From: a virus
Strand: one strand, 5' to 3'
IMG/VR virus record: IMGVR_UViG_3300032282_005983
Coordinates: 1-44,943 of that record
Length of the DNA stretch: 44,943 nucleotides
This document shows positions 1-44,943 of the stretch, in pieces (position 1 is the stretch's first letter; the number at the start of each line of letters is the position of its first letter). The position numbers were made by a program, and so were the translations under genes. The notes beneath the pieces were generated by a model. The model saw only the letters and a list, made by a program, of their open reading frames with translations. It did not search any database and was not told the DNA's origin.

Positions 1-141
1 AATATAGTTAACATACATGACACTAGAGGTGTGACCACACTGATAGCATCTGCAGCAATCGCTGGCGGCGCTGCTGCACTTAGAGCACTAGAAGCAGCGT
101 TAAATCTTTCACCATCTGCTTCAACAGATCCAGGAAAGTAA
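1..141 (+). CDS. C-terminal end of an unidentified protein (partial)
   Basis: Frame 1 is open from the first base to a TAA at 139-141 and gives 46 residues ending in STDPGK. The visible part is rich in Ala, Gly and Leu (IAGGAAALRALEAALNL), which suggests an amphipathic or membrane-near helix. No family is recognisable. The gene starts outside the window and runs in the same direction as the next operon, from which it is separated by a promoter. Coding status rests only on frame continuity and composition. Confidence 0.55.
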   Translation, partial: NIVNIHDTRGVTTLIASAAIAGGAAALRALEAALNLSPSASTDPGK

Positions 142-169
142 TTTGTAACCAAAAAATCATAAGCATACT

Positions 170-197
170 TTGAGTTTGCTCAGTACTAGGGTATAAT
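170..197 (+). promoter_or_regulatory. sigma70-like promoter for the RNR operon
   Basis: TTGAGT at 170-175 and a perfect TATAAT at 192-197 are separated by 16 bp. Transcription would start near 204, leaving a leader of about 120 nt before the first ATG at 326. It is one of the best promoter matches in the window and would drive the 231-residue protein and the ribonucleotide reductase. Confidence 0.75.
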
Positions 198-203
198 AGC
201 TAG

Positions 204-325
204 TACGGAGGTAGCAACCCTGAGCACTGTCCTCCTTTCGAGTCTATATGATTCGGAGGGAGGACAGTTTCATATGTGGCTCTCTTCGGTAGCCTCGGAC
301 TAAAAAGACAACGGAGTGAGATTAG
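204..325 (+). promoter_or_regulatory. structured 5' leader with two alternative hairpins
   Basis: A perfect 10-bp inverted repeat pairs ACTGTCCTCC (226-235) with GGAGGACAGT (259-268) around a 23-nt loop. The same CCTCC (231-235) can instead pair with GGAGG at 207-211, so two mutually exclusive folds are possible. A weaker GGCT/AGCC stem (278-281 with 291-294) follows. The ribosome binding site GGAGTGAG (313-320) lies downstream. There is no U-run typical of an intrinsic terminator, and I do not see the B12 box of cobalamin riboswitches. Folding and regulation are inferred. Confidence 0.45.
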
Positions 326-1021
326 ATGCTTGCCAAGGAAGAGCAAATTGTATTACCTAGAGAACAAGCAGTAAAATATCTGCAGGTTTACAACGCAGAT
401 ATAGATTGGAATCCACATCTCAATACTCTTTATTCTAGACTGACTAAAAAACTTGGAGAAGAAGCTGCAAAGATTGCTATTCGAAAGCAGATCGCATGCA
501 CTATTTTACTGCCAACAATCGATAGCAGTGTCCATACTGATCCGCCAGAAAACTTATTATTTTGGTGTAGTTCCTATCATCAGTATGATTCTAGGGATTG
601 GATAAAAGAGCTTTTTGAGGTCTGGAAAAAGGACGAAAAGATAGAAGAGATAAGAGGAAAATGTCTTGAAGTTGGTATAGTCTACCCGTTAGAATATAAC
701 CCTAACACAAGACAAGCCTTTAACTGGCTTACGGATTGTGCTAATCGTTCAGGATGCATAAGTGATGAAAACAAAGAGCATATTTATAAAAAGCTTCAAA
801 ATCTTGTTTTTGCATACGGCGGTGTAGTGATTTGTAGCGTATTTGGCAAACCTGAATACTCTAAGAAGATAGACAAGATACCAAATTGGAGATCAGCCTA
901 TTTTTTTGAAAAGCTCATACATGAAGTATATAAGTCTGATGAGATATTAAAAATAAAGCAACATGAAATCAATAAAATAAAATCAGTTAATAGTAGACTC
1001 GTAAAAAAGATTAAAGGATAG
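326..1021 (+). CDS. hypothetical protein upstream of RNR
   Basis: A 231-residue protein of unknown function. The ATG follows GGAGTGAG (313-320) at good spacing. It contains several Trp/Tyr/Cys-rich stretches (WCSSYHQYDSRDWIKELFEVW) and a Lys-rich C-terminus (EINKIKSVNSRLVKKIKG). No motif I can assign. It is the first gene of the transcript that continues into ribonucleotide reductase 8 bp downstream, so a role in nucleotide metabolism is possible but only from context. Confidence 0.75.
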   Translation: MLAKEEQIVLPREQAVKYLQVYNADIDWNPHLNTLYSRLTKKLGEEAAKIAIRKQIACTILLPTIDSSVHTDPPENLLFWCSSYHQYDSRDWIKELFEVWKKDEKIEEIRGKCLEVGIVYPLEYNPNTRQAFNWLTDCANRSGCISDENKEHIYKKLQNLVFAYGGVVICSVFGKPEYSKKIDKIPNWRSAYFFEKLIHEVYKSDEILKIKQHEINKIKSVNSRLVKKIKG

Positions 1022-1029
1022 GAATTAAT

Positions 1030-3021
1030 ATGATAACGCTTCAAAAAGATTTTGATTTTCTTTCAGAATCATTTCTTTCTCAATACAAAGGGGCACCAGT
1101 TAGCTGGGGTTTTGCTACTGGCCCAAATTATCTTGGTGAGATCACCTATAGACGAACATACAGTAGGGATGGAGAGGAGTGGTGGCAGACAGTAAGAAGA
1201 GTTGTCGAAGGAGCATATGAAATTCTTTATTCTCATTGTAAATACTACAACTTACCCTTTGAGATTGATACAGCTAAAACAGATGCTGAAACCATGTATG
1301 ATCTTATTTTTAATTTCAAGTTCTTACCCCCAGGCAGAGGACTATGGACTATGGGGACGGATCATGTCAAAAAGGTCGGAGGTGGCAGCCTAAACAACTG
1401 TGCATTTGTTTCTACGGTTAACCTTGCTAAAGATTTTGACAAGCCATTTAGATTCTTAATGGACATGTCCATGCTTGGTGTGGGTGTCGGTTTCGATACA
1501 AAAGGTGCAGGACAATTAATTTGGGATCCGTCGCATCTGAATACCATGGACTACGTTGTTCCAGATAGTCGTGAAGGTTGGGTAGATAGTCTTGGCTCCC
1601 TGCTTAAGTGGGGCCTTGGTATTGGTCCTAAGCCCAATTTTGACTATTCTCTAGTGAGACCAAAGGGTTCACCAATTCGTGGATTTGGGGGCGTTTCAGA
1701 GGGTCCTGAACCACTTCAGCTTCTGCACTCAGAAGTAGAAGAAATTATAATGAAGAAGGCTGGAGAGCCGGTTTCATCACGAGACATTGTAGACATTCAG
1801 AATATGATTGGCAGATGCGTCGTTGCTGGCAATGTGCGTCGTTCAGCAGAAATAGCTTTAGGGGATCCAGAAGATGAGTTATTCTTAAATCTTAAGAATT
1901 ACGATTTATACCCTGAAAGAATGAACTATGGTTGGGCTTCAAACAATAGTCTTTTAGTCGATGTTGGTACTGATTATTCGAAGTACGCAAAACAAATTAT
2001 TGATAACGGCGAGCCAGGATTTGTTTGGCTGGATAACATTCGTAATTACTCTAGAATGAATGGAAAGCCAGACGGTAAGGATTGGAGAGTTGTTGGTACC
2101 AACCCCTGTGCAGAGCAGAGCCTAGAGTCGTATGAATTATGCTGTTTAGTAGAGACGTTCCCTAATCATCATAAAACAATAGAAGAATATAAAAAGACAT
2201 TGAAGTACGCCTTTATTTATGCGAAAGCAGTTACTCTAATGCCTGCGCATTGGACGGAAACTAATGCGGTGATGTTACGTAATCGCAGAATTGGCACATC
2301 AATGTCAGGTATCGCTCAGTTCCATGCCTATAGAGGTGAAAAGAATCTTATAAAGTGGTGCAAGGCTGGCTACGAAACAGTGGAACACTATGATAAAGTA
2401 TACTCAGAATGGCTTTGTGTGCGTGAATCAATAAAAAAGACTAGCGTAAAACCGTCCGGAACCGTATCCCTATTGGCTGGTGCCACTCCTGGAGTTCACT
2501 ATCCAACGTATCGTTATTATATTAGAAGAATAAGATTCGCAGAGCATCACCCCGACGTGCAGGCCTTTGTAGATGCGGGCTATAAGGTAGAAAAAGCAAC
2601 ATACGAACCAGGAACCGTAGTAATAGAGTTCCCAGTTTCAGGAGAAGAAAAAGTTCCTACAGAAAAAGAAGTTTCTCTAGCGCAAAAGATGTCATTGGCA
2701 GTGCTGATGCAGGAGCATTGGGCTGACAATCAGGTCTCATGTACAGCAACTTTTGATCCGAAAACAGAAGGCATGCTCATACCAGATCTTATCAAGGCGT
2801 ATGAAAATAGATTAAAGTCTATTTCATTCCTTCCTATGACAGAAGAAGGGGCATATGAACAGATGCCATATGAAGCAATTGATCAAATAACGTATGAAGA
2901 AATGATTAAGGATCTAAAGCCTATAGTTTGGACTAGCTCTTCTACTCATGACCAAGAAGATCAATTTTGCGACGGAGCAGCCTGTCTTATTCCTGGGGCG
3001 ATTCCGTCTAGTCAAAATTAA
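1030..3021 (+). CDS. nrdJ: adenosylcobalamin-dependent (class II, monomeric) ribonucleotide reductase
   Basis: Reduces ribonucleotides to deoxyribonucleotides, with adenosylcobalamin as radical source. The 663 residues match the monomeric class II type (Lactobacillus leichmannii RTPR, about 740 residues). Visible: the first active-site Cys in GGGSLNNCAF (C124), the thiyl-radical loop NPCAEQSLE (C360, E362), a partner Cys at C371/C372, the GRCVVAGNVRRSAEI block (261-275), and the C-terminal shuttle pair C647/C652 in FCDGAAC. All catalytic Cys appear present, so it should be active. Oxygen-independent dNTP supply fits a phage with its own ThyX and polymerase. It depends on host or environmental B12. 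It sits 8 bp after the preceding gene, with RBS AAGGATAGGA. Confidence 0.95.
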   Translation: MITLQKDFDFLSESFLSQYKGAPVSWGFATGPNYLGEITYRRTYSRDGEEWWQTVRRVVEGAYEILYSHCKYYNLPFEIDTAKTDAETMYDLIFNFKFLPPGRGLWTMGTDHVKKVGGGSLNNCAFVSTVNLAKDFDKPFRFLMDMSMLGVGVGFDTKGAGQLIWDPSHLNTMDYVVPDSREGWVDSLGSLLKWGLGIGPKPNFDYSLVRPKGSPIRGFGGVSEGPEPLQLLHSEVEEIIMKKAGEPVSSRDIVDIQNMIGRCVVAGNVRRSAEIALGDPEDELFLNLKNYDLYPERMNYGWASNNSLLVDVGTDYSKYAKQIIDNGEPGFVWLDNIRNYSRMNGKPDGKDWRVVGTNPCAEQSLESYELCCLVETFPNHHKTIEEYKKTLKYAFIYAKAVTLMPAHWTETNAVMLRNRRIGTSMSGIAQFHAYRGEKNLIKWCKAGYETVEHYDKVYSEWLCVRESIKKTSVKPSGTVSLLAGATPGVHYPTYRYYIRRIRFAEHHPDVQAFVDAGYKVEKATYEPGTVVIEFPVSGEEKVPTEKEVSLAQKMSLAVLMQEHWADNQVSCTATFDPKTEGMLIPDLIKAYENRLKSISFLPMTEEGAYEQMPYEAIDQITYEEMIKDLKPIVWTSSSTHDQEDQFCDGAACLIPGAIPSSQN

Positions 3022-3031
3022 ATCTTGGTGT

Positions 3032-3052
3032 AGGTTGTTAAAACCACAACCT
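3032..3052 (+). other. short hairpin after the RNR gene
   Basis: AGGTTGT (3032-3038) and ACAACCT (3046-3052) form a perfect 7-bp stem with a 7-nt loop, 10 bp after the RNR stop. There is no following T-run, so it is more likely an mRNA-stabilising or processing hairpin than a full intrinsic terminator. Confidence 0.35.
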
Positions 3053-3094
3053 GCTGGTATATTTATCTGGTAAGAGAATACGAAAGGCATAAAA

Positions 3095-3322
3095 ATGACA
3101 ACCAATCAATTTATTTTCGACAAGATTGAACACTCAATGGAAGAAATGCTAAGCACAGATATGGTAATAAAAGCGCAGTTCATATTAGACGGTGCAGATA
3201 CATTGAACGGAGCGGCAGATATGGCTAGAGCTTATGCAGACTTTTTAGATAGACTAGCAGAAGAAGGTTACGTATTAGCATCAACCATAGAAGATGACCT
3301 AGGTTACGCAATTCTTGGCTGA
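3095..3322 (+). CDS. small acidic hypothetical protein
   Basis: A 75-residue protein, acidic and mostly helical in composition, with a central Ala-rich segment (NGAADMARAYADFLDRLAEE). AAAGG (3083-3087) serves as RBS. No family recognised. It stands between RNR and ThyX on the same strand. A palindromic promoter-like region follows it. Confidence 0.65.
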   Translation: MTTNQFIFDKIEHSMEEMLSTDMVIKAQFILDGADTLNGAADMARAYADFLDRLAEEGYVLASTIEDDLGYAILG

Positions 3323-3337
3323 TATTGTAGTTTTGAT

Positions 3338-3382
3338 TTGAATTTATTGAAATATGGGGATAATATAGTGTTATCCCCATAT
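3338..3382 (+). promoter_or_regulatory. palindromic promoter/operator-like region
   Basis: A perfect 12-bp inverted repeat (ATATGGGGATAA at 3352-3363, TTATCCCCATAT at 3371-3382, 7-nt loop) sits just before the RBS GGAGG (3390-3394) of the next gene. A weak promoter match, TTGAAT (3338-3343) with TAATAT (3361-3366) at 17 bp, overlaps its left arm. It could be an operator, or a stem-loop ending the upstream transcript; the lack of a clear T-run after the stem favours the former. Confidence 0.45.
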
Positions 3383-3398
3383 TCTATTTGGAGGCTAA

Positions 3399-3731
3399 AT
3401 GGGTATTGAAGACGAATTCATGGAAATAGTAAACAATAATAATCTTCAGGATTTTATGTTTCAATCTGAAAGTCAGCATATGACTATCAAAGACTTGCAT
3501 CTAGGTATGCGAGATATATCAGAAGCGATGTTATATATAACAGATTTTATTCATAATTTCTTTTCTTCTATATCAGAAAATTCCGAAGAAGAAAGACCGA
3601 ACCTATCGGTTGATAGCGTTATGTATGCTAAGATGATGTTTGAAAATGCAAGCAAGTTTTGTGACAGTATAGTCGATTCAACGTTAGACGATGAAGATGA
3701 TTATGAGGATGAGGAAGATAAGGATAACTAA
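3399..3731 (+). CDS. acidic hypothetical protein
   Basis: A 110-residue protein with a strongly acidic tail (DDEDDYEDEEDKDN). Acidic tails of this kind occur in DNA mimics and in single-stranded-DNA-binding partners, but no such family is recognisable here. GGAGG (3390-3394) is the RBS. Its TAA overlaps the ATG of ThyX (TAATG), so the two are translationally coupled. Confidence 0.65.
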   Translation: MGIEDEFMEIVNNNNLQDFMFQSESQHMTIKDLHLGMRDISEAMLYITDFIHNFFSSISENSEEERPNLSVDSVMYAKMMFENASKFCDSIVDSTLDDEDDYEDEEDKDN

Positions 3732-4474
3732 TGGACGATAAAGACGTATTAGGTAATGCATTGAGAGTGAATATAAATGTCACTCCAGAAACACAGACAG
3801 TGAATGTTCTTGATAAAGGATACGTAAGACTTATAGATTATATGGGATCAGATCTGTCCGTAGTGAATGCAGCCAGAGCGTCGTTCGCTAAAGAAAGCCT
3901 AATGTTTAATCAGGCAGACGCACGACTGCTGCACTTTTTGGCGAAAGAGGGTCATTTATCGCCTTTTCGCCATGCATTCGTGACACTAGAGATTAAAGCA
4001 CCTCTTATGGTAGCTAGACAGCACTGGAAGTACGTAGTCGGCTCAGACCACACTATGGACGGATGGAATGAGGCTAGTAGACGTTATGTCACTGCTGACG
4101 AAGAATTTTACGTCATAGAAGCAGGGCAGTGGCGCGCAATGCCAGAGAATAAAAAACAGGGATCTGGCGATCCTATCGAAAAGTTTACAGGTGCCTTTTA
4201 TTCTCAAGCATTTGAGAAATGGTCAAAAGAAGGACTTTCTTTGTATCATTCTGCAATGCGAGATGGCATATGTGCAGAACAGGCGAGAATATTTTTACCA
4301 GCGTATTCTTTGTATATAAACTATAGATGGTCCACAAGCCTGCAGAGTGTTATTCATTTCTTGAACCAACGACTGGCAGAAGACGCTCAGAAAGAAATTC
4401 AAGATTACGCTAAAGCGGTACACATATTAACTCAACCTTTATTCCCCGTAAGCATGAATGCGTTTGGACTTTAA
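3731..4474 (+). CDS. thyX: flavin-dependent thymidylate synthase
   Basis: Makes dTMP from dUMP with methylene-tetrahydrofolate, FAD and NADPH. The 247 residues carry the ThyX core: HFLAKEGHLSPFRHAFVTL near the N-terminus, the substrate-binding block ending in WNEASRRYV, and the C-terminal E-AR-LP block with the SLQSVIHFLNQRL helix and AQKEIQDYA. The usual RHR-x7-S signature is altered: the equivalent stretch reads ARQHWKYVVGSDHTMDG, with an insertion before WNEASRRY. Complements the upstream RNR in dNTP synthesis. Starts inside the stop codon of the preceding gene. Confidence 0.9.
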   Translation: MDDKDVLGNALRVNINVTPETQTVNVLDKGYVRLIDYMGSDLSVVNAARASFAKESLMFNQADARLLHFLAKEGHLSPFRHAFVTLEIKAPLMVARQHWKYVVGSDHTMDGWNEASRRYVTADEEFYVIEAGQWRAMPENKKQGSGDPIEKFTGAFYSQAFEKWSKEGLSLYHSAMRDGICAEQARIFLPAYSLYINYRWSTSLQSVIHFLNQRLAEDAQKEIQDYAKAVHILTQPLFPVSMNAFGL

Positions 4475-4475
4475 A

Positions 4476-4661
4476 ATGAAGTTAGCCTTAGAAATACCAG
4501 CATTATTCATTTCAGCCTTTTTTATCATATGGGCTATGAATGTTTCGTTTGCCGCGCATCTTCAAGAGGAGAGTGCTGCATTAAAGAAGTATCATGTATA
4601 TTCTTATATATTAACTTTAATATCTCTAGTTGTAATATCAATACCAATATTCTTTAGATAG
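4476..4661 (+). CDS. small two-helix membrane protein
   Basis: 61 residues from the ATG at 4476, or 67 from an in-frame ATG at 4458 that overlaps thyX by 17 bp. Two hydrophobic segments are seen, IPALFISAFFIIWAMNVSF and YILTLISLVVISIPIFF, separated by a charged loop (HLQEESAALKKYH). Likely an inner-membrane protein. A holin-like or superinfection role cannot be told from sequence. Neither start has a strong RBS; 4476 avoids a long overlap. Confidence 0.6.
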   Translation: MKLALEIPALFISAFFIIWAMNVSFAAHLQEESAALKKYHVYSYILTLISLVVISIPIFFR

Positions 4662-4668
4662 GAATTAA

Positions 4669-4908
4669 ATGGCAGCTTCAAAAGCTAATTATGTAATAGT
4701 GTATAAGAATTCATCTCAGGTATATTCAGCAACTAATTTAGCTACCGCATTAAAAACACCATTGCCAAAAGGTTGCAAATTAGAAGATAAGAAGATATTA
4801 TTCATGTCGTTCCTTCCGGACGAAGAAACATTAAGTGTTTATCAATTAAAAAACGAAGATCTCCAAGAAGAAGAAAGCAATGAGCAACAAGAACAAGAAA
4901 ACAGTTAA
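4669..4908 (+). CDS. small hypothetical protein with acidic C-terminus
   Basis: 79 residues, with an N-terminal mixed alpha/beta pattern (NYVIVYKNSSQVYSATNLA) and a tail rich in Glu, Gln and Asn. RBS AGGA lies at 4660-4663. It overlaps the next gene by 29 bp. No family recognised. It belongs to a run of three similarly sized acidic proteins between thyX and the glycan island. Confidence 0.65.
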   Translation: MAASKANYVIVYKNSSQVYSATNLATALKTPLPKGCKLEDKKILFMSFLPDEETLSVYQLKNEDLQEEESNEQQEQENS

Positions 4909-5125
4909 AGTATCAGTTAAACTAGAACCAGGCGAAGCATTTGTGGTAGCTAATATTGAATACCTAAATCATATAGAGCAGGTGTATAGAACACTTGCCT
5001 TAGACGCTGAAACACCGCAAGATGCTTCTAAATGGATTGAAGTAGCTGATTTAGTCGCTTATTGGGTTGCAGAAACTGCTGTTCCAGTGACTACTGGTTT
5101 TGAAGATGAGGATGATTGGATTTGA
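4880..5125 (+). CDS. small acidic hypothetical protein
   Basis: 81 residues. The N-terminus is basic (MSNKNKKTVKVSVKL), followed by a helical region (IEYLNHIEQVYRTLALDAE) and an acidic end (FEDEDDWI). The GAAGAAGAAAG stretch before ATG 4880 can serve as RBS. No function recognised. The start of the next gene overlaps its stop codon. Confidence 0.65.
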   Translation: MSNKNKKTVKVSVKLEPGEAFVVANIEYLNHIEQVYRTLALDAETPQDASKWIEVADLVAYWVAETAVPVTTGFEDEDDWI

Positions 5126-5382
5126 GTAAATACTCAAAAGTAAAACTTTACATCTATGAGCATACCCCTAAAGAAACTATAATTGATACAGTTGAATGTA
5201 GAGAATGGGATGAGATAGTAATTGCGGCCTATTCTTTTGATAATGTACAAGTTTCTTTGGAAGAATTAATGGATACATTATCTGAAGCATTTGCTAATAA
5301 AAAAGTTGTATTAGTCCCTAAACAATCAAATATTGAATTTTATGGCGTAAAAGAAATGAAAGAGCTAGAACATGGCAGTTGA
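5122..5382 (+). CDS. small hypothetical protein, TTG start
   Basis: 86 residues beginning (M)SKYSKVKLYIYEH. The preferred start is TTG at 5122, because it overlaps the preceding TGA as TTGA. The same TTGAGTAAAT junction starts another gene at 16914. An in-frame TTG at 5116 is an alternative, with GAGG at 5108-5111 near both. The fold looks alpha/beta. No family recognised. It overlaps the following glycosyltransferase by 11 bp. Confidence 0.6.
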   Translation: MSKYSKVKLYIYEHTPKETIIDTVECREWDEIVIAAYSFDNVQVSLEELMDTLSEAFANKKVVLVPKQSNIEFYGVKEMKELEHGS

Positions 5383-6172
5383 CTTATTGGTAGTAACTTA
5401 TAACACAAAAGATCTTTTAAAAAGACTTTTAGACACTCTTCATTCAGACTATGAAGATAATGTATGGAAACTTTTTATTGCTGACAACAATTCGCAAGAT
5501 GGAACTCAAGAATGGCTTTTAGCTAATAGTGGTGAATACAAAATAGAAGAACTAGTATTCAACGAAAATATAGGCTATTCTGCAGCGATTAATGATTTAG
5601 CATTTAGATCTAGTTCTGAAATTTTATGCGCAGTAAATGCAGATACGTGGTTCACTACTAAGCATGTTAAACAAGTTATTCAATCGTTTGATGACACTCC
5701 TAATATGGCAGTCTGTGGAGTGAAGCAAATGGATGAGTCAAATAAGATAAGACATGGTGGAATCTTTTGGGATAAAAAATCTGATCCCGTGCATAGAGGC
5801 TGGAGCCAGTGGGACCCATTAGACGTAGAGTATAGGGATAAAGTTCAATGTTGGACAGTATCTGGATCGATTTACTATGCAAAAAGAAGCATCTGGAAAG
5901 AACTCCATGATTGTCCAATTTTTGCAGAAATGTATCCAGAAGCAAAAGGTGCTTTTTTACCAACTCCTCACTTTTTCGAGGAAACTTGGTTTTCACAACA
6001 TGCTTTAGCCCATGGATATGAGGTTTGGTATGATGGAACAGTAGACACAGCGGGTCACACATGGCATGCCTCTACTGCGGTTGGCGAGGCGTCTCGAAAG
6101 TATTTTATGACTAGTAGAGATATTTACATAAAAGCGTGTGAAAAGCATAGAATAGATCACGAATGCAAATAG
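5372..6172 (+). CDS. family 2 glycosyltransferase (rhamnosyltransferase-like)
   Basis: GT-A fold enzyme that transfers a sugar from a nucleotide donor. In 266 residues: the N-terminal strand LLVVTYNTKDLLKRLL, the donor-binding ADNNSQDGT (37-45), NENIGYSAAIN (64-74) typical of rhamnosyl-type GT2 enzymes, VNADTW (88-93) in place of the classical DxD, and FFEETWFSQ near 207-215, matching the general base region. It is the first gene of the glycan island. Acceptor and sugar are unknown. Confidence 0.85.
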   Translation: MAVDLLVVTYNTKDLLKRLLDTLHSDYEDNVWKLFIADNNSQDGTQEWLLANSGEYKIEELVFNENIGYSAAINDLAFRSSSEILCAVNADTWFTTKHVKQVIQSFDDTPNMAVCGVKQMDESNKIRHGGIFWDKKSDPVHRGWSQWDPLDVEYRDKVQCWTVSGSIYYAKRSIWKELHDCPIFAEMYPEAKGAFLPTPHFFEETWFSQHALAHGYEVWYDGTVDTAGHTWHASTAVGEASRKYFMTSRDIYIKACEKHRIDHECK

Positions 6173-6570
6173 TTATTAAGGCTTCTCGTCAGTTCGGAAG
6201 ATCAACATATTTAGCTAATGAAATACTTTCTTATCTAAGAGAGGAAGAAAACTTAAATGTTCTTGTCGTAACGCCAGTAAAACAAATGGCAAATAATTTT
6301 ATGGATCTATTATCAAAAATAGCTAAAAAAGAAAAAGATTACGTAAAAGAATCTATAGTTGTGTCTCAAGATAAGATTGTTTTAAACGAGAATATAATTC
6401 GCGTTATACCTTGTTATGATTTAGATAGAAAACTTAAGAGTTTTTCTTTGTACGATATTATCGCAATAGATGATGCAGATAAGTGTGATTCTGAAATTGT
6501 AGGCGCTATAATAGAAAGCGTAAAAGGCAATTCAAATAAACTACTTTTAATGTCGGAAGAAGAAAAATAA
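6163..6570 (+). CDS. terminase-like P-loop ATPase fragment with altered Walker A
   Basis: 135 residues resembling the N-terminal half of a RecA-like ATPase of the terminase/helicase type. It begins IVIKASRQFGRST, like the terminase Walker A of the SRQ-x-GK-[ST] kind, but with Arg replacing the catalytic Lys. VLVVTPVKQMANNF follows as the next strand, and IIAIDDADKC is a Walker B-like strand. The motor's C-terminal half and a nuclease domain are absent. It may be a decayed gene or a regulatory paralogue. It overlaps the preceding gene by 10 bp. Confidence 0.65.
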   Translation: MQIVIKASRQFGRSTYLANEILSYLREEENLNVLVVTPVKQMANNFMDLLSKIAKKEKDYVKESIVVSQDKIVLNENIIRVIPCYDLDRKLKSFSLYDIIAIDDADKCDSEIVGAIIESVKGNSNKLLLMSEEEK

Positions 6571-6574
6571 ACCA

Positions 6575-7018
6575 ATGCAAACATTTTTACCAGATCCTGA
6601 CTTTCTAAAAACTGCAAAGTATTTAGACTGGAGACGCTTAGGTAAGCAAAGAGTAGAAACAAAGCAAATCTTAAATATAGTATCTAATCAAACAGATAAA
6701 AAAGGTTGGCGTAATCATCCAGCAGTTTTAATGTGGCAAGGGTGTGATTTAGCTCTAGCAATATATGGTTTAGAGATGTGTAAAGAATGGAAAAAGCGCG
6801 GATATGTAGATAATATGACTCCTTTTTTTGAAAACTATTTAATAGAAAATAAAAATAGATTAATTAAATATCCAGAATGGATAGGCAATAAAGAATTTCA
6901 TAGTTGTCATAGACAAACTCTTTTATTCAAAAATTATGATTGGTATATTCAATTTGGCTGGACAGAAGAACCAAAGTATGAGTATTATTGGCCTGTTCAA
7001 AAAATAGAAAGCAGATGA
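6575..7018 (+). CDS. pyrimidine-dimer DNA glycosylase-like protein (MSMEG_6728 type)
   Basis: 147 residues starting MQTFLPDPDFLKTAKYLD, then RRLGKQRVETKQIL and HPAVLMWQG, a pattern I associate with the MSMEG_6728 family. That family is often annotated as T4 endonuclease V (denV)-like pyrimidine-dimer glycosylase. If that is correct, it would start base-excision repair of UV dimers. Known members are mainly actinobacterial or environmental. It sits between an ATPase-like fragment and a HAD phosphatase inside the glycan island, so it is an insertion relative to the sugar genes. Confidence 0.75.
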   Translation: MQTFLPDPDFLKTAKYLDWRRLGKQRVETKQILNIVSNQTDKKGWRNHPAVLMWQGCDLALAIYGLEMCKEWKKRGYVDNMTPFFENYLIENKNRLIKYPEWIGNKEFHSCHRQTLLFKNYDWYIQFGWTEEPKYEYYWPVQKIESR

Positions 7019-7019
7019 A

Positions 7020-7598
7020 ATGGCAAGAATAGGTATTGACATAGATGGAGTATGTTATGACTTCATAGATGCTTTAAGATTGTATATAAATGAATCTTCT
7101 GGTAAACCACTAGAAGAAATGCCAGAAGCCCAAGTGTGGGACTTTTTTGAAGAACAATGGGGTATCAATGCTAATAGATACATTAAGTTCGTGGTAGATG
7201 GCGTTTTAGATGGTAAAATATTTTGGCAAGGCAAAATATATCCAGGGTGTCTGGAAGTCATACGAACTTTAAAGCAAATGGGGCATGAAATTATTTTCAT
7301 AACTGCAAGAAAATTTCATACAATTGAAGCTATATGCGCATTAGCTACTATCTCATGGATAGAGCAGAATAATTTACCTTATGACAAGATCATCGTGAGC
7401 AATGATAAGACAGGATATGATTTAGACTTGCTGATAGATGATTCTCCAAATCAAATTGAAAACCACGTCCTTCATGGTGAACATGCAGTAATTTTTGATC
7501 AACCATGGAATCAAGATATAAAGTATTGCGATAGAGTATATGGATGGAATGACGTCCTTAAGTATGTAGAAAATTATTTCCAAAAAGTTTCCATGTAA
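7020..7598 (+). CDS. HAD-superfamily 5'-nucleotidase-like phosphatase
   Basis: 192 residues with the HAD motifs: DIDGVCYD (7-14, nucleophile and acid Asp), FITAR (motif II, about residue 93) and LLIDDSPNQIE (motif IV). The cap insertion and size resemble 5'(3')-deoxyribonucleotidases found in phages. It would dephosphorylate a nucleotide or another phosphoester. It starts 1 bp after the preceding stop and ends just before a strong promoter. Confidence 0.8.
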   Translation: MARIGIDIDGVCYDFIDALRLYINESSGKPLEEMPEAQVWDFFEEQWGINANRYIKFVVDGVLDGKIFWQGKIYPGCLEVIRTLKQMGHEIIFITARKFHTIEAICALATISWIEQNNLPYDKIIVSNDKTGYDLDLLIDDSPNQIENHVLHGEHAVIFDQPWNQDIKYCDRVYGWNDVLKYVENYFQKVSM

Positions 7599-7599
7599 G

Positions 7600-7628
7600 T
7601 TGCAAAATAAAAAAAGCCACGATATAAT
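7600..7628 (+). promoter_or_regulatory. sigma70-like promoter
   Basis: TTGCAA (7600-7605), 17 bp, then TATAAT (7623-7628). The -10 is preceded by ACGA, the same ACGATATAAT string found at 28074-28083. The transcript would have a leader of about 33 nt before ATG 7668, with RBS AAAGGAG. Confidence 0.75.
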
Positions 7629-7667
7629 ACAGAATGTAAGTAAGTAAACCACAAAAAGGAGACAATA

Positions 7668-7859
7668 ATGTCAGACAATAAGCTAAAGTACTGGGAAGTA
7701 ACAACCACTCAGATCGTTAAGGCAAACAGCAAGAACGACGCAATGAAGTTAGTCGGTCGTCGTGGCCGCACTGCTCATGGTGAGGTTCTTAGTGTCGATA
7801 CAAATATCGATCGCATATCCGCCGCTGACGCTCATGAGATTGTCTATCAAGTAAGCTGA
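7668..7859 (+). CDS. small basic hypothetical protein
   Basis: 63 residues (MSDNKLKYWEVTTTQIVKAN...) with its own promoter and terminator, so it is expressed as a single-gene unit. AGGAG precedes the ATG. The sequence contains a basic patch VGRRGRTAHGE. The size and the predicted strand-helix pattern would suit a small regulator or host-takeover protein, but there is no recognisable family. Its codon use is more GC-rich than that of its neighbours. Confidence 0.7.
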   Translation: MSDNKLKYWEVTTTQIVKANSKNDAMKLVGRRGRTAHGEVLSVDTNIDRISAADAHEIVYQVS

Positions 7860-7865
7860 TTTACA

Positions 7866-7904
7866 GCAGAAAGCCCCCCTACGATTTGTAGGGGGGCTTT
7901 CTGC
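7866..7904 (+). terminator. strong intrinsic terminator-like hairpin
   Basis: A perfect 17-bp stem (7866-7882 with 7888-7904) with a 5-nt loop GATTT and six consecutive G:C pairs. A short CTTT stretch follows. It isolates the 63-residue gene from the glycosyltransferases downstream. The T-run is weak, but the stem is among the strongest in the window. Confidence 0.75.
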
Positions 7905-7923
7905 CTTTACGGAGGTGCGTATA

Positions 7924-8625
7924 ATGACTAAACTTATAGCAAATATGGTAGTAAGAAATGAAGCCAATAATTATTTGTCGAGAGTATTAAGCAGATTGGT
8001 TAATCAGGTAGATGAAATCTGTATAACAGACGATTGTTCTGACGACGATACGGTAGAGATGGCGTTAAGCTTCGGCGCAAAAGTTTTCAAAATGGATGAA
8101 CCTACATTCATGAATAATGAAGGAAGATTGAGACAAAAGTCTTGGGACAATCTTGAGACTATTGTCGGAACAGATCCTAATACATGGATTCTAGCAATAG
8201 ATGCTGACGAAGAGCTTTATGAGACAACTTATATCTTTGATGATTTGCTTAATCAAAAAGTTTTTGAAGTAATTGCTGTAGAATTTTACCATATGTGGAA
8301 TGAATCAATGTATAGGTTAGATAAAGCTTGGGCACCTAATAAAAGCGCTAGGCTATTTAGGTACCATGCAAACGGTAAGTTTATGGATAGAGCACTAGCT
8401 TGTGGCTCTGAGCCGACCTATGTCAGAGAGCTTATTGCTCAAGGGAAGTTTTTAAAAGAATCTGATTTAAAGATGAAACATCTTTCTTATATAAAGGACG
8501 AAGACAAAAAAGCCAAATACGACAGATACATGAGAATAGACGGTGGCGCTTTTCACTCTAATGCTCATATCATATCCATAATGGATACAAAGCCGTCTTT
8601 GATGCCTTGGCAATGGGATGGTTAG
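7924..8625 (+). CDS. family 2 glycosyltransferase
   Basis: 233 residues of GT-A fold: MVVRNEANNYLSRVLSRL, ITDDCSDDDT (donor loop) and AIDADEELY (DADEE at 93-97) as metal and nucleotide-sugar site. Resembles the WaaE/KdtX-like GT2 group. ATG 7924 is chosen because GGAGG (7911-7915) lies 8 bp upstream. A GTG at 7915 would overlap that RBS. It overlaps or abuts the next GT2 gene, so the two are co-translated. Confidence 0.85.
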   Translation: MTKLIANMVVRNEANNYLSRVLSRLVNQVDEICITDDCSDDDTVEMALSFGAKVFKMDEPTFMNNEGRLRQKSWDNLETIVGTDPNTWILAIDADEELYETTYIFDDLLNQKVFEVIAVEFYHMWNESMYRLDKAWAPNKSARLFRYHANGKFMDRALACGSEPTYVRELIAQGKFLKESDLKMKHLSYIKDEDKKAKYDRYMRIDGGAFHSNAHIISIMDTKPSLMPWQWDG

Positions 8626-8626
8626 T

Positions 8627-9166
8627 ATGGACGTGACTGTCATAACTCCAACGATACCTGGAAGAGAAGATCTTCTTGAAGAATGTAAATCTTCTGTTCG
8701 TAACCAAATTGAACCAGTAACAAAACATATTTGGATGTTAGATGAAGACAAAAGGGGTCCAGGATTCATAAGAAATGAGCTAATAAAAAAAGCAAATACA
8801 GAATGGATTGCCTTTTTAGATGACGACGATATCTTATTGCCAGAGCATTTCGCAATTCACAAATGTTTTTTAGACGAAGCAGATGTTATTTTTAGTTGGA
8901 GTTATGTAATACTGGAAGACGGAACAAAAAGCAGATTTGAATCTGTAGTAGACCCAAATAAGATACACTCTGGATATAATACTCTTCCAATCGTTGCAAC
9001 TATAAGAAAAGATCTTCTAGAAAGAATAGGTGGATTCGATACCAGAGTGAAGCTAGAGGATTTAAAATTATGGCAAGATCTCCTTAATGAAGGAGCAAAA
9101 TTTTATTGCATAAATCAAATAACATGGCATTATAGATTAACCCCAAACAGTAGAAATATTTCATAG
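8627..9166 (+). CDS. short family 2 glycosyltransferase
   Basis: 179 residues: DVTVITPTIPGREDLLEEC, FIRNELIKKANTEWIAFLDD, and the metal site DDDD at 65-68, with a C-terminal GGFDTRVKLEDLKLWQDLL helix that matches the GT2 catalytic-base region. ATG 8627 follows GGGATGG. An in-frame ATG at 8618 is the alternative. Shorter than usual GT2 enzymes but complete in motifs. Confidence 0.82.
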   Translation: MDVTVITPTIPGREDLLEECKSSVRNQIEPVTKHIWMLDEDKRGPGFIRNELIKKANTEWIAFLDDDDILLPEHFAIHKCFLDEADVIFSWSYVILEDGTKSRFESVVDPNKIHSGYNTLPIVATIRKDLLERIGGFDTRVKLEDLKLWQDLLNEGAKFYCINQITWHYRLTPNSRNIS

Positions 9167-9174
9167 GAGATGAA

Positions 9175-9864
9175 ATGGGTATTAGCAAAGAAGAATGGAA
9201 AAATAAAACAGCGGTTTTCACCGCAGTTATAACTGATTTTGAACATTTAGGCCCTCAGATCTTTGAGGATGGCGTAGATTATTATTATTTTACCGACGGA
9301 ACATCGATGCCACTCCATGAAAGATGGAATGTCGTTGTTTTAGATAAGTTTTCTCACATACATCCACGTAGGATATCTAAATTCGTTAAACATGTTCCTC
9401 ACATGTTTCCAGAGTTACAAAAATATAAATATACCGTTTGGATTGATGGCGACATGCAGATAATAAAACCTAATTTCGTTGAAGAAATAATGTTTTTTTT
9501 AGATAACGGAATGGTGTTATCTCCTCATTTCGATGTCAGAAATTGTGCCTATACGGAAGCTACGATCAGACCCGCTAAATACCAAACAGAGCCAATGGAT
9601 GCTCAGGTCGAATACTATCAACAAAGAGGATTTCCAGAAAATTATGGCCTCTATGAGACTGGAGTTATGGCCAGAGACATGACTGACCCAAGAGTCAAAG
9701 AACTGGGAATGCGTTGGTTTATCCACAATATGGTATTGTCGTATCAAGATCAAGTAAGCTTGCCGTTTTGTTTGTGGGATATGCAATATCAACCAGCAGT
9801 GTTACCTATGACTTTTAGGAATTTCGGATGGGTTATCATCAATGCTCATAAGCACGAGGGTTAA
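9175..9864 (+). CDS. DUF616/TOD1-like glycosyltransferase
   Basis: 229 residues with the features of the DUF616 (TOD1/MUCI70) glycosyltransferase domain: TAVFTAVITDFEHL at the start, the YYYFTDG strand, and YTVWIDGDMQI (DGD at 91-93) as DxD metal site, followed by LSPHFDVRNCAYTEA. The family is best known from plants and from bacterial surface-glycan loci. An uncharacterised sugar transfer is inferred. RBS AGGAG precedes the ATG. Confidence 0.75.
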   Translation: MGISKEEWKNKTAVFTAVITDFEHLGPQIFEDGVDYYYFTDGTSMPLHERWNVVVLDKFSHIHPRRISKFVKHVPHMFPELQKYKYTVWIDGDMQIIKPNFVEEIMFFLDNGMVLSPHFDVRNCAYTEATIRPAKYQTEPMDAQVEYYQQRGFPENYGLYETGVMARDMTDPRVKELGMRWFIHNMVLSYQDQVSLPFCLWDMQYQPAVLPMTFRNFGWVIINAHKHEG

Positions 9865-9867
9865 TCT

Positions 9868-10683
9868 ATGAGAAAAAAGTTCAACTTGATCGGAAATACT
9901 TTTACTCATTTAACTGGAGGAAATCTTGGATATTCTGTTCATGGAAAAATATCTAAATTCATAGAATGGGTTACCATCCCTCAAGAAGAACTTCCTACTT
10001 TCTATATGGATGACTATATAGATACGGTGATATACAACGATTGGGGGTCACCCAAGTATGCATGGTTACTGGAGTCAAAATGGATTACTCCAGCAATTGA
10101 CAAAATGAAAAACAATCCAAGTTTTTATTTGGAGTACTTTGATTTAATATTTACTCATGACCAAGAACTAATAAGCATTGATCCTAAATTTAAATTTGTG
10201 CCAGCTCAAGGATCATGGATAAAAGAACCTCCAAACTTTGATAAAACAAAATTAGTTTCTATGATTACTTCTAACAAGACATTTTGTGCAGGACATATCG
10301 AACGCTTAAAATGGCTAGAACGTCTTCGCCCTCATGTTGATCTATACGGAAGAGGATTTAATCCTTTAGAAACTAAAGAGCCTGGATTACAGCCTTATAT
10401 GTTCTCAGTTGCTATAGAAAATGGTTCTTACAGTACTTATTTTACGGAAAAGATTCTCGATTGCTTTATGTGTGGTACAATTCCTGTGTATATAGGCGCT
10501 CCAGACATAGGCGATTTTTTTGATATAGATGGTATAATTATATTAGATGAGTATTTTGATATAAGAGATTTAACTAGTGATCTTTATCTTAGCAAAAAAG
10601 ATGCAATAGTAGAAAATTATAATAGATCATTAGAAATGGAAATTTTAGAAGATTATATTTGGTGTAATTATTTTCAAATATAA
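9868..10683 (+). CDS. GT10-like (alpha-1,3-fucosyltransferase-like) enzyme
   Basis: 271 residues. The C-terminal half carries the GT10 signature from FSVAIENG (179-186) through YFTEKILDCF (191-200) to GTIPVYIGAP (203-212), which binds the GDP sugar. The N-terminal acceptor domain is diverged. GT10 enzymes use GDP-L-fucose; GDP-L-galactose is chemically close and could be supplied by the GDP-mannose 3,5-epimerase-like gene at 19.8 kb. RBS GAGGG (9856-9860). Confidence 0.8.
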   Translation: MRKKFNLIGNTFTHLTGGNLGYSVHGKISKFIEWVTIPQEELPTFYMDDYIDTVIYNDWGSPKYAWLLESKWITPAIDKMKNNPSFYLEYFDLIFTHDQELISIDPKFKFVPAQGSWIKEPPNFDKTKLVSMITSNKTFCAGHIERLKWLERLRPHVDLYGRGFNPLETKEPGLQPYMFSVAIENGSYSTYFTEKILDCFMCGTIPVYIGAPDIGDFFDIDGIIILDEYFDIRDLTSDLYLSKKDAIVENYNRSLEMEILEDYIWCNYFQI

Positions 10684-10704
10684 AAATAAAATAAAGGAGT
10701 TTTT

Positions 10705-11331
10705 ATGGGAAAAGTAAGTAATCCGGTAATATTAGAATCTTTATTAAAATATTTTAATATACAAAATTATGTAGAGACAGGCGTAGGTAATGGCACTAGT
10801 ATGCAAGAAGTGTTTGATCTAAATGTCGTTAAAAAATTTTATGGCATCGAACTAGATAAGGCTATGTGTGAAAGATTGATCAACACAAACTTTTACAGCA
10901 TGTTAACGCTTTATAACGGTTACTCAAAAGATCAAATGATACCGTTACTTAACTCGTTGGACAATAAGTCAACTTTGTTTTGGCTAGATGCACACTTCCC
11001 CGACGCTGACTATAACGGTGCTCCATACGATGCGGAGAAAGACGTTGAAAAAAGAATTCCTCTTCAAATAGAGCTAGAGTTAATTTGTTCGCAAAGAAAT
11101 ATTTCTGAAGATGTCATTATGATAGATGATTTAAGAATTTACATAGATGGCCCGTTCCATGACGGATCTTGGCCACTACGTCATTCTGCGGGTGCAGATG
11201 GGTACAATTTTGTAAGACATCTGCTAGAAAAAACTCACATTTTAATAGAAAACTATAAAGATCAAGGGTATTTATTAGCTTTTCCTAAAGACACAAGCGC
11301 AGATGTAATTAGTTATCTGGTTAATCACTAA
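10705..11331 (+). CDS. SAM-dependent methyltransferase-like protein
   Basis: 208 residues. The N-terminal YVETGVGNGTSMQE matches motif I of class I methyltransferases, with FYGIELDKAM as motif II (acidic ribose-binding end) and STLFWLDAHF as the following strand. VIMIDDLRIY and the long C-terminal part resemble proteins found in glycan loci. The substrate is probably a sugar or glycan hydroxyl, by context. RBS AAGGAG. Confidence 0.7.
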   Translation: MGKVSNPVILESLLKYFNIQNYVETGVGNGTSMQEVFDLNVVKKFYGIELDKAMCERLINTNFYSMLTLYNGYSKDQMIPLLNSLDNKSTLFWLDAHFPDADYNGAPYDAEKDVEKRIPLQIELELICSQRNISEDVIMIDDLRIYIDGPFHDGSWPLRHSAGADGYNFVRHLLEKTHILIENYKDQGYLLAFPKDTSADVISYLVNH

Positions 11332-11339
11332 GGATTTTT

Positions 11340-11993
11340 ATGGGTTTCAGTATTGATTTTTTAAAAGAAAAATCTGACATAAAAAAAGTAATACACGTAG
11401 GAGCAGACAGAGGAGGAGAACTGCCTCAGTACGCAGAGCTAGGAGTAGAAAAAGTAGTATGGATAGAGGCAAATCCAGAAGTGTATGGAGAGTTACTAGA
11501 TAATATTAAATTGATGAACATAGAAAGCATTCAAAACGAATGCTTTAATCAGTTGATATCAGACAAAGACGATTGTATTACAGATTTTAATCTTTATTAC
11601 GGCCCCGATGCGGGTTATTTGGTCGGCAATAAAGGCATGTCTTCTATTCTTAAAGCCAGCACTAACTGGTGGGGGTCGAATTGTCATCGCGGCACAATAC
11701 AGCTAAATTCATTGACTCTCGATACATTTTTAGAAAGACATGGTTTCAATTTCGACTTTGACATGTTGAACATGGATACACAAGGTGCTGAATTAATGAT
11801 ATCTAAAGGTGCTACAAAAGTTCTTGACACAGTCAAATATATAAACTGCGAAATAACTTTTTTTGATCCACAGTATCAAAATAACCCTCTATATGAGGAG
11901 CTAGAAGAATACTTTAAACAATTTAATTTTAAACCTATTCACATAGAAATGAGCGCTGTTAATTGGGGCGATGTTCTATTCTGTAAGACATGA
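11340..11993 (+). CDS. FkbM-family methyltransferase
   Basis: 217 residues with the FkbM layout: VIHVGADRGGELPQYAELG (motif I), VVWIEANPEVYGELLDNI (motif II), then LNSLTLDTFLERH and FDMLNMDTQGAELMISKGA, the family's characteristic D-x-Q-G-x-E segment. FkbM enzymes O-methylate sugars and polyketides and are common in phage and capsule glycan clusters. It overlaps the next gene by 4 bp (ATGA). Confidence 0.88.
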   Translation: MGFSIDFLKEKSDIKKVIHVGADRGGELPQYAELGVEKVVWIEANPEVYGELLDNIKLMNIESIQNECFNQLISDKDDCITDFNLYYGPDAGYLVGNKGMSSILKASTNWWGSNCHRGTIQLNSLTLDTFLERHGFNFDFDMLNMDTQGAELMISKGATKVLDTVKYINCEITFFDPQYQNNPLYEELEEYFKQFNFKPIHIEMSAVNWGDVLFCKT

Positions 11994-12688
11994 AAACAGC
12001 ATTAATTAAGCAACCAATAGGAATTGGTGATGTTTTTTATTTACAAAAGTTTGCATATATAATAAAATCTAAAGGATACAATATAATTTGGCCATTAAGA
12101 GAAGATATACTTTGGATTGCTAATTACATTTCTGGTATAGATTTTTGTTCTTTAAATGATAATTTCTTTGGAATAGATGCATATTATAGCGGTCATTACA
12201 TTTTAGACAGACATGATTTGTTATTTTTATCGCCAGATGGATTTAGAGTACCTGGTAGAAGAATAATGGAATCTAAGTATCTTTTAATAAATGAATCAGA
12301 TCATGATTGGTTTGATTATTTTATTTATTCTAGAAATAAAGAAAAAGAAGATGAACTTTATTATGACGTTTTAAATTTAAAAGATGAAGAAGAATTTATA
12401 TTTGTGAATAAGATGGCAAGTGTTGATGTGAGAAAGTCTGACGTATTAGATGACCTCATCTTTGATACGCCTATTATAGAGCTACAGCTATTAGATGGAT
12501 TCTCAATGATAGACTGGTGTAAGGTTTTAGAAAACGCTAAAGAAATACACACAGTTCATACTGGCATCAATTATTTAATTGACACGCTGCCTACAAAGGC
12601 GATAAAATATAACATGTATCAAGGATTACATCACTCTGATGTTCAATTTATTCCTTTCAGAAAAAAACCTAACTTTATTGCGAATTGA
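11990..12688 (+). CDS. GT9-like glycosyltransferase, copy 1 (heptosyltransferase-like)
   Basis: 232 residues, beginning LIKQPIGIGDVFYLQKF, like the N-terminal GDhl motif of the GT9 heptosyltransferase fold, and ending with LENAKEIHTVHTGINYLID, which resembles the nucleotide-sugar site. It is a paralogue of the gene at 13674. An internal 80-bp tract (12331-12410) is identical in DNA to 14054-14133, although flanks are clearly diverged. Given the HldE genes nearby, ADP-heptose is a plausible donor, but this is inference. Confidence 0.65.
   Translation: MKTALIKQPIGIGDVFYLQKFAYIIKSKGYNIIWPLREDILWIANYISGIDFCSLNDNFFGIDAYYSGHYILDRHDLLFLSPDGFRVPGRRIMESKYLLINESDHDWFDYFIYSRNKEKEDELYYDVLNLKDEEEFIFVNKMASVDVRKSDVLDDLIFDTPIIELQLLDGFSMIDWCKVLENAKEIHTVHTGINYLIDTLPTKAIKYNMYQGLHHSDVQFIPFRKKPNFIAN
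12331..12410 (+). repeat. 80-bp perfect direct repeat, copy 1
   Basis: Identical base for base to 14054-14133. Both copies lie in frame in paralogous genes and encode the segment from RNKEKEDELYYD to NLKDEEEFIFVN. The bases before and after differ. This looks like gene conversion between paralogues. Confidence 0.95.
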
Positions 12689-12694
12689 GAATAT

Positions 12695-13672
12695 ATGAAA
12701 TATTTAATAACTGGTATAACAGGATTTGCTGGTCCGCATTTAGCTAATTTACTTCATGAAAAAAATCATCAAGTTTTTGGACTAATAAGAAGTACCAACG
12801 GTAGAGAAAATGACATAAGAGATGTAGTTAATGATATTGTATATAGAGACATAAATTTTTTATACTCTGATTTAAATAATTATAGAACTTTAGATATGTT
12901 GTTCAAACAAAATCAATTTGATGGCGTATTTCACCTAGCTGCACAATCCCATCCTCCATCAAGTTTTCTTGATCCAATAGGAACATTTGAAGAAAATATA
13001 ATGGGAAGCGCTAACCTTATACAAGTTGTTTCTGACAATCAACCAGACTGTAAGGTAATGTTCTGTTCTACTTCTGAAGTGTATGGAAATACCGGTTTTG
13101 ATGGTCGAAAGATACACTGGGATGATAGAATTCTTCCCTCTAATCCCTATGGCACTTCAAAAGCAGCTATTGATCTTTATATGCAGGAGAGAATTGAAAA
13201 TAATAAAATAAAAGGTTTTATAACAAGAGCATTTTCTCATACTGGTCCTCGTAGAGGGAAGAACTTCTCTATATCATCAGATGCATTTCAGATAGCTAGA
13301 ATGATGAAGGGTTTACAAGAAAAAGTTATTTTAGTAGGAAACTTAGAGAGTGTTAGAGTTGTTATAGACGTAAGGGATACTGTGAATGCGTACTACTTGG
13401 CAATGCAAAGTAATGATGTAAATGGTAAAATCTTTAACGTATGTGGAGATACACCTAGAAAAATGCAGTTTTTTACTGATAAACTTATTGAAATAAGTGG
13501 TTTAACAAACGTAAAACAACAAATATCTCCTGATCTTTACAGACCAATAGATATTCATTATCAGCATGGTGATTCGAGCAATCTGGTACAACTGACAGAT
13601 TGGCAGCCAACTATACAGATAGAGCAGACTTTATCTGATCTACTAGCCTATTGGTACGAAAAGATCACGTGA
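12695..13672 (+). CDS. NAD(P)-dependent GDP-mannose 4,6-dehydratase-family enzyme
   Basis: 325 residues of the extended short-chain dehydrogenase fold. TGITGFAG (6-13) is the NAD(P) loop, FHLAAQSHPPSS follows, CSTSEVYG contains the catalytic Ser/Thr, and Y152-G-T-S-K156 is the catalytic pair. SHTGPRRGKNFSISS matches the substrate loop of GDP-mannose 4,6-dehydratases and the related GDP-4-keto-6-deoxymannose reductases. It would make a GDP-6-deoxyhexose; dehydratase or reductase cannot be decided by eye. It lies between the two GT9-like paralogues. Confidence 0.82.
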   Translation: MKYLITGITGFAGPHLANLLHEKNHQVFGLIRSTNGRENDIRDVVNDIVYRDINFLYSDLNNYRTLDMLFKQNQFDGVFHLAAQSHPPSSFLDPIGTFEENIMGSANLIQVVSDNQPDCKVMFCSTSEVYGNTGFDGRKIHWDDRILPSNPYGTSKAAIDLYMQERIENNKIKGFITRAFSHTGPRRGKNFSISSDAFQIARMMKGLQEKVILVGNLESVRVVIDVRDTVNAYYLAMQSNDVNGKIFNVCGDTPRKMQFFTDKLIEISGLTNVKQQISPDLYRPIDIHYQHGDSSNLVQLTDWQPTIQIEQTLSDLLAYWYEKIT

Positions 13673-13673
13673 C

Positions 13674-14432
13674 ATGCAGCAACGAGTAGGTCTTATATAC
13701 CAGCCTTGTGGGTTGGGAGATATCTTATTTATGCAAAAGATATCTCATTTCATTAAGGCATTAGGTTATGAGGTCTATTGGCCGGTAATCAGCGAATTTA
13801 AATGGTTAAATAATTACATAAAAGATTTCCATTTTATATCATGGAATGATGAAGTAAATCATATTTCCGCTCCACCACTTCCTGAAGAAGTAGTATTTCC
13901 ATACAAAGAAAAATATTTAGTTGAAACTAAAACTGAAATAAATGAATCTTTATTCTTTTTTCAAGGGTTTATAAATGTAAATCCTATAATGGCAGGGAAG
14001 TATAACTCTATAGATTTAGATTGGAAAGACTGGAGAGATTACGTAATTTTCGATAGAAATAAAGAAAAAGAAGATGAACTTTATTATGACGTTTTAAATT
14101 TAAAAGATGAAGAAGAATTTATATTTGTGAATAGAAAATACTGTACTAGACCGAACATAATGACTTTTAATGGATTGGACCATATAATCAATAGATCAAA
14201 AAAAAGAATCATTGATATGAGTATTATTGATGGATTTTCTTTGTTTGATTGGTGTAAAGTACTGGAAAAAGCTTCTGAAATACATATGATAGAAACATCA
14301 TTAAATTATTTGCTAGAAAGTCCAAACTTATATAATAAGATAAAAACAAAATCACTTTATTTATACAGTAGACAATCCTCATTTCATGAGGTTGAATATT
14401 TGTTTAATCTGCCCTGGAATTATATTACATGA
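13674..14432 (+). CDS. GT9-like glycosyltransferase, copy 2
   Basis: 252 residues, paralogous to the gene at 11990: GLIYQPCGLGDILFMQKI at the N-terminus, IDGFSLFDWCKVLEKASEIH near the C-terminus. Outside the 80-bp identical tract (14054-14133), similarity is only moderate. Probable GT-B fold sugar transferase, perhaps for heptose. It starts 1 bp after the dehydratase stop and overlaps the next gene as ATGA. Confidence 0.65.
   Translation: MQQRVGLIYQPCGLGDILFMQKISHFIKALGYEVYWPVISEFKWLNNYIKDFHFISWNDEVNHISAPPLPEEVVFPYKEKYLVETKTEINESLFFFQGFINVNPIMAGKYNSIDLDWKDWRDYVIFDRNKEKEDELYYDVLNLKDEEEFIFVNRKYCTRPNIMTFNGLDHIINRSKKRIIDMSIIDGFSLFDWCKVLEKASEIHMIETSLNYLLESPNLYNKIKTKSLYLYSRQSSFHEVEYLFNLPWNYIT
14054..14133 (+). 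repeat. 80-bp perfect direct repeat, copy 2
   Basis: Second copy of the tract at 12331-12410, 1.7 kb away in the same orientation. In both genes it keeps the reading frame. Recombination between the copies would delete the dehydratase gene between them and fuse the two GT9-like genes. Confidence 0.95.
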
Positions 14433-14926
14433 TAGATATTATTAAATTTAATGATCAAATATATCCCAAGTTTCAAAGCGAAGGCAATGCCGCGCAATTT
14501 GCAATACCTTACGCTAAAAAATTTTGTAATGGTTTTGGTTATGATATAGGCTGCATGAAGATTGAATGGGCTTTCCCCGGCGCTTTTCCTATAGACCTGA
14601 TTTTCGATGATGAGTTTCATGCTAACAATCTGCCAGAAGAACCCCCTGATTATATCTTTTCTAGTCATTGTCTTGAACATATCGATAACTGGGTGGAAAC
14701 CCTTGATTATTGGACTGATAGACTAAAAAATGATGGTGTTTTATTCTTATATCTTCCTGATTATTCGCAACATTATTGGCGTCCATGGCATAATATAAAA
14801 CATAAGCATGTTTTTAATCCAAACATTATAAAGGATTATATGATAGATCGAAAATTTACTAATATATTTGTTTCTGGAATTGACTTAAATAATTCTTTTA
14901 TGATTGTTGGCAACAAATGTCAGTAG
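14429..14926 (+). CDS. class I methyltransferase (type 11-like)
   Basis: 165 residues. GYDIGCMK is a short motif I, IDLIFDDEF comes next, and IFSSHCLEHIDNWVETLDYW is the typical post-II block of methyltransferase 11 proteins, followed by LKNDGVLFLYLPD. It is shorter than usual but retains the SAM fold's central elements. Likely modifies a sugar or small metabolite in the glycan pathway. Overlaps the neighbours on both sides by 4 and 10 bp. Confidence 0.78.
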   Translation: MIDIIKFNDQIYPKFQSEGNAAQFAIPYAKKFCNGFGYDIGCMKIEWAFPGAFPIDLIFDDEFHANNLPEEPPDYIFSSHCLEHIDNWVETLDYWTDRLKNDGVLFLYLPDYSQHYWRPWHNIKHKHVFNPNIIKDYMIDRKFTNIFVSGIDLNNSFMIVGNKCQ

Positions 14927-15315
14927 CTTTTGTCAATGGTTGTTTTGACGTCCTACACATAGGACATATAGAGCTTTTTAGATATGCTAAAGCTCAAGCG
15001 GAAAAGGTTTTTGTAGCTATAGATTCAGATGCTAGAGTAAGATCTATGAAAGGCGAAAAAAGACCATTTAATAACCAGCATGATAGGAAGATGATGTTGG
15101 AAACAATTAAGTTTATTGATAAAGTATTTATTTTTGATACAGAAGATGAACTAATTTCATTGATAAAAACATTGAATCCAGATATAATGGTAGTTGGTTC
15201 AGATTGGAAAAACAAAAAAGTTGTAGGTAGCGAATATGCAAAAGAATTACAATTTTTCCAAAGAATCGATAAGTATTCGACAACAAAAATACTTCAAAGT
15301 TCTCCTCATAGGTGA
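14917..15315 (+). CDS. heptose-1-phosphate adenylyltransferase-like nucleotidyltransferase (HldE C-domain type)
   Basis: 132 residues. GCFDVLHIGH (8-17) is the cytidylyltransferase-fold signature. MKGEKRPFN, MVVGSDW and the terminal YSTTKIL match the RfaE2/HldE C-terminal domain, which charges heptose-1-phosphate with a nucleotide. In Escherichia coli this domain is fused behind the kinase. Here it is a separate gene placed before the kinase, with an 80-bp overlap. ADP-heptose is the likely product, but other NDP-sugars or glycerol-type substrates are possible. Confidence 0.82.
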   Translation: MSVAFVNGCFDVLHIGHIELFRYAKAQAEKVFVAIDSDARVRSMKGEKRPFNNQHDRKMMLETIKFIDKVFIFDTEDELISLIKTLNPDIMVVGSDWKNKKVVGSEYAKELQFFQRIDKYSTTKILQSSPHR

Positions 15316-16042
15316 GTCATGTGTCGATCAGTATCGTTTTGGAGTATGTGATCGAATATGTCCAGAAGCACCTGTTCCTGTCTTTTCTTTTTTAACCGAA
15401 GAAAATAGAGTTGGTATGGCAGCTAATGTAAAAACAAATCTTGAAAGCTTTGGTGTTCACGTAGATTTTATAAGTAACGACAAAAATCTTATTGTTAAAA
15501 GAAGATTTGTAGATACAAAATCTAATCAGCTTTTATTAAGAGAAGATATAGAAACAGTATTGCAATCTATCTCTTTCCTTGAAGTCATCAAGTCATTAGA
15601 TTGCTATGATGCAATTGTCATATCTGATTATGATAAAGGATTAATAAATAATGAAGAGGTTATTAAATTAATCAAATCCTTTAATGGTCCTGTTTTTGTC
15701 GATAGTAAAAAAACAGATTTATCATTATATGAAAATTGTATTATTAAAATAAATTCTGAAGAAGAAAATAAAGTAATTAAGTATCCTAATAAATCAGAAA
15801 TAATCGTTACTTTAGGAAAACACGGTGCAAAGTATAACGACATATATTTTTCAGCTCCAAAAGTAGACGTATTTGATGTTACCGGTGCTGGAGATGTATT
15901 CTTAGCATCCCTGTGTTTTTATTTTCTTTCAACTTATAACATAAAAGAAGCAATCAAAAAGGCTGTAATATTAGCATCTAAATCTGTACAACATATCGGT
16001 ATATATAAGTTATCAAACAGAGATATAGAAGAGGTGTCATGA
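15236..16042 (+). CDS. PfkB-family heptose-7-phosphate kinase-like (HldE N-domain type)
   Basis: 268 residues. VLLIGESCVDQYRFG and ICPEAPVPVF match the RfaE1/HldE kinase N-terminus, VISDYDKG (128-135) and VTGAGDVFLAS (GAGD at 217-220) are PfkB motifs with the catalytic Asp. It would phosphorylate heptose-7-phosphate at C1. The expected length is about 310, and the substrate-binding Gly-Gly of HldE (GGAANVA) is changed to GMAANV. The ATG at 15236 lies 80 bp inside the preceding gene. No later ATG/GTG/TTG precedes the essential first strand. Confidence 0.82.
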   Translation: MQKNYNFSKESISIRQQKYFKVLLIGESCVDQYRFGVCDRICPEAPVPVFSFLTEENRVGMAANVKTNLESFGVHVDFISNDKNLIVKRRFVDTKSNQLLLREDIETVLQSISFLEVIKSLDCYDAIVISDYDKGLINNEEVIKLIKSFNGPVFVDSKKTDLSLYENCIIKINSEEENKVIKYPNKSEIIVTLGKHGAKYNDIYFSAPKVDVFDVTGAGDVFLASLCFYFLSTYNIKEAIKKAVILASKSVQHIGIYKLSNRDIEEVS

Positions 16043-16917
16043 AGGTATTAAATTTCTTAAGACCAGAAAATGGTTTGACAGAAGATCCTTTATACTATTT
16101 TGACTTTAAAAGATTTGAAACGATAGGAAGAGATTGTTATTTCTTTTTAGCAGATTTCTACGACAGCCTATATAGCGGACAGTATGATGATAAAGAGAAA
16201 GTTGTTCTTACGCTAGAGGAACCAAATTTTTGTACTGTTGACAGTCCTAAAATGTTTCTTCATGATAAAGCAGATTTGATATTAACAATCTGCCCATATA
16301 CTGCCGAACTATTCGATAACCGTACTTTAGTATTTTTTCCTTTTAATGAAGAATTAATACCAATAGCTAAAGAAAAAGAAATCGATATATGTTACTTTGG
16401 TAGTTTTCCTCGCTCATATCCGTGGCATCAATATATGAATAATGTTGTGTATACCTACAACTATAGGTATGGTCATTACAACGCTGGAAATATGCGCGGA
16501 TGCACATATGCAGAAAAGATAGACACAATGTCTAGATCTAAAATTACTTTAGTTCATGGACTATGCAATGTAGATAATTCTATTATACAAAAGTATAGAA
16601 ATTTTATTCATGGTAATCTTAACAATGCGTTCAATTTTCTTGAAAACGGCATGCTCCCACAAGTAAAATCAAGAATGTTTGAAGCAGCCTTTTGCAGATC
16701 TCTTATTTTGTGTCAAAAAGATCCATGGAATCCTATAGAATATTTTTTTGAACCAAATAAAGAATTTATTTATTTTAACGACGAAAATGAGTTGAAATAT
16801 TTAATAGATCATATAACAAATAACTTTGAAGATTATCAATTTATCATTTCAAATGCATATGAAAGAGCAATTAATAACTATACAACAAAACATTTTGTAG
16901 AAAGATTTTTATCTTGA
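16039..16917 (+). CDS. GT-B-type glycosyltransferase (family 1/CgeB-like)
   Basis: 292 residues. The C-terminal half, with LPQVKSRMFEAAFCRSLILC and EYFFEPNKEFIYFND, is the donor-binding segment of glycosyl transferases of the GT1/CgeB kind. The N-terminal half has alternating strands and helices. It starts ATGA-coupled to the kinase and shares TTGA with the next gene. Sugar unknown. Confidence 0.7.
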   Translation: MKVLNFLRPENGLTEDPLYYFDFKRFETIGRDCYFFLADFYDSLYSGQYDDKEKVVLTLEEPNFCTVDSPKMFLHDKADLILTICPYTAELFDNRTLVFFPFNEELIPIAKEKEIDICYFGSFPRSYPWHQYMNNVVYTYNYRYGHYNAGNMRGCTYAEKIDTMSRSKITLVHGLCNVDNSIIQKYRNFIHGNLNNAFNFLENGMLPQVKSRMFEAAFCRSLILCQKDPWNPIEYFFEPNKEFIYFNDENELKYLIDHITNNFEDYQFIISNAYERAINNYTTKHFVERFLS

Positions 16918-17822
16918 GTAAATTCATTGTAATAACAACTATAAATAAGCCGACTGAAGCGACTTTAAAATTTAGTAATAAAAAGGATTGGCAACTTATA
17001 GTTGTTGGCGATAAAAAAACTCCTCATGAATATTACCGGCAATTAAACTGTATATATTTAGATCCGGAAGCACAACAAGATCTATATCCGCGTCTTTCCG
17101 ATTCAATAGGTTGGAATACCATACAGCGTAGAAATATAGGATTACTACATGCCTTTAACTTGGGGGCAGAAATAATTGCCACTGTTGATGACGATAACAT
17201 ACCGTATGACGATTGGGGCGATAATTTATTAATTGGGAAAGAAATAGAATGCGACTTATACGAAACAGCTAATGCTGCCTTTGATCCTTTATCTGTTACC
17301 AATAACAATCATCTGTGGCATAGGGGCTACCCTATAGAGCTGGTTCCCACTCGTCATAATGTTAATTACAAGGGAAAAACAAAAAGAAAGGTATTGATTC
17401 AAGCCGATCTTTGGGATGGAGACCCAGATATAGATGCTCTAGCAAGGTTATGTTTTATGCCGACGGTAAAGTATGACATTCAAAAACCATTTTGTTCAAA
17501 TACAATATCTCCATTTAACAGCCAAAACACTTTTTTAGCAAGAGAAGTGATACCACTTTATTCTGTGCTTCCATTTATAGGAAGAATGGATGATATATGG
17601 GGCGGATACATATTGCAATATTATTTCCCACAAAGTCTAGTATATAATAAGGCGTCTGTTTATCAGGACAGAAATAAGCAGGATTTAATAACTAATTTAG
17701 AAAATGAAATTATTGGATACAGAAATACTTTAAAACTATTAGAAGATCTATCTAATTTTCATAAATATCTTCCAGAAAAAACTTTAAATTATTATTCAAC
17801 ATATAAAGAGATGTTTTCATGA
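16914..17822 (+). CDS. STELLO-like (DUF288) glycosyltransferase
   Basis: 302 residues. VITTINKPTEA, WQLIVVGDKKTP, then QRRNIGLLHAFNLGAEIIAT and VDDDNIP form the run typical of STELLO/DUF288 proteins, with DDDN as metal site. The family was first described in plants, where it affects cellulose synthase trafficking, and is known in bacteria and viruses of surface-glycan context. The start is a TTG overlapping the preceding TGA, as at 5122. Function here inferred as sugar transfer. Confidence 0.75.
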   Translation: MSKFIVITTINKPTEATLKFSNKKDWQLIVVGDKKTPHEYYRQLNCIYLDPEAQQDLYPRLSDSIGWNTIQRRNIGLLHAFNLGAEIIATVDDDNIPYDDWGDNLLIGKEIECDLYETANAAFDPLSVTNNNHLWHRGYPIELVPTRHNVNYKGKTKRKVLIQADLWDGDPDIDALARLCFMPTVKYDIQKPFCSNTISPFNSQNTFLAREVIPLYSVLPFIGRMDDIWGGYILQYYFPQSLVYNKASVYQDRNKQDLITNLENEIIGYRNTLKLLEDLSNFHKYLPEKTLNYYSTYKEMFS

Positions 17823-18142
17823 GATATATAATAGACATTGATGGAACAATATGTACTAAATCTGAAGATAGTACATATCTTGATTCAAATCCTTTAAAAG
17901 ATCGTATTGACTATATCAATAGTTTATATGATCAAGATCATACAATAATCTATTACACAGCAAGAGGTATGCATCGCTATGATGGTGATTCAAGTCAAGC
18001 TTTTAAAAAATTCTTTCCACTGACAAATACGCAATTAAAGAAGTGGGGATGCAAGTATCATGAGTTGAGATTTGGTAAGCCAGCTGGCGATATATACGTA
18101 GACGATAAAGGAATAAATGCAGATGACTTCTTCAAAGGGTGA
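17819..18142 (+). CDS. small HAD-family phosphatase of capsule/LPS type
   Basis: 107 residues: DIDGTICTK (6-14) is HAD motif I, YYTARGM motif II, and DIYVDDKGINADDF motif IV. The size and the sequence match short HAD proteins found in polysaccharide loci, next to nucleotidyltransferases. In the heptose route a HAD enzyme (GmhB) removes the C7 phosphate; whether this one does that is unknown. Overlaps neighbours by 4 and 26 bp. Confidence 0.72.
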   Translation: MRYIIDIDGTICTKSEDSTYLDSNPLKDRIDYINSLYDQDHTIIYYTARGMHRYDGDSSQAFKKFFPLTNTQLKKWGCKYHELRFGKPAGDIYVDDKGINADDFFKG

Positions 18143-18485
18143 AGCACATTTTGTCTCAAAAGGTTGGGGTTTTGAGAAATGGATAGTTAATAATGAACAA
18201 TACTGTGGTAAAGTGTTATTCTTTGTCAAAGACAAAAAATGTTCATGGCACCACCATGAAATAAAAGATGAGACATTCTTTATACAAAGTGGTAGTATTA
18301 TATTGAAGTATTCAGAAGACGACGATATAAAAACTGCAGAGACTTTGATATTAAGACGTGGAGATATTTTTCATGTTCATCCAGGACTTAGGCATCAAAT
18401 GATCGCATTGGAGGACACAGAGTTGATAGAGTTTTCTACTCAGCATTTTGACGAAGATAGTTATAGGATTGAAAAGGGCGATTAA
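18117..18485 (+). CDS. single-domain cupin (mannose-6-phosphate isomerase C-domain-like)
   Basis: 122 residues forming a cupin barrel: CSWHHHEIKDETFFIQSG is the metal-binding motif 1 and GDIFHVHPGLRHQMIALED is motif 2. Such small cupins are often found beside GDP-mannose and heptose genes and act as sugar isomerases or epimerases, or just bind sugars. AAAGGA (18105-18110) supports ATG 18117; 18123 is an alternative. Confidence 0.75.
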   Translation: MQMTSSKGEAHFVSKGWGFEKWIVNNEQYCGKVLFFVKDKKCSWHHHEIKDETFFIQSGSIILKYSEDDDIKTAETLILRRGDIFHVHPGLRHQMIALEDTELIEFSTQHFDEDSYRIEKGD

Positions 18486-19096
18486 TGTCTATAAATACTT
18501 TTTTTGATCATATTTACTGTATCAATCTCGACAGAAGACCAGACAGATGGGAAAAATGTCTTCAAGAATTTGAAAAACATGGCATTGAAAACGTAGAAAG
18601 ATTTTCTGCAGTTGATGGAAACACTCTTGAAGTTTCTTCGCACCTATTAAAAGGTGAAATTGGAATAATAGAGTCACACAAGAGAATTTTAAACGATGCT
18701 AAAAACAATAATTATAATAATATTTTAATCCTAGAAGATGATGTAGAATTTCATTCAAATTTTACTGAATTATTTTCTTCTATTCAATATGAAATACCTT
18801 TAGATTTCGATATGATATATATAGGTGGAAATCTAGAATTATGGTCTCCAGTGCAAATTACACAGCATGTTTTTAAAGCAAATTCTGCATTAGCACTGCA
18901 TGCGGTAGGCATCTCTGCTTCAGTCTATGATATAATTCTTTCACTAATTGATCATACAGTACAAATAGATATCCTATATGCTCATATAAGTAATCGCATA
19001 AACTCTTATATAATAAGACCGCGATTAGCTTTTCAAAAAGCTGATTGGTCAGACATACAGAATATTAATGTAAACTATACTTTTTTGAGAGACTAA
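18485..19096 (+). CDS. family 25 glycosyltransferase
   Basis: 203 residues. HIYCINLDRRPDRWEKC is the GT25 N-terminal signature. IGIIESHKRILNDA and ILILEDDVEF (EDD metal site) follow. GT25 enzymes add galactose to lipooligosaccharide or to collagen-like proteins. The C-terminal third is divergent. It starts inside the stop of the cupin gene (TAATG) and abuts the GT11 gene. Confidence 0.88.
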   Translation: MSINTFFDHIYCINLDRRPDRWEKCLQEFEKHGIENVERFSAVDGNTLEVSSHLLKGEIGIIESHKRILNDAKNNNYNNILILEDDVEFHSNFTELFSSIQYEIPLDFDMIYIGGNLELWSPVQITQHVFKANSALALHAVGISASVYDIILSLIDHTVQIDILYAHISNRINSYIIRPRLAFQKADWSDIQNINVNYTFLRD

Positions 19097-19840
19097 ATGA
19101 CTTATACATATAAAGCACTCGGTAATTTTGGTAGATTGGGTAATCAATTATTCCAAATAGCTGGAACTATTGGTAAAGCATTAGATAATAACGCACAGGC
19201 AAGTTTTCCAAACTGGGGATATCAAGATTTCTTTAATATTCCCAGCGCATTATTTGACAACAGAGATGGAAACGACTTAAGTGGTGATTACTTGCAAGAC
19301 TTTCATCATTTTGAAAAGTATAAAGATTTGATAAAACAATATTTTTCTCCATCAGATAAAGCTCAAGAAATAATAAATTCATTCTATTATTCATTGTTAG
19401 AAGAAAAAAAGAATAACCATATTATGGCTATTCACGTAAGACGCGGAGATTATTTGAATCTCTCCCAACACCATCCCACATGCGGAGTCGATTATTTTGA
19501 AACAGCGATACAAACATTAAGCGGCTGCATAGACAAACCCATGAAGAAACTAGTTTTTTCAGATGATTTAGATTGGTGTAAAAAGCAATCAGTTTTTGCA
19601 GACGCCCTTTTTGCAGATAGTTTTAATATTGATTTTGACGTATTCGATTTATTCACGATGCAACTGTGTAATTCTCATATTATATCTAATTCTACTTTTA
19701 GTTGGTGGGGCGCTTACTTAGCAGAAAGTCCACTGGTTTGTTATCCAAACCCATGGTATGGGCCTGCTTTACAGGATATAGATACTGACAATACTCTTAT
19801 ATTACCTCATTGGAAAAAGATAGATAGGAATCAAAAATGA
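19097..19840 (+). CDS. GT11 alpha-1,2-fucosyltransferase-like
   Basis: 247 residues with all GT11 motifs: GRLGNQLFQIA (12-22), HVRRGDYL (113-120) for GDP-sugar binding, LVFSDDLDWC, and SNSTFSWWGAYL (197-208). It would transfer L-fucose or the similar L-galactose from a GDP donor to a beta-galactoside-type acceptor. The following gene, coupled by ATGA, is a GDP-mannose 3,5-epimerase-like enzyme, whose product is GDP-L-galactose. Confidence 0.9.
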   Translation: MTYTYKALGNFGRLGNQLFQIAGTIGKALDNNAQASFPNWGYQDFFNIPSALFDNRDGNDLSGDYLQDFHHFEKYKDLIKQYFSPSDKAQEIINSFYYSLLEEKKNNHIMAIHVRRGDYLNLSQHHPTCGVDYFETAIQTLSGCIDKPMKKLVFSDDLDWCKKQSVFADALFADSFNIDFDVFDLFTMQLCNSHIISNSTFSWWGAYLAESPLVCYPNPWYGPALQDIDTDNTLILPHWKKIDRNQK

Positions 19841-20799
19841 AAGTATGTGTGACTGGTGCTGGAGGATTCATAGGCGGCCATTTGGTAGATTCATTAGTCA
19901 AGGAGGGCCACGAAGTAATTGCTGTTGATATAAAAGATTTTGATGATTGGTTTAGTTGGAACCATAAATCAAAACATTTTAGTGTAGATCTAAAGTTAAG
20001 AAATGAATGTTTTAGAGTATTAAATCACGATATTGACTGGGTTTTCAATCTCGCTGCAGATATGGGTGGAATGGGCTTTATAGAAAACCATAAAGCAGAC
20101 TGCATGTTATCTGTACTAATAAATACAAATATGCTTGAGGCAGCCAGTGGTGTAGGCGTGCCTAACTTTTTCTTTTCTTCTTCAGCATGCGTGTATAATG
20201 CAGATAAACAGGTAGACCCTAATGTCACTGCGCTCAAGGAAGAAGATGCTTATCCCGCCATGCCAGAAGATGGTTATGGATGGGAAAAACTTTTCTCAGA
20301 GAGAATGTGCAGACATTTCATGGAAGATTATGGTATTAATACACGCGTTGCTAGATTTCATAACGTATATGGCCCTAGGGGTTCATATGACGGTGGAAGA
20401 GAAAAAGCTCCAGCAGCCATATGTAGAAAAGTTATAGAAGCAAAACTCTCTGCAAATCATCACATAGAAATATGGGGTGATGGAGAACAAACTAGAAGTT
20501 TTATGTATATAGATGATTGTATAAAGGGTATAAAAACGATCAGTTATGGTGACTATAGCCAGCCCTTAAATCTCGGATCATCAGAGCTTGTCTCTATCAA
20601 CCAGTTGGTTACTATAGTAGAAGATATAGCTGGATTGAAATTAGACAGAACATATAACCTTGATGCCCCAAAGGGTGTTAGAGGTAGGAATAGTGACAAT
20701 ACTCTAATCAAATCCTTATATAACTGGGAGCCATCTATATCACTAGCGGAAGGAATGGAAAAGACATATAGATGGGTATATGATCAAATGACCACATAA
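19837..20799 (+). CDS. GDP-mannose 3,5-epimerase-like enzyme
   Basis: 320 residues of extended SDR fold. GAGGFIGG (7-14) binds NAD, LAADMGGMGFI and SSSACVY follow, Y147-GWE-K151 is the catalytic pair, and FHNVYGPRGSYDGGREKAP with the Cys in CRKVIEAK is the substrate loop highly typical of GDP-mannose 3,5-epimerases. The reaction gives GDP-L-galactose (and GDP-L-gulose). Last gene of the island, followed by a 28-bp gap. Confidence 0.88.
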   Translation: MKVCVTGAGGFIGGHLVDSLVKEGHEVIAVDIKDFDDWFSWNHKSKHFSVDLKLRNECFRVLNHDIDWVFNLAADMGGMGFIENHKADCMLSVLINTNMLEAASGVGVPNFFFSSSACVYNADKQVDPNVTALKEEDAYPAMPEDGYGWEKLFSERMCRHFMEDYGINTRVARFHNVYGPRGSYDGGREKAPAAICRKVIEAKLSANHHIEIWGDGEQTRSFMYIDDCIKGIKTISYGDYSQPLNLGSSELVSINQLVTIVEDIAGLKLDRTYNLDAPKGVRGRNSDNTLIKSLYNWEPSISLAEGMEKTYRWVYDQMTT

Positions 20800-20827
20800 C
20801 ATTAACCGACCGAGCTAGGGGAGAGCA

Positions 20828-21529
20828 ATGCATGATTTCTGGAGCGATGAATACGCACTCACTGATTTATTATTCGAAACTAATAAATCGTTGGAGGAAA
20901 TATCAGATTATTTTGAGTGCTCTAAAGCTGAAATATCAAAAACAATTAAGCTTCTCGGTTTGGACTGGGTTAGGAGATCAAATAAAAAAATGTCAAGAGG
21001 CCAAGCTGCACTTACATCCATATTGCAAAAACTTCTTCCTTCTGAAGAGATAGTAAATGAATATCATATAGGAGAAAGATTAAGACTGGACATATACTGC
21101 CCTAAGTATAAGGTCGCAATAGAGTATCATGGACGACAACATTATAATCATATTTCAAGATTCCATGAAACATATGATGATTTTTTACGTGCTCAAGAAA
21201 GAGATCAAAGAAAAATTGAACTATGCAAAGAAAATGGTATTAGTCTAGTCATATTTAAATATTCCGACAAACTAGATGAAGACATAGTTCATGAAAGAAT
21301 CATTGAAGCTATAAAAACTCAATCACAAATACCTAATGTAAATATTCTAAAAAGTAAAAACTATTCATCTTTTAAAAACAATCCAAATTACGAAAAATTC
21401 AAATCAAAAAGAAAAGAATTTGAAAGAGAATTACGTAAAAAAATTAAACAAGAGAAAAAAATACGTGAACAAAAAAGCAAGAAAGAACTCGAAGAGACAT
21501 ACAATTTGGATGAAGATCCGCTCGGATAA
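20828..21529 (+). CDS. Vsr-like PD-(D/E)XK endonuclease with N-terminal HTH
   Basis: 233 residues. Residues 8-50 look like a helix-turn-helix (SLEEISDYFECSKAEISKTI). The nuclease core is LRLDIYCP (D88), VAIEYHGRQHY (E99, H101, Q104) and RDQRKIELCKENGISLVIF (D126, K129), as in Vsr/DUF559-type enzymes and free-standing homing nucleases. The C-terminal 60 residues are highly basic (about a third Lys/Arg) and could bind DNA. RBS AGGGGAG. It separates the glycan island from the replication genes. Confidence 0.78.
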   Translation: MHDFWSDEYALTDLLFETNKSLEEISDYFECSKAEISKTIKLLGLDWVRRSNKKMSRGQAALTSILQKLLPSEEIVNEYHIGERLRLDIYCPKYKVAIEYHGRQHYNHISRFHETYDDFLRAQERDQRKIELCKENGISLVIFKYSDKLDEDIVHERIIEAIKTQSQIPNVNILKSKNYSSFKNNPNYEKFKSKRKEFERELRKKIKQEKKIREQKSKKELEETYNLDEDPLG

Positions 21530-21677
21530 GGGTGGAAAAACTATCTGTTCAGTTCGTCTTACTAAGAGAAACGTTGCACAAATAAAACACGCTGCTAAAT
21601 CCAAAAATCAATCGTTAAACGAGTTTATCCACGATATAATAATAGAAGCAGTTTACTTAATATCGAGAAAGATTTAG
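21510..21677 (+). CDS. ribbon-helix-helix DNA-binding protein
   Basis: 55 residues: TICSVRLTKRNVAQIKHAAKS and NQSLNEFIHDIIIEAVY give the strand-helix-helix pattern of Arc/CopG (RHH) proteins. The ATG at 21510 is preferred; upstream in-frame sequence belongs to the basic tail of the nuclease in another frame. It overlaps the nuclease by 20 bp and ends 1 bp before the helicase GTG. Could repress the nuclease or helicase transcription. Confidence 0.6.
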   Translation: MKIRSDKGGKTICSVRLTKRNVAQIKHAAKSKNQSLNEFIHDIIIEAVYLISRKI

Positions 21678-21678
21678 C

Positions 21679-23124
21679 GTGGAGCAAGAAGATAAACAAG
21701 AAATACCATTTGACTACCAGGTTATCGCTGCATGTTTTAGAGTCGACAATGCGGTCACTAGGTTCAAAGACGAACTAGACCCATCAGACATAGGATTAGT
21801 GCACGGCCTTATAGGCATCCATCAGGTCTATAAAAGTATCCTATCTTTCGCAGAAAAAACAGGATTAACATTAATAGATCCAGTCGCTTTTAAGTCTTGG
21901 CTGCAGACTGAGACGGACATATATGATGCTCTTGGGGGAAGTAACGGTGTAGACCATTTCGTATCACAACTGATGAGTTTAGAATTATCAAACTTAGACT
22001 CAATAGTCAGCCTTACTGAATTTAGAGCAAAAAAACGCAGACAATTAGACAAGTTGCAAGAGTTAAAATCTCTTATATCTAATAAGGGGCAGACTTCTGA
22101 TAATGACATGGAAAAAATCCATGCTCTTACTGAGCAAATCAGAGAGTTAGAAAATGATTTAGATTATGATCCTTTATCTACAGTAAGAACCGCTAATGAC
22201 ATAGCTAATCATCTTGACGATTTATGGGATATTCCTCCGTTCCTAAGTACTCAGTTTCCATCTCTGAATAAGGCGTTAGGCTACACGGAGGCTGGCGGAT
22301 TCTTCAGAGGTGGTGTTCACACTATCGTTGCCTTGTCAGGAATGGGTAAGTCCACTATGGCGAAGTGCCTCTGTAATCATTGGCTAGACTCTGGCTATAC
22401 AGTATTGTTCATTAATTTTGAAGAGGCTCAGTCACACTGGGAGAGAATCCTAATGACCCAGATAATAGAAAAGAATGTCTATGCAGCAGCAGCATCTGTG
22501 TCTGAAAAGGAAAAATCTGAATACACTGCTAATTTCAAGAAGAAGCTTGAACAGTGGGGAGACAGATTGATGGTCCGTCATGATCCCGATACGTTGTTCT
22601 TTGAGGACTTAGAAAAATGGTTAAGAGATATCTTAGGCAATGGGGCTCGTAAACCTGACGTTGTAGTTATAGATACTATTCAGTCAATGTTTACCAAGAC
22701 CGGAGGAAAAGCTAGGTGGGGTGAGTTTGAGCAAATCATGGTACGATTAGAAAAACTCGCAAAAGATATGGACGCAGTTTTTATAATCACTGCTCAGCAG
22801 AACATAAATGCAACAAAAGAAAAAAGAGATGTAATTAACCAATCAGACATGGGCGGATCTGTGACAATTACGCAAAAATCAACTGTTGCTATGTTCTTGA
22901 CGCCATTGCGCGACGCAAGTGGTGACCAAACAATTAGCGAAAACATCATGCAGATACAGATTCCAAAGAACAGAATAACAGGGACAGCTTTCGCTAGCAG
23001 TCCACCTATGGTAAAATACATAGATTCAATTAAATCATACATGCCATTTGAACCCTCTGAAGAAGATAGCAGATATGATGTAGAATTTCTAGACAAAGAA
23101 CTAATAGAGGGAGGTTTATATTGA
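21679..23124 (+). CDS. dnaB: DnaB-like replicative helicase
   Basis: 481 residues. An N-terminal helical domain (1-130) precedes a RecA-like motor: Walker A ALSGMGKST (218-226), INFEEA (245-250, H1a-like), Walker B VVVIDTIQS (328-336) and H3 ITAQQN (370-375). It would unwind DNA 5'-3' at the replication fork. The start is GTG 21679. The coiled linker region (115-165) is longer in Glu/Lys than usual. It overlaps the next gene by 4 bp (TTGA), and lies near the primase and polymerase, making a phage replisome. Confidence 0.92.
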   Translation: MEQEDKQEIPFDYQVIAACFRVDNAVTRFKDELDPSDIGLVHGLIGIHQVYKSILSFAEKTGLTLIDPVAFKSWLQTETDIYDALGGSNGVDHFVSQLMSLELSNLDSIVSLTEFRAKKRRQLDKLQELKSLISNKGQTSDNDMEKIHALTEQIRELENDLDYDPLSTVRTANDIANHLDDLWDIPPFLSTQFPSLNKALGYTEAGGFFRGGVHTIVALSGMGKSTMAKCLCNHWLDSGYTVLFINFEEAQSHWERILMTQIIEKNVYAAAASVSEKEKSEYTANFKKKLEQWGDRLMVRHDPDTLFFEDLEKWLRDILGNGARKPDVVVIDTIQSMFTKTGGKARWGEFEQIMVRLEKLAKDMDAVFIITAQQNINATKEKRDVINQSDMGGSVTITQKSTVAMFLTPLRDASGDQTISENIMQIQIPKNRITGTAFASSPPMVKYIDSIKSYMPFEPSEEDSRYDVEFLDKELIEGGLY

Positions 23125-23927
23125 TTAAGATTAATGCGGAAAGTCTAAAAGATTTTCAGATATGTTCTCTTTTATACCAATATAAATACATTGATAAATT
23201 AGATGACAATAAGAATATAAGAGAAAGAAGAATTCAGAAATTTGATGATACAATCAAAAGAGTAGCTGCTTTCTTTTTTTATAAAAAACAATCCTATGCC
23301 GAGCCATCTTATCAAGCAATGCTTAATAGGTGGCAAAAATTATGGTTTGCTGATGAAACTTCTGCAGCAGATATAGCTGCAATGAAGAATGAGATAATAT
23401 GGGGAAGCGACACCTCATATACTACGCAAGCTGCTTCCGCAATGCTAAGTTTTCACGAACAATTTTATGATAAAACTTCGGATCAAGTTATGCTTGTAGA
23501 CGAACCATTCACTGTTCCTCTGAGTAAAAAGGTAGCTTTAACTGGTAACTTTGATTTAGTATTGAGAGAGAAAAAACCTGATGGTAATTACAAATACAAA
23601 ATTTATAAATGGATAACTAATAATCTTAAAAAACCGAGTAGTTTTTGGACTTTTGATTTTGTTGTATTAGATTACGCTTTTAAGTATAGAAATAATAATA
23701 ACTTGCTTGATATATCCTATTATTTATGGGATTTTGGCTCTAGCAATCCTGGCTCAAAAGAAGTGGTTCTTGATTCTGAGGACTTTTCTATACTAGAGCA
23801 TTGGTCTTCGCAGCTAGAACAGACAGAAATCTTTTCCCCAAGAAGAGGTCTCACTTCATACTGTAAGTCATGTCCGTACGATAAACCATGCTCTCGCTGG
23901 ACTATAACCGATGCGATATCCAAATGA
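23121..23927 (+). CDS. Cas4/RecB-like nuclease-fold protein, active site apparently lost
   Basis: 268 residues, TTG start coupled to the helicase. The fold is that of the PD-(D/E)XK Cas4/AddB group: C15 in ICSLLYQYKY and C248-x2-C251-x5-C257 make a four-Cys iron-sulphur site, and TGNFDLVL (D145) is motif II. But the usual D-x-K of motif III is replaced by YKIYKWIT (158-166). So it keeps the cluster and fold but probably lacks nuclease activity. A paralogue with intact motifs lies at 32988. Confidence 0.7.
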   Translation: MIKINAESLKDFQICSLLYQYKYIDKLDDNKNIRERRIQKFDDTIKRVAAFFFYKKQSYAEPSYQAMLNRWQKLWFADETSAADIAAMKNEIIWGSDTSYTTQAASAMLSFHEQFYDKTSDQVMLVDEPFTVPLSKKVALTGNFDLVLREKKPDGNYKYKIYKWITNNLKKPSSFWTFDFVVLDYAFKYRNNNNLLDISYYLWDFGSSNPGSKEVVLDSEDFSILEHWSSQLEQTEIFSPRRGLTSYCKSCPYDKPCSRWTITDAISK

Positions 23928-24094
23928 AGATAGGACTACTCTTAACAGAAGAAGACAGCGATAAAATAATTGATTTGGTAAACTATACCGATTCAAGTGT
24001 CTATGATATAATTGCAAATGCAATTGATACAATGTATGAAGTTATAATCCTTCAATATGAGGAAGAAGACAGCAATGACGAAATCCCTTTCTGA
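23924..24094 (+). CDS. small acidic hypothetical protein
   Basis: 56 residues (MKIGLLLTEEDSDKIID...YEEEDSNDEIPF). The ATG at 23924 overlaps the TGA of the preceding gene, which is why it is chosen over ATG 23888. Its DSSVYDIIANAIDTMYEVI helix pair is a little like a short RHH protein, but without the basic strand. Overlaps the following HD gene by 20 bp. Confidence 0.55.
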   Translation: MKIGLLLTEEDSDKIIDLVNYTDSSVYDIIANAIDTMYEVIILQYEEEDSNDEIPF

Positions 24095-24755
24095 GACAAT
24101 TTTAAAAGCTAAAAAAGATCAGAATAGTTTAGTTAATGATTTTTTTAATGAAGAACTAAATCTTATTACTGATCCTATCATCAGATCATTTGTAGAATCA
24201 GTTCTGATAAAAGCTACTCCATTTTGGAGATCACCAGCCTCCCTCGCTCCCGAAATGCATCCGCCAGATGAGTACGATGAACTTGGGTTATGCCTGCATA
24301 CTAAAAGAGTAGTTAGAGTAGCCGCCTTACTTATCAGTACTTATGACTGTAGCCAAGAAGATTTCAATTGCTTAGTCGCCGCAGCCCTATTGCACGATAT
24401 TACTAAAGCGTTGTCAAAAGATCGCGATGAAGACGACGACGAAGAGCCAGTAGTATTTCACGATGCAATGCATCCGTATACGGTTGACAATTTTGTTAAT
24501 TGGTGCAGAACGGAAGACAGTTTAACTGCTGACGAAAGTCAACCAAATACTTTATTAATTCCTGAAGAACAACTATTCTTAATATTGAGATTGATAAGAT
24601 GTTCACACGGTCCATGGTCTCCGATTCCAGAAACAATTCCTTCTTCCAGTTTAGAAAAGATACTTCATATGGCAGATTTAGTTGCCTCTACTATACATAG
24701 GATCATAGACGGCCAAGAAGTAAGAGAATCAAGATGGATAACAGAACAAAAATAG
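24075..24755 (+). CDS. HD-domain phosphohydrolase
   Basis: 226 residues. The metal ligands of the HD superfamily are in order: H in GLCLHTKRVVRVA, HD in AAALLHDITKAL, H in IRCSHGPWS and D in ILHMADLVAS. Such enzymes hydrolyse nucleotides or dNTPs or nucleotide second messengers. An acidic loop DRDEDDDEE sits between. ATG 24075 follows GAGGAAG; an in-frame ATG at 24057 lacks an RBS. Placement among replication genes suggests nucleotide turnover, including possible signalling control. Confidence 0.8.
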   Translation: MTKSLSETILKAKKDQNSLVNDFFNEELNLITDPIIRSFVESVLIKATPFWRSPASLAPEMHPPDEYDELGLCLHTKRVVRVAALLISTYDCSQEDFNCLVAAALLHDITKALSKDRDEDDDEEPVVFHDAMHPYTVDNFVNWCRTEDSLTADESQPNTLLIPEEQLFLILRLIRCSHGPWSPIPETIPSSSLEKILHMADLVASTIHRIIDGQEVRESRWITEQK

Positions 24756-24931
24756 ATAACATTCTTAGTAGAAGATATTGGCTGATAGAAAATTTTGATT
24801 GGTTTTTAACAGAAGCAATTTTTTATAGAGATCATAAAAAATACTTCAATAATAAAAAATACGATATATGGAACTTTGGAGACGCAGAAGGCAGAGCTTT
24901 TGTATTCGGAGATACAGATGCGACTTCCTAA
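24734..24931 (+). CDS. small hypothetical protein
   Basis: 65 residues, aromatic-rich (YWLIENFDWFLTEAIFYRD), no recognised family. It overlaps the HD gene by 22 bp and the primase start by 14 bp, so it is in the middle of a translationally coupled chain. Function unknown. Confidence 0.5.
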   Translation: MDNRTKIDNILSRRYWLIENFDWFLTEAIFYRDHKKYFNNKKYDIWNFGDAEGRAFVFGDTDATS

Positions 24932-26123
24932 TGATCCGAATAAATTTACTTCTCAATTTAAATATGTAGAAATTGCAAGATATTTGACCAACTACTCTAA
25001 AGTAGCAAGGGAGAAAAAGGATGGTAAGTCTCTTCTATTGCCGTGGGAAAAAGTTTCTGAATACGCTGAAAAATACGATAATACTGGGATCTATACGTCG
25101 GTATTTCAGTACAACAGTAACGATATCGATCAAGCAGCATCTCTCGGACCATTATACTTCGATCTCGATTCAAACGATCTTGAAATCTCGTACAGCGAAA
25201 CAGTTAGACTGGTCGAATTTCTTCTATCCAATATCGGAGAAAGTGGAATTAGAGTATATTTTTCAGGTGGGAAAGGGTTTCATGTTGAATGTGAGCCTAT
25301 TGCCCTTGGAGTCAGTACGTCTGATGACCTTGCAAAAGTTTTTAGATTTATTGCAAGAGATATTACGGACAAACTTAAACTCACAAGCACAGATTTCAAT
25401 GTCTATGATGTCCGTAGAATGTGGCGACTCCCGAATAGTAGACATCAACGATCAGGGCTTTTTAAGGTGGAATGCATGCAGTTGCTCAAAGAAGGCGCAA
25501 AACTGGATGATATAATTAAATGGGCTGACAGACCAAGAGAAGTAAACGTGCCAGAGCAAGCGTTTGATTTCAAAGCAAATAAATGGTATAGAGAATACGC
25601 ATACGCGCTTGAAGCATCCCTGGCGGAAAAACCTAATACTCAAGATATATTATCTAGATTCTTAGAGCAAGGTAGTGGCAATGTAAGATCTTTTGAAGAT
25701 ACAGATAAAGTATTTGATAAATTCAAACTATTCAAAAATTGTCCGGTCATAAAAGAACTTCAAAATAAAGCAATTAAAAATCACCATCTTGAGCACTACG
25801 AGAGACTTTTCCTGTGTTCACTTTTAACTTATACACCGGATGCAATTAGATTCCTGCATGAAATTTTATCAGAATGCTCTGACTACAATTGGGAAATATC
25901 TAATTCTCATCTTGATGACTGGATTAAAAGAAGAAAATATGGTATCGGGGGCAGACCATTTACCTGCGAAAAAGCTCAACAAGTGGGAATAGGATGCTCT
26001 GGTTGCGAGAAAGTTGAGCCTAGGAAAAAAGTAGTTCAGTTAAGTACTAATAAGTACATAGAAACGCAAGAGTATAGCTCACCTTCTCCTGTTAGATTCT
26101 GTTATTCAACCAAAAAAACATAA
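24918..26123 (+). CDS. archaeo-eukaryotic-type DNA primase (AEP superfamily)
   Basis: 401 residues. The AEP catalytic core is visible: LYFDLDS (D82, D84) metal site, YFSGGKGFHV (114-123) nucleotide-binding motif, and VYDVRRMWRLPNSRH (D164) the third carboxylate and following basic helix. The C-terminus has Cys in FTCEKAQQVGIGCSGCEK, probably a zinc or Fe-S-like finger. It would make primers for the DnaE-like polymerase. ATG 24918 with GGAG (24908-24911) is preferred over the TTG at 24876. Its DnaG counterpart is not in the window. Confidence 0.85.
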   Translation: MRLPNDPNKFTSQFKYVEIARYLTNYSKVAREKKDGKSLLLPWEKVSEYAEKYDNTGIYTSVFQYNSNDIDQAASLGPLYFDLDSNDLEISYSETVRLVEFLLSNIGESGIRVYFSGGKGFHVECEPIALGVSTSDDLAKVFRFIARDITDKLKLTSTDFNVYDVRRMWRLPNSRHQRSGLFKVECMQLLKEGAKLDDIIKWADRPREVNVPEQAFDFKANKWYREYAYALEASLAEKPNTQDILSRFLEQGSGNVRSFEDTDKVFDKFKLFKNCPVIKELQNKAIKNHHLEHYERLFLCSLLTYTPDAIRFLHEILSECSDYNWEISNSHLDDWIKRRKYGIGGRPFTCEKAQQVGIGCSGCEKVEPRKKVVQLSTNKYIETQEYSSPSPVRFCYSTKKT

Positions 26124-26127
26124 TTTA

Positions 26128-26136
26128 TGGTATAAT
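26128..26136 (+). promoter_or_regulatory. extended -10 promoter
   Basis: TGGTATAAT at 26128-26136 is a TGn-TATAAT extended -10, with no good -35. Transcription would begin near 26143, giving a 22-nt leader with RBS AAGGAG before ATG 26165. Confidence 0.6.
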
Positions 26137-26164
26137 TATAAAAACAACCAAATAAGGAGTTAAA

Positions 26165-26374
26165 ATGTCTGATGAAAATCAAGAAGAAGATAACGTAGTA
26201 GCACTTTGTGTAGATTGTGGAACTACGCAAATAGAACAACAAATGATGAAAGATGTGTTCTTAAACAGCGGTATTAATACTGTCTGTCGTTTTTGTGGCG
26301 GTCCGGTAATTATAACTACAACACCTGAAGTCGAAGGCATTATGCGTAAGCGCCGTGGTGGAGGCTTAATCTAG
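26165..26374 (+). CDS. small zinc-ribbon protein
   Basis: 69 residues with two Cys pairs, CVDCG and CRFCGG, spaced 27 apart as in zinc ribbons, with a basic tail RKRRGG. It has its own promoter and AAGGAG RBS. Its stop shares a CTAG with the stop of the convergent endolysin gene. Likely nucleic-acid or protein binding, perhaps a transcription factor. Confidence 0.7.
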   Translation: MSDENQEEDNVVALCVDCGTTQIEQQMMKDVFLNSGINTVCRFCGGPVIITTTPEVEGIMRKRRGGGLI

Positions 26375-28041
26375 CCGTCGTAAGGCACTTTTAGTTCTGG
26401 TAATAGCTTACCAACTTTTTGGTAATAATTAGGTATATGATAATCACTTACGTCTATATGCATATGAGTTGGCTTACGGTCTTGTGCTATATTTCCGTAC
26501 TGAAAAGGTCCAGAAACGAATCCTGGCTTTAGATCATAAGGTAACGTATTGATAAATGCATCAAGTCTTTGAACTAAATCGACATAGGCATCGTGTGCTT
26601 CTCCTGGCCTTGTCGTCCAGTAGAAAGCGCCCCCGTAGTCGACATGACCGAGACACATGAAATCTATTGCAGTTCCAGCCTCATGCGGAGTGCCATAAGT
26701 TTTTTGCCATTGAGTTCTATCCCTTATATCTTGTTGACCACACGCTCCTGCAAATTTGTCCCATATCCATCCTAATTCCATAGAGATATATAAAAAGTTA
26801 ATCAAAGAGGGATAAACAAAAGTTCTTGGATACTTAACGTATTGAGGATAATGTATTTTTGCATATGTGCTTTGGGGATGTCCAACAGTAAATTCCCGAT
26901 ATATACCTGACGGTCTATTGCCATTTTCGGTGCTATAACTATAATTATGTCTTGATCCCCATACTTGTTTTTTTGTTGCCCACATGTTTGGATGATCTCT
27001 TAGCATCCTGTAAGCGTTGTATATATGTTGATACGAATCAACAAAACTAGTCGCATGTATATCGCTTATATCCGTCCAGTCTACATCTACCCAATTAGTA
27101 GGTGCTGGTCTTGTGGACGGCTGACTCAATGGTAACTTTAGGGAAACTGGGTCTGTAGATGTTGGGTCACGAGGAGAAGACTTTTCTAAAGGCCATATAT
27201 TTCTTTTAACCATATTAAAACCTTCAAAATTTACCGCATGCCACGTTTCTGAGTCTACTATTCCGGTCTCTTCTAGTCCATAATGGTTTTGTAAGCTTTT
27301 CACTGCATCTTCTGTTTTTCTATCATAAACACCAGTCATTTGAACTTGACGACTTGAAGAAAATCTTTTATTATAAAAAATTATTGACTGTAAATAAGTT
27401 ACACTAGTCGAATTATTATTATAACCAAACTGCAAAGTAGGCCTTACTCCGTTAAAAGTAAATTTAGCAAATCTACCTTTACGAAGATTAATTGTATTCC
27501 ATCTGATTGAATCAGTGAAAAATTTTACTTTCTTTGGAACTTGATCACCAGTCTTATAGACAATATGCCAAGGTTGTTCTGGGTCTTCAAAACCAAATCC
27601 AAATTGTTCCAGATTTTTGGCAACCCATTTCCATTCATCTGAATCTACTTCTTGAAGCAGTGTTAAATTACTTGGAGAAATATATTCTCCATGCAGTAAA
27701 CCCAAATCTATAGCCAGTCCCCACCCATGAGACGACAATCCAGCTTCAGCTATATCAAAAGCTCTAGGAATTCCATCAGATGGAGTTGCTAATTCTGTCG
27801 ATCTGTATAGTTGAAGTTCTGTTTGTTGATCTAATGTCCTATAGAAATCTATGCCCCCCAAATATATATCCGCTATTGAGCTAGCGTAATGACAAAATGC
27901 CCCCCAAGCATTGAAGGCGCACTTAAGGAGTGACGAATCAAAAGTGTTAACCAAAATTTTTGATGGTAATAAACCATTTTTTTGTTTGTGAAGTACCTTT
28001 GGAAGGATTATTTTTTTTGCAATGCTTGGATGAGAAAACAT
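26371..28041 (-). CDS. endolysin: M15 peptidase, peptidoglycan-binding domain, second M15-like domain
   Basis: 556 residues, encoded on the minus strand. N-terminal M15 VanY-like domain: SSHGWGLAID (103-112) and PWHIVYKTG (157-165) hold the zinc ligands. A peptidoglycan-binding 1 domain follows near 230-275 (GVYDRKTEDAVKSLQNHYGL). The C-terminal part contains another M15-like set: HEAGTAIDF and THMHIDVSD near residues 455 and 533. It would cleave D-Ala-containing peptide crosslinks. RBS AAGGTGG. Its minus orientation among plus genes suggests separate late expression. Confidence 0.82.
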   Translation of the reverse strand: MFSHPSIAKKIILPKVLHKQKNGLLPSKILVNTFDSSLLKCAFNAWGAFCHYASSIADIYLGGIDFYRTLDQQTELQLYRSTELATPSDGIPRAFDIAEAGLSSHGWGLAIDLGLLHGEYISPSNLTLLQEVDSDEWKWVAKNLEQFGFGFEDPEQPWHIVYKTGDQVPKKVKFFTDSIRWNTINLRKGRFAKFTFNGVRPTLQFGYNNNSTSVTYLQSIIFYNKRFSSSRQVQMTGVYDRKTEDAVKSLQNHYGLEETGIVDSETWHAVNFEGFNMVKRNIWPLEKSSPRDPTSTDPVSLKLPLSQPSTRPAPTNWVDVDWTDISDIHATSFVDSYQHIYNAYRMLRDHPNMWATKKQVWGSRHNYSYSTENGNRPSGIYREFTVGHPQSTYAKIHYPQYVKYPRTFVYPSLINFLYISMELGWIWDKFAGACGQQDIRDRTQWQKTYGTPHEAGTAIDFMCLGHVDYGGAFYWTTRPGEAHDAYVDLVQRLDAFINTLPYDLKPGFVSGPFQYGNIAQDRKPTHMHIDVSDYHIPNYYQKVGKLLPELKVPYDG

Positions 28042-28077
28042 TTGACCACCTTGCTGGGATTCGAAGCAACCTTACGA

Positions 28078-28083
28078 TATAAT
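28078..28083 (+). promoter_or_regulatory. -10 element of the polymerase operon promoter
   Basis: TATAAT at 28078-28083, within ACGATATAATAG, identical over its core to the promoter at 7619-7628. There is no good -35 at 17 bp (TTGCTG at 28051-28056 is 21 bp upstream). Leader of about 26 nt to ATG 28116. Confidence 0.5.
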
Positions 28084-28115
28084 AGTACTTCAACTACTGA
28101 TAAAGGATGAATTTA

Positions 28116-28442
28116 ATGTCTATAACGTTTAACGACTACCAAGAATTTACTTCAACCACAAGGGTATATAAGGATAAGATTATTTATCCAGCGCTAGGAT
28201 TATCTGGTGAGGCTGGAGAGGTAGCAGAAAAGATCAAGAAATTATTACGAGATCATGACGGAAATATTACGCCCGAGTATGCAGCGGAAGTAGCTAAAGA
28301 AATAGGTGACGTATTATGGTATTGCGCTGCATTATCTGCTGATATAGGTTATTCATTAGGCGATATAGCAGAGATAAATGTACAGAAATTAACAAAACGT
28401 AAAGAAGAGAATAAGATTCATGGCTCTGGAGACAATAGATAG
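28116..28442 (+). CDS. MazG-like nucleotide pyrophosphohydrolase
   Basis: 108 residues. LGLSGEAGEVAEKIKK and AKEIGDVLWYCAALSADIG give the E-x2-E and E-x2-D metal sites of the all-alpha MazG fold. It hydrolyses nucleoside triphosphates to monophosphates, sometimes ppGpp, which may limit host stress signalling or recycle nucleotides. ATG 28116 follows AAAGGATGA; the in-frame ATG 28107 would lie in the RBS. Confidence 0.85.
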   Translation: MSITFNDYQEFTSTTRVYKDKIIYPALGLSGEAGEVAEKIKKLLRDHDGNITPEYAAEVAKEIGDVLWYCAALSADIGYSLGDIAEINVQKLTKRKEENKIHGSGDNR

Positions 28443-28445
28443 TTG

Positions 28446-31400
28446 ATGACAAAACAATATGTTAACTGGCACGCGCATAGTTATGGATCACTGCTTGACG
28501 GGGCTTCTAGGCCAGAAGAATACTTCCAAAGAGCTATAGAAATTGGCTGCCCTGCAGCAACTTTTACTGATCATGGAAATGTACATATTCTCCTAGATGC
28601 ATATGAGAGAGCAAAAAGTGTTGGTCTAAAATTTCTTCCTGGAGAAGAATTCTACCAAGCAAGAAAGACTCGTTTTGATAGAGACCCAGAGGAAAGAGCT
28701 GGTAAAGCTACTTCTGAATGGGACCAAAGAGGCCCTTATCACCTTGGCGTCATAGCATATAATAATGCTGGATATCACAATCTTATAAAGCTATCTTCTA
28801 GGGCTTACCTAGAAGGATATTTCGTTAAACCTCGAATAGACCACGAATTATTAGCTCAACATTCTGATGGATTAGTTTTGCTTTCTGGTTGTTTGTCAGG
28901 AGAAGTACAACAAGCATTATCTAGAGGTGATTTTGATTTTGCTTTGAATACAGCAGCGAAAATGCAAGACATAGTTGGCAAGGGTAATTATTTTATTGAA
29001 ATGCAAGACCATGGCATTGAAGAAGAGTTAAAAAACCATGAGGGTTTGAAGAGAATAGCTAAGATGATCAATGCACCAATTATTGCGTCTTGCGATTCTC
29101 ACTATACTCATAAAGATAGTGCTTATTATCATGACGCGATGCTATGCATTAATACTGGTTCTCGTATTCATGATGAAAATAGATTTAAATTTTCTGGTGA
29201 CCATTTTTATCTAAAGTCCTATGATGAGATGTTGAAACTATTTCCAGCAGAATATCTAGATAATACTCTATTAATTTATGACAAATATGATTTAAATCTT
29301 AAGTTTGATGAGTATCATTTCCCGCAGTTCAAAATACCATCTAATCAATCTGTAGACGAATATTTCAATGAGATGGTTTATTTAGGTGCTCAGATGAGAT
29401 ATGGATGTGATTGGAAAAACAATACATCAATAGTCGAACGACTAGAGTATGAAATGGGAGTCATTAAACAGATGGGATTTCCTAATTACTTCTTAGTGGT
29501 TGCAGATATAGTCAATTGGGCTAAGAAAAATGGAATACTCGTAGGGCCAGGAAGAGGTTCTGCTGCGGGGTCTTTAGTTTCTTTTGTCTTGAAGATAACA
29601 GAAGTAGACCCATTAAAGTATGGTTTACCATTCGAAAGATTCCTTGTTCCAGGAAGAAAGTCGATGCCTGACATCGATCTAGATATAGATGATAGATTCA
29701 GAGAAGACGTAATTGCTTATACCCGCCAAAAATATGGGCATGATCATACTGCACAAATCTGTACATTCTCTGAAATGGGTGCTAAAAAGGCAGTTAGAGA
29801 TGTTGCAAGAGTGCTGAATTATCCATATGACCTTGGTGACAGAATCAGTAAAGCAATGCCACCAGCATTATTCGGAGTTACAAAAACCCTAGACGAATGT
29901 TTGGAGACCTCAGAATTCAGAGCGCTTTATGATGCAGACAAAGACGTTCAAACTGTCGTAGATACAGCAAAGCAAATCGAAGGACTATGGAGAGATTCTG
30001 GCATCCATGCCGCAGGTTTAATCGTAGCTGATAGGCCTATTACTGACTATATACCCGTTATGCAAAAGGGTGTAGATGCCCCCATAGTTAGTCAATGGGA
30101 TATGCATAAGGTAGAAAAATGTGGGCTTTTAAAGATTGATTTCTTAGGCTTAAGAAACCTATCTATTATTGGCATGTGCATGGAAAATATTAAAGAAACT
30201 TTAGATGTAGACATAAAGAATCCATACGACTTAATAGATGACAAAGATCAAAAGACTTTTGACGCTTTGTCAAGAGGAGAAAATATTGGCGTTTTTCAGT
30301 TGGAGTCATCTGGTATTCGTGAATTACTCGTAGGCGTAAAGCCAGAAGACATGCAAGAGATAAGCGCTATTCTAGCTCTTTATCGACCTGGTCCAATGGG
30401 TTCTAATGTTCATAATGAATACGTTGCTAGAAAGTATAAGAAAAAGCCTATTACATATTTACATCCTTCATTAAAGAATATATTAAATGATACGTATGGC
30501 CTACTTCTTTATCAAGAGCAACTACTGAAGATAGCTACAAGTGTTGCAGGATTCACTTCCGCGGAGGCTGACGACTTAAGAAAGGCTGTAGGCAAGAAAA
30601 ACATGGAGCAGATGACTAAACAAAAAGTTAAGTTTATCAGCGGCTGTATATCGCATTCAAATCTTCCTAAAGATATAGCAACTAAATTATTCAACGAGAT
30701 TGAACACCACGCCTCCTATAGCTTTTCGCTCAACCATGCCGTTAGCTATGCATTCACTTCGTATGTGACCTCTTATCTCCGTACTCATTATCCAGCGCAG
30801 TATATGGCAGCTGCTTTATCGACAGTACAAGACAATAAGCAAAGACTTCAATTGTACCTAAATGAATGTAAGCGACTTGGAATATCTGTACTTCCGCCAT
30901 CGGTTAACTACTCTGACTATGATTTTAAGTTAAAGTCTAATAATGAAATTGTTTATGGCTTCAGTGCTATCAAAGGCATTGGAGAAACTATAACAAATCA
31001 GATGATTAGTTCCAGATCTAGAAAGTATGAGAATATATTTGATTTTATGAGATCTGTTGACAACTCAATTCTCAACAAAAAGATATTAGAACACTTCACT
31101 TCAGCGGGATGTTTTGACGATCTTCTAGAAAATTCAGTTTTTGATTTTGAAGATATAAATAGAGGTAAACGTCTACAGGTTCTTTATTCTGAGTCAGAAG
31201 AATTAGGAGTGTTCTTAAGTGATCATCCGTTCAACGAAATAGATGATCTTATTCAGAATAAAGTTACACATGTCACCAAGGATCTGTACGAAATGACAAG
31301 CGGTCAAATGATCAGAATAGCTGGTGTAGTTGTCGATTTCGAAAGAAAGATCACTAGATCAGGCAAAAAGATGTACAAGATGCGGCTAGAAGACCTTCAT

Positions 31401-31784
31401 GGCTCTATAGCTGTAGACATAATGCCGACTCAAGCGGAAAAGATGCCTGATCAACCGTTCGCTAAAGGTGAAATTATTGTCGTCTACGGTCGACTTGATA
31501 GGTTTAGTGATGATGAAAATGCTAGTGTTAATATAATCTTTAGTGAAGCTGAAAAAATAAATACAGACTTTCTTACTGGCGGTAGACCTATAATATTGAA
31601 AACAAATAAACAATTATCATTTGACAATATAAGTAAAATAAATGATATAATTCATTCTACAAAAGGTAATTCTCCTGTTTTTTTGGAGTTTGATGATAAT
31701 GGAAATGAAGTACGAATTAAATTTAATGATCTTACTTCGAAAGATATAGAAGACAAATTAAAATTTCTAATAGGAGTTATTTAA
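28446..31784 (+). CDS. dnaE: C-family DNA polymerase (DnaE-like alpha subunit)
   Basis: 1112 residues, the replicative polymerase. PHP domain: NWHAHSYGSLLDGA (7-20), FTDHGN (40-45) and SCDSHY. Palm: GPGRGSAAGS (367-376), PDIDLDID (408-415) with two catalytic Asp, and KIDFLGLRNL with the third. An OB domain is seen near IRIAGVVVDFERKITRSG. PHP is close to complete, though HxHT has become HAHS. Length near that of cellular DnaE (about 1160). Start ATG 28446, directly after the MazG stop; a TTG at 28443 is possible. Confidence 0.95.
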   Translation: MTKQYVNWHAHSYGSLLDGASRPEEYFQRAIEIGCPAATFTDHGNVHILLDAYERAKSVGLKFLPGEEFYQARKTRFDRDPEERAGKATSEWDQRGPYHLGVIAYNNAGYHNLIKLSSRAYLEGYFVKPRIDHELLAQHSDGLVLLSGCLSGEVQQALSRGDFDFALNTAAKMQDIVGKGNYFIEMQDHGIEEELKNHEGLKRIAKMINAPIIASCDSHYTHKDSAYYHDAMLCINTGSRIHDENRFKFSGDHFYLKSYDEMLKLFPAEYLDNTLLIYDKYDLNLKFDEYHFPQFKIPSNQSVDEYFNEMVYLGAQMRYGCDWKNNTSIVERLEYEMGVIKQMGFPNYFLVVADIVNWAKKNGILVGPGRGSAAGSLVSFVLKITEVDPLKYGLPFERFLVPGRKSMPDIDLDIDDRFREDVIAYTRQKYGHDHTAQICTFSEMGAKKAVRDVARVLNYPYDLGDRISKAMPPALFGVTKTLDECLETSEFRALYDADKDVQTVVDTAKQIEGLWRDSGIHAAGLIVADRPITDYIPVMQKGVDAPIVSQWDMHKVEKCGLLKIDFLGLRNLSIIGMCMENIKETLDVDIKNPYDLIDDKDQKTFDALSRGENIGVFQLESSGIRELLVGVKPEDMQEISAILALYRPGPMGSNVHNEYVARKYKKKPITYLHPSLKNILNDTYGLLLYQEQLLKIATSVAGFTSAEADDLRKAVGKKNMEQMTKQKVKFISGCISHSNLPKDIATKLFNEIEHHASYSFSLNHAVSYAFTSYVTSYLRTHYPAQYMAAALSTVQDNKQRLQLYLNECKRLGISVLPPSVNYSDYDFKLKSNNEIVYGFSAIKGIGETITNQMISSRSRKYENIFDFMRSVDNSILNKKILEHFTSAGCFDDLLENSVFDFEDINRGKRLQVLYSESEELGVFLSDHPFNEIDDLIQNKVTHVTKDLYEMTSGQMIRIAGVVVDFERKITRSGKKMYKMRLEDLHGSIAVDIMPTQAEKMPDQPFAKGEIIVVYGRLDRFSDDENASVNIIFSEAEKINTDFLTGGRPIILKTNKQLSFDNISKINDIIHSTKGNSPVFLEFDDNGNEVRIKFNDLTSKDIEDKLKFLIGVI

Positions 31785-32189
31785 ATGGCAGCACCTGGTT
31801 CTTACGCAAATCCATCACACAAGTATTGTTGGGAAACCTGCAAAGCATGCTTTAGATGCGCCAATAAGGGCTGTAAAGCCTCGTGCAACTCGTGTAGCGG
31901 TAGGCATGATCCATTCGGTCACGTAGATGCGGATATAGATGACTATTGCGACTGCAAGAATGGCGTATTGAGATGGAGAACTCAAAAGGGTCAATTAGTT
32001 GTATCTAGGTATAAAAAGGACCCTTTCCAGGGTAAGGTCACCATGGAAAAAGAAACCCAAGACCAGAGAGATTGGGACCAATATCTCAGAGATATGAGAG
32101 AAAAACTAGATAATCCTACCTGGGATCCAGTTTCTATAGAAGATGAAAATCCATTTTCAAAGCATTTTAAGGTACTAGATACAGAATGA
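31785..32189 (+). CDS. Cys-rich metal-binding hypothetical protein
   Basis: 134 residues; the first 60 hold ten Cys spaced as CWETCKACFRCANKGCKASC, then SCSG and CDC, suggesting several metal clusters. The C-terminal half is charged and helical. AGGAG (31769-31774) precedes the ATG, directly after the polymerase stop. No family recognised. Overlaps the following gene as ATGA. Confidence 0.7.
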   Translation: MAAPGSYANPSHKYCWETCKACFRCANKGCKASCNSCSGRHDPFGHVDADIDDYCDCKNGVLRWRTQKGQLVVSRYKKDPFQGKVTMEKETQDQRDWDQYLRDMREKLDNPTWDPVSIEDENPFSKHFKVLDTE

Positions 32190-32386
32190 TAGCATCTTTT
32201 ATAGAGACTTGGGACGCAGAAGGAGATCTCTCTTGCTCTATCTACAGAAAGCATGACGACTCATTAACGGTCTGGGTAAAACTTGGTATCTCTGTCTTTG
32301 AAGTACCTCATAATCTTTTCGGTAATTTATCAGAACTTATAAACTTTATAGAAAAAAGATTAAAGGAGATTGAAAGTGAACGGTAA
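32186..32386 (+). CDS. small hypothetical protein
   Basis: 66 residues (MIASFIETWDAEGDLSCSIY...INFIEKRLKEIESER). Alternating strands then a C-terminal helix. No recognised family. Starts in ATGA overlap with the Cys-rich gene. Confidence 0.6.
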   Translation: MIASFIETWDAEGDLSCSIYRKHDDSLTVWVKLGISVFEVPHNLFGNLSELINFIEKRLKEIESER

Positions 32387-32606
32387 AGATTGGCAATATC
32401 AGGGCGATGATTTCATGGAGATAGGTGACACTGGATTGGTTCCTATTAAGGACGGTTGGTTCTACAACAAGAATACACGAGAATCAATCGATCCAAATGG
32501 AGTCATATACAATGAGGATGGCGAAGTAGTTTACGATCCTAGCCTGGAAAACAACGACTATGAGCAACCGTATGGAGACAACGACTATGAGTGGTACCAT
32601 AAGTAA
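32376..32606 (+). CDS. small acidic aromatic-rich hypothetical protein, GTG start
   Basis: 76 residues, with many Tyr, Trp, Asp and Asn (GWFYNKNTRE, DYEQPYGDNDYEWYHK). GTG 32376 is chosen because AAAGGAG (32362-32368) is 7 bp upstream; a TTG at 32370 would be only 1 bp away. Unknown function. Confidence 0.6.
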   Translation: MNGKDWQYQGDDFMEIGDTGLVPIKDGWFYNKNTRESIDPNGVIYNEDGEVVYDPSLENNDYEQPYGDNDYEWYHK

Positions 32607-32991
32607 AAAACAGAGTGCAAACTTGGAAATACCTAGGAGTATTCAGGTAGGACCATTCAAGATAGATATAAAATTAGTCGATAAGCCAGAAAAAATGCAG
32701 GCTTTAATTAAGACAACTGATAGAAATCCCGAAAAGCATGACGATGATGATGACTACCATTTGAACGGACTGTACGATGCTGATAAGCAAGCTATATATA
32801 TAGATCAACATCAAGCACCGGGTATGATGGCAGAAACGCTTTTTCATGAAATGTTACATGCGATATGGGGTGTAGTGGGTGGTTGGTCTTCTGAAATAGA
32901 CGAAGAAAGAGTAGTATCAATGATGTCAGCAACAATTCTTGACACCTTAAAACGTAATGAAGACCTAGGAAGGTATTTTTTAAATTCATGA
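32587..32991 (+). CDS. HExxH zinc metallopeptidase-like protein
   Basis: 134 residues. LFHEMLHAIWG (H87-E88-x2-H91) is a zincin motif. A preceding GLYDADKQAIYID strand matches phage proteins of the ImmA/IrrE-like or small zincin kind, with a third ligand perhaps in the helix EIDEERVVSMMS. Substrate unknown. ATG 32587 follows GGAGAC; ATG 32560 gives a longer version. ATGA overlap with the next gene. Confidence 0.7.
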   Translation: MSGTISKKQSANLEIPRSIQVGPFKIDIKLVDKPEKMQALIKTTDRNPEKHDDDDDYHLNGLYDADKQAIYIDQHQAPGMMAETLFHEMLHAIWGVVGGWSSEIDEERVVSMMSATILDTLKRNEDLGRYFLNS

Positions 32992-33782
32992 TCAAGTTAG
33001 AAAAAGATATTCACCCATTAGAGAGTTTATCTCTACAAGACTTTAGTTACTCTAGGCTTTCTACGTTTATAGAATGTTCATTAAAATACTATTATTCCTA
33101 TATAATAAAAGAGCCACAAGAATTCGGCCATGCTGCGACGTTGGGAAATATAATTCATAAAGCTTTAGAAATCACCATAGAAGACGGGCAGGCAATAGAT
33201 TTATCAGAACTACTGATGAACTACAAAGCTGCTCGTTTTGAGTATGATCATTTAAATGAAATTCCTGACACAATGATAGAAAATGGCGAAGCCATGCTAA
33301 GGGATTATGTTGTTATAAATTCTGGAGAGCAAAAAGTCTTCGCTAAAGAGCTTGCCTTTTCTTTCGTCTTAAATCACGCCAGATTTAATGGATACATAGA
33401 TTACGTTGCTGTCTACGAAGACTATGTGCATGTTAGGGATTACAAAAGCGGTGCAAGAGAAGTCGCAGCAAAAAACGTACCTAATGATCTACAATTGGGC
33501 ATCTATAGCCTATATATGAAGTACCTATACCCAGATAAAGATATATACGCTGAATTATATTACTTAAAGTCAGGTAGGCTAAAAGGCCACCGTTTTTCTG
33601 ACGATGACCTTTTAGCCGTTGAATCTAAGTTAAATGATTTATCTGAATTAGTTTTGACTACTGATAATTTTACACCAACTGCTGATGAGTCTAAGTGTAA
33701 TTGGTGTTCTTACGCTAAGAACGGAGTATGTTCTATCGGCCAGCAAAGACTACGTCGTCGTAGTCCAGGCTATTCTCGTTGA
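32988..33782 (+). CDS. Cas4/RecB-like PD-(D/E)XK nuclease with Fe-S Cys
   Basis: 264 residues. H57 (LGNIIHKAL), E121, GYIDYV (D138), VRDYKSG (D151, K153) and LQLGIYSLY (Q169) form a complete RecB-family active site. C30, C237, C240 and C248 are the four Cys of an AddB/Cas4-type cluster. It would process DNA ends for recombination or degrade DNA. Its paralogue at 23121 lacks the D-x-K. Coupled by ATGA to the metallopeptidase gene. Confidence 0.85.
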   Translation: MIKLEKDIHPLESLSLQDFSYSRLSTFIECSLKYYYSYIIKEPQEFGHAATLGNIIHKALEITIEDGQAIDLSELLMNYKAARFEYDHLNEIPDTMIENGEAMLRDYVVINSGEQKVFAKELAFSFVLNHARFNGYIDYVAVYEDYVHVRDYKSGAREVAAKNVPNDLQLGIYSLYMKYLYPDKDIYAELYYLKSGRLKGHRFSDDDLLAVESKLNDLSELVLTTDNFTPTADESKCNWCSYAKNGVCSIGQQRLRRRSPGYSR

Positions 33783-33963
33783 TACCGACTGAAAAACTAG
33801 GGTTAATTGCCTCGGTAGAGGAAGGAATGTCGATATAAGCAATGCCGTAAGCAGTGCTTGGGTCTACATCTGCATCGACTAGCGTGCAAAAGACTTCATC
33901 ATTGATGCTGGTGAATGTTTCCGTGATTAGGTTGTTGAGTGTGTTGTATGTGTTGTTTGTCAT
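33733..33963 (-). CDS. hypothetical protein on minus strand, possibly leaderless
   Basis: 76 residues from ATG 33963 (MTNNTYNTLNNLITETF...). It occupies the otherwise empty stretch between two plus-strand genes and overlaps the 3' end of the RecB-like gene by 50 bp in a tail-to-tail arrangement. A minus-strand promoter ends 7 bp before the ATG and no RBS is seen. The base composition is more GC-rich than around it. Function unknown; coding status moderate. Confidence 0.45.
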   Translation of the reverse strand: MTNNTYNTLNNLITETFTSINDEVFCTLVDADVDPSTAYGIAYIDIPSSTEAINPSFSVGINENSLDYDDVVFAGR

Positions 33964-33970
33964 GGAGAGT

Positions 33971-33999
33971 AATATACCAGTAGATCTGAGAAACAACAA
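33971..33999 (-). promoter_or_regulatory. minus-strand promoter for a possible leaderless mRNA
   Basis: Read on the minus strand: TTGTTG (33999-33994), 17 bp, then TATATT (33976-33971), with TGG before the -10 making it extended. The ATG at 33963 is 7 bp after it, where transcription should start. Confidence 0.5.
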
Positions 34000-34018
34000 C
34001 CTTATTTGAAGAAATATT

Positions 34019-34048
34019 TTGATTTACTAAAATTTAGTATGTTATAAT
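34019..34048 (+). promoter_or_regulatory. promoter with an operator-like palindrome
   Basis: TTGATT (34019-34024), 18 bp, TATAAT (34043-34048). The spacer contains the perfect 15-bp palindrome TACTAAAATTTAGTA (34025-34039), well placed for a repressor. Transcribes the nuclease and sigma-like genes. Confidence 0.6.
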
Positions 34049-34077
34049 ATTATATAGATGTACTGAAAGGTGTTCAA

Positions 34078-34659
34078 ATGAGGGATGACGAAAACGACTT
34101 AGGCTTTGATAGTGACTTTTTCAAGGAGCGAAGTAAGGTAAAAAATCCAAGAAAGTTAAAAGCTTCTGCTAAAACAGAAGAAGTCATTGAAAAACAAAAG
34201 GTCTCTAAGAAAAAGTTTTCTCGCGGAAATGCTTATCAGCATACTAAAACTGGATCTAGATCTGATCTTCAGGGGATCGTCGCAAGGTCTTCCTGGGAGG
34301 CAGATGTAATGAGAGTGTTAAATCTTTTTAAGATTGAATTTCAATTTGAACCTTATGAATTTCAATTTCCTCCAGACGTTAGAGGAAGAACAAGCGCCTA
34401 TCTACCAGACATATATTTGACTAAAAGTGATGAATTCATTGAAGTCAAAGGATATTTAGACGCTAGGGGAAGAAATAAATTAAGGAAATTCAAAAAATAT
34501 TACCCAGAAGAATTTAAAAAACTTGTTGTAATAATATCTAAATCTAATAAAGCAAATAAGTTTTTCTTTAAAAAATTAGGAGTAAAAACAGTATTATACT
34601 ACGAGCATCTTATAAAACTGTTTGCCGATAAAATTCCAAATTGGGAAGGCAAAAAATGA
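34078..34659 (+). CDS. PD-(D/E)XK nuclease-like protein with basic N-terminus
   Basis: 193 residues. After a Lys-rich segment (20-60), the core reads ARSSWEADVMRVL (E74), YEFQFPPDVRG, YLPDIYL (P110-D111) and FIEVKGYLD (E122, K124), a complete PD-(D/E)XK active site similar to restriction-like and TnsA-type enzymes in phages. It may resolve or cut DNA. Its TGA overlaps the ATG of the sigma-like gene. Confidence 0.8.
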   Translation: MRDDENDLGFDSDFFKERSKVKNPRKLKASAKTEEVIEKQKVSKKKFSRGNAYQHTKTGSRSDLQGIVARSSWEADVMRVLNLFKIEFQFEPYEFQFPPDVRGRTSAYLPDIYLTKSDEFIEVKGYLDARGRNKLRKFKKYYPEEFKKLVVIISKSNKANKFFFKKLGVKTVLYYEHLIKLFADKIPNWEGKK

Positions 34660-35597
34660 CCACAATTGAACCAAAACCTAAAAAGAAAAAAACTAGCGTT
34701 GTTGAGGCTATAGTTGACGACCCTAATATTTTATTTGATGAAGAAAAGAAAAAAGAAAAGAAAAAGAAATCAGTAAGCGAAAATTATTACAACATACCAG
34801 AAGATGAACTTCAAAAAATCATAGAAAAAGCTAAAAATGGTGACGGCAGTGCACAAAATGAACTTTTGAAGATTTTTAATAACTTTATAACTAAGTACAT
34901 ATCTCTCTTGCTCAGGGGAAGATATGATCTTCATGATTATGATATAAGAAAGTTTATATCTCTTTTTATGACTGATAATAATATTAGAATTAGGCTAAGA
35001 AGAAATAAAATAAATCATAATACATATAAAGCTGTTAATGAAACAATGCGTGGAATTAACTATATGATTAAAAGATACTGGGAAGAGATTGACGTCAAGC
35101 AGACGGTGCAAATGAGCTTTCTCCAGTGCGTTATGCGTTATCAAAGAAAGGGTTCAATTCCTTTCAGTGGATTCTTGTATTCTTATTTTTACTATTTATT
35201 AAAGAAAAACGTAGACGCCTTTCTAGTTTATCAATTAGGAAGAAAGTCATTTCCTCTATACACCGATGATAGCGTTTCTTCTTCATTCTCTGATGGAGAA
35301 TCAGATCATCAATCAATAAATACTATCCCTTCTAGTCCTTCTGTCGAAGAACTTATAGGAACAGAGGAGATTGATGAATTCTGGATTATAGGCGAAAAAT
35401 GTTTATTTCCATTTGACCAGTTGACTGTCCAACAGCGCCAACTCATTAAATGGAGATATGTAGATGGATTAAAAGCAAGTCAAATAGCCATAAAAACAAC
35501 TGAGCATCCAAATACTTGTAGAGCTCAAATTCAAGAAATAAGAGAAGAAATAAGAAGTATTATCGAAAAAGAATTTACTATTTCTAGTGAACTTTAA
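34656..35597 (+). CDS. RNA polymerase sigma-70-like factor
   Basis: 313 residues. A Lys/Glu-rich N-terminus precedes a helical sigma-2-like part (AQNELLKIFNNFITKYISLL, QMSFLQCVMRYQRKGSIPFSG), and the end has a region-4-like HTH (LTVQQRQLIKWRYVDGLKAS then QIAIKTTEHPNTCRAQIQEI). It is divergent from housekeeping factors. It could direct host RNA polymerase to phage promoters, likely late ones. ATG 34656 is ATGA-coupled; a TTG at 34641 is less likely. Confidence 0.72.
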   Translation: MTTIEPKPKKKKTSVVEAIVDDPNILFDEEKKKEKKKKSVSENYYNIPEDELQKIIEKAKNGDGSAQNELLKIFNNFITKYISLLLRGRYDLHDYDIRKFISLFMTDNNIRIRLRRNKINHNTYKAVNETMRGINYMIKRYWEEIDVKQTVQMSFLQCVMRYQRKGSIPFSGFLYSYFYYLLKKNVDAFLVYQLGRKSFPLYTDDSVSSSFSDGESDHQSINTIPSSPSVEELIGTEEIDEFWIIGEKCLFPFDQLTVQQRQLIKWRYVDGLKASQIAIKTTEHPNTCRAQIQEIREEIRSIIEKEFTISSEL

Positions 35598-35617
35598 AAA
35601 TTAATTGGAGCAATAAT

Positions 35618-36580
35618 ATGTCGAATTACCCTTCATCTATGGATTCTTTTGAGGATCCAGATGCTGATACACCGCTTAATGATTCCGCTGTCCCACATGC
35701 ACAACTGCATCAAAAAGTCAATAGTGCGATCATGGCTATTCAAACAACGCTTGGTATCAATCCTCAAGGTAATTACGGTAGTGCAACGCCTGACGCGACA
35801 CCAGCAGTCAATTCTTCTACTTTAACTATAGCTGGTAGACTTAACGATATAGAAGATCAGATTTATGAAGTAAGAACTTCTGCTTTTGGCAGACTTCCTA
35901 ACGATTCCGTCAATACCTTAAAGATTCAAGATAATGCTGTAACTTCAGCTAAGCTAGCAGTAGAAGCAGTTACGACAGATAAAATTGCCAGCAATGCCGT
36001 AACTAACGGAAAAATAGCTGTGAATAGCATAACTGGAGACAAGCTGCAACCCAGCACCGTAACTTACACTGAACTCAAGTCGTTCACTAAGCTTCATATA
36101 TCGAGGCCAGACAGTACCCCCCAGAGGCTTAGTGCCGCAACTCCGCCGTACTCTAGTACAACGTTAACTTGGCTTGATGAAGTTTCATTAGATCCAGACA
36201 ATTTAATTCCAGCAACACCGATAGGTGCTGCTACTCCATCCGCTAACGTCGCTGGCCGTTATGCTGTGCCTCAGTCAACAATTGTTATACCAGCGGATAG
36301 CTCGTATAACGGTACTTGGATGATTTCGATGCAGGTCAAGGGGCTTAGGGGAGCGTTCTACGATAACGTGTGTGTTAATATAAAAGACGGTTCTAACAAC
36401 ATATTAAATACCTTCTATGCAGCTTCAGCTGGAACAGGGCATGCTACTGTTTCTTCTGTCTTGAATCATGTCATCGACCTTAAGCAATCATATAGAATCG
36501 AAGTCCAAGCTTACAATGCTCATTCAGCGTCGCCAGCCTATCTTTCTGGAGACCTATATCTGATAAAACTATCTAAATAA
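35618..36580 (+). CDS. tail-fibre-like structural protein
   Basis: 320 residues. Residues about 100-150 hold tandem short repeats (NAVTSAKLAVEAVTTDKIAS, then NAVTNGKIAVNSITGDKL) of the kind seen in trimeric phage fibre shafts. The N-terminal 40 residues (DADTPLNDSAVPHAQLHQ) could attach to the virion. The C-terminal 140 residues are beta-rich (jelly-roll-like) and may bind receptor. RBS TTGGAG. It is the only clear structural gene in the window and lies beside a glycosyltransferase, which may decorate it. Confidence 0.78.
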   Translation: MSNYPSSMDSFEDPDADTPLNDSAVPHAQLHQKVNSAIMAIQTTLGINPQGNYGSATPDATPAVNSSTLTIAGRLNDIEDQIYEVRTSAFGRLPNDSVNTLKIQDNAVTSAKLAVEAVTTDKIASNAVTNGKIAVNSITGDKLQPSTVTYTELKSFTKLHISRPDSTPQRLSAATPPYSSTTLTWLDEVSLDPDNLIPATPIGAATPSANVAGRYAVPQSTIVIPADSSYNGTWMISMQVKGLRGAFYDNVCVNIKDGSNNILNTFYAASAGTGHATVSSVLNHVIDLKQSYRIEVQAYNAHSASPAYLSGDLYLIKLSK

Positions 36581-36601
36581 TAGATTTTAATCTTATTATT
36601 A

Positions 36602-36610
36602 TGATATAAT
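36602..36610 (+). promoter_or_regulatory. extended -10 promoter giving a leaderless transcript
   Basis: TGATATAAT at 36602-36610 (TGn-TATAAT) lies only six T bases before the ATG at 36617. Transcription should therefore start at or next to the start codon. No RBS exists. A similar arrangement is present at 33971 on the minus strand. Confidence 0.6.
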
Positions 36611-36616
36611 TTTTTT

Positions 36617-37939
36617 ATGTTTAAAAGTAATAAAAACGATACAGTACTAATAGCCTATCCTCATCCCAATCAAGTCGCGCATTCATGGACTCATTCATTG
36701 ATCCAAATGTATGATTTTGATTCTGGACATAAGAAAAGAATAGGAAGAGGTGGATGGCTTTGCGGCTACGCTGATAGCGGTCGTATAGTCTCTGCTAGGA
36801 ATAAGTTAGTCAAAGATTTTTTAAATACAGACGCTGATTGGTTGTTCTGGATAGATACTGATATGGGCTTCGAGTCGGATTCCCTGGAAAGACTGATAGA
36901 AGTTGCAGACCCAGAAGTAAGGCCTATAGTGGGCGGACTTTGTTTCGGACAGAAAGTAGTCGCACAAGACGGTTTAGGTGGACAAAAACGTAAATCTTAT
37001 CCGACAATACTAAAATTAGTAGAAGAAAACGGATTTTATTCTACGGCACCAGCGACTATATATCCAGTAAACCAGCTAATAGAATGCGATGCCACAGGTG
37101 CTGCATTCGTTCTCGTTCATAGATCTGTATTTCAGGCGTTTGAAAACAACGATTGGTACGAAGAAATATTCTATAAAAATAATATATCTAAGTTCGGTGA
37201 AGATATAAGTTTTTGCGTAAGAGCAAAAGAACTAGGTTTTAATACATTTGTTCATACTGGAGTAAAAACCAATCACTTAAAAGAGCAATGGATATCAGAG
37301 ACTGAGTACTGGCAAGATTTGCAGTCATTAGATTTTGACATAGAAGTTACCGTGCTAACAGCATGTGTGAGCGCTAAAGATTTTTTACATGCAGGATATC
37401 TCGCTAAAAGCCTTAAACGTACTACTGGCAATGCAAAGCTAACAATAGCTATTAACAAAATAGATATTGTAAACCAATTCTGGATCGATGGTATCAAATC
37501 TAAGTTCAAAGAATTAGATATAATAGAAGTAAATTGTCAACATTTTCCAGAAATGATAAATAATGCAATCTTGCAATTAAATACGGAATGGATTGTGGTC
37601 ACTAAGCCATCTATAAAGTTCGAGCATGGGTGGTTGGACAATGCTTTAACTGTTGCTTCATTTAACAAACATGCTTTTATAGGTTTTAACGATAATAGCG
37701 AACCCTGTTTAGAGAATATTTTTTCACCAGTAGTTTTAGTTAACAAAACTTTTGTTAATGATCAATTTTATGACACAAGATTTAAACATTTTTGGCAAGA
37801 TGCATTGGTGTTAAAAATGAAAAAAACATCTCTTTGGTCTATGGCGCTAAATGCGCAAGTTAAAAACACAGAAAAACTTCCAGAAGTTTCTGAAGAAATT
37901 ATTTCCCATGATTATAGTCTCTTAAAAGAATTATTATAA
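36617..37939 (+). CDS. two-part glycosyltransferase (GT-A fold)
   Basis: 440 residues. Residues 1-230 are a GT-A domain: TVLIAYPHPN, ARNKLVKDFLNTDADWLFW, then IDTDMGF (DTD metal site), ECDATGAAFVLVHRSVF, and FGEDISFCVRAKELG (general base). Residues 235-440 (VTVLTACVSAKDFLHAGYLA...) look like a second, GT-A-like half that lacks a clear DxD. It is separated from the main glycan island by 16 kb and follows the fibre gene, so it may glycosylate the fibre. It ends before a strong terminator. Confidence 0.8.
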   Translation: MFKSNKNDTVLIAYPHPNQVAHSWTHSLIQMYDFDSGHKKRIGRGGWLCGYADSGRIVSARNKLVKDFLNTDADWLFWIDTDMGFESDSLERLIEVADPEVRPIVGGLCFGQKVVAQDGLGGQKRKSYPTILKLVEENGFYSTAPATIYPVNQLIECDATGAAFVLVHRSVFQAFENNDWYEEIFYKNNISKFGEDISFCVRAKELGFNTFVHTGVKTNHLKEQWISETEYWQDLQSLDFDIEVTVLTACVSAKDFLHAGYLAKSLKRTTGNAKLTIAINKIDIVNQFWIDGIKSKFKELDIIEVNCQHFPEMINNAILQLNTEWIVVTKPSIKFEHGWLDNALTVASFNKHAFIGFNDNSEPCLENIFSPVVLVNKTFVNDQFYDTRFKHFWQDALVLKMKKTSLWSMALNAQVKNTEKLPEVSEEIISHDYSLLKELL

Positions 37940-37965
37940 AATAATAATATACTAATCAACCCAAT

Positions 37966-37996
37966 AAAAAACCCCCCTTTAGGGGGGGTTTTGTTT
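37966..37996. terminator. bidirectional intrinsic terminator
   Basis: AAAACCCCCC (37968-37977) pairs with GGGGGGTTTT (within 37982-37992) around a 4-5 nt loop. A-run on the left and T-run on the right allow termination in both directions, exactly between the convergent glycosyltransferase (+) and the 103-residue gene (-). Confidence 0.85.
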
Positions 37997-38012
37997 ATCG
38001 TAGGTTTTTGTT

Positions 38013-38324
38013 CTACCTAGTAGATTCTTTGATTAATTTATATCTTTGACTGGTTTCACGAGACGCTATTGTGAATCCCGTTTCAGCAGCCTTTGCAAGA
38101 GCTTCAGACAAAGCTTCCGCATCAGTGACATCAAGGCCAGGCTGTGGTATTGCAACAGCCATATATATATCTATAGTCTCAAAGTTACCTATATTAGCTT
38201 TACGCTGTACAGCAGTAATAACTACCGGATCTGTTGTTAATGAAAGGGAACCTAAAACAGCACTAGTTTTCTCAAGTGCGGAGTTATTCTCCTTATCCGA
38301 TGCATTGCTGTTTATCTTAGCCAT
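38013..38324 (-). CDS. hypothetical protein
   Basis: 103 residues. Two parts: a polar N-terminus (KINSNASDKENNSALEK) and a globular region with strands (VVITAVQRKANIGNFETIDIYMAVAI) and an Ala-rich helix (EALSEALAKAAETG). No known family. Its ATG overlaps the stop of the dNMP kinase gene by 8 bp on the minus strand, with RBS AGTAGGA, so both form one operon. Confidence 0.65.
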   Translation of the reverse strand: MAKINSNASDKENNSALEKTSAVLGSLSLTTDPVVITAVQRKANIGNFETIDIYMAVAIPQPGLDVTDAEALSEALAKAAETGFTIASRETSQRYKLIKESTR

Positions 38325-39108
38325 TTATTCCTACTTTCATAAAGTTTTTAACTGCTTGTGCTTGCTTTTCTACTGTCATATCGCTGGTATCTAATATCAG
38401 ATCAAACCACTCATCTGGTATTTCATTAACTCCCTTTTCTGACTCATGATTACTTTGAGAAGATGTTAGTAGAATTCCATCTCTATCCATCAAACGATCC
38501 TTTAGGATCTTTTCTGATGCGGTGAATTTTATCAGAAGATTGCTACTTTGCGCCTTTATCATCGCTGCTTCATTAGGCATTCTTACGTCGGAAATGATAG
38601 CAAGATACGGGGGCGTATCCATATCTATTCTCTCGTATTCTGCGGATATAGTCTTGTATGTATTGTATACTTTATACTTAATATAATCAGTAAAACAATC
38701 TTTATATAGGTTTCTGCACATGCTTCCCACGCTCTGCAGAAAGCTACGAGGCTTAGTCCCTTCTACTACACACGGTGCAGCATAGACGTCGTAAACTAAT
38801 TCTATCAAATCGTCATAAGATATTCTTCTTTGCATAACGTTATTCAATACCTCATGAACGCCATACATTATTCTATCTTTAACATTCATTCCCTCTGTCA
38901 TGAGTCTATAATTAGATATTTCATAAAGAGGCATAGCAAACCAGAAATGATCCCAAAGAATACTGTCATAATTGTCTGATTTGGTTACATCACCGTAAAA
39001 ACTAAACGAACTGGAAGGTACAATTGTTTTAGCGGTAGAGGTTTTTCCGGAACCAGCTGGCCCACAAAATCCGACATAAGTAGGATTTGAAGATGAAAAG
39101 TCTATCAT
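38317..39108 (-). CDS. deoxynucleoside monophosphate kinase-like P-loop protein
   Basis: 263 residues. Walker A is FCGPAGSGKTSTA (14-26). YLAIISDVRMPNEAAMIKAQ, IKFTASEKILKDRL and SNHESEKGVNEI follow as in the phage dNMP kinase group (T4 gp1-like), with a helical lid in the middle that is longer than in bacterial kinases. It would convert dNMPs, including modified ones, to dNDPs, between RNR/ThyX and polymerisation. RBS AAAGGAAAA on the minus strand. Confidence 0.8.
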   Translation of the reverse strand: MIDFSSSNPTYVGFCGPAGSGKTSTAKTIVPSSSFSFYGDVTKSDNYDSILWDHFWFAMPLYEISNYRLMTEGMNVKDRIMYGVHEVLNNVMQRRISYDDLIELVYDVYAAPCVVEGTKPRSFLQSVGSMCRNLYKDCFTDYIKYKVYNTYKTISAEYERIDMDTPPYLAIISDVRMPNEAAMIKAQSSNLLIKFTASEKILKDRLMDRDGILLTSSQSNHESEKGVNEIPDEWFDLILDTSDMTVEKQAQAVKNFMKVGING

Positions 39109-39150
39109 GAATAAAATTTTCCTTTATAGGTAGTACTAATAGTTAAGAGC

Positions 39151-39179
39151 TGAACTCATTGTCAGTTCACATTATATCA
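39151..39179 (-). promoter_or_regulatory. minus-strand promoter with adjacent inverted repeat
   Basis: On the minus strand TGATATAAT (39179-39171) is an extended -10 for the dNMP kinase operon. Directly downstream an inverted repeat TGAACT-N7-AGTTCA (39151-39169) could be an operator. The stretch from 39109 to 39245 has no gene; no clear plus promoter for the next gene was found. Confidence 0.5.
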
Positions 39180-39245
39180 CTCAATGGTGAAAAAACTTCA
39201 GACTTTTATTCTTTAACCATTTTCATATAAGTAAAGGCCAGGCAC

Positions 39246-39656
39246 ATGCTAAGTTTAATTTTCGCCATCTTAAGTGAAATAACTACAAGCACACCTGCTT
39301 CCGTGCTTATCGGTATTCTAGTAGCACTTACGCCAATTATTACTCTCATTATCAATAATAAATTCAAAAGAACGCAAAAAAAACAAGATATGAGAGAAAA
39401 GTATATAACTTCTAATCTAGAAGAAATATCTAGACAAAAAGAATTTTTGGCGCGTGAAAATAAAGAACTTTGGACAGCACTTAAAGAAGAGTTAGAAGAA
39501 TGTAGAACAATGAGGCAAGAACTTGAAGTTTTTACTATTGAACTTAAAGAAAAAATTATAAAGATAGAACAAGAATTATCTTCATGGAAGTTAGGATTAA
39601 AAGTTCCAGATGGTTATGTTCTGATCAGAGAAGAAGATGTTACGGAAGAAAAATAG
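39246..39656 (+). CDS. membrane-anchored coiled-coil protein
   Basis: 136 residues. One long hydrophobic segment near residues 15-37 (SVLIGILVALTPIITLII), then a basic stop-transfer (NNKFKRTQKKQDMREK) and a long coiled coil (45-110, rich in Glu/Lys/Leu). Topology fits a type of spanin-, holin- or Rz-like protein, but no family match is clear. It follows a divergent promoter region. RBS weak (AAAGGCCAGG). Confidence 0.65.
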   Translation: MLSLIFAILSEITTSTPASVLIGILVALTPIITLIINNKFKRTQKKQDMREKYITSNLEEISRQKEFLARENKELWTALKEELEECRTMRQELEVFTIELKEKIIKIEQELSSWKLGLKVPDGYVLIREEDVTEEK

Positions 39657-39677
39657 CCGATCTAGTTGAGTAATTAA
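39657..39677 (+). repeat. 21-bp repeat, copy 1, upstream of a gene start
   Basis: CCGATCTAGTTGAG followed by TAATTAA. Matches 42285-42305 with one mismatch. In each case it sits between the stop of one gene and the ATG of the next (15 and 13 bp before). Possible promoter or RNA processing element. Confidence 0.6.
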
Positions 39678-39692
39678 GAAACGCGAGAAATT

Positions 39693-40694
39693 ATGGTAGC
39701 GCAGAATCCAGTTGATTTACTTGAAGTCGCAAAGGGATTAGACCCAAGATTTGCAGAAAATATGCCAGAAGAAGTTGCTAAAGCTTTTTCTGAAGGACGA
39801 GTTACCCATGTGTTCAGAACTTCTGATGCACTGTCGAATATTCAAGAAAATATAAATGCTGGTGAGCAATTCATACCAACGGGTGGATTGAATATGGCTG
39901 ACCAACAAATGGGTTCTATCTATGTTAGGACTAAAGAAGGCGCTACTGCTAGATGGAAATTGCCAGAATTATCCATCGGCGACGACGCTGGTTGGAATGC
40001 AAATAGAGGCTACGGTGCCTTTATGGACGTAGGCGCAGAACCAGTACTAGGTAAAAAAGCCTACGAAGAAATGAATTTGCCAAACGGAGGAAAAGTAACT
40101 CACCCTGGTCATAACGTAGTAGACGTATATGATGCTAGCGGTAGTAGATCTTATCTCCAGTTTGATCCAAAAACAAACACAATGCATAGTCTAAGTGAAA
40201 ATATTACTGCACAGATGCCAAGTACAACGGCAGCACAGACAGCGACTGTTTCTCCAGGCGTTTCAAACCTAGGAGAAAGTGCTGCAGATAGGGTAAGAAA
40301 TGGCCCTAGGCATGTGACGCCACCAAAAAGAAAGCCAATAATTCCCGCAGCTGCAGCAACTGAAGAGGTTAAAACCGCTACTTCAGGAGCAACAGCTGCT
40401 GTTACGGCTACTGCTCACACTGGAACACATACCGGTACTGGAGCATTAGCTCATTCTGTTGCTAGGGCGGAAGGCGAAGTCGCAGGAAAAGCAGCAAGTG
40501 ATGCTGCTAGAGGATTATCGCAGGCTGTCGCTGGAAAAAGTAGCCATTTGGGCGCTATAGGACTAGCAACAGTTATAGGCCTTGGCACTCTTAGCGTATT
40601 TAAGAGGAATAAAGAAAATAGAAATAGATTAGTACAGCAACAAGCATATAATGCTGGAAATAGCGCTGCAAATATAAAATCAATTAACTATTGA
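39693..40694 (+). CDS. Ala-rich hypothetical protein with C-terminal membrane segment
   Basis: 333 residues. Residues 1-175 look globular, with VTHVFRTSDAL and GATARWKLPELSIGDDAGW; residues about 175-270 are low-complexity Ala/Thr/Gly/Ser (TATSGATAAVTATAHTGTHT); near the C-terminus LGAIGLATVIGLGTLSVF is a hydrophobic segment followed by basic KRNKENRNRL. Perhaps a virion or membrane structural protein. No family recognised. Confidence 0.6.
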   Translation: MVAQNPVDLLEVAKGLDPRFAENMPEEVAKAFSEGRVTHVFRTSDALSNIQENINAGEQFIPTGGLNMADQQMGSIYVRTKEGATARWKLPELSIGDDAGWNANRGYGAFMDVGAEPVLGKKAYEEMNLPNGGKVTHPGHNVVDVYDASGSRSYLQFDPKTNTMHSLSENITAQMPSTTAAQTATVSPGVSNLGESAADRVRNGPRHVTPPKRKPIIPAAAATEEVKTATSGATAAVTATAHTGTHTGTGALAHSVARAEGEVAGKAASDAARGLSQAVAGKSSHLGAIGLATVIGLGTLSVFKRNKENRNRLVQQQAYNAGNSAANIKSINY

Positions 40695-40716
40695 TAAACA
40701 TCAATAACTCGTAAAA

Positions 40717-40722
40717 TATAAT
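40717..40722 (+). promoter_or_regulatory. -10 element before the basic-protein cluster
   Basis: TATAAT at 40717-40722; TTGATA (40691-40696) lies 20 bp upstream, longer than ideal. The interval to ATG 40808 is nearly all A/T, with an AATATT-N6-AATATT inverted repeat close to the RBS. It would transcribe the seven small basic genes. Confidence 0.45.
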
Positions 40723-40807
40723 AGCATTGTGTTACTATTATGATATACAATAATTTATACGTAAATCTATGTATAAATATTATTAACAATATTAAGAAAG
40801 GCAAAAA

Positions 40808-40981
40808 ATGGCAATGAAAAGAAAAGCTTCTGCAAGAAATAATGGAACCAGTCTTTCACCATCTAACAACAAGCTTGGCAAGCAGACAAATATGGGTGGT
40901 TTAGCCCCTTATGTCAATGTTACTTACGACAGAAAGAACCCCATGGGTGGCAAAACTTCTGGTAAGAAAAAGGGTAAATGA
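40808..40981 (+). CDS. small basic protein 1 (57 aa)
   Basis: MAMKRKASARNNGTS, then a Gly/Asn-rich middle, and an end GGKTSGKKKGK. About 13 Lys/Arg against one Asp, so net charge near +12. AAAGG upstream as RBS. First of seven tandem genes of this type. Probably binds DNA or RNA or neutralises packaged DNA; unproven. Confidence 0.7.
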   Translation: MAMKRKASARNNGTSLSPSNNKLGKQTNMGGLAPYVNVTYDRKNPMGGKTSGKKKGK

Positions 40982-40987
40982 TTATAA

Positions 40988-41218
40988 ATGTTAGCTAAAG
41001 CGAGAGGATTAACATTCGGAATGAAAAAGAAATCAGCGTCCAGTTCAAAAAAGTCCACAGCAAAGAAGAGTGTTATGGGTGGTAAGCCAGTCAAGCCTTC
41101 TATGGGTAAGGGTGGAAACTTAAAGTCAGGTGGAAAAGCTACATCAAAGCCCGGTATGGGCGGGGCCTCTATTCCCAAGTCAGGTCGTCGTAGCAAGTCG
41201 AATGGTTTCGATCTCTGA
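40988..41218 (+). CDS. small basic protein 2 (76 aa)
   Basis: 76 residues with 16 Lys and 3 Arg against one acidic residue. It contains SASSSKKSTAKKS and repeated MGGK/MGKGG units (SVMGGKPVKPSMGKGGNLKS), low complexity and probably disordered, like histone H1 tails. Starts 6 bp after the preceding stop. Confidence 0.7.
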   Translation: MLAKARGLTFGMKKKSASSSKKSTAKKSVMGGKPVKPSMGKGGNLKSGGKATSKPGMGGASIPKSGRRSKSNGFDL

Positions 41219-41250
41219 TTATGAATTTCAAGAATAGGAGAGCTCCAATC

Positions 41251-41472
41251 ATGGCAGCAAAGAAAAGTAATGCGGGTGTAAACGCAAAGAAAAATACGAC
41301 AGCGTCGAAGGGTGCTACTACTGGCAGTGCAATAAAGAAAAAGACATCAGTCAAAGGCACAATAGCTAAGGCAAAAAAAGATTTTTCACGCAGTAGCATC
41401 AAGTCGACTGGAACTCAAACTAAAAAAGGTATTGGTGGAGTAAAGCGATCCATTGATCTTTGGGTCAACTGA
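41251..41472 (+). CDS. small basic protein 3 (73 aa)
   Basis: 73 residues from ATG 41251 (MAAKKSNAGVNAKKNTTASK...), with 16 Lys, 2 Arg and only 2 Asp. AGGAG (41236-41240) fixes this start rather than ATG 41221. H1-like AK/TK repeats dominate; the C-terminus ends SIDLWVN. Its 3' end overlaps no functional start; the next gene starts 16 bp later. Confidence 0.7.
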   Translation: MAAKKSNAGVNAKKNTTASKGATTGSAIKKKTSVKGTIAKAKKDFSRSSIKSTGTQTKKGIGGVKRSIDLWVN

Positions 41473-41488
41473 TAGAAAGCAGCGTGTG

Positions 41489-41758
41489 ATGATTCAACGA
41501 GGAAAAGAAAAATTTTCTGGCTATAATAAGCCTAAGAGAACGCCTAGTCATCCTACTAAGTCGCATGCAGTTTTAGCTAAGAGTGGCTCTCAAGTTAAGC
41601 TTATTAGGTTCGGTCAACAGGGAGTAAAAGGTGCTGGTGCACATCCAAAAACAGCATCAGAAAAAGCCAGACAAAAATCGTTCAAAGCAAGACATGCAGC
41701 TAACATCAAAAAAGGAACCATGTCAGCAGCCTATTGGGCCGATCGTACCAAATGGTGA
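41489..41758 (+). CDS. conserved phage basic protein with RFGQQG...AAYWAD motif
   Basis: 89 residues. RTPSHPTKSHAVLAKSGSQ, LIRFGQQGVKGAG, SFKARHAANIKKGTMSAAY and the end WADRTKW form a motif set I recall from many environmental phages, with no known function. Strongly basic. ATG 41489 is preferred; a TTG at 41453 would overlap the preceding gene by 20 bp. Likely a structured protein unlike its low-complexity neighbours. Confidence 0.78.
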   Translation: MIQRGKEKFSGYNKPKRTPSHPTKSHAVLAKSGSQVKLIRFGQQGVKGAGAHPKTASEKARQKSFKARHAANIKKGTMSAAYWADRTKW

Positions 41759-41850
41759 GCATATTAATCAAGAGTATTTTATTGAAATATACAAAGCTAT
41801 AGCCGATAAAGTAAAGTGGTAAGTATTCAAATAAAAGAAAGGTGTCGATT

Positions 41851-41994
41851 ATGACAGCAAAGAAAAAGCCTATGGGCAAAATGACAGCAAAGCCCGCTAG
41901 TAAGTCAATGGCTAAACCGAGTGGTTTAACTGCTTCACAGAAAAAGCTTCCCCCATTCATTCAAAAAGCTATTCTTAAGAAGAAGACCAAGTAG
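41851..41994 (+). CDS. small basic protein 5 (47 aa)
   Basis: 47 residues: MTAKKKPMGKMTAKPASKSM, then AKPSGLTASQKKLPPFIQKA and ILKKKTK. The first half is an imperfect repeat of MTAKx-PxxK units; the second half contains an amphipathic helix (LPPFIQKAILKKK) also seen in other phage small proteins. AAAGG (41838-41842) is the RBS. Confidence 0.68.
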   Translation: MTAKKKPMGKMTAKPASKSMAKPSGLTASQKKLPPFIQKAILKKKTK

Positions 41995-42001
41995 AAAAAT
42001 A

Positions 42002-42280
42002 ATGGCTGGCCCAAAAGGTATTGGCTTAACAAAGTGGTTTGATCAGAAATGGGTCAACATAGGTGCCCCTAAAAAGAAGGGTAAGTACCAGCCATGTGGG
42101 ACCTCAGGTAATGGTAGCAGTTATGCTAAGTGTGTTCCTGTAAATAAAGCACGTGCTATGTCTGCAGCTCAAAAAAAGAGTGCTGTACAAAGAAAAAGAG
42201 CTTCTGGAGTTCCTACAAAAGGAGTAAAGGGTCAAGCTCCTAAAAATGTGTCTACATTCAAGAAAAGCAAGAATAAATAG
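42002..42280 (+). CDS. conserved small basic protein with Cys pair (92 aa)
   Basis: 92 residues. GLTKWFDQKWVNIGAPKKKG, KYQPCGTSGNGSSYAKCVPV and then a basic helix (SAAQKKSAVQRKRASG) and Lys-rich tail. The KWF-x-KWV-x-I block with the two Cys is a pattern I recall from environmental phages and giant viruses; function unknown. Highly basic, consistent with nucleic-acid binding. Starts 7 bp after the preceding gene. Confidence 0.75.
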   Translation: MAGPKGIGLTKWFDQKWVNIGAPKKKGKYQPCGTSGNGSSYAKCVPVNKARAMSAAQKKSAVQRKRASGVPTKGVKGQAPKNVSTFKKSKNK

Positions 42281-42284
42281 ACTA

Positions 42285-42305
42285 CCGATCTAGTTGAGAA
42301 ATTAA
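42285..42305 (+). repeat. 21-bp repeat, copy 2, upstream of a gene start
   Basis: CCGATCTAGTTGAG then AAATTAA, one mismatch from 39657-39677. Placed 13 bp before ATG 42319 and 4 bp after the preceding stop. Confidence 0.6.
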
Positions 42306-42318
42306 AAAAGAAGGTCCT

Positions 42319-42489
42319 ATGAAGAAAAACGTAGCAAAAAATCCAAAGCTATGGGGACAAGCAAAAACGCAAGCAAAAAAGAAGTTTGACGTATACCCTA
42401 GCGCTTATGCAAATGCTTGGGCTGCTAAGTATTACAAAAGTAAAGGTGGAACCTGGAAAACAGTAAGTAGCAAAAAGGGTTCTAAATAA
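42319..42489 (+). CDS. small basic protein 7 (56 aa)
   Basis: 56 residues: PKLWGQAKTQAKKKFDVYPS then AYANAWAAKYYKSKGGTWKT, ending SSKKGSK. The YPSAYANAWAAKYYKSKGG block resembles a small phage family annotated as a domain of unknown function. Basic throughout. Its last 8 bp overlap the convergent minus gene. RBS AAGG. Confidence 0.72.
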   Translation: MKKNVAKNPKLWGQAKTQAKKKFDVYPSAYANAWAAKYYKSKGGTWKTVSSKKGSK

Positions 42490-42694
42490 TAACAAACTTG
42501 TCGTAAGGATAAACTAGACCTAAAGATCTACCATTATCCCAATCAACAGAAAGTTGATAGCAAAAACGCTTATTCTCAGTAAATTTACAAAACCAAGTTA
42601 TTACACCTTCAGAGAGGGCCTCGATTGGATCGGGGTCTTCTCCCATTTTTAGAAGTCTTATGCGTTTACCTACACATGATTCGTCAAGCACCAT
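42482..42694 (-). CDS. DUF4314-like small protein
   Basis: 70 residues: VGKRIRLLKMGEDPDPIEAL, then LSVDWDNGRSLGLVYPYDKF, matching the DUF4314 layout (G-RI-L-m--DP-Pi ... WDnG-sL), an SH3-like beta barrel found in phages and plasmids. Function unknown. Starts 11 bp inside the methyltransferase gene upstream on the minus strand. Confidence 0.7.
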   Translation of the reverse strand: MVLDESCVGKRIRLLKMGEDPDPIEALSEGVITWFCKFTENKRFCYQLSVDWDNGRSLGLVYPYDKFVII

Positions 42695-43259
42695 AGCTTA
42701 TTGACCTAGATTCTTCATAGTTGTTTATAAGACAGTTTATAGCAATACCAGAGGCGACCGCAGCATTTAGAGATCTCATGCATCCAGCCTGTGGGATATA
42801 ATATACCATAGGAGCATGAATAAGATGATCCTGGGGCAATCCAGAGCCCTCTAAGCCAATCAGAAGGCATGTGTCTATTGCTGGTTGTATTTGATGAATA
42901 GAAGTAAAAAAGGTAGGGGAGAGATCTGGGTAATGTTCGGGAAGTTCCAAAGGTGCCAACAGGATGCTTTCAGTCTGAACAAATTCATCAAAAGTAGAAT
43001 AATGAATTATATCAATATAATTATAAGCACCTACTGCACCGCGCTTATCCCATTTTTTTGTACCTATAATAAACATCTTAGAAAGACCAAAAGCACAAGC
43101 GTTTCTTACTACTCCAGCAAGATTGAAGTCATTTATGTCGTTATAGACAGCAACAGAAAAAGGATAAGAATTACCGGACTGCCAAGACTTTATATCTTTA
43201 ACAGATAAAGACTTTAAATGATCTTTTACGTTGAAAGGAAAGAATTTATTGGCGTCCAT
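42684..43259 (-). CDS. SpoU/TrmH-family RNA 2'-O-methyltransferase
   Basis: 191 residues from ATG 43259. DFNLAGVVRNACAFG is motif 1, LLIGLEGSGLPQDH motif 2, and CMRSLNAAVASGIAIN motif 3, together the knotted SPOUT fold that binds SAM. It would methylate ribose in tRNA or rRNA; a target cannot be predicted. In motif 2 the usual G-x-E-G is kept. An in-frame longer start at 43313 overlaps the upstream gene more. Confidence 0.85.
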   Translation of the reverse strand: MDANKFFPFNVKDHLKSLSVKDIKSWQSGNSYPFSVAVYNDINDFNLAGVVRNACAFGLSKMFIIGTKKWDKRGAVGAYNYIDIIHYSTFDEFVQTESILLAPLELPEHYPDLSPTFFTSIHQIQPAIDTCLLIGLEGSGLPQDHLIHAPMVYYIPQAGCMRSLNAAVASGIAINCLINNYEESRSISYGA

Positions 43260-43422
43260 GTTTATATTTATCCCAATCTGAAATAACCTCAATTGCTCCA
43301 CAATCACAACCATAATTTGGATTGTTAGAACTACAAGTCAGTAAGCATTTGTTAAAAGAAATAGAACGAGCAAGTAAAGCTTCAAGATATTGTATATGCT
43401 GATTAGTTACTTTATCGTTCAT
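43246..43422 (-). CDS. small Cys-containing hypothetical protein
   Basis: 58 residues from ATG 43422 (MNDKVTNQHIQYLEALLARS...). C-terminal Cys-rich part CLLTCSSNNPNYGCDCGAIE may hold a metal. The ATG lies in the last codons of the upstream membrane-protein gene (11-bp overlap). No family recognised. Confidence 0.5.
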   Translation of the reverse strand: MNDKVTNQHIQYLEALLARSISFNKCLLTCSSNNPNYGCDCGAIEVISDWDKYKHGRQ

Positions 43423-43558
43423 GTTTGGCTGCAATCGTAGCAAAAATAAAAGCAATCAAAAAAGCTATTATAGTGAAAAACCCGCCAATAATAGCACAGA
43501 CAGAAACTAATATAATTCCAATTATTACTGATAAGATTGCAATAAAGCTATTTGACAC
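43412..43558 (-). CDS. tiny membrane protein, GTG start (48 aa)
   Basis: 48 residues: (M)SNSFIAILSVIIGIILVSV, CAIIGGFFTIIAFLIAFIFA, then TIAAKHER. It is almost wholly hydrophobic, with two transmembrane segments and a basic end. The GTG at 43558 overlaps the upstream stop by 11 bp and the next ATG (43422) overlaps its 3' end, so it fits in the operon chain. It is easily missed by length cutoffs. Confidence 0.6.
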   Translation of the reverse strand: MSNSFIAILSVIIGIILVSVCAIIGGFFTIIAFLIAFIFATIAAKHER

Positions 43559-43961
43559 GACGAGCTTCTTCGGCTTGTATAGCAAGAACAACTGCCTCAG
43601 GAAGGGATATATATGGTTGAGCGTTCATTATAGCAATAATTTCTCGTAAACGTTCAATCTCATCAGCAGCTTCGCGGACTATCAAAGACCAACCATGACA
43701 GTCGCAAGCGCATACGTTATCGCACTCACAAGGTTCTTCGCACAAACACACGACAGTACGGTTCGCTAGATTGAAACACCCGTATTCCCCACAATACCAG
43801 CACTGTGATGGGCCAGGAGTGAGGCGCAGTTGGGTAACGATGTCGTCGTGCACAAATATACCATTTCGGTCAACCACTGCGGCTACACGGTCGCCAGCAG
43901 TGTGCGGACAGTCAACATCTATGGCGATGCGCCCATTGCATTTGCGACAGAACTCAGTCAT
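43548..43961 (-). CDS. Cys-rich zinc-binding-like protein with EIERLRE helix
   Basis: 137 residues. N-terminal CRKCNGR and CPHTAGDR, a central CWYCGEYGC, and then CLCEEPCECDNVCACDCHG form several likely metal sites. FVHDDIVTQLR and AADEIERLREIIA are segments shared with the following GC-rich genes. ATGACTGAG start with GGAGG RBS. Composition is clearly more GC-rich than the AT-rich genome around it, beginning here. Confidence 0.65.
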   Translation of the reverse strand: MTEFCRKCNGRIAIDVDCPHTAGDRVAAVVDRNGIFVHDDIVTQLRLTPGPSQCWYCGEYGCFNLANRTVVCLCEEPCECDNVCACDCHGWSLIVREAADEIERLREIIAIMNAQPYISLPEAVVLAIQAEEARRVK

Positions 43962-44034
43962 AGTGTGCCTCCTCCCATGCGCTCAAACATACCGAATTCG
44001 CTATGTTGGATGCGCTCGCGGTTTGGTCAGTCAC
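43954..44034 (-). CDS. 26-aa peptide from the duplicated element, copy 1
   Basis: (M)TDQTASASNIANSVCLSA then WEEAHYD. The GTG start overlaps the preceding stop by 8 bp (GTGACTGA) and its own stop overlaps the next ATG (ATGACTGA). Homologous to the peptide at 44813-44893. Most differences between the two are amino-acid changing, so the open frame may be a by-product of a conserved DNA element. Confidence 0.4.
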   Translation of the reverse strand: MTDQTASASNIANSVCLSAWEEAHYD

Positions 44035-44039
44035 GGCGA
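43975..44039 (-). repeat. 65-bp repeat copy 1 with a 22-bp palindrome
   Basis: 58 of 65 bases match 44834-44898. It holds a 22-bp palindrome (43986-44007) with one mismatch, 25 bp upstream of the minus-strand ATG at 43961. Probable operator/promoter, duplicated with the cassette. Confidence 0.8.
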
Positions 44040-44293
44040 ACCACGTCCCATGCGTCAAGAGCGGCATCCCAGTCGTCGTTGGCCTCAGCCAGTTCGTTGC
44101 CTTTGACCGACACACCGGGTGCATTGTCGATGGTGACGGCTGCTAGTCCGTCCCCCGCCAAACGAAGGCGGTCAACCTCGGCGCGTAGTCGTTGAATCTC
44201 GTCAGCGGCATCGCTCAGCAACGTCTGAACGATCCGGCTCTTGAGATCACGCGTACCCCAGTCACGTAAAATGATCACGATGTCGTCAGTCAC
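44027..44293 (-). CDS. coiled-coil protein of the TDDIV/ADEIxRLR family, copy A
   Basis: 88 residues: (M)TDDIVIILRDWGTRD, SDAADEIQRLRAEVDRLRLA, ending WDAALDAWDVVRRD. GTG 44293 is preceded by AGGAGG at 6 bp, which fixes this start against a longer frame. The ADEIxRLR helix is shared with the genes at 43961, 44606 and 44820. The pattern is common in actinophage-like small proteins, with no known function. The GTGACTGA start overlaps the preceding stop by 8 bp. Confidence 0.65.
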   Translation of the reverse strand: MTDDIVIILRDWGTRDLKSRIVQTLLSDAADEIQRLRAEVDRLRLAGDGLAAVTIDNAPGVSVKGNELAEANDDWDAALDAWDVVRRD

Positions 44294-44606
44294 GGCGAGC
44301 CTCCTCAACCAAAATATCCCATGCATCTCCTGCACGCTGTTCCCACCGGGCGTAAGTCTCCATATCGTCAGGGGGCCAACTGGCGGTTTCTGCCGCGACA
44401 TATTCTTTAATCATTGCACGCAACCGACCATTCTCAGCAACCTGGTTCATCAAAACCGTGACGTTGAGTGAGAGGGATGCGGTTGATTGGTCAACCTGTT
44501 CTCGCAGCCGTTCGATTTCCTCGATGACGGTGACGGTGAGGCCAGCGGGCATCCGCGCCTCGTTGGTGACAAAATAAGCCAGTTGCTCCACGATGTCGTC
44601 AGCCAC
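44286..44606 (-). CDS. coiled-coil protein of the same family, copy B
   Basis: 106 residues: (M)ADDIVEQLAYFVTNEARM, VIEEIERLREQVDQSTASLS, ending WDILVEEARRD. GTG 44606 (GTGGCTGAC) overlaps the upstream stop by 8 bp; a longer frame starting at 44708 would overlap the upstream gene. Same head (ADDIV), EIERLRE helix and RRD end as copy A, so a tandem duplication. Confidence 0.6.
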   Translation of the reverse strand: MADDIVEQLAYFVTNEARMPAGLTVTVIEEIERLREQVDQSTASLSLNVTVLMNQVAENGRLRAMIKEYVAAETASWPPDDMETYARWEQRAGDAWDILVEEARRD

Positions 44607-44820
44607 GGCGAGTTTCCAGCCATTTCTGCATCGCGTCGCGCAGCATTGCCCGATGGCCGAACGGTGCCCGAACAAGGACACAGATCGCGTATAGGCGTTC
44701 ACCAGCAACCCGCAATCGTTCGATCTCTCGTAGAGCGTCGGCGTGCGTCGGGAACTTGGCCAGCACGTCGAAACTCACGGGTCCACGAGTCTCAGTTTGT
44801 GAGAGGTCTGGGTCAGTCAT
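44599..44820 (-). CDS. small protein of the same family, diverged head
   Basis: 73 residues: MTDPDLSQTETRGPVSFDV, ALREIERLRVAGERLYAICV, ending MQKWLETRRG. ATGACTGAC start with GGAGG RBS 7 bp upstream. It keeps the ExERLR helix and RRx end but not DDIV. First full gene after the 65-bp element copy 2. Confidence 0.6.
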   Translation of the reverse strand: MTDPDLSQTETRGPVSFDVLAKFPTHADALREIERLRVAGERLYAICVLVRAPFGHRAMLRDAMQKWLETRRG

Positions 44821-44893
44821 GGCGGGCCTCCTGCCATGCGCTCAAATATACCGAATTAGGTATATTGAATGCGCTCGCGATTTGGTCAGTCAC
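44813..44893 (-). CDS. 26-aa peptide from the duplicated element, copy 2
   Basis: (M)TDQIASAFNIPNSVYLSA then WQEARHD. GTG 44893 with AAGGAGG just upstream (minus strand of 44899-44906), and a stop overlapping the next ATG (ATGACTGA). Paralogous to 43954-44034. Could be a real leader peptide or an accidental frame. Confidence 0.4.
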   Translation of the reverse strand: MTDQIASAFNIPNSVYLSAWQEARHD

Positions 44894-44898
44894 GGTGA
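44834..44898 (-). repeat. 65-bp repeat copy 2 with a 22-bp palindrome
   Basis: Second copy of 43975-44039. The palindrome (44845-44866) also has one mismatch. The C:G pair at its third position in copy 1 is T:A here, a compensated change. GGTATATTTG on the minus strand may be a -10. Confidence 0.8.
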
Positions 44899-44905
44899 GC
44901 CTCCT

Positions 44906-44943
44906 TGATTTGTAATCCGATCATATGATTCGTAATACGATCA
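44906..44943. repeat. tandem 18-bp repeats at the window edge
   Basis: TGATTTGTAATCCGATCA (44906-44923) and TGATTCGTAATACGATCA (44926-44943) match at 16 of 18 bases, 20 bp apart, with ATCATATGAT as a palindrome across the join. More copies may lie beyond the window. Could be an operator array upstream of the minus operon. Confidence 0.6.

Follow-up and report, generated by a model that had tools for sequence, protein, structure and literature searches.

The stretch of viral DNA analysed here (the window, 44,943 nucleotides) belongs to a large tailed phage and carries, inserted at a fixed position next to the replication module, a block of genes with which, judging from its sequence, the phage probably makes 6-deoxyheptose and L-galactose, perhaps ring-contracted, and builds them into a methylated glycan. 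As a whole, our explanation is that of a horizontally exchanged glycan cassette in a phage lineage that probably infects Actinobacteria, with a phage structural protein as the most likely acceptor, and we put it forward tentatively, with a little less than even confidence. The original prediction had placed a glycan island at 5372-20799, and every item it named is indeed present (Table 1); its boundaries, however, were too wide, as the inserted unit spans 8618-20799, while the left third (5372-8625) is largely conserved core DNA of the phage lineage and includes three genes (6163, 6575 and 7020) with functions unrelated to glycans. The interval between the second core GT2 gene and the HNH gene is 510-697 bp long in 62 relatives and 12,203 bp here, so the cassette is an accessory insert. 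Its GC content is 0.327, compared to 0.376 in the rest of the window and 0.361-0.387 in segments of the same length on the right side. The 18 ORFs of this 12.2-kb block are spaced at -80 to +28 bp throughout, the largest intergenic gap thus being 28 bp, and they probably form one operon; a scan for promoters and terminators returned nothing informative. Chance grouping is not an issue, because of this tight spacing and because other phages have their copies of the genes in a similar order. Comparison of the island to cultured phages by megablast yielded an 88-bp match only.

Table 1. Genes of the cassette and its flanks (window positions), with the matches on which each assignment is based.
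Position	Strand	Assignment	Evidence
5372..6172	+	GT2 glycosyltransferase, lineage core, outside cassette	Pfam Glycos_transf_2 1.1e-15; same place in lineage relatives, 42-48% identity
6163		ATPase/terminase-like fragment, non-glycan	
6575		Pyrimidine-dimer glycosylase, non-glycan	
7020		5'-nucleotidase-like HAD, non-glycan	
7915..8625	+	GT2 glycosyltransferase, lineage core, left flank of insertion site	Pfam 1.9e-7; HNH gene downstream in relatives
8618..9166	+	GT2-family protein, cassette gene 1	Pfam Glycos_transf_2 2.4e-7
9175..9864	+	TOD1/MUCI70-type glycosyltransferase	Pfam PF04765 9.6e-10; 52-69% in L006, L049-L053
9868..10683	+	GT10 fucosyltransferase-family protein	Pfam PF00852 3.3e-11
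10705..11331	+	Class I SAM methyltransferase fold	Profile to 3ntv 1.2e-5; AlphaFold pLDDT 88.8; Foldseek to 3ntv 7e-8, prob 1.0
11340..11993	+	FkbM-family methyltransferase	Pfam PF05050 8.4e-14
11990..12688	+	GT9-like protein, paralogue of 13674	41% identity to 13674 (alignment A3)
12695..13672	+	SDR, most like GDP-heptose 4,6-dehydratase	7us5 5e-54; RMD 2pk3 6e-45; true GMD ~1e-21
13674..14432	+	GT9-like (heptosyltransferase-fold) protein	AlphaFold pLDDT 90.5; Foldseek best 3tov GT9 8.5e-5, then TibC, WaaC
14429..14926	+	Methyltransferase (Methyltransf_23)	Pfam 3.8e-11
14917..15315	+	HldE C-terminal-type nucleotidyltransferase (HldC-like)	TIGR02199 6e-34
15236..16042	+	HldE N-terminal-type PfkB kinase (HldN, HldA-like)	TIGR02198 1.1e-40; GAGD motif
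16039..16917	+	Glyco_trans_1_2 glycosyltransferase, candidate furanosyltransferase	Pfam 4.1e-13
16914..17822	+	GT75 NDP-pyranose-mutase-like protein	Profile A4 to MtdL 6e-40
17819..18142	+	Small HAD phosphatase (EcbF/BcbF-like)	TIGR01689 1.6e-11, below cut-off; phrog_1238 9.6e-31
18117..18485	+	Cupin, possible sugar isomerase or epimerase	Cupin_2 1.1e-7; weak profile matches to D-lyxose isomerases, 3.7e-5 and 8e-5
18485..19096	+	GT25 glycosyltransferase	Pfam PF01755 1.8e-15
19097..19840	+	GT11 (alpha-1,2-fucosyltransferase family)	Pfam PF01531 4.2e-25
19837..20799	+	GDP-mannose 3,5-epimerase, last cassette gene	8sg0 1.1e-93; 2c59 1e-92; next family 2.8e-34
20828..21529	+	HNH/homing-endonuclease-like, lineage core, right flank of insertion site	phrog_559 7.4e-19; upstream of DnaB in relatives

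The gene at 12695 had been assigned to the GDP-mannose dehydratases, but a true GMD is ruled out by the scores, and by sequence the protein appears closest to the NDP-heptose 4,6-dehydratases, with GMD, RMD and the epimerases more distant. It is unlikely, in our opinion, that it is instead a GDP-6-deoxy-D-mannose reductase-type SDR leading to D-rhamnose, with the HldE-like genes serving another sugar: RMD is in fact the second-best match, yet the Campylobacter GDP-heptose 4,6-dehydratase (7us5), its closest solved relative, scores better and has the H-GPRR and RPID--YQ stretches in common with it, and cellular relatives (74-75%) adjoin GmhA, HldE and GT9-type genes. The profile search, using a profile that includes two phage members from a near clade, leans to GDP-heptose 4,6-dehydratase as well. 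Locus L099 has HAD, GmhA, HldE, SDR and GT9-like genes side by side, and L098 shows the gene order HldN-SDR-HldC. If 12695 is NDP-heptose 4,6-dehydratase-like, the heptose and the 6-deoxy sugar listed separately in the original prediction are probably one sugar. The proposal of a methylated pathway related to heptose and L-galactose still stands. Neither HldE half passes its NCBIfam equivalog cut-off (139.7 against 345 bits for the kinase, 116.9 against 181.5 bits for the nucleotidyltransferase); their translations hold TGAGD (PfkB) and HIGH and STTKI (nucleotidyltransferase), respectively, and among 26 non-redundant loci HldC is linked to both HldN (p = 2.7e-6) and HAD (p = 9.5e-6). Campylobacter produces its GDP-heptose with a GHMP kinase and another kind of nucleotidyltransferase, whereas the cassette has HldE-type enzymes, so that the nucleotide on the 12695 substrate may be ADP instead of GDP. 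The pathway is incomplete within this record, as a check for GmhA and GMP genes found neither GmhA (SIS_2) nor an NTP_transferase gene; the completeness originally claimed is therefore lacking. GmhA (SIS_2) is also missing from a 236-kb cyanophage contig (G009) despite the presence of the cassette there, and no HddA, HddC or GmhA homologue lies beside the SDR in phage loci. We considered whether the cupin might stand in for GmhA; locus L100 has a cupin and a SIS protein together, and G009 has the cassette without SIS_2.

The predicted GDP-mannose 3,5-epimerase-like enzyme was borne out. Sequence comparison places 19837 in this family, with GDP-L-galactose as the predicted product, and the stretches holding the catalytic Cys (SSAC), Tyr/Lys (YGxEK) and Lys (REKAPAA) of 8sg0 are all conserved; a fucose synthase was ruled out by the scores. 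The earlier inventory had missed the GT75-like 16914, probably a mutase, which adds a possible furanose branch. In the A201A antibiotic pathway, a GDP-mannose 3,5-epimerase acts upstream of the GT75 mutase MtdL. The cassette has the same two kinds of enzyme, but its surroundings are of glycan type and 16914 differs from MtdL at two active-site positions. The product of MtdL is GDP-L-galactofuranose (PMC9937993). MtdL residues D109, D111, R159, D195, S228, Q229, R257 and D260 correspond to D92, D94, R137, D172, S203, Q204, R224 and D227 of 16914, while Asp87, which is required for MtdL activity and is Ser in plant GT75 members, is replaced by Ile, and the Mn ligand His287 by Gln. The Glyco_trans_1_2 gene occurs in four of the five non-redundant GT75-bearing loci and was never found without GT75; among loci with an SDR gene, GT75 was not significantly associated with GME (p = 0.33), and GME and GT10 likewise showed no significant association (p = 0.11). 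A literature search for viral GT75 returned no relevant report.

With regard to the remaining enzymes, the three methyltransferases (10705, 11340 and 14429) and the precursor enzymes (the HldE halves, HAD, cupin and both SDRs) are all present. At least eight transferase families had been claimed; seven are found (GT2, TOD1/MUCI70-type, GT10, GT9-like, Glyco_trans_1_2, GT25 and GT11), and an eighth is reached only by counting the probable mutase. The GT9-like pair (11990 and 13674) is assigned by predicted fold only; at the sequence level no Pfam family exceeded its cut-off and the PDB gave no meaningful match. The Foldseek match of 13674 to 3tov has a probability of 1.0, but its TM is only 0.54 and the 13674 protein is ~90 residues shorter. 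For the first cassette GT2, a full-length homologue (38%) was seen in one locus only, among part of the loci gathered. Computation shows which genes are present, to which enzyme families they belong, that the block is an insertion and that phage lineages share it; as to substrates, step order, host and acceptor, we infer the following. Host GDP-mannose would be converted to GDP-L-galactose by the phage epimerase 19837, and GT10/GT11-type enzymes would transfer L-galactose as a pyranose, while 16914 may supply the adjacent transferase 16039 by turning part of the GDP-L-galactose into a furanose. In the heptose branch, the kinase 15236 would phosphorylate host heptose-7-phosphate, the HAD 17819 would then dephosphorylate it and the nucleotidyltransferase 14917 activate it; the product would be turned by the SDR 12695, perhaps aided by the cupin 18117, into a 6-deoxyheptose derivative for transfer by the GT9-like pair. 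The methyltransferases would cap the glycan, and its most likely acceptor would be a structural protein of the phage that receives it in the cytoplasm.

Phages with large glycan clusters have been described before; the novelty here lies in where the block is inserted, in which sugars are assigned to it and in its being shared by different phage lineages. The breadth of the cassette, originally deemed unusual for a phage, is not so: among the jumbo cyanophage "LPS biosynthesis" clusters, which likewise group SDRs, a cupin, kinases, nucleotidyltransferases and several GT families, those of SynMITS9220M01 and Bellamy are larger, and that of P-SSM2 has 15 genes (PMC7824862). SynMITS9220M01 differs in having GHMP kinases, NTP_transferase proteins and a SIS-domain protein in place of the HldE halves. 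Much of the cassette is also found, as one block in nearly the same gene order, in the cultured Synechococcus phages S-T4 (a kyanovirus), Sf-CH5 and Sf-CH8, the common genes being GME, GT10, a methyltransferase, GT9-like, MT23, HldC, HldN, Glyco_trans_1_2, GT75, HAD, cupin and GT11; in S-T4 and Sf-CH8, 12 cassette genes are largely collinear at 30-66% identity. These phages, however, lack the SDR 12695, FkbM and TOD1, and their GME, at the left end, is only 40-41% identical. Recurrence of the cassette genes extends to contigs with psbA-family genes: the 236-kb cyanophage contig has most of the cassette together with gp23 and psbA-family genes. A contig of the window's own DnaE lineage (G030, which holds locus L006) has 14 cassette genes at another position, downstream of dNMPk. 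Cassette content across loci is sporadic and variable; the cassette seems to move horizontally, passing between phages whose hosts differ widely.

The host of the window's lineage is probably an actinobacterium, because its large relatives carry whiB, an actinophage indicator (PMC10202952). The gene is present in the two longest DnaE-lineage contigs (three copies in G023, and G024) and in G019, for which no DnaE match was found; it is absent from the window itself and from all 45 other contigs with cassette genes, many of which are short. Relatives are only ~50% identical in DnaE. No match allowed a psbA-based host call for this lineage. Since actinobacteria have no LPS, the usual reading of such clusters as LPS remodelling is unlikely here, and a virion-protein acceptor is slightly favoured over the host cell wall. 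It could also be, although we consider this rather unlikely, that the cassette, as a self-contained unit, is traded between phages of Gram-negative cyanobacteria and Gram-positive actinobacteria precisely because it decorates the virion, giving one of the phage's own proteins a glycan that contains 6-deoxyheptose and L-galactofuranose; such decoration would work whatever the host envelope.

LPS core assembly typically uses cytoplasmic transferases on lipid-linked intermediates, which fits remodelling of the host surface (LPS or O-antigen in cyanobacteria, cell-wall polysaccharide in actinobacteria) to block other phages or grazers. Clusters of cyanophages and pelagiphages have been interpreted in this way in the literature (PMC7824862, PMC7029224, PMC9602691), and diversifying surface antigens would suit the sporadic, variable cassette content; we regard this reading as a real possibility here, albeit a somewhat doubtful one, as the cassette is largely as in cyanophages in spite of a probable host without LPS, and among its genes we recognised no flippase, polymerase, lipid-carrier priming transferase or export gene. 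Nor was a membrane flippase or bactoprenol-linked transferase of the gtrABC-type prophage O-antigen conversion recognised in the cassette, and a Kyte-Doolittle scan of its proteins flagged GT25 alone, and weakly. Very improbable, in our view, is that the glycan is put on phage DNA bases as protection from host nucleases, as some phage glycosyltransferases do and as has been suggested in the case of actinophages E7 and F5 (PMC10202952). No base hydroxymethylase is among the scanned proteins, and the thymidylate synthase is an ordinary ThyX, above its cut-off. Furthermore, we know of no such broad set of sugar-nucleotide and fucosyltransferase-type enzymes in DNA glycosylation.

Phage glycan clusters are usually filed under "LPS modification" without a test, and a cassette largely common to cyanophages and to a lineage that probably infects LPS-free bacteria is a reason to doubt that label here. 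Cultured carriers such as S-T4, which grows on Synechococcus WH7803, and Sf-CH8, whose host is Synechococcus WH8102, make the acceptor question directly testable; the relatives of GT75 and of NDP-heptose dehydratase, for their part, would add to the known routes to rare sugars.

The glycan cassette of the window is real and looks intact, and every feature listed in the original prediction is present. Seven transferase families are represented among the ORFs between 5372 and 20799, which also encode a GT75 protein, two SDRs, three methyltransferases, both HldE halves, a cupin and a HAD. All of this stretch had been proposed as a single glycan island, but three ORFs at its left end are of other kinds: a pyrimidine-dimer glycosylase, a 5'-nucleotidase-like HAD, and a 135-aa fragment that resembles an ATPase or terminase. 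The inserted unit proper consists of 18 ORFs with spacings of -80 to +28 bp, and its GC content is 0.327 versus 0.376 elsewhere (positions are collected in the table below).

Relatives were found by a profile scan with the window's DnaB-like protein, which returned 80 loci from uncultured phages, and those that are sufficiently long share the order RNR, ThyX, GT2 (5372 in the window), denV, GT2 (7915), HNH, DnaB, PDDEXK, HD, primase and DnaE. The distance from the 7915-type GT2 to HNH is 510-697 bp in 62 of these loci and 12,203 bp in the window, and in all five relatives examined one unknown ORF of about 210 aa fills this interval. In three relatives (L048, L086 and L093) cassette genes occupy this very site, and the series ends in GME (GDP-mannose 3,5-epimerase), HNH and DnaB. 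Another contig of the DnaE lineage, G030 (locus L006), has 14 cassette genes, but downstream of a dNMP kinase, and a real GME was found in only 3 of the 19 lineage or related contigs searched (G030, G019 and G040). Because site and content vary in this way among relatives, the cassette is best described as accessory and mobile.

Features of the window and of compared loci, with their coordinates
Feature	Coordinates	Observation
Inserted unit	8618-20799	Glycan cassette
SDR	12695-13672	
SDR-flanking paralogues	11990, 13674 (starts)	
HldC/HldN genes	14917-16042	Overlap by 80 bases; same-size overlap in L029 and L086
GT75 protein	16914-17822	
HAD/cupin pair	17819-18485	
GME	19837-20799	
Fibre pair	35618-37939	Tail-fibre-like protein, directly followed by a glycosyltransferase-like protein (phrog_34859)
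Conserved unknown protein, ~210 aa	L197:8702-9331	At the cassette's site in cassette-free relatives
HNH-like ORF	L048:1049-2053	Between HAD and GT11 genes, overlapping cupin
GME genes with in-frame inserts	L086:2588-4597, L093:829-2466	Insert ends intein-like

The same genes recur in IMG/VR contigs in the order GME-GT10-MT-(FkbM-GT9a)-SDR-GT9b-MT23-HldC-HldN-GT4-GT75-HAD-cupin. One such contig (G009, 236 kb, containing locus L029) encodes gp23 and two Photo_RC genes of the psbA/psbD family, and three others (G006, G007 and G012) combine part of the cassette set with Photo_RC genes. The block is in fact present in the cultured Synechococcus phages S-T4 and Sf-CH8, without the SDR at 12695, and Sf-CH5 gave the same key matches. 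Some public annotations are misleading: the small HAD of S-T4 and Sf-CH8 (L260/L261) appears as "phosphoheptose isomerase" and the Sf-CH8 cupin as "putative nucleotidyltransferase". Judged from sequence similarity, the cassette looks as if it had been assembled from two sources, since the window's TOD1, GT11 and GME are closest to those of L006, with L049-L053 the next closest to TOD1 and GME.

For the cassette, the enzyme assignments of the original prediction, which had named a GDP-mannose dehydratase-family enzyme and HldE-type activities, could be made sharper. In the predicted heptose branch, the SDR is nearest to GDP-D-glycero-D-manno-heptose 4,6-dehydratase (7us5, 5e-54), with RMD second (6e-45) and GMD far off. 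Its nearest cellular relatives (74-75%) come from two genomes: in a Pelagibacteraceae single-cell genome the gene lies between HldN and HldC and adjoins a GT9-like ORF, while a Marinimicrobia MAG has it beside a HAD, GmhA, a full-length HldE and a GT9-like ORF; in these cellular loci GmhA is named by similarity and GT9 from reading the sequences. HldC, HldN, HAD and cupin are almost always all present or all absent across 26 non-redundant phage loci. The two paralogues that flank the SDR in the window have no sequence match, and the predicted structure of the one that was modelled suggests a GT9-type fold. The window is the complete 44,943-bp record of an IMG/VR-type virus, classified as linear and as a possible fragment. 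This record yielded no SIS_2 and no NTP_transferase gene, and therefore the host, or a portion of the genome that is missing from the record, would have to supply heptose-7-phosphate and GDP-mannose.

The second branch would lead toward L-galactose. The GME matches GDP-mannose 3,5-epimerase at 1.1e-93, the next family following at 2.8e-34, and the catalytic stretches are conserved. In L086 and L093 the in-frame inserts in the GME gene sit at two different sites, starting CFDDQTEIW and CFDEKTEVL and finishing ...WCGN and ...WSGN, respectively. The GT75 protein has no Pfam match, and its family profile retrieves the GT75 mutase MtdL (6e-40), which converts GDP-L-galactopyranose to GDP-L-galactofuranose (PMC9937993). 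A furanose step by this protein is plausible but not secure, as eight MtdL catalytic or binding residues are kept, whereas two positions differ, Asp87 and His287 (an Mn ligand). Among SDR-bearing loci, the association between GT75 and GME was not significant.

As for the host, whiB is an actinophage indicator (PMC10202952). It occurs three times in G023 and is also present in G024 and G019; the 45 other contigs with cassette genes, many of which are short, have no copy. Actinobacteria as host of the window phage is what we infer from its lineage, because the window itself lacks whiB and G019 has no DnaE match. If the host is indeed an actinobacterium, it has no LPS, and dependence of the cassette on LPS would be unlikely, since the cassette is largely the same as that of the cyanophages. 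Nothing in the cassette was recognised as a lipid-carrier, flippase or polymerase gene. Together with the argument on LPS, if the host is right, this makes a phage protein a slightly likelier candidate acceptor than the cell wall; DNA is an unlikely one. The fibre pair could be a further hint, pointing to fibre glycosylation. Phage sugar clusters as a kind are already known (PMC7824862, PMC7029224, PMC9602691); what is new here is the lineage that carries this cassette and its defined insertion site.
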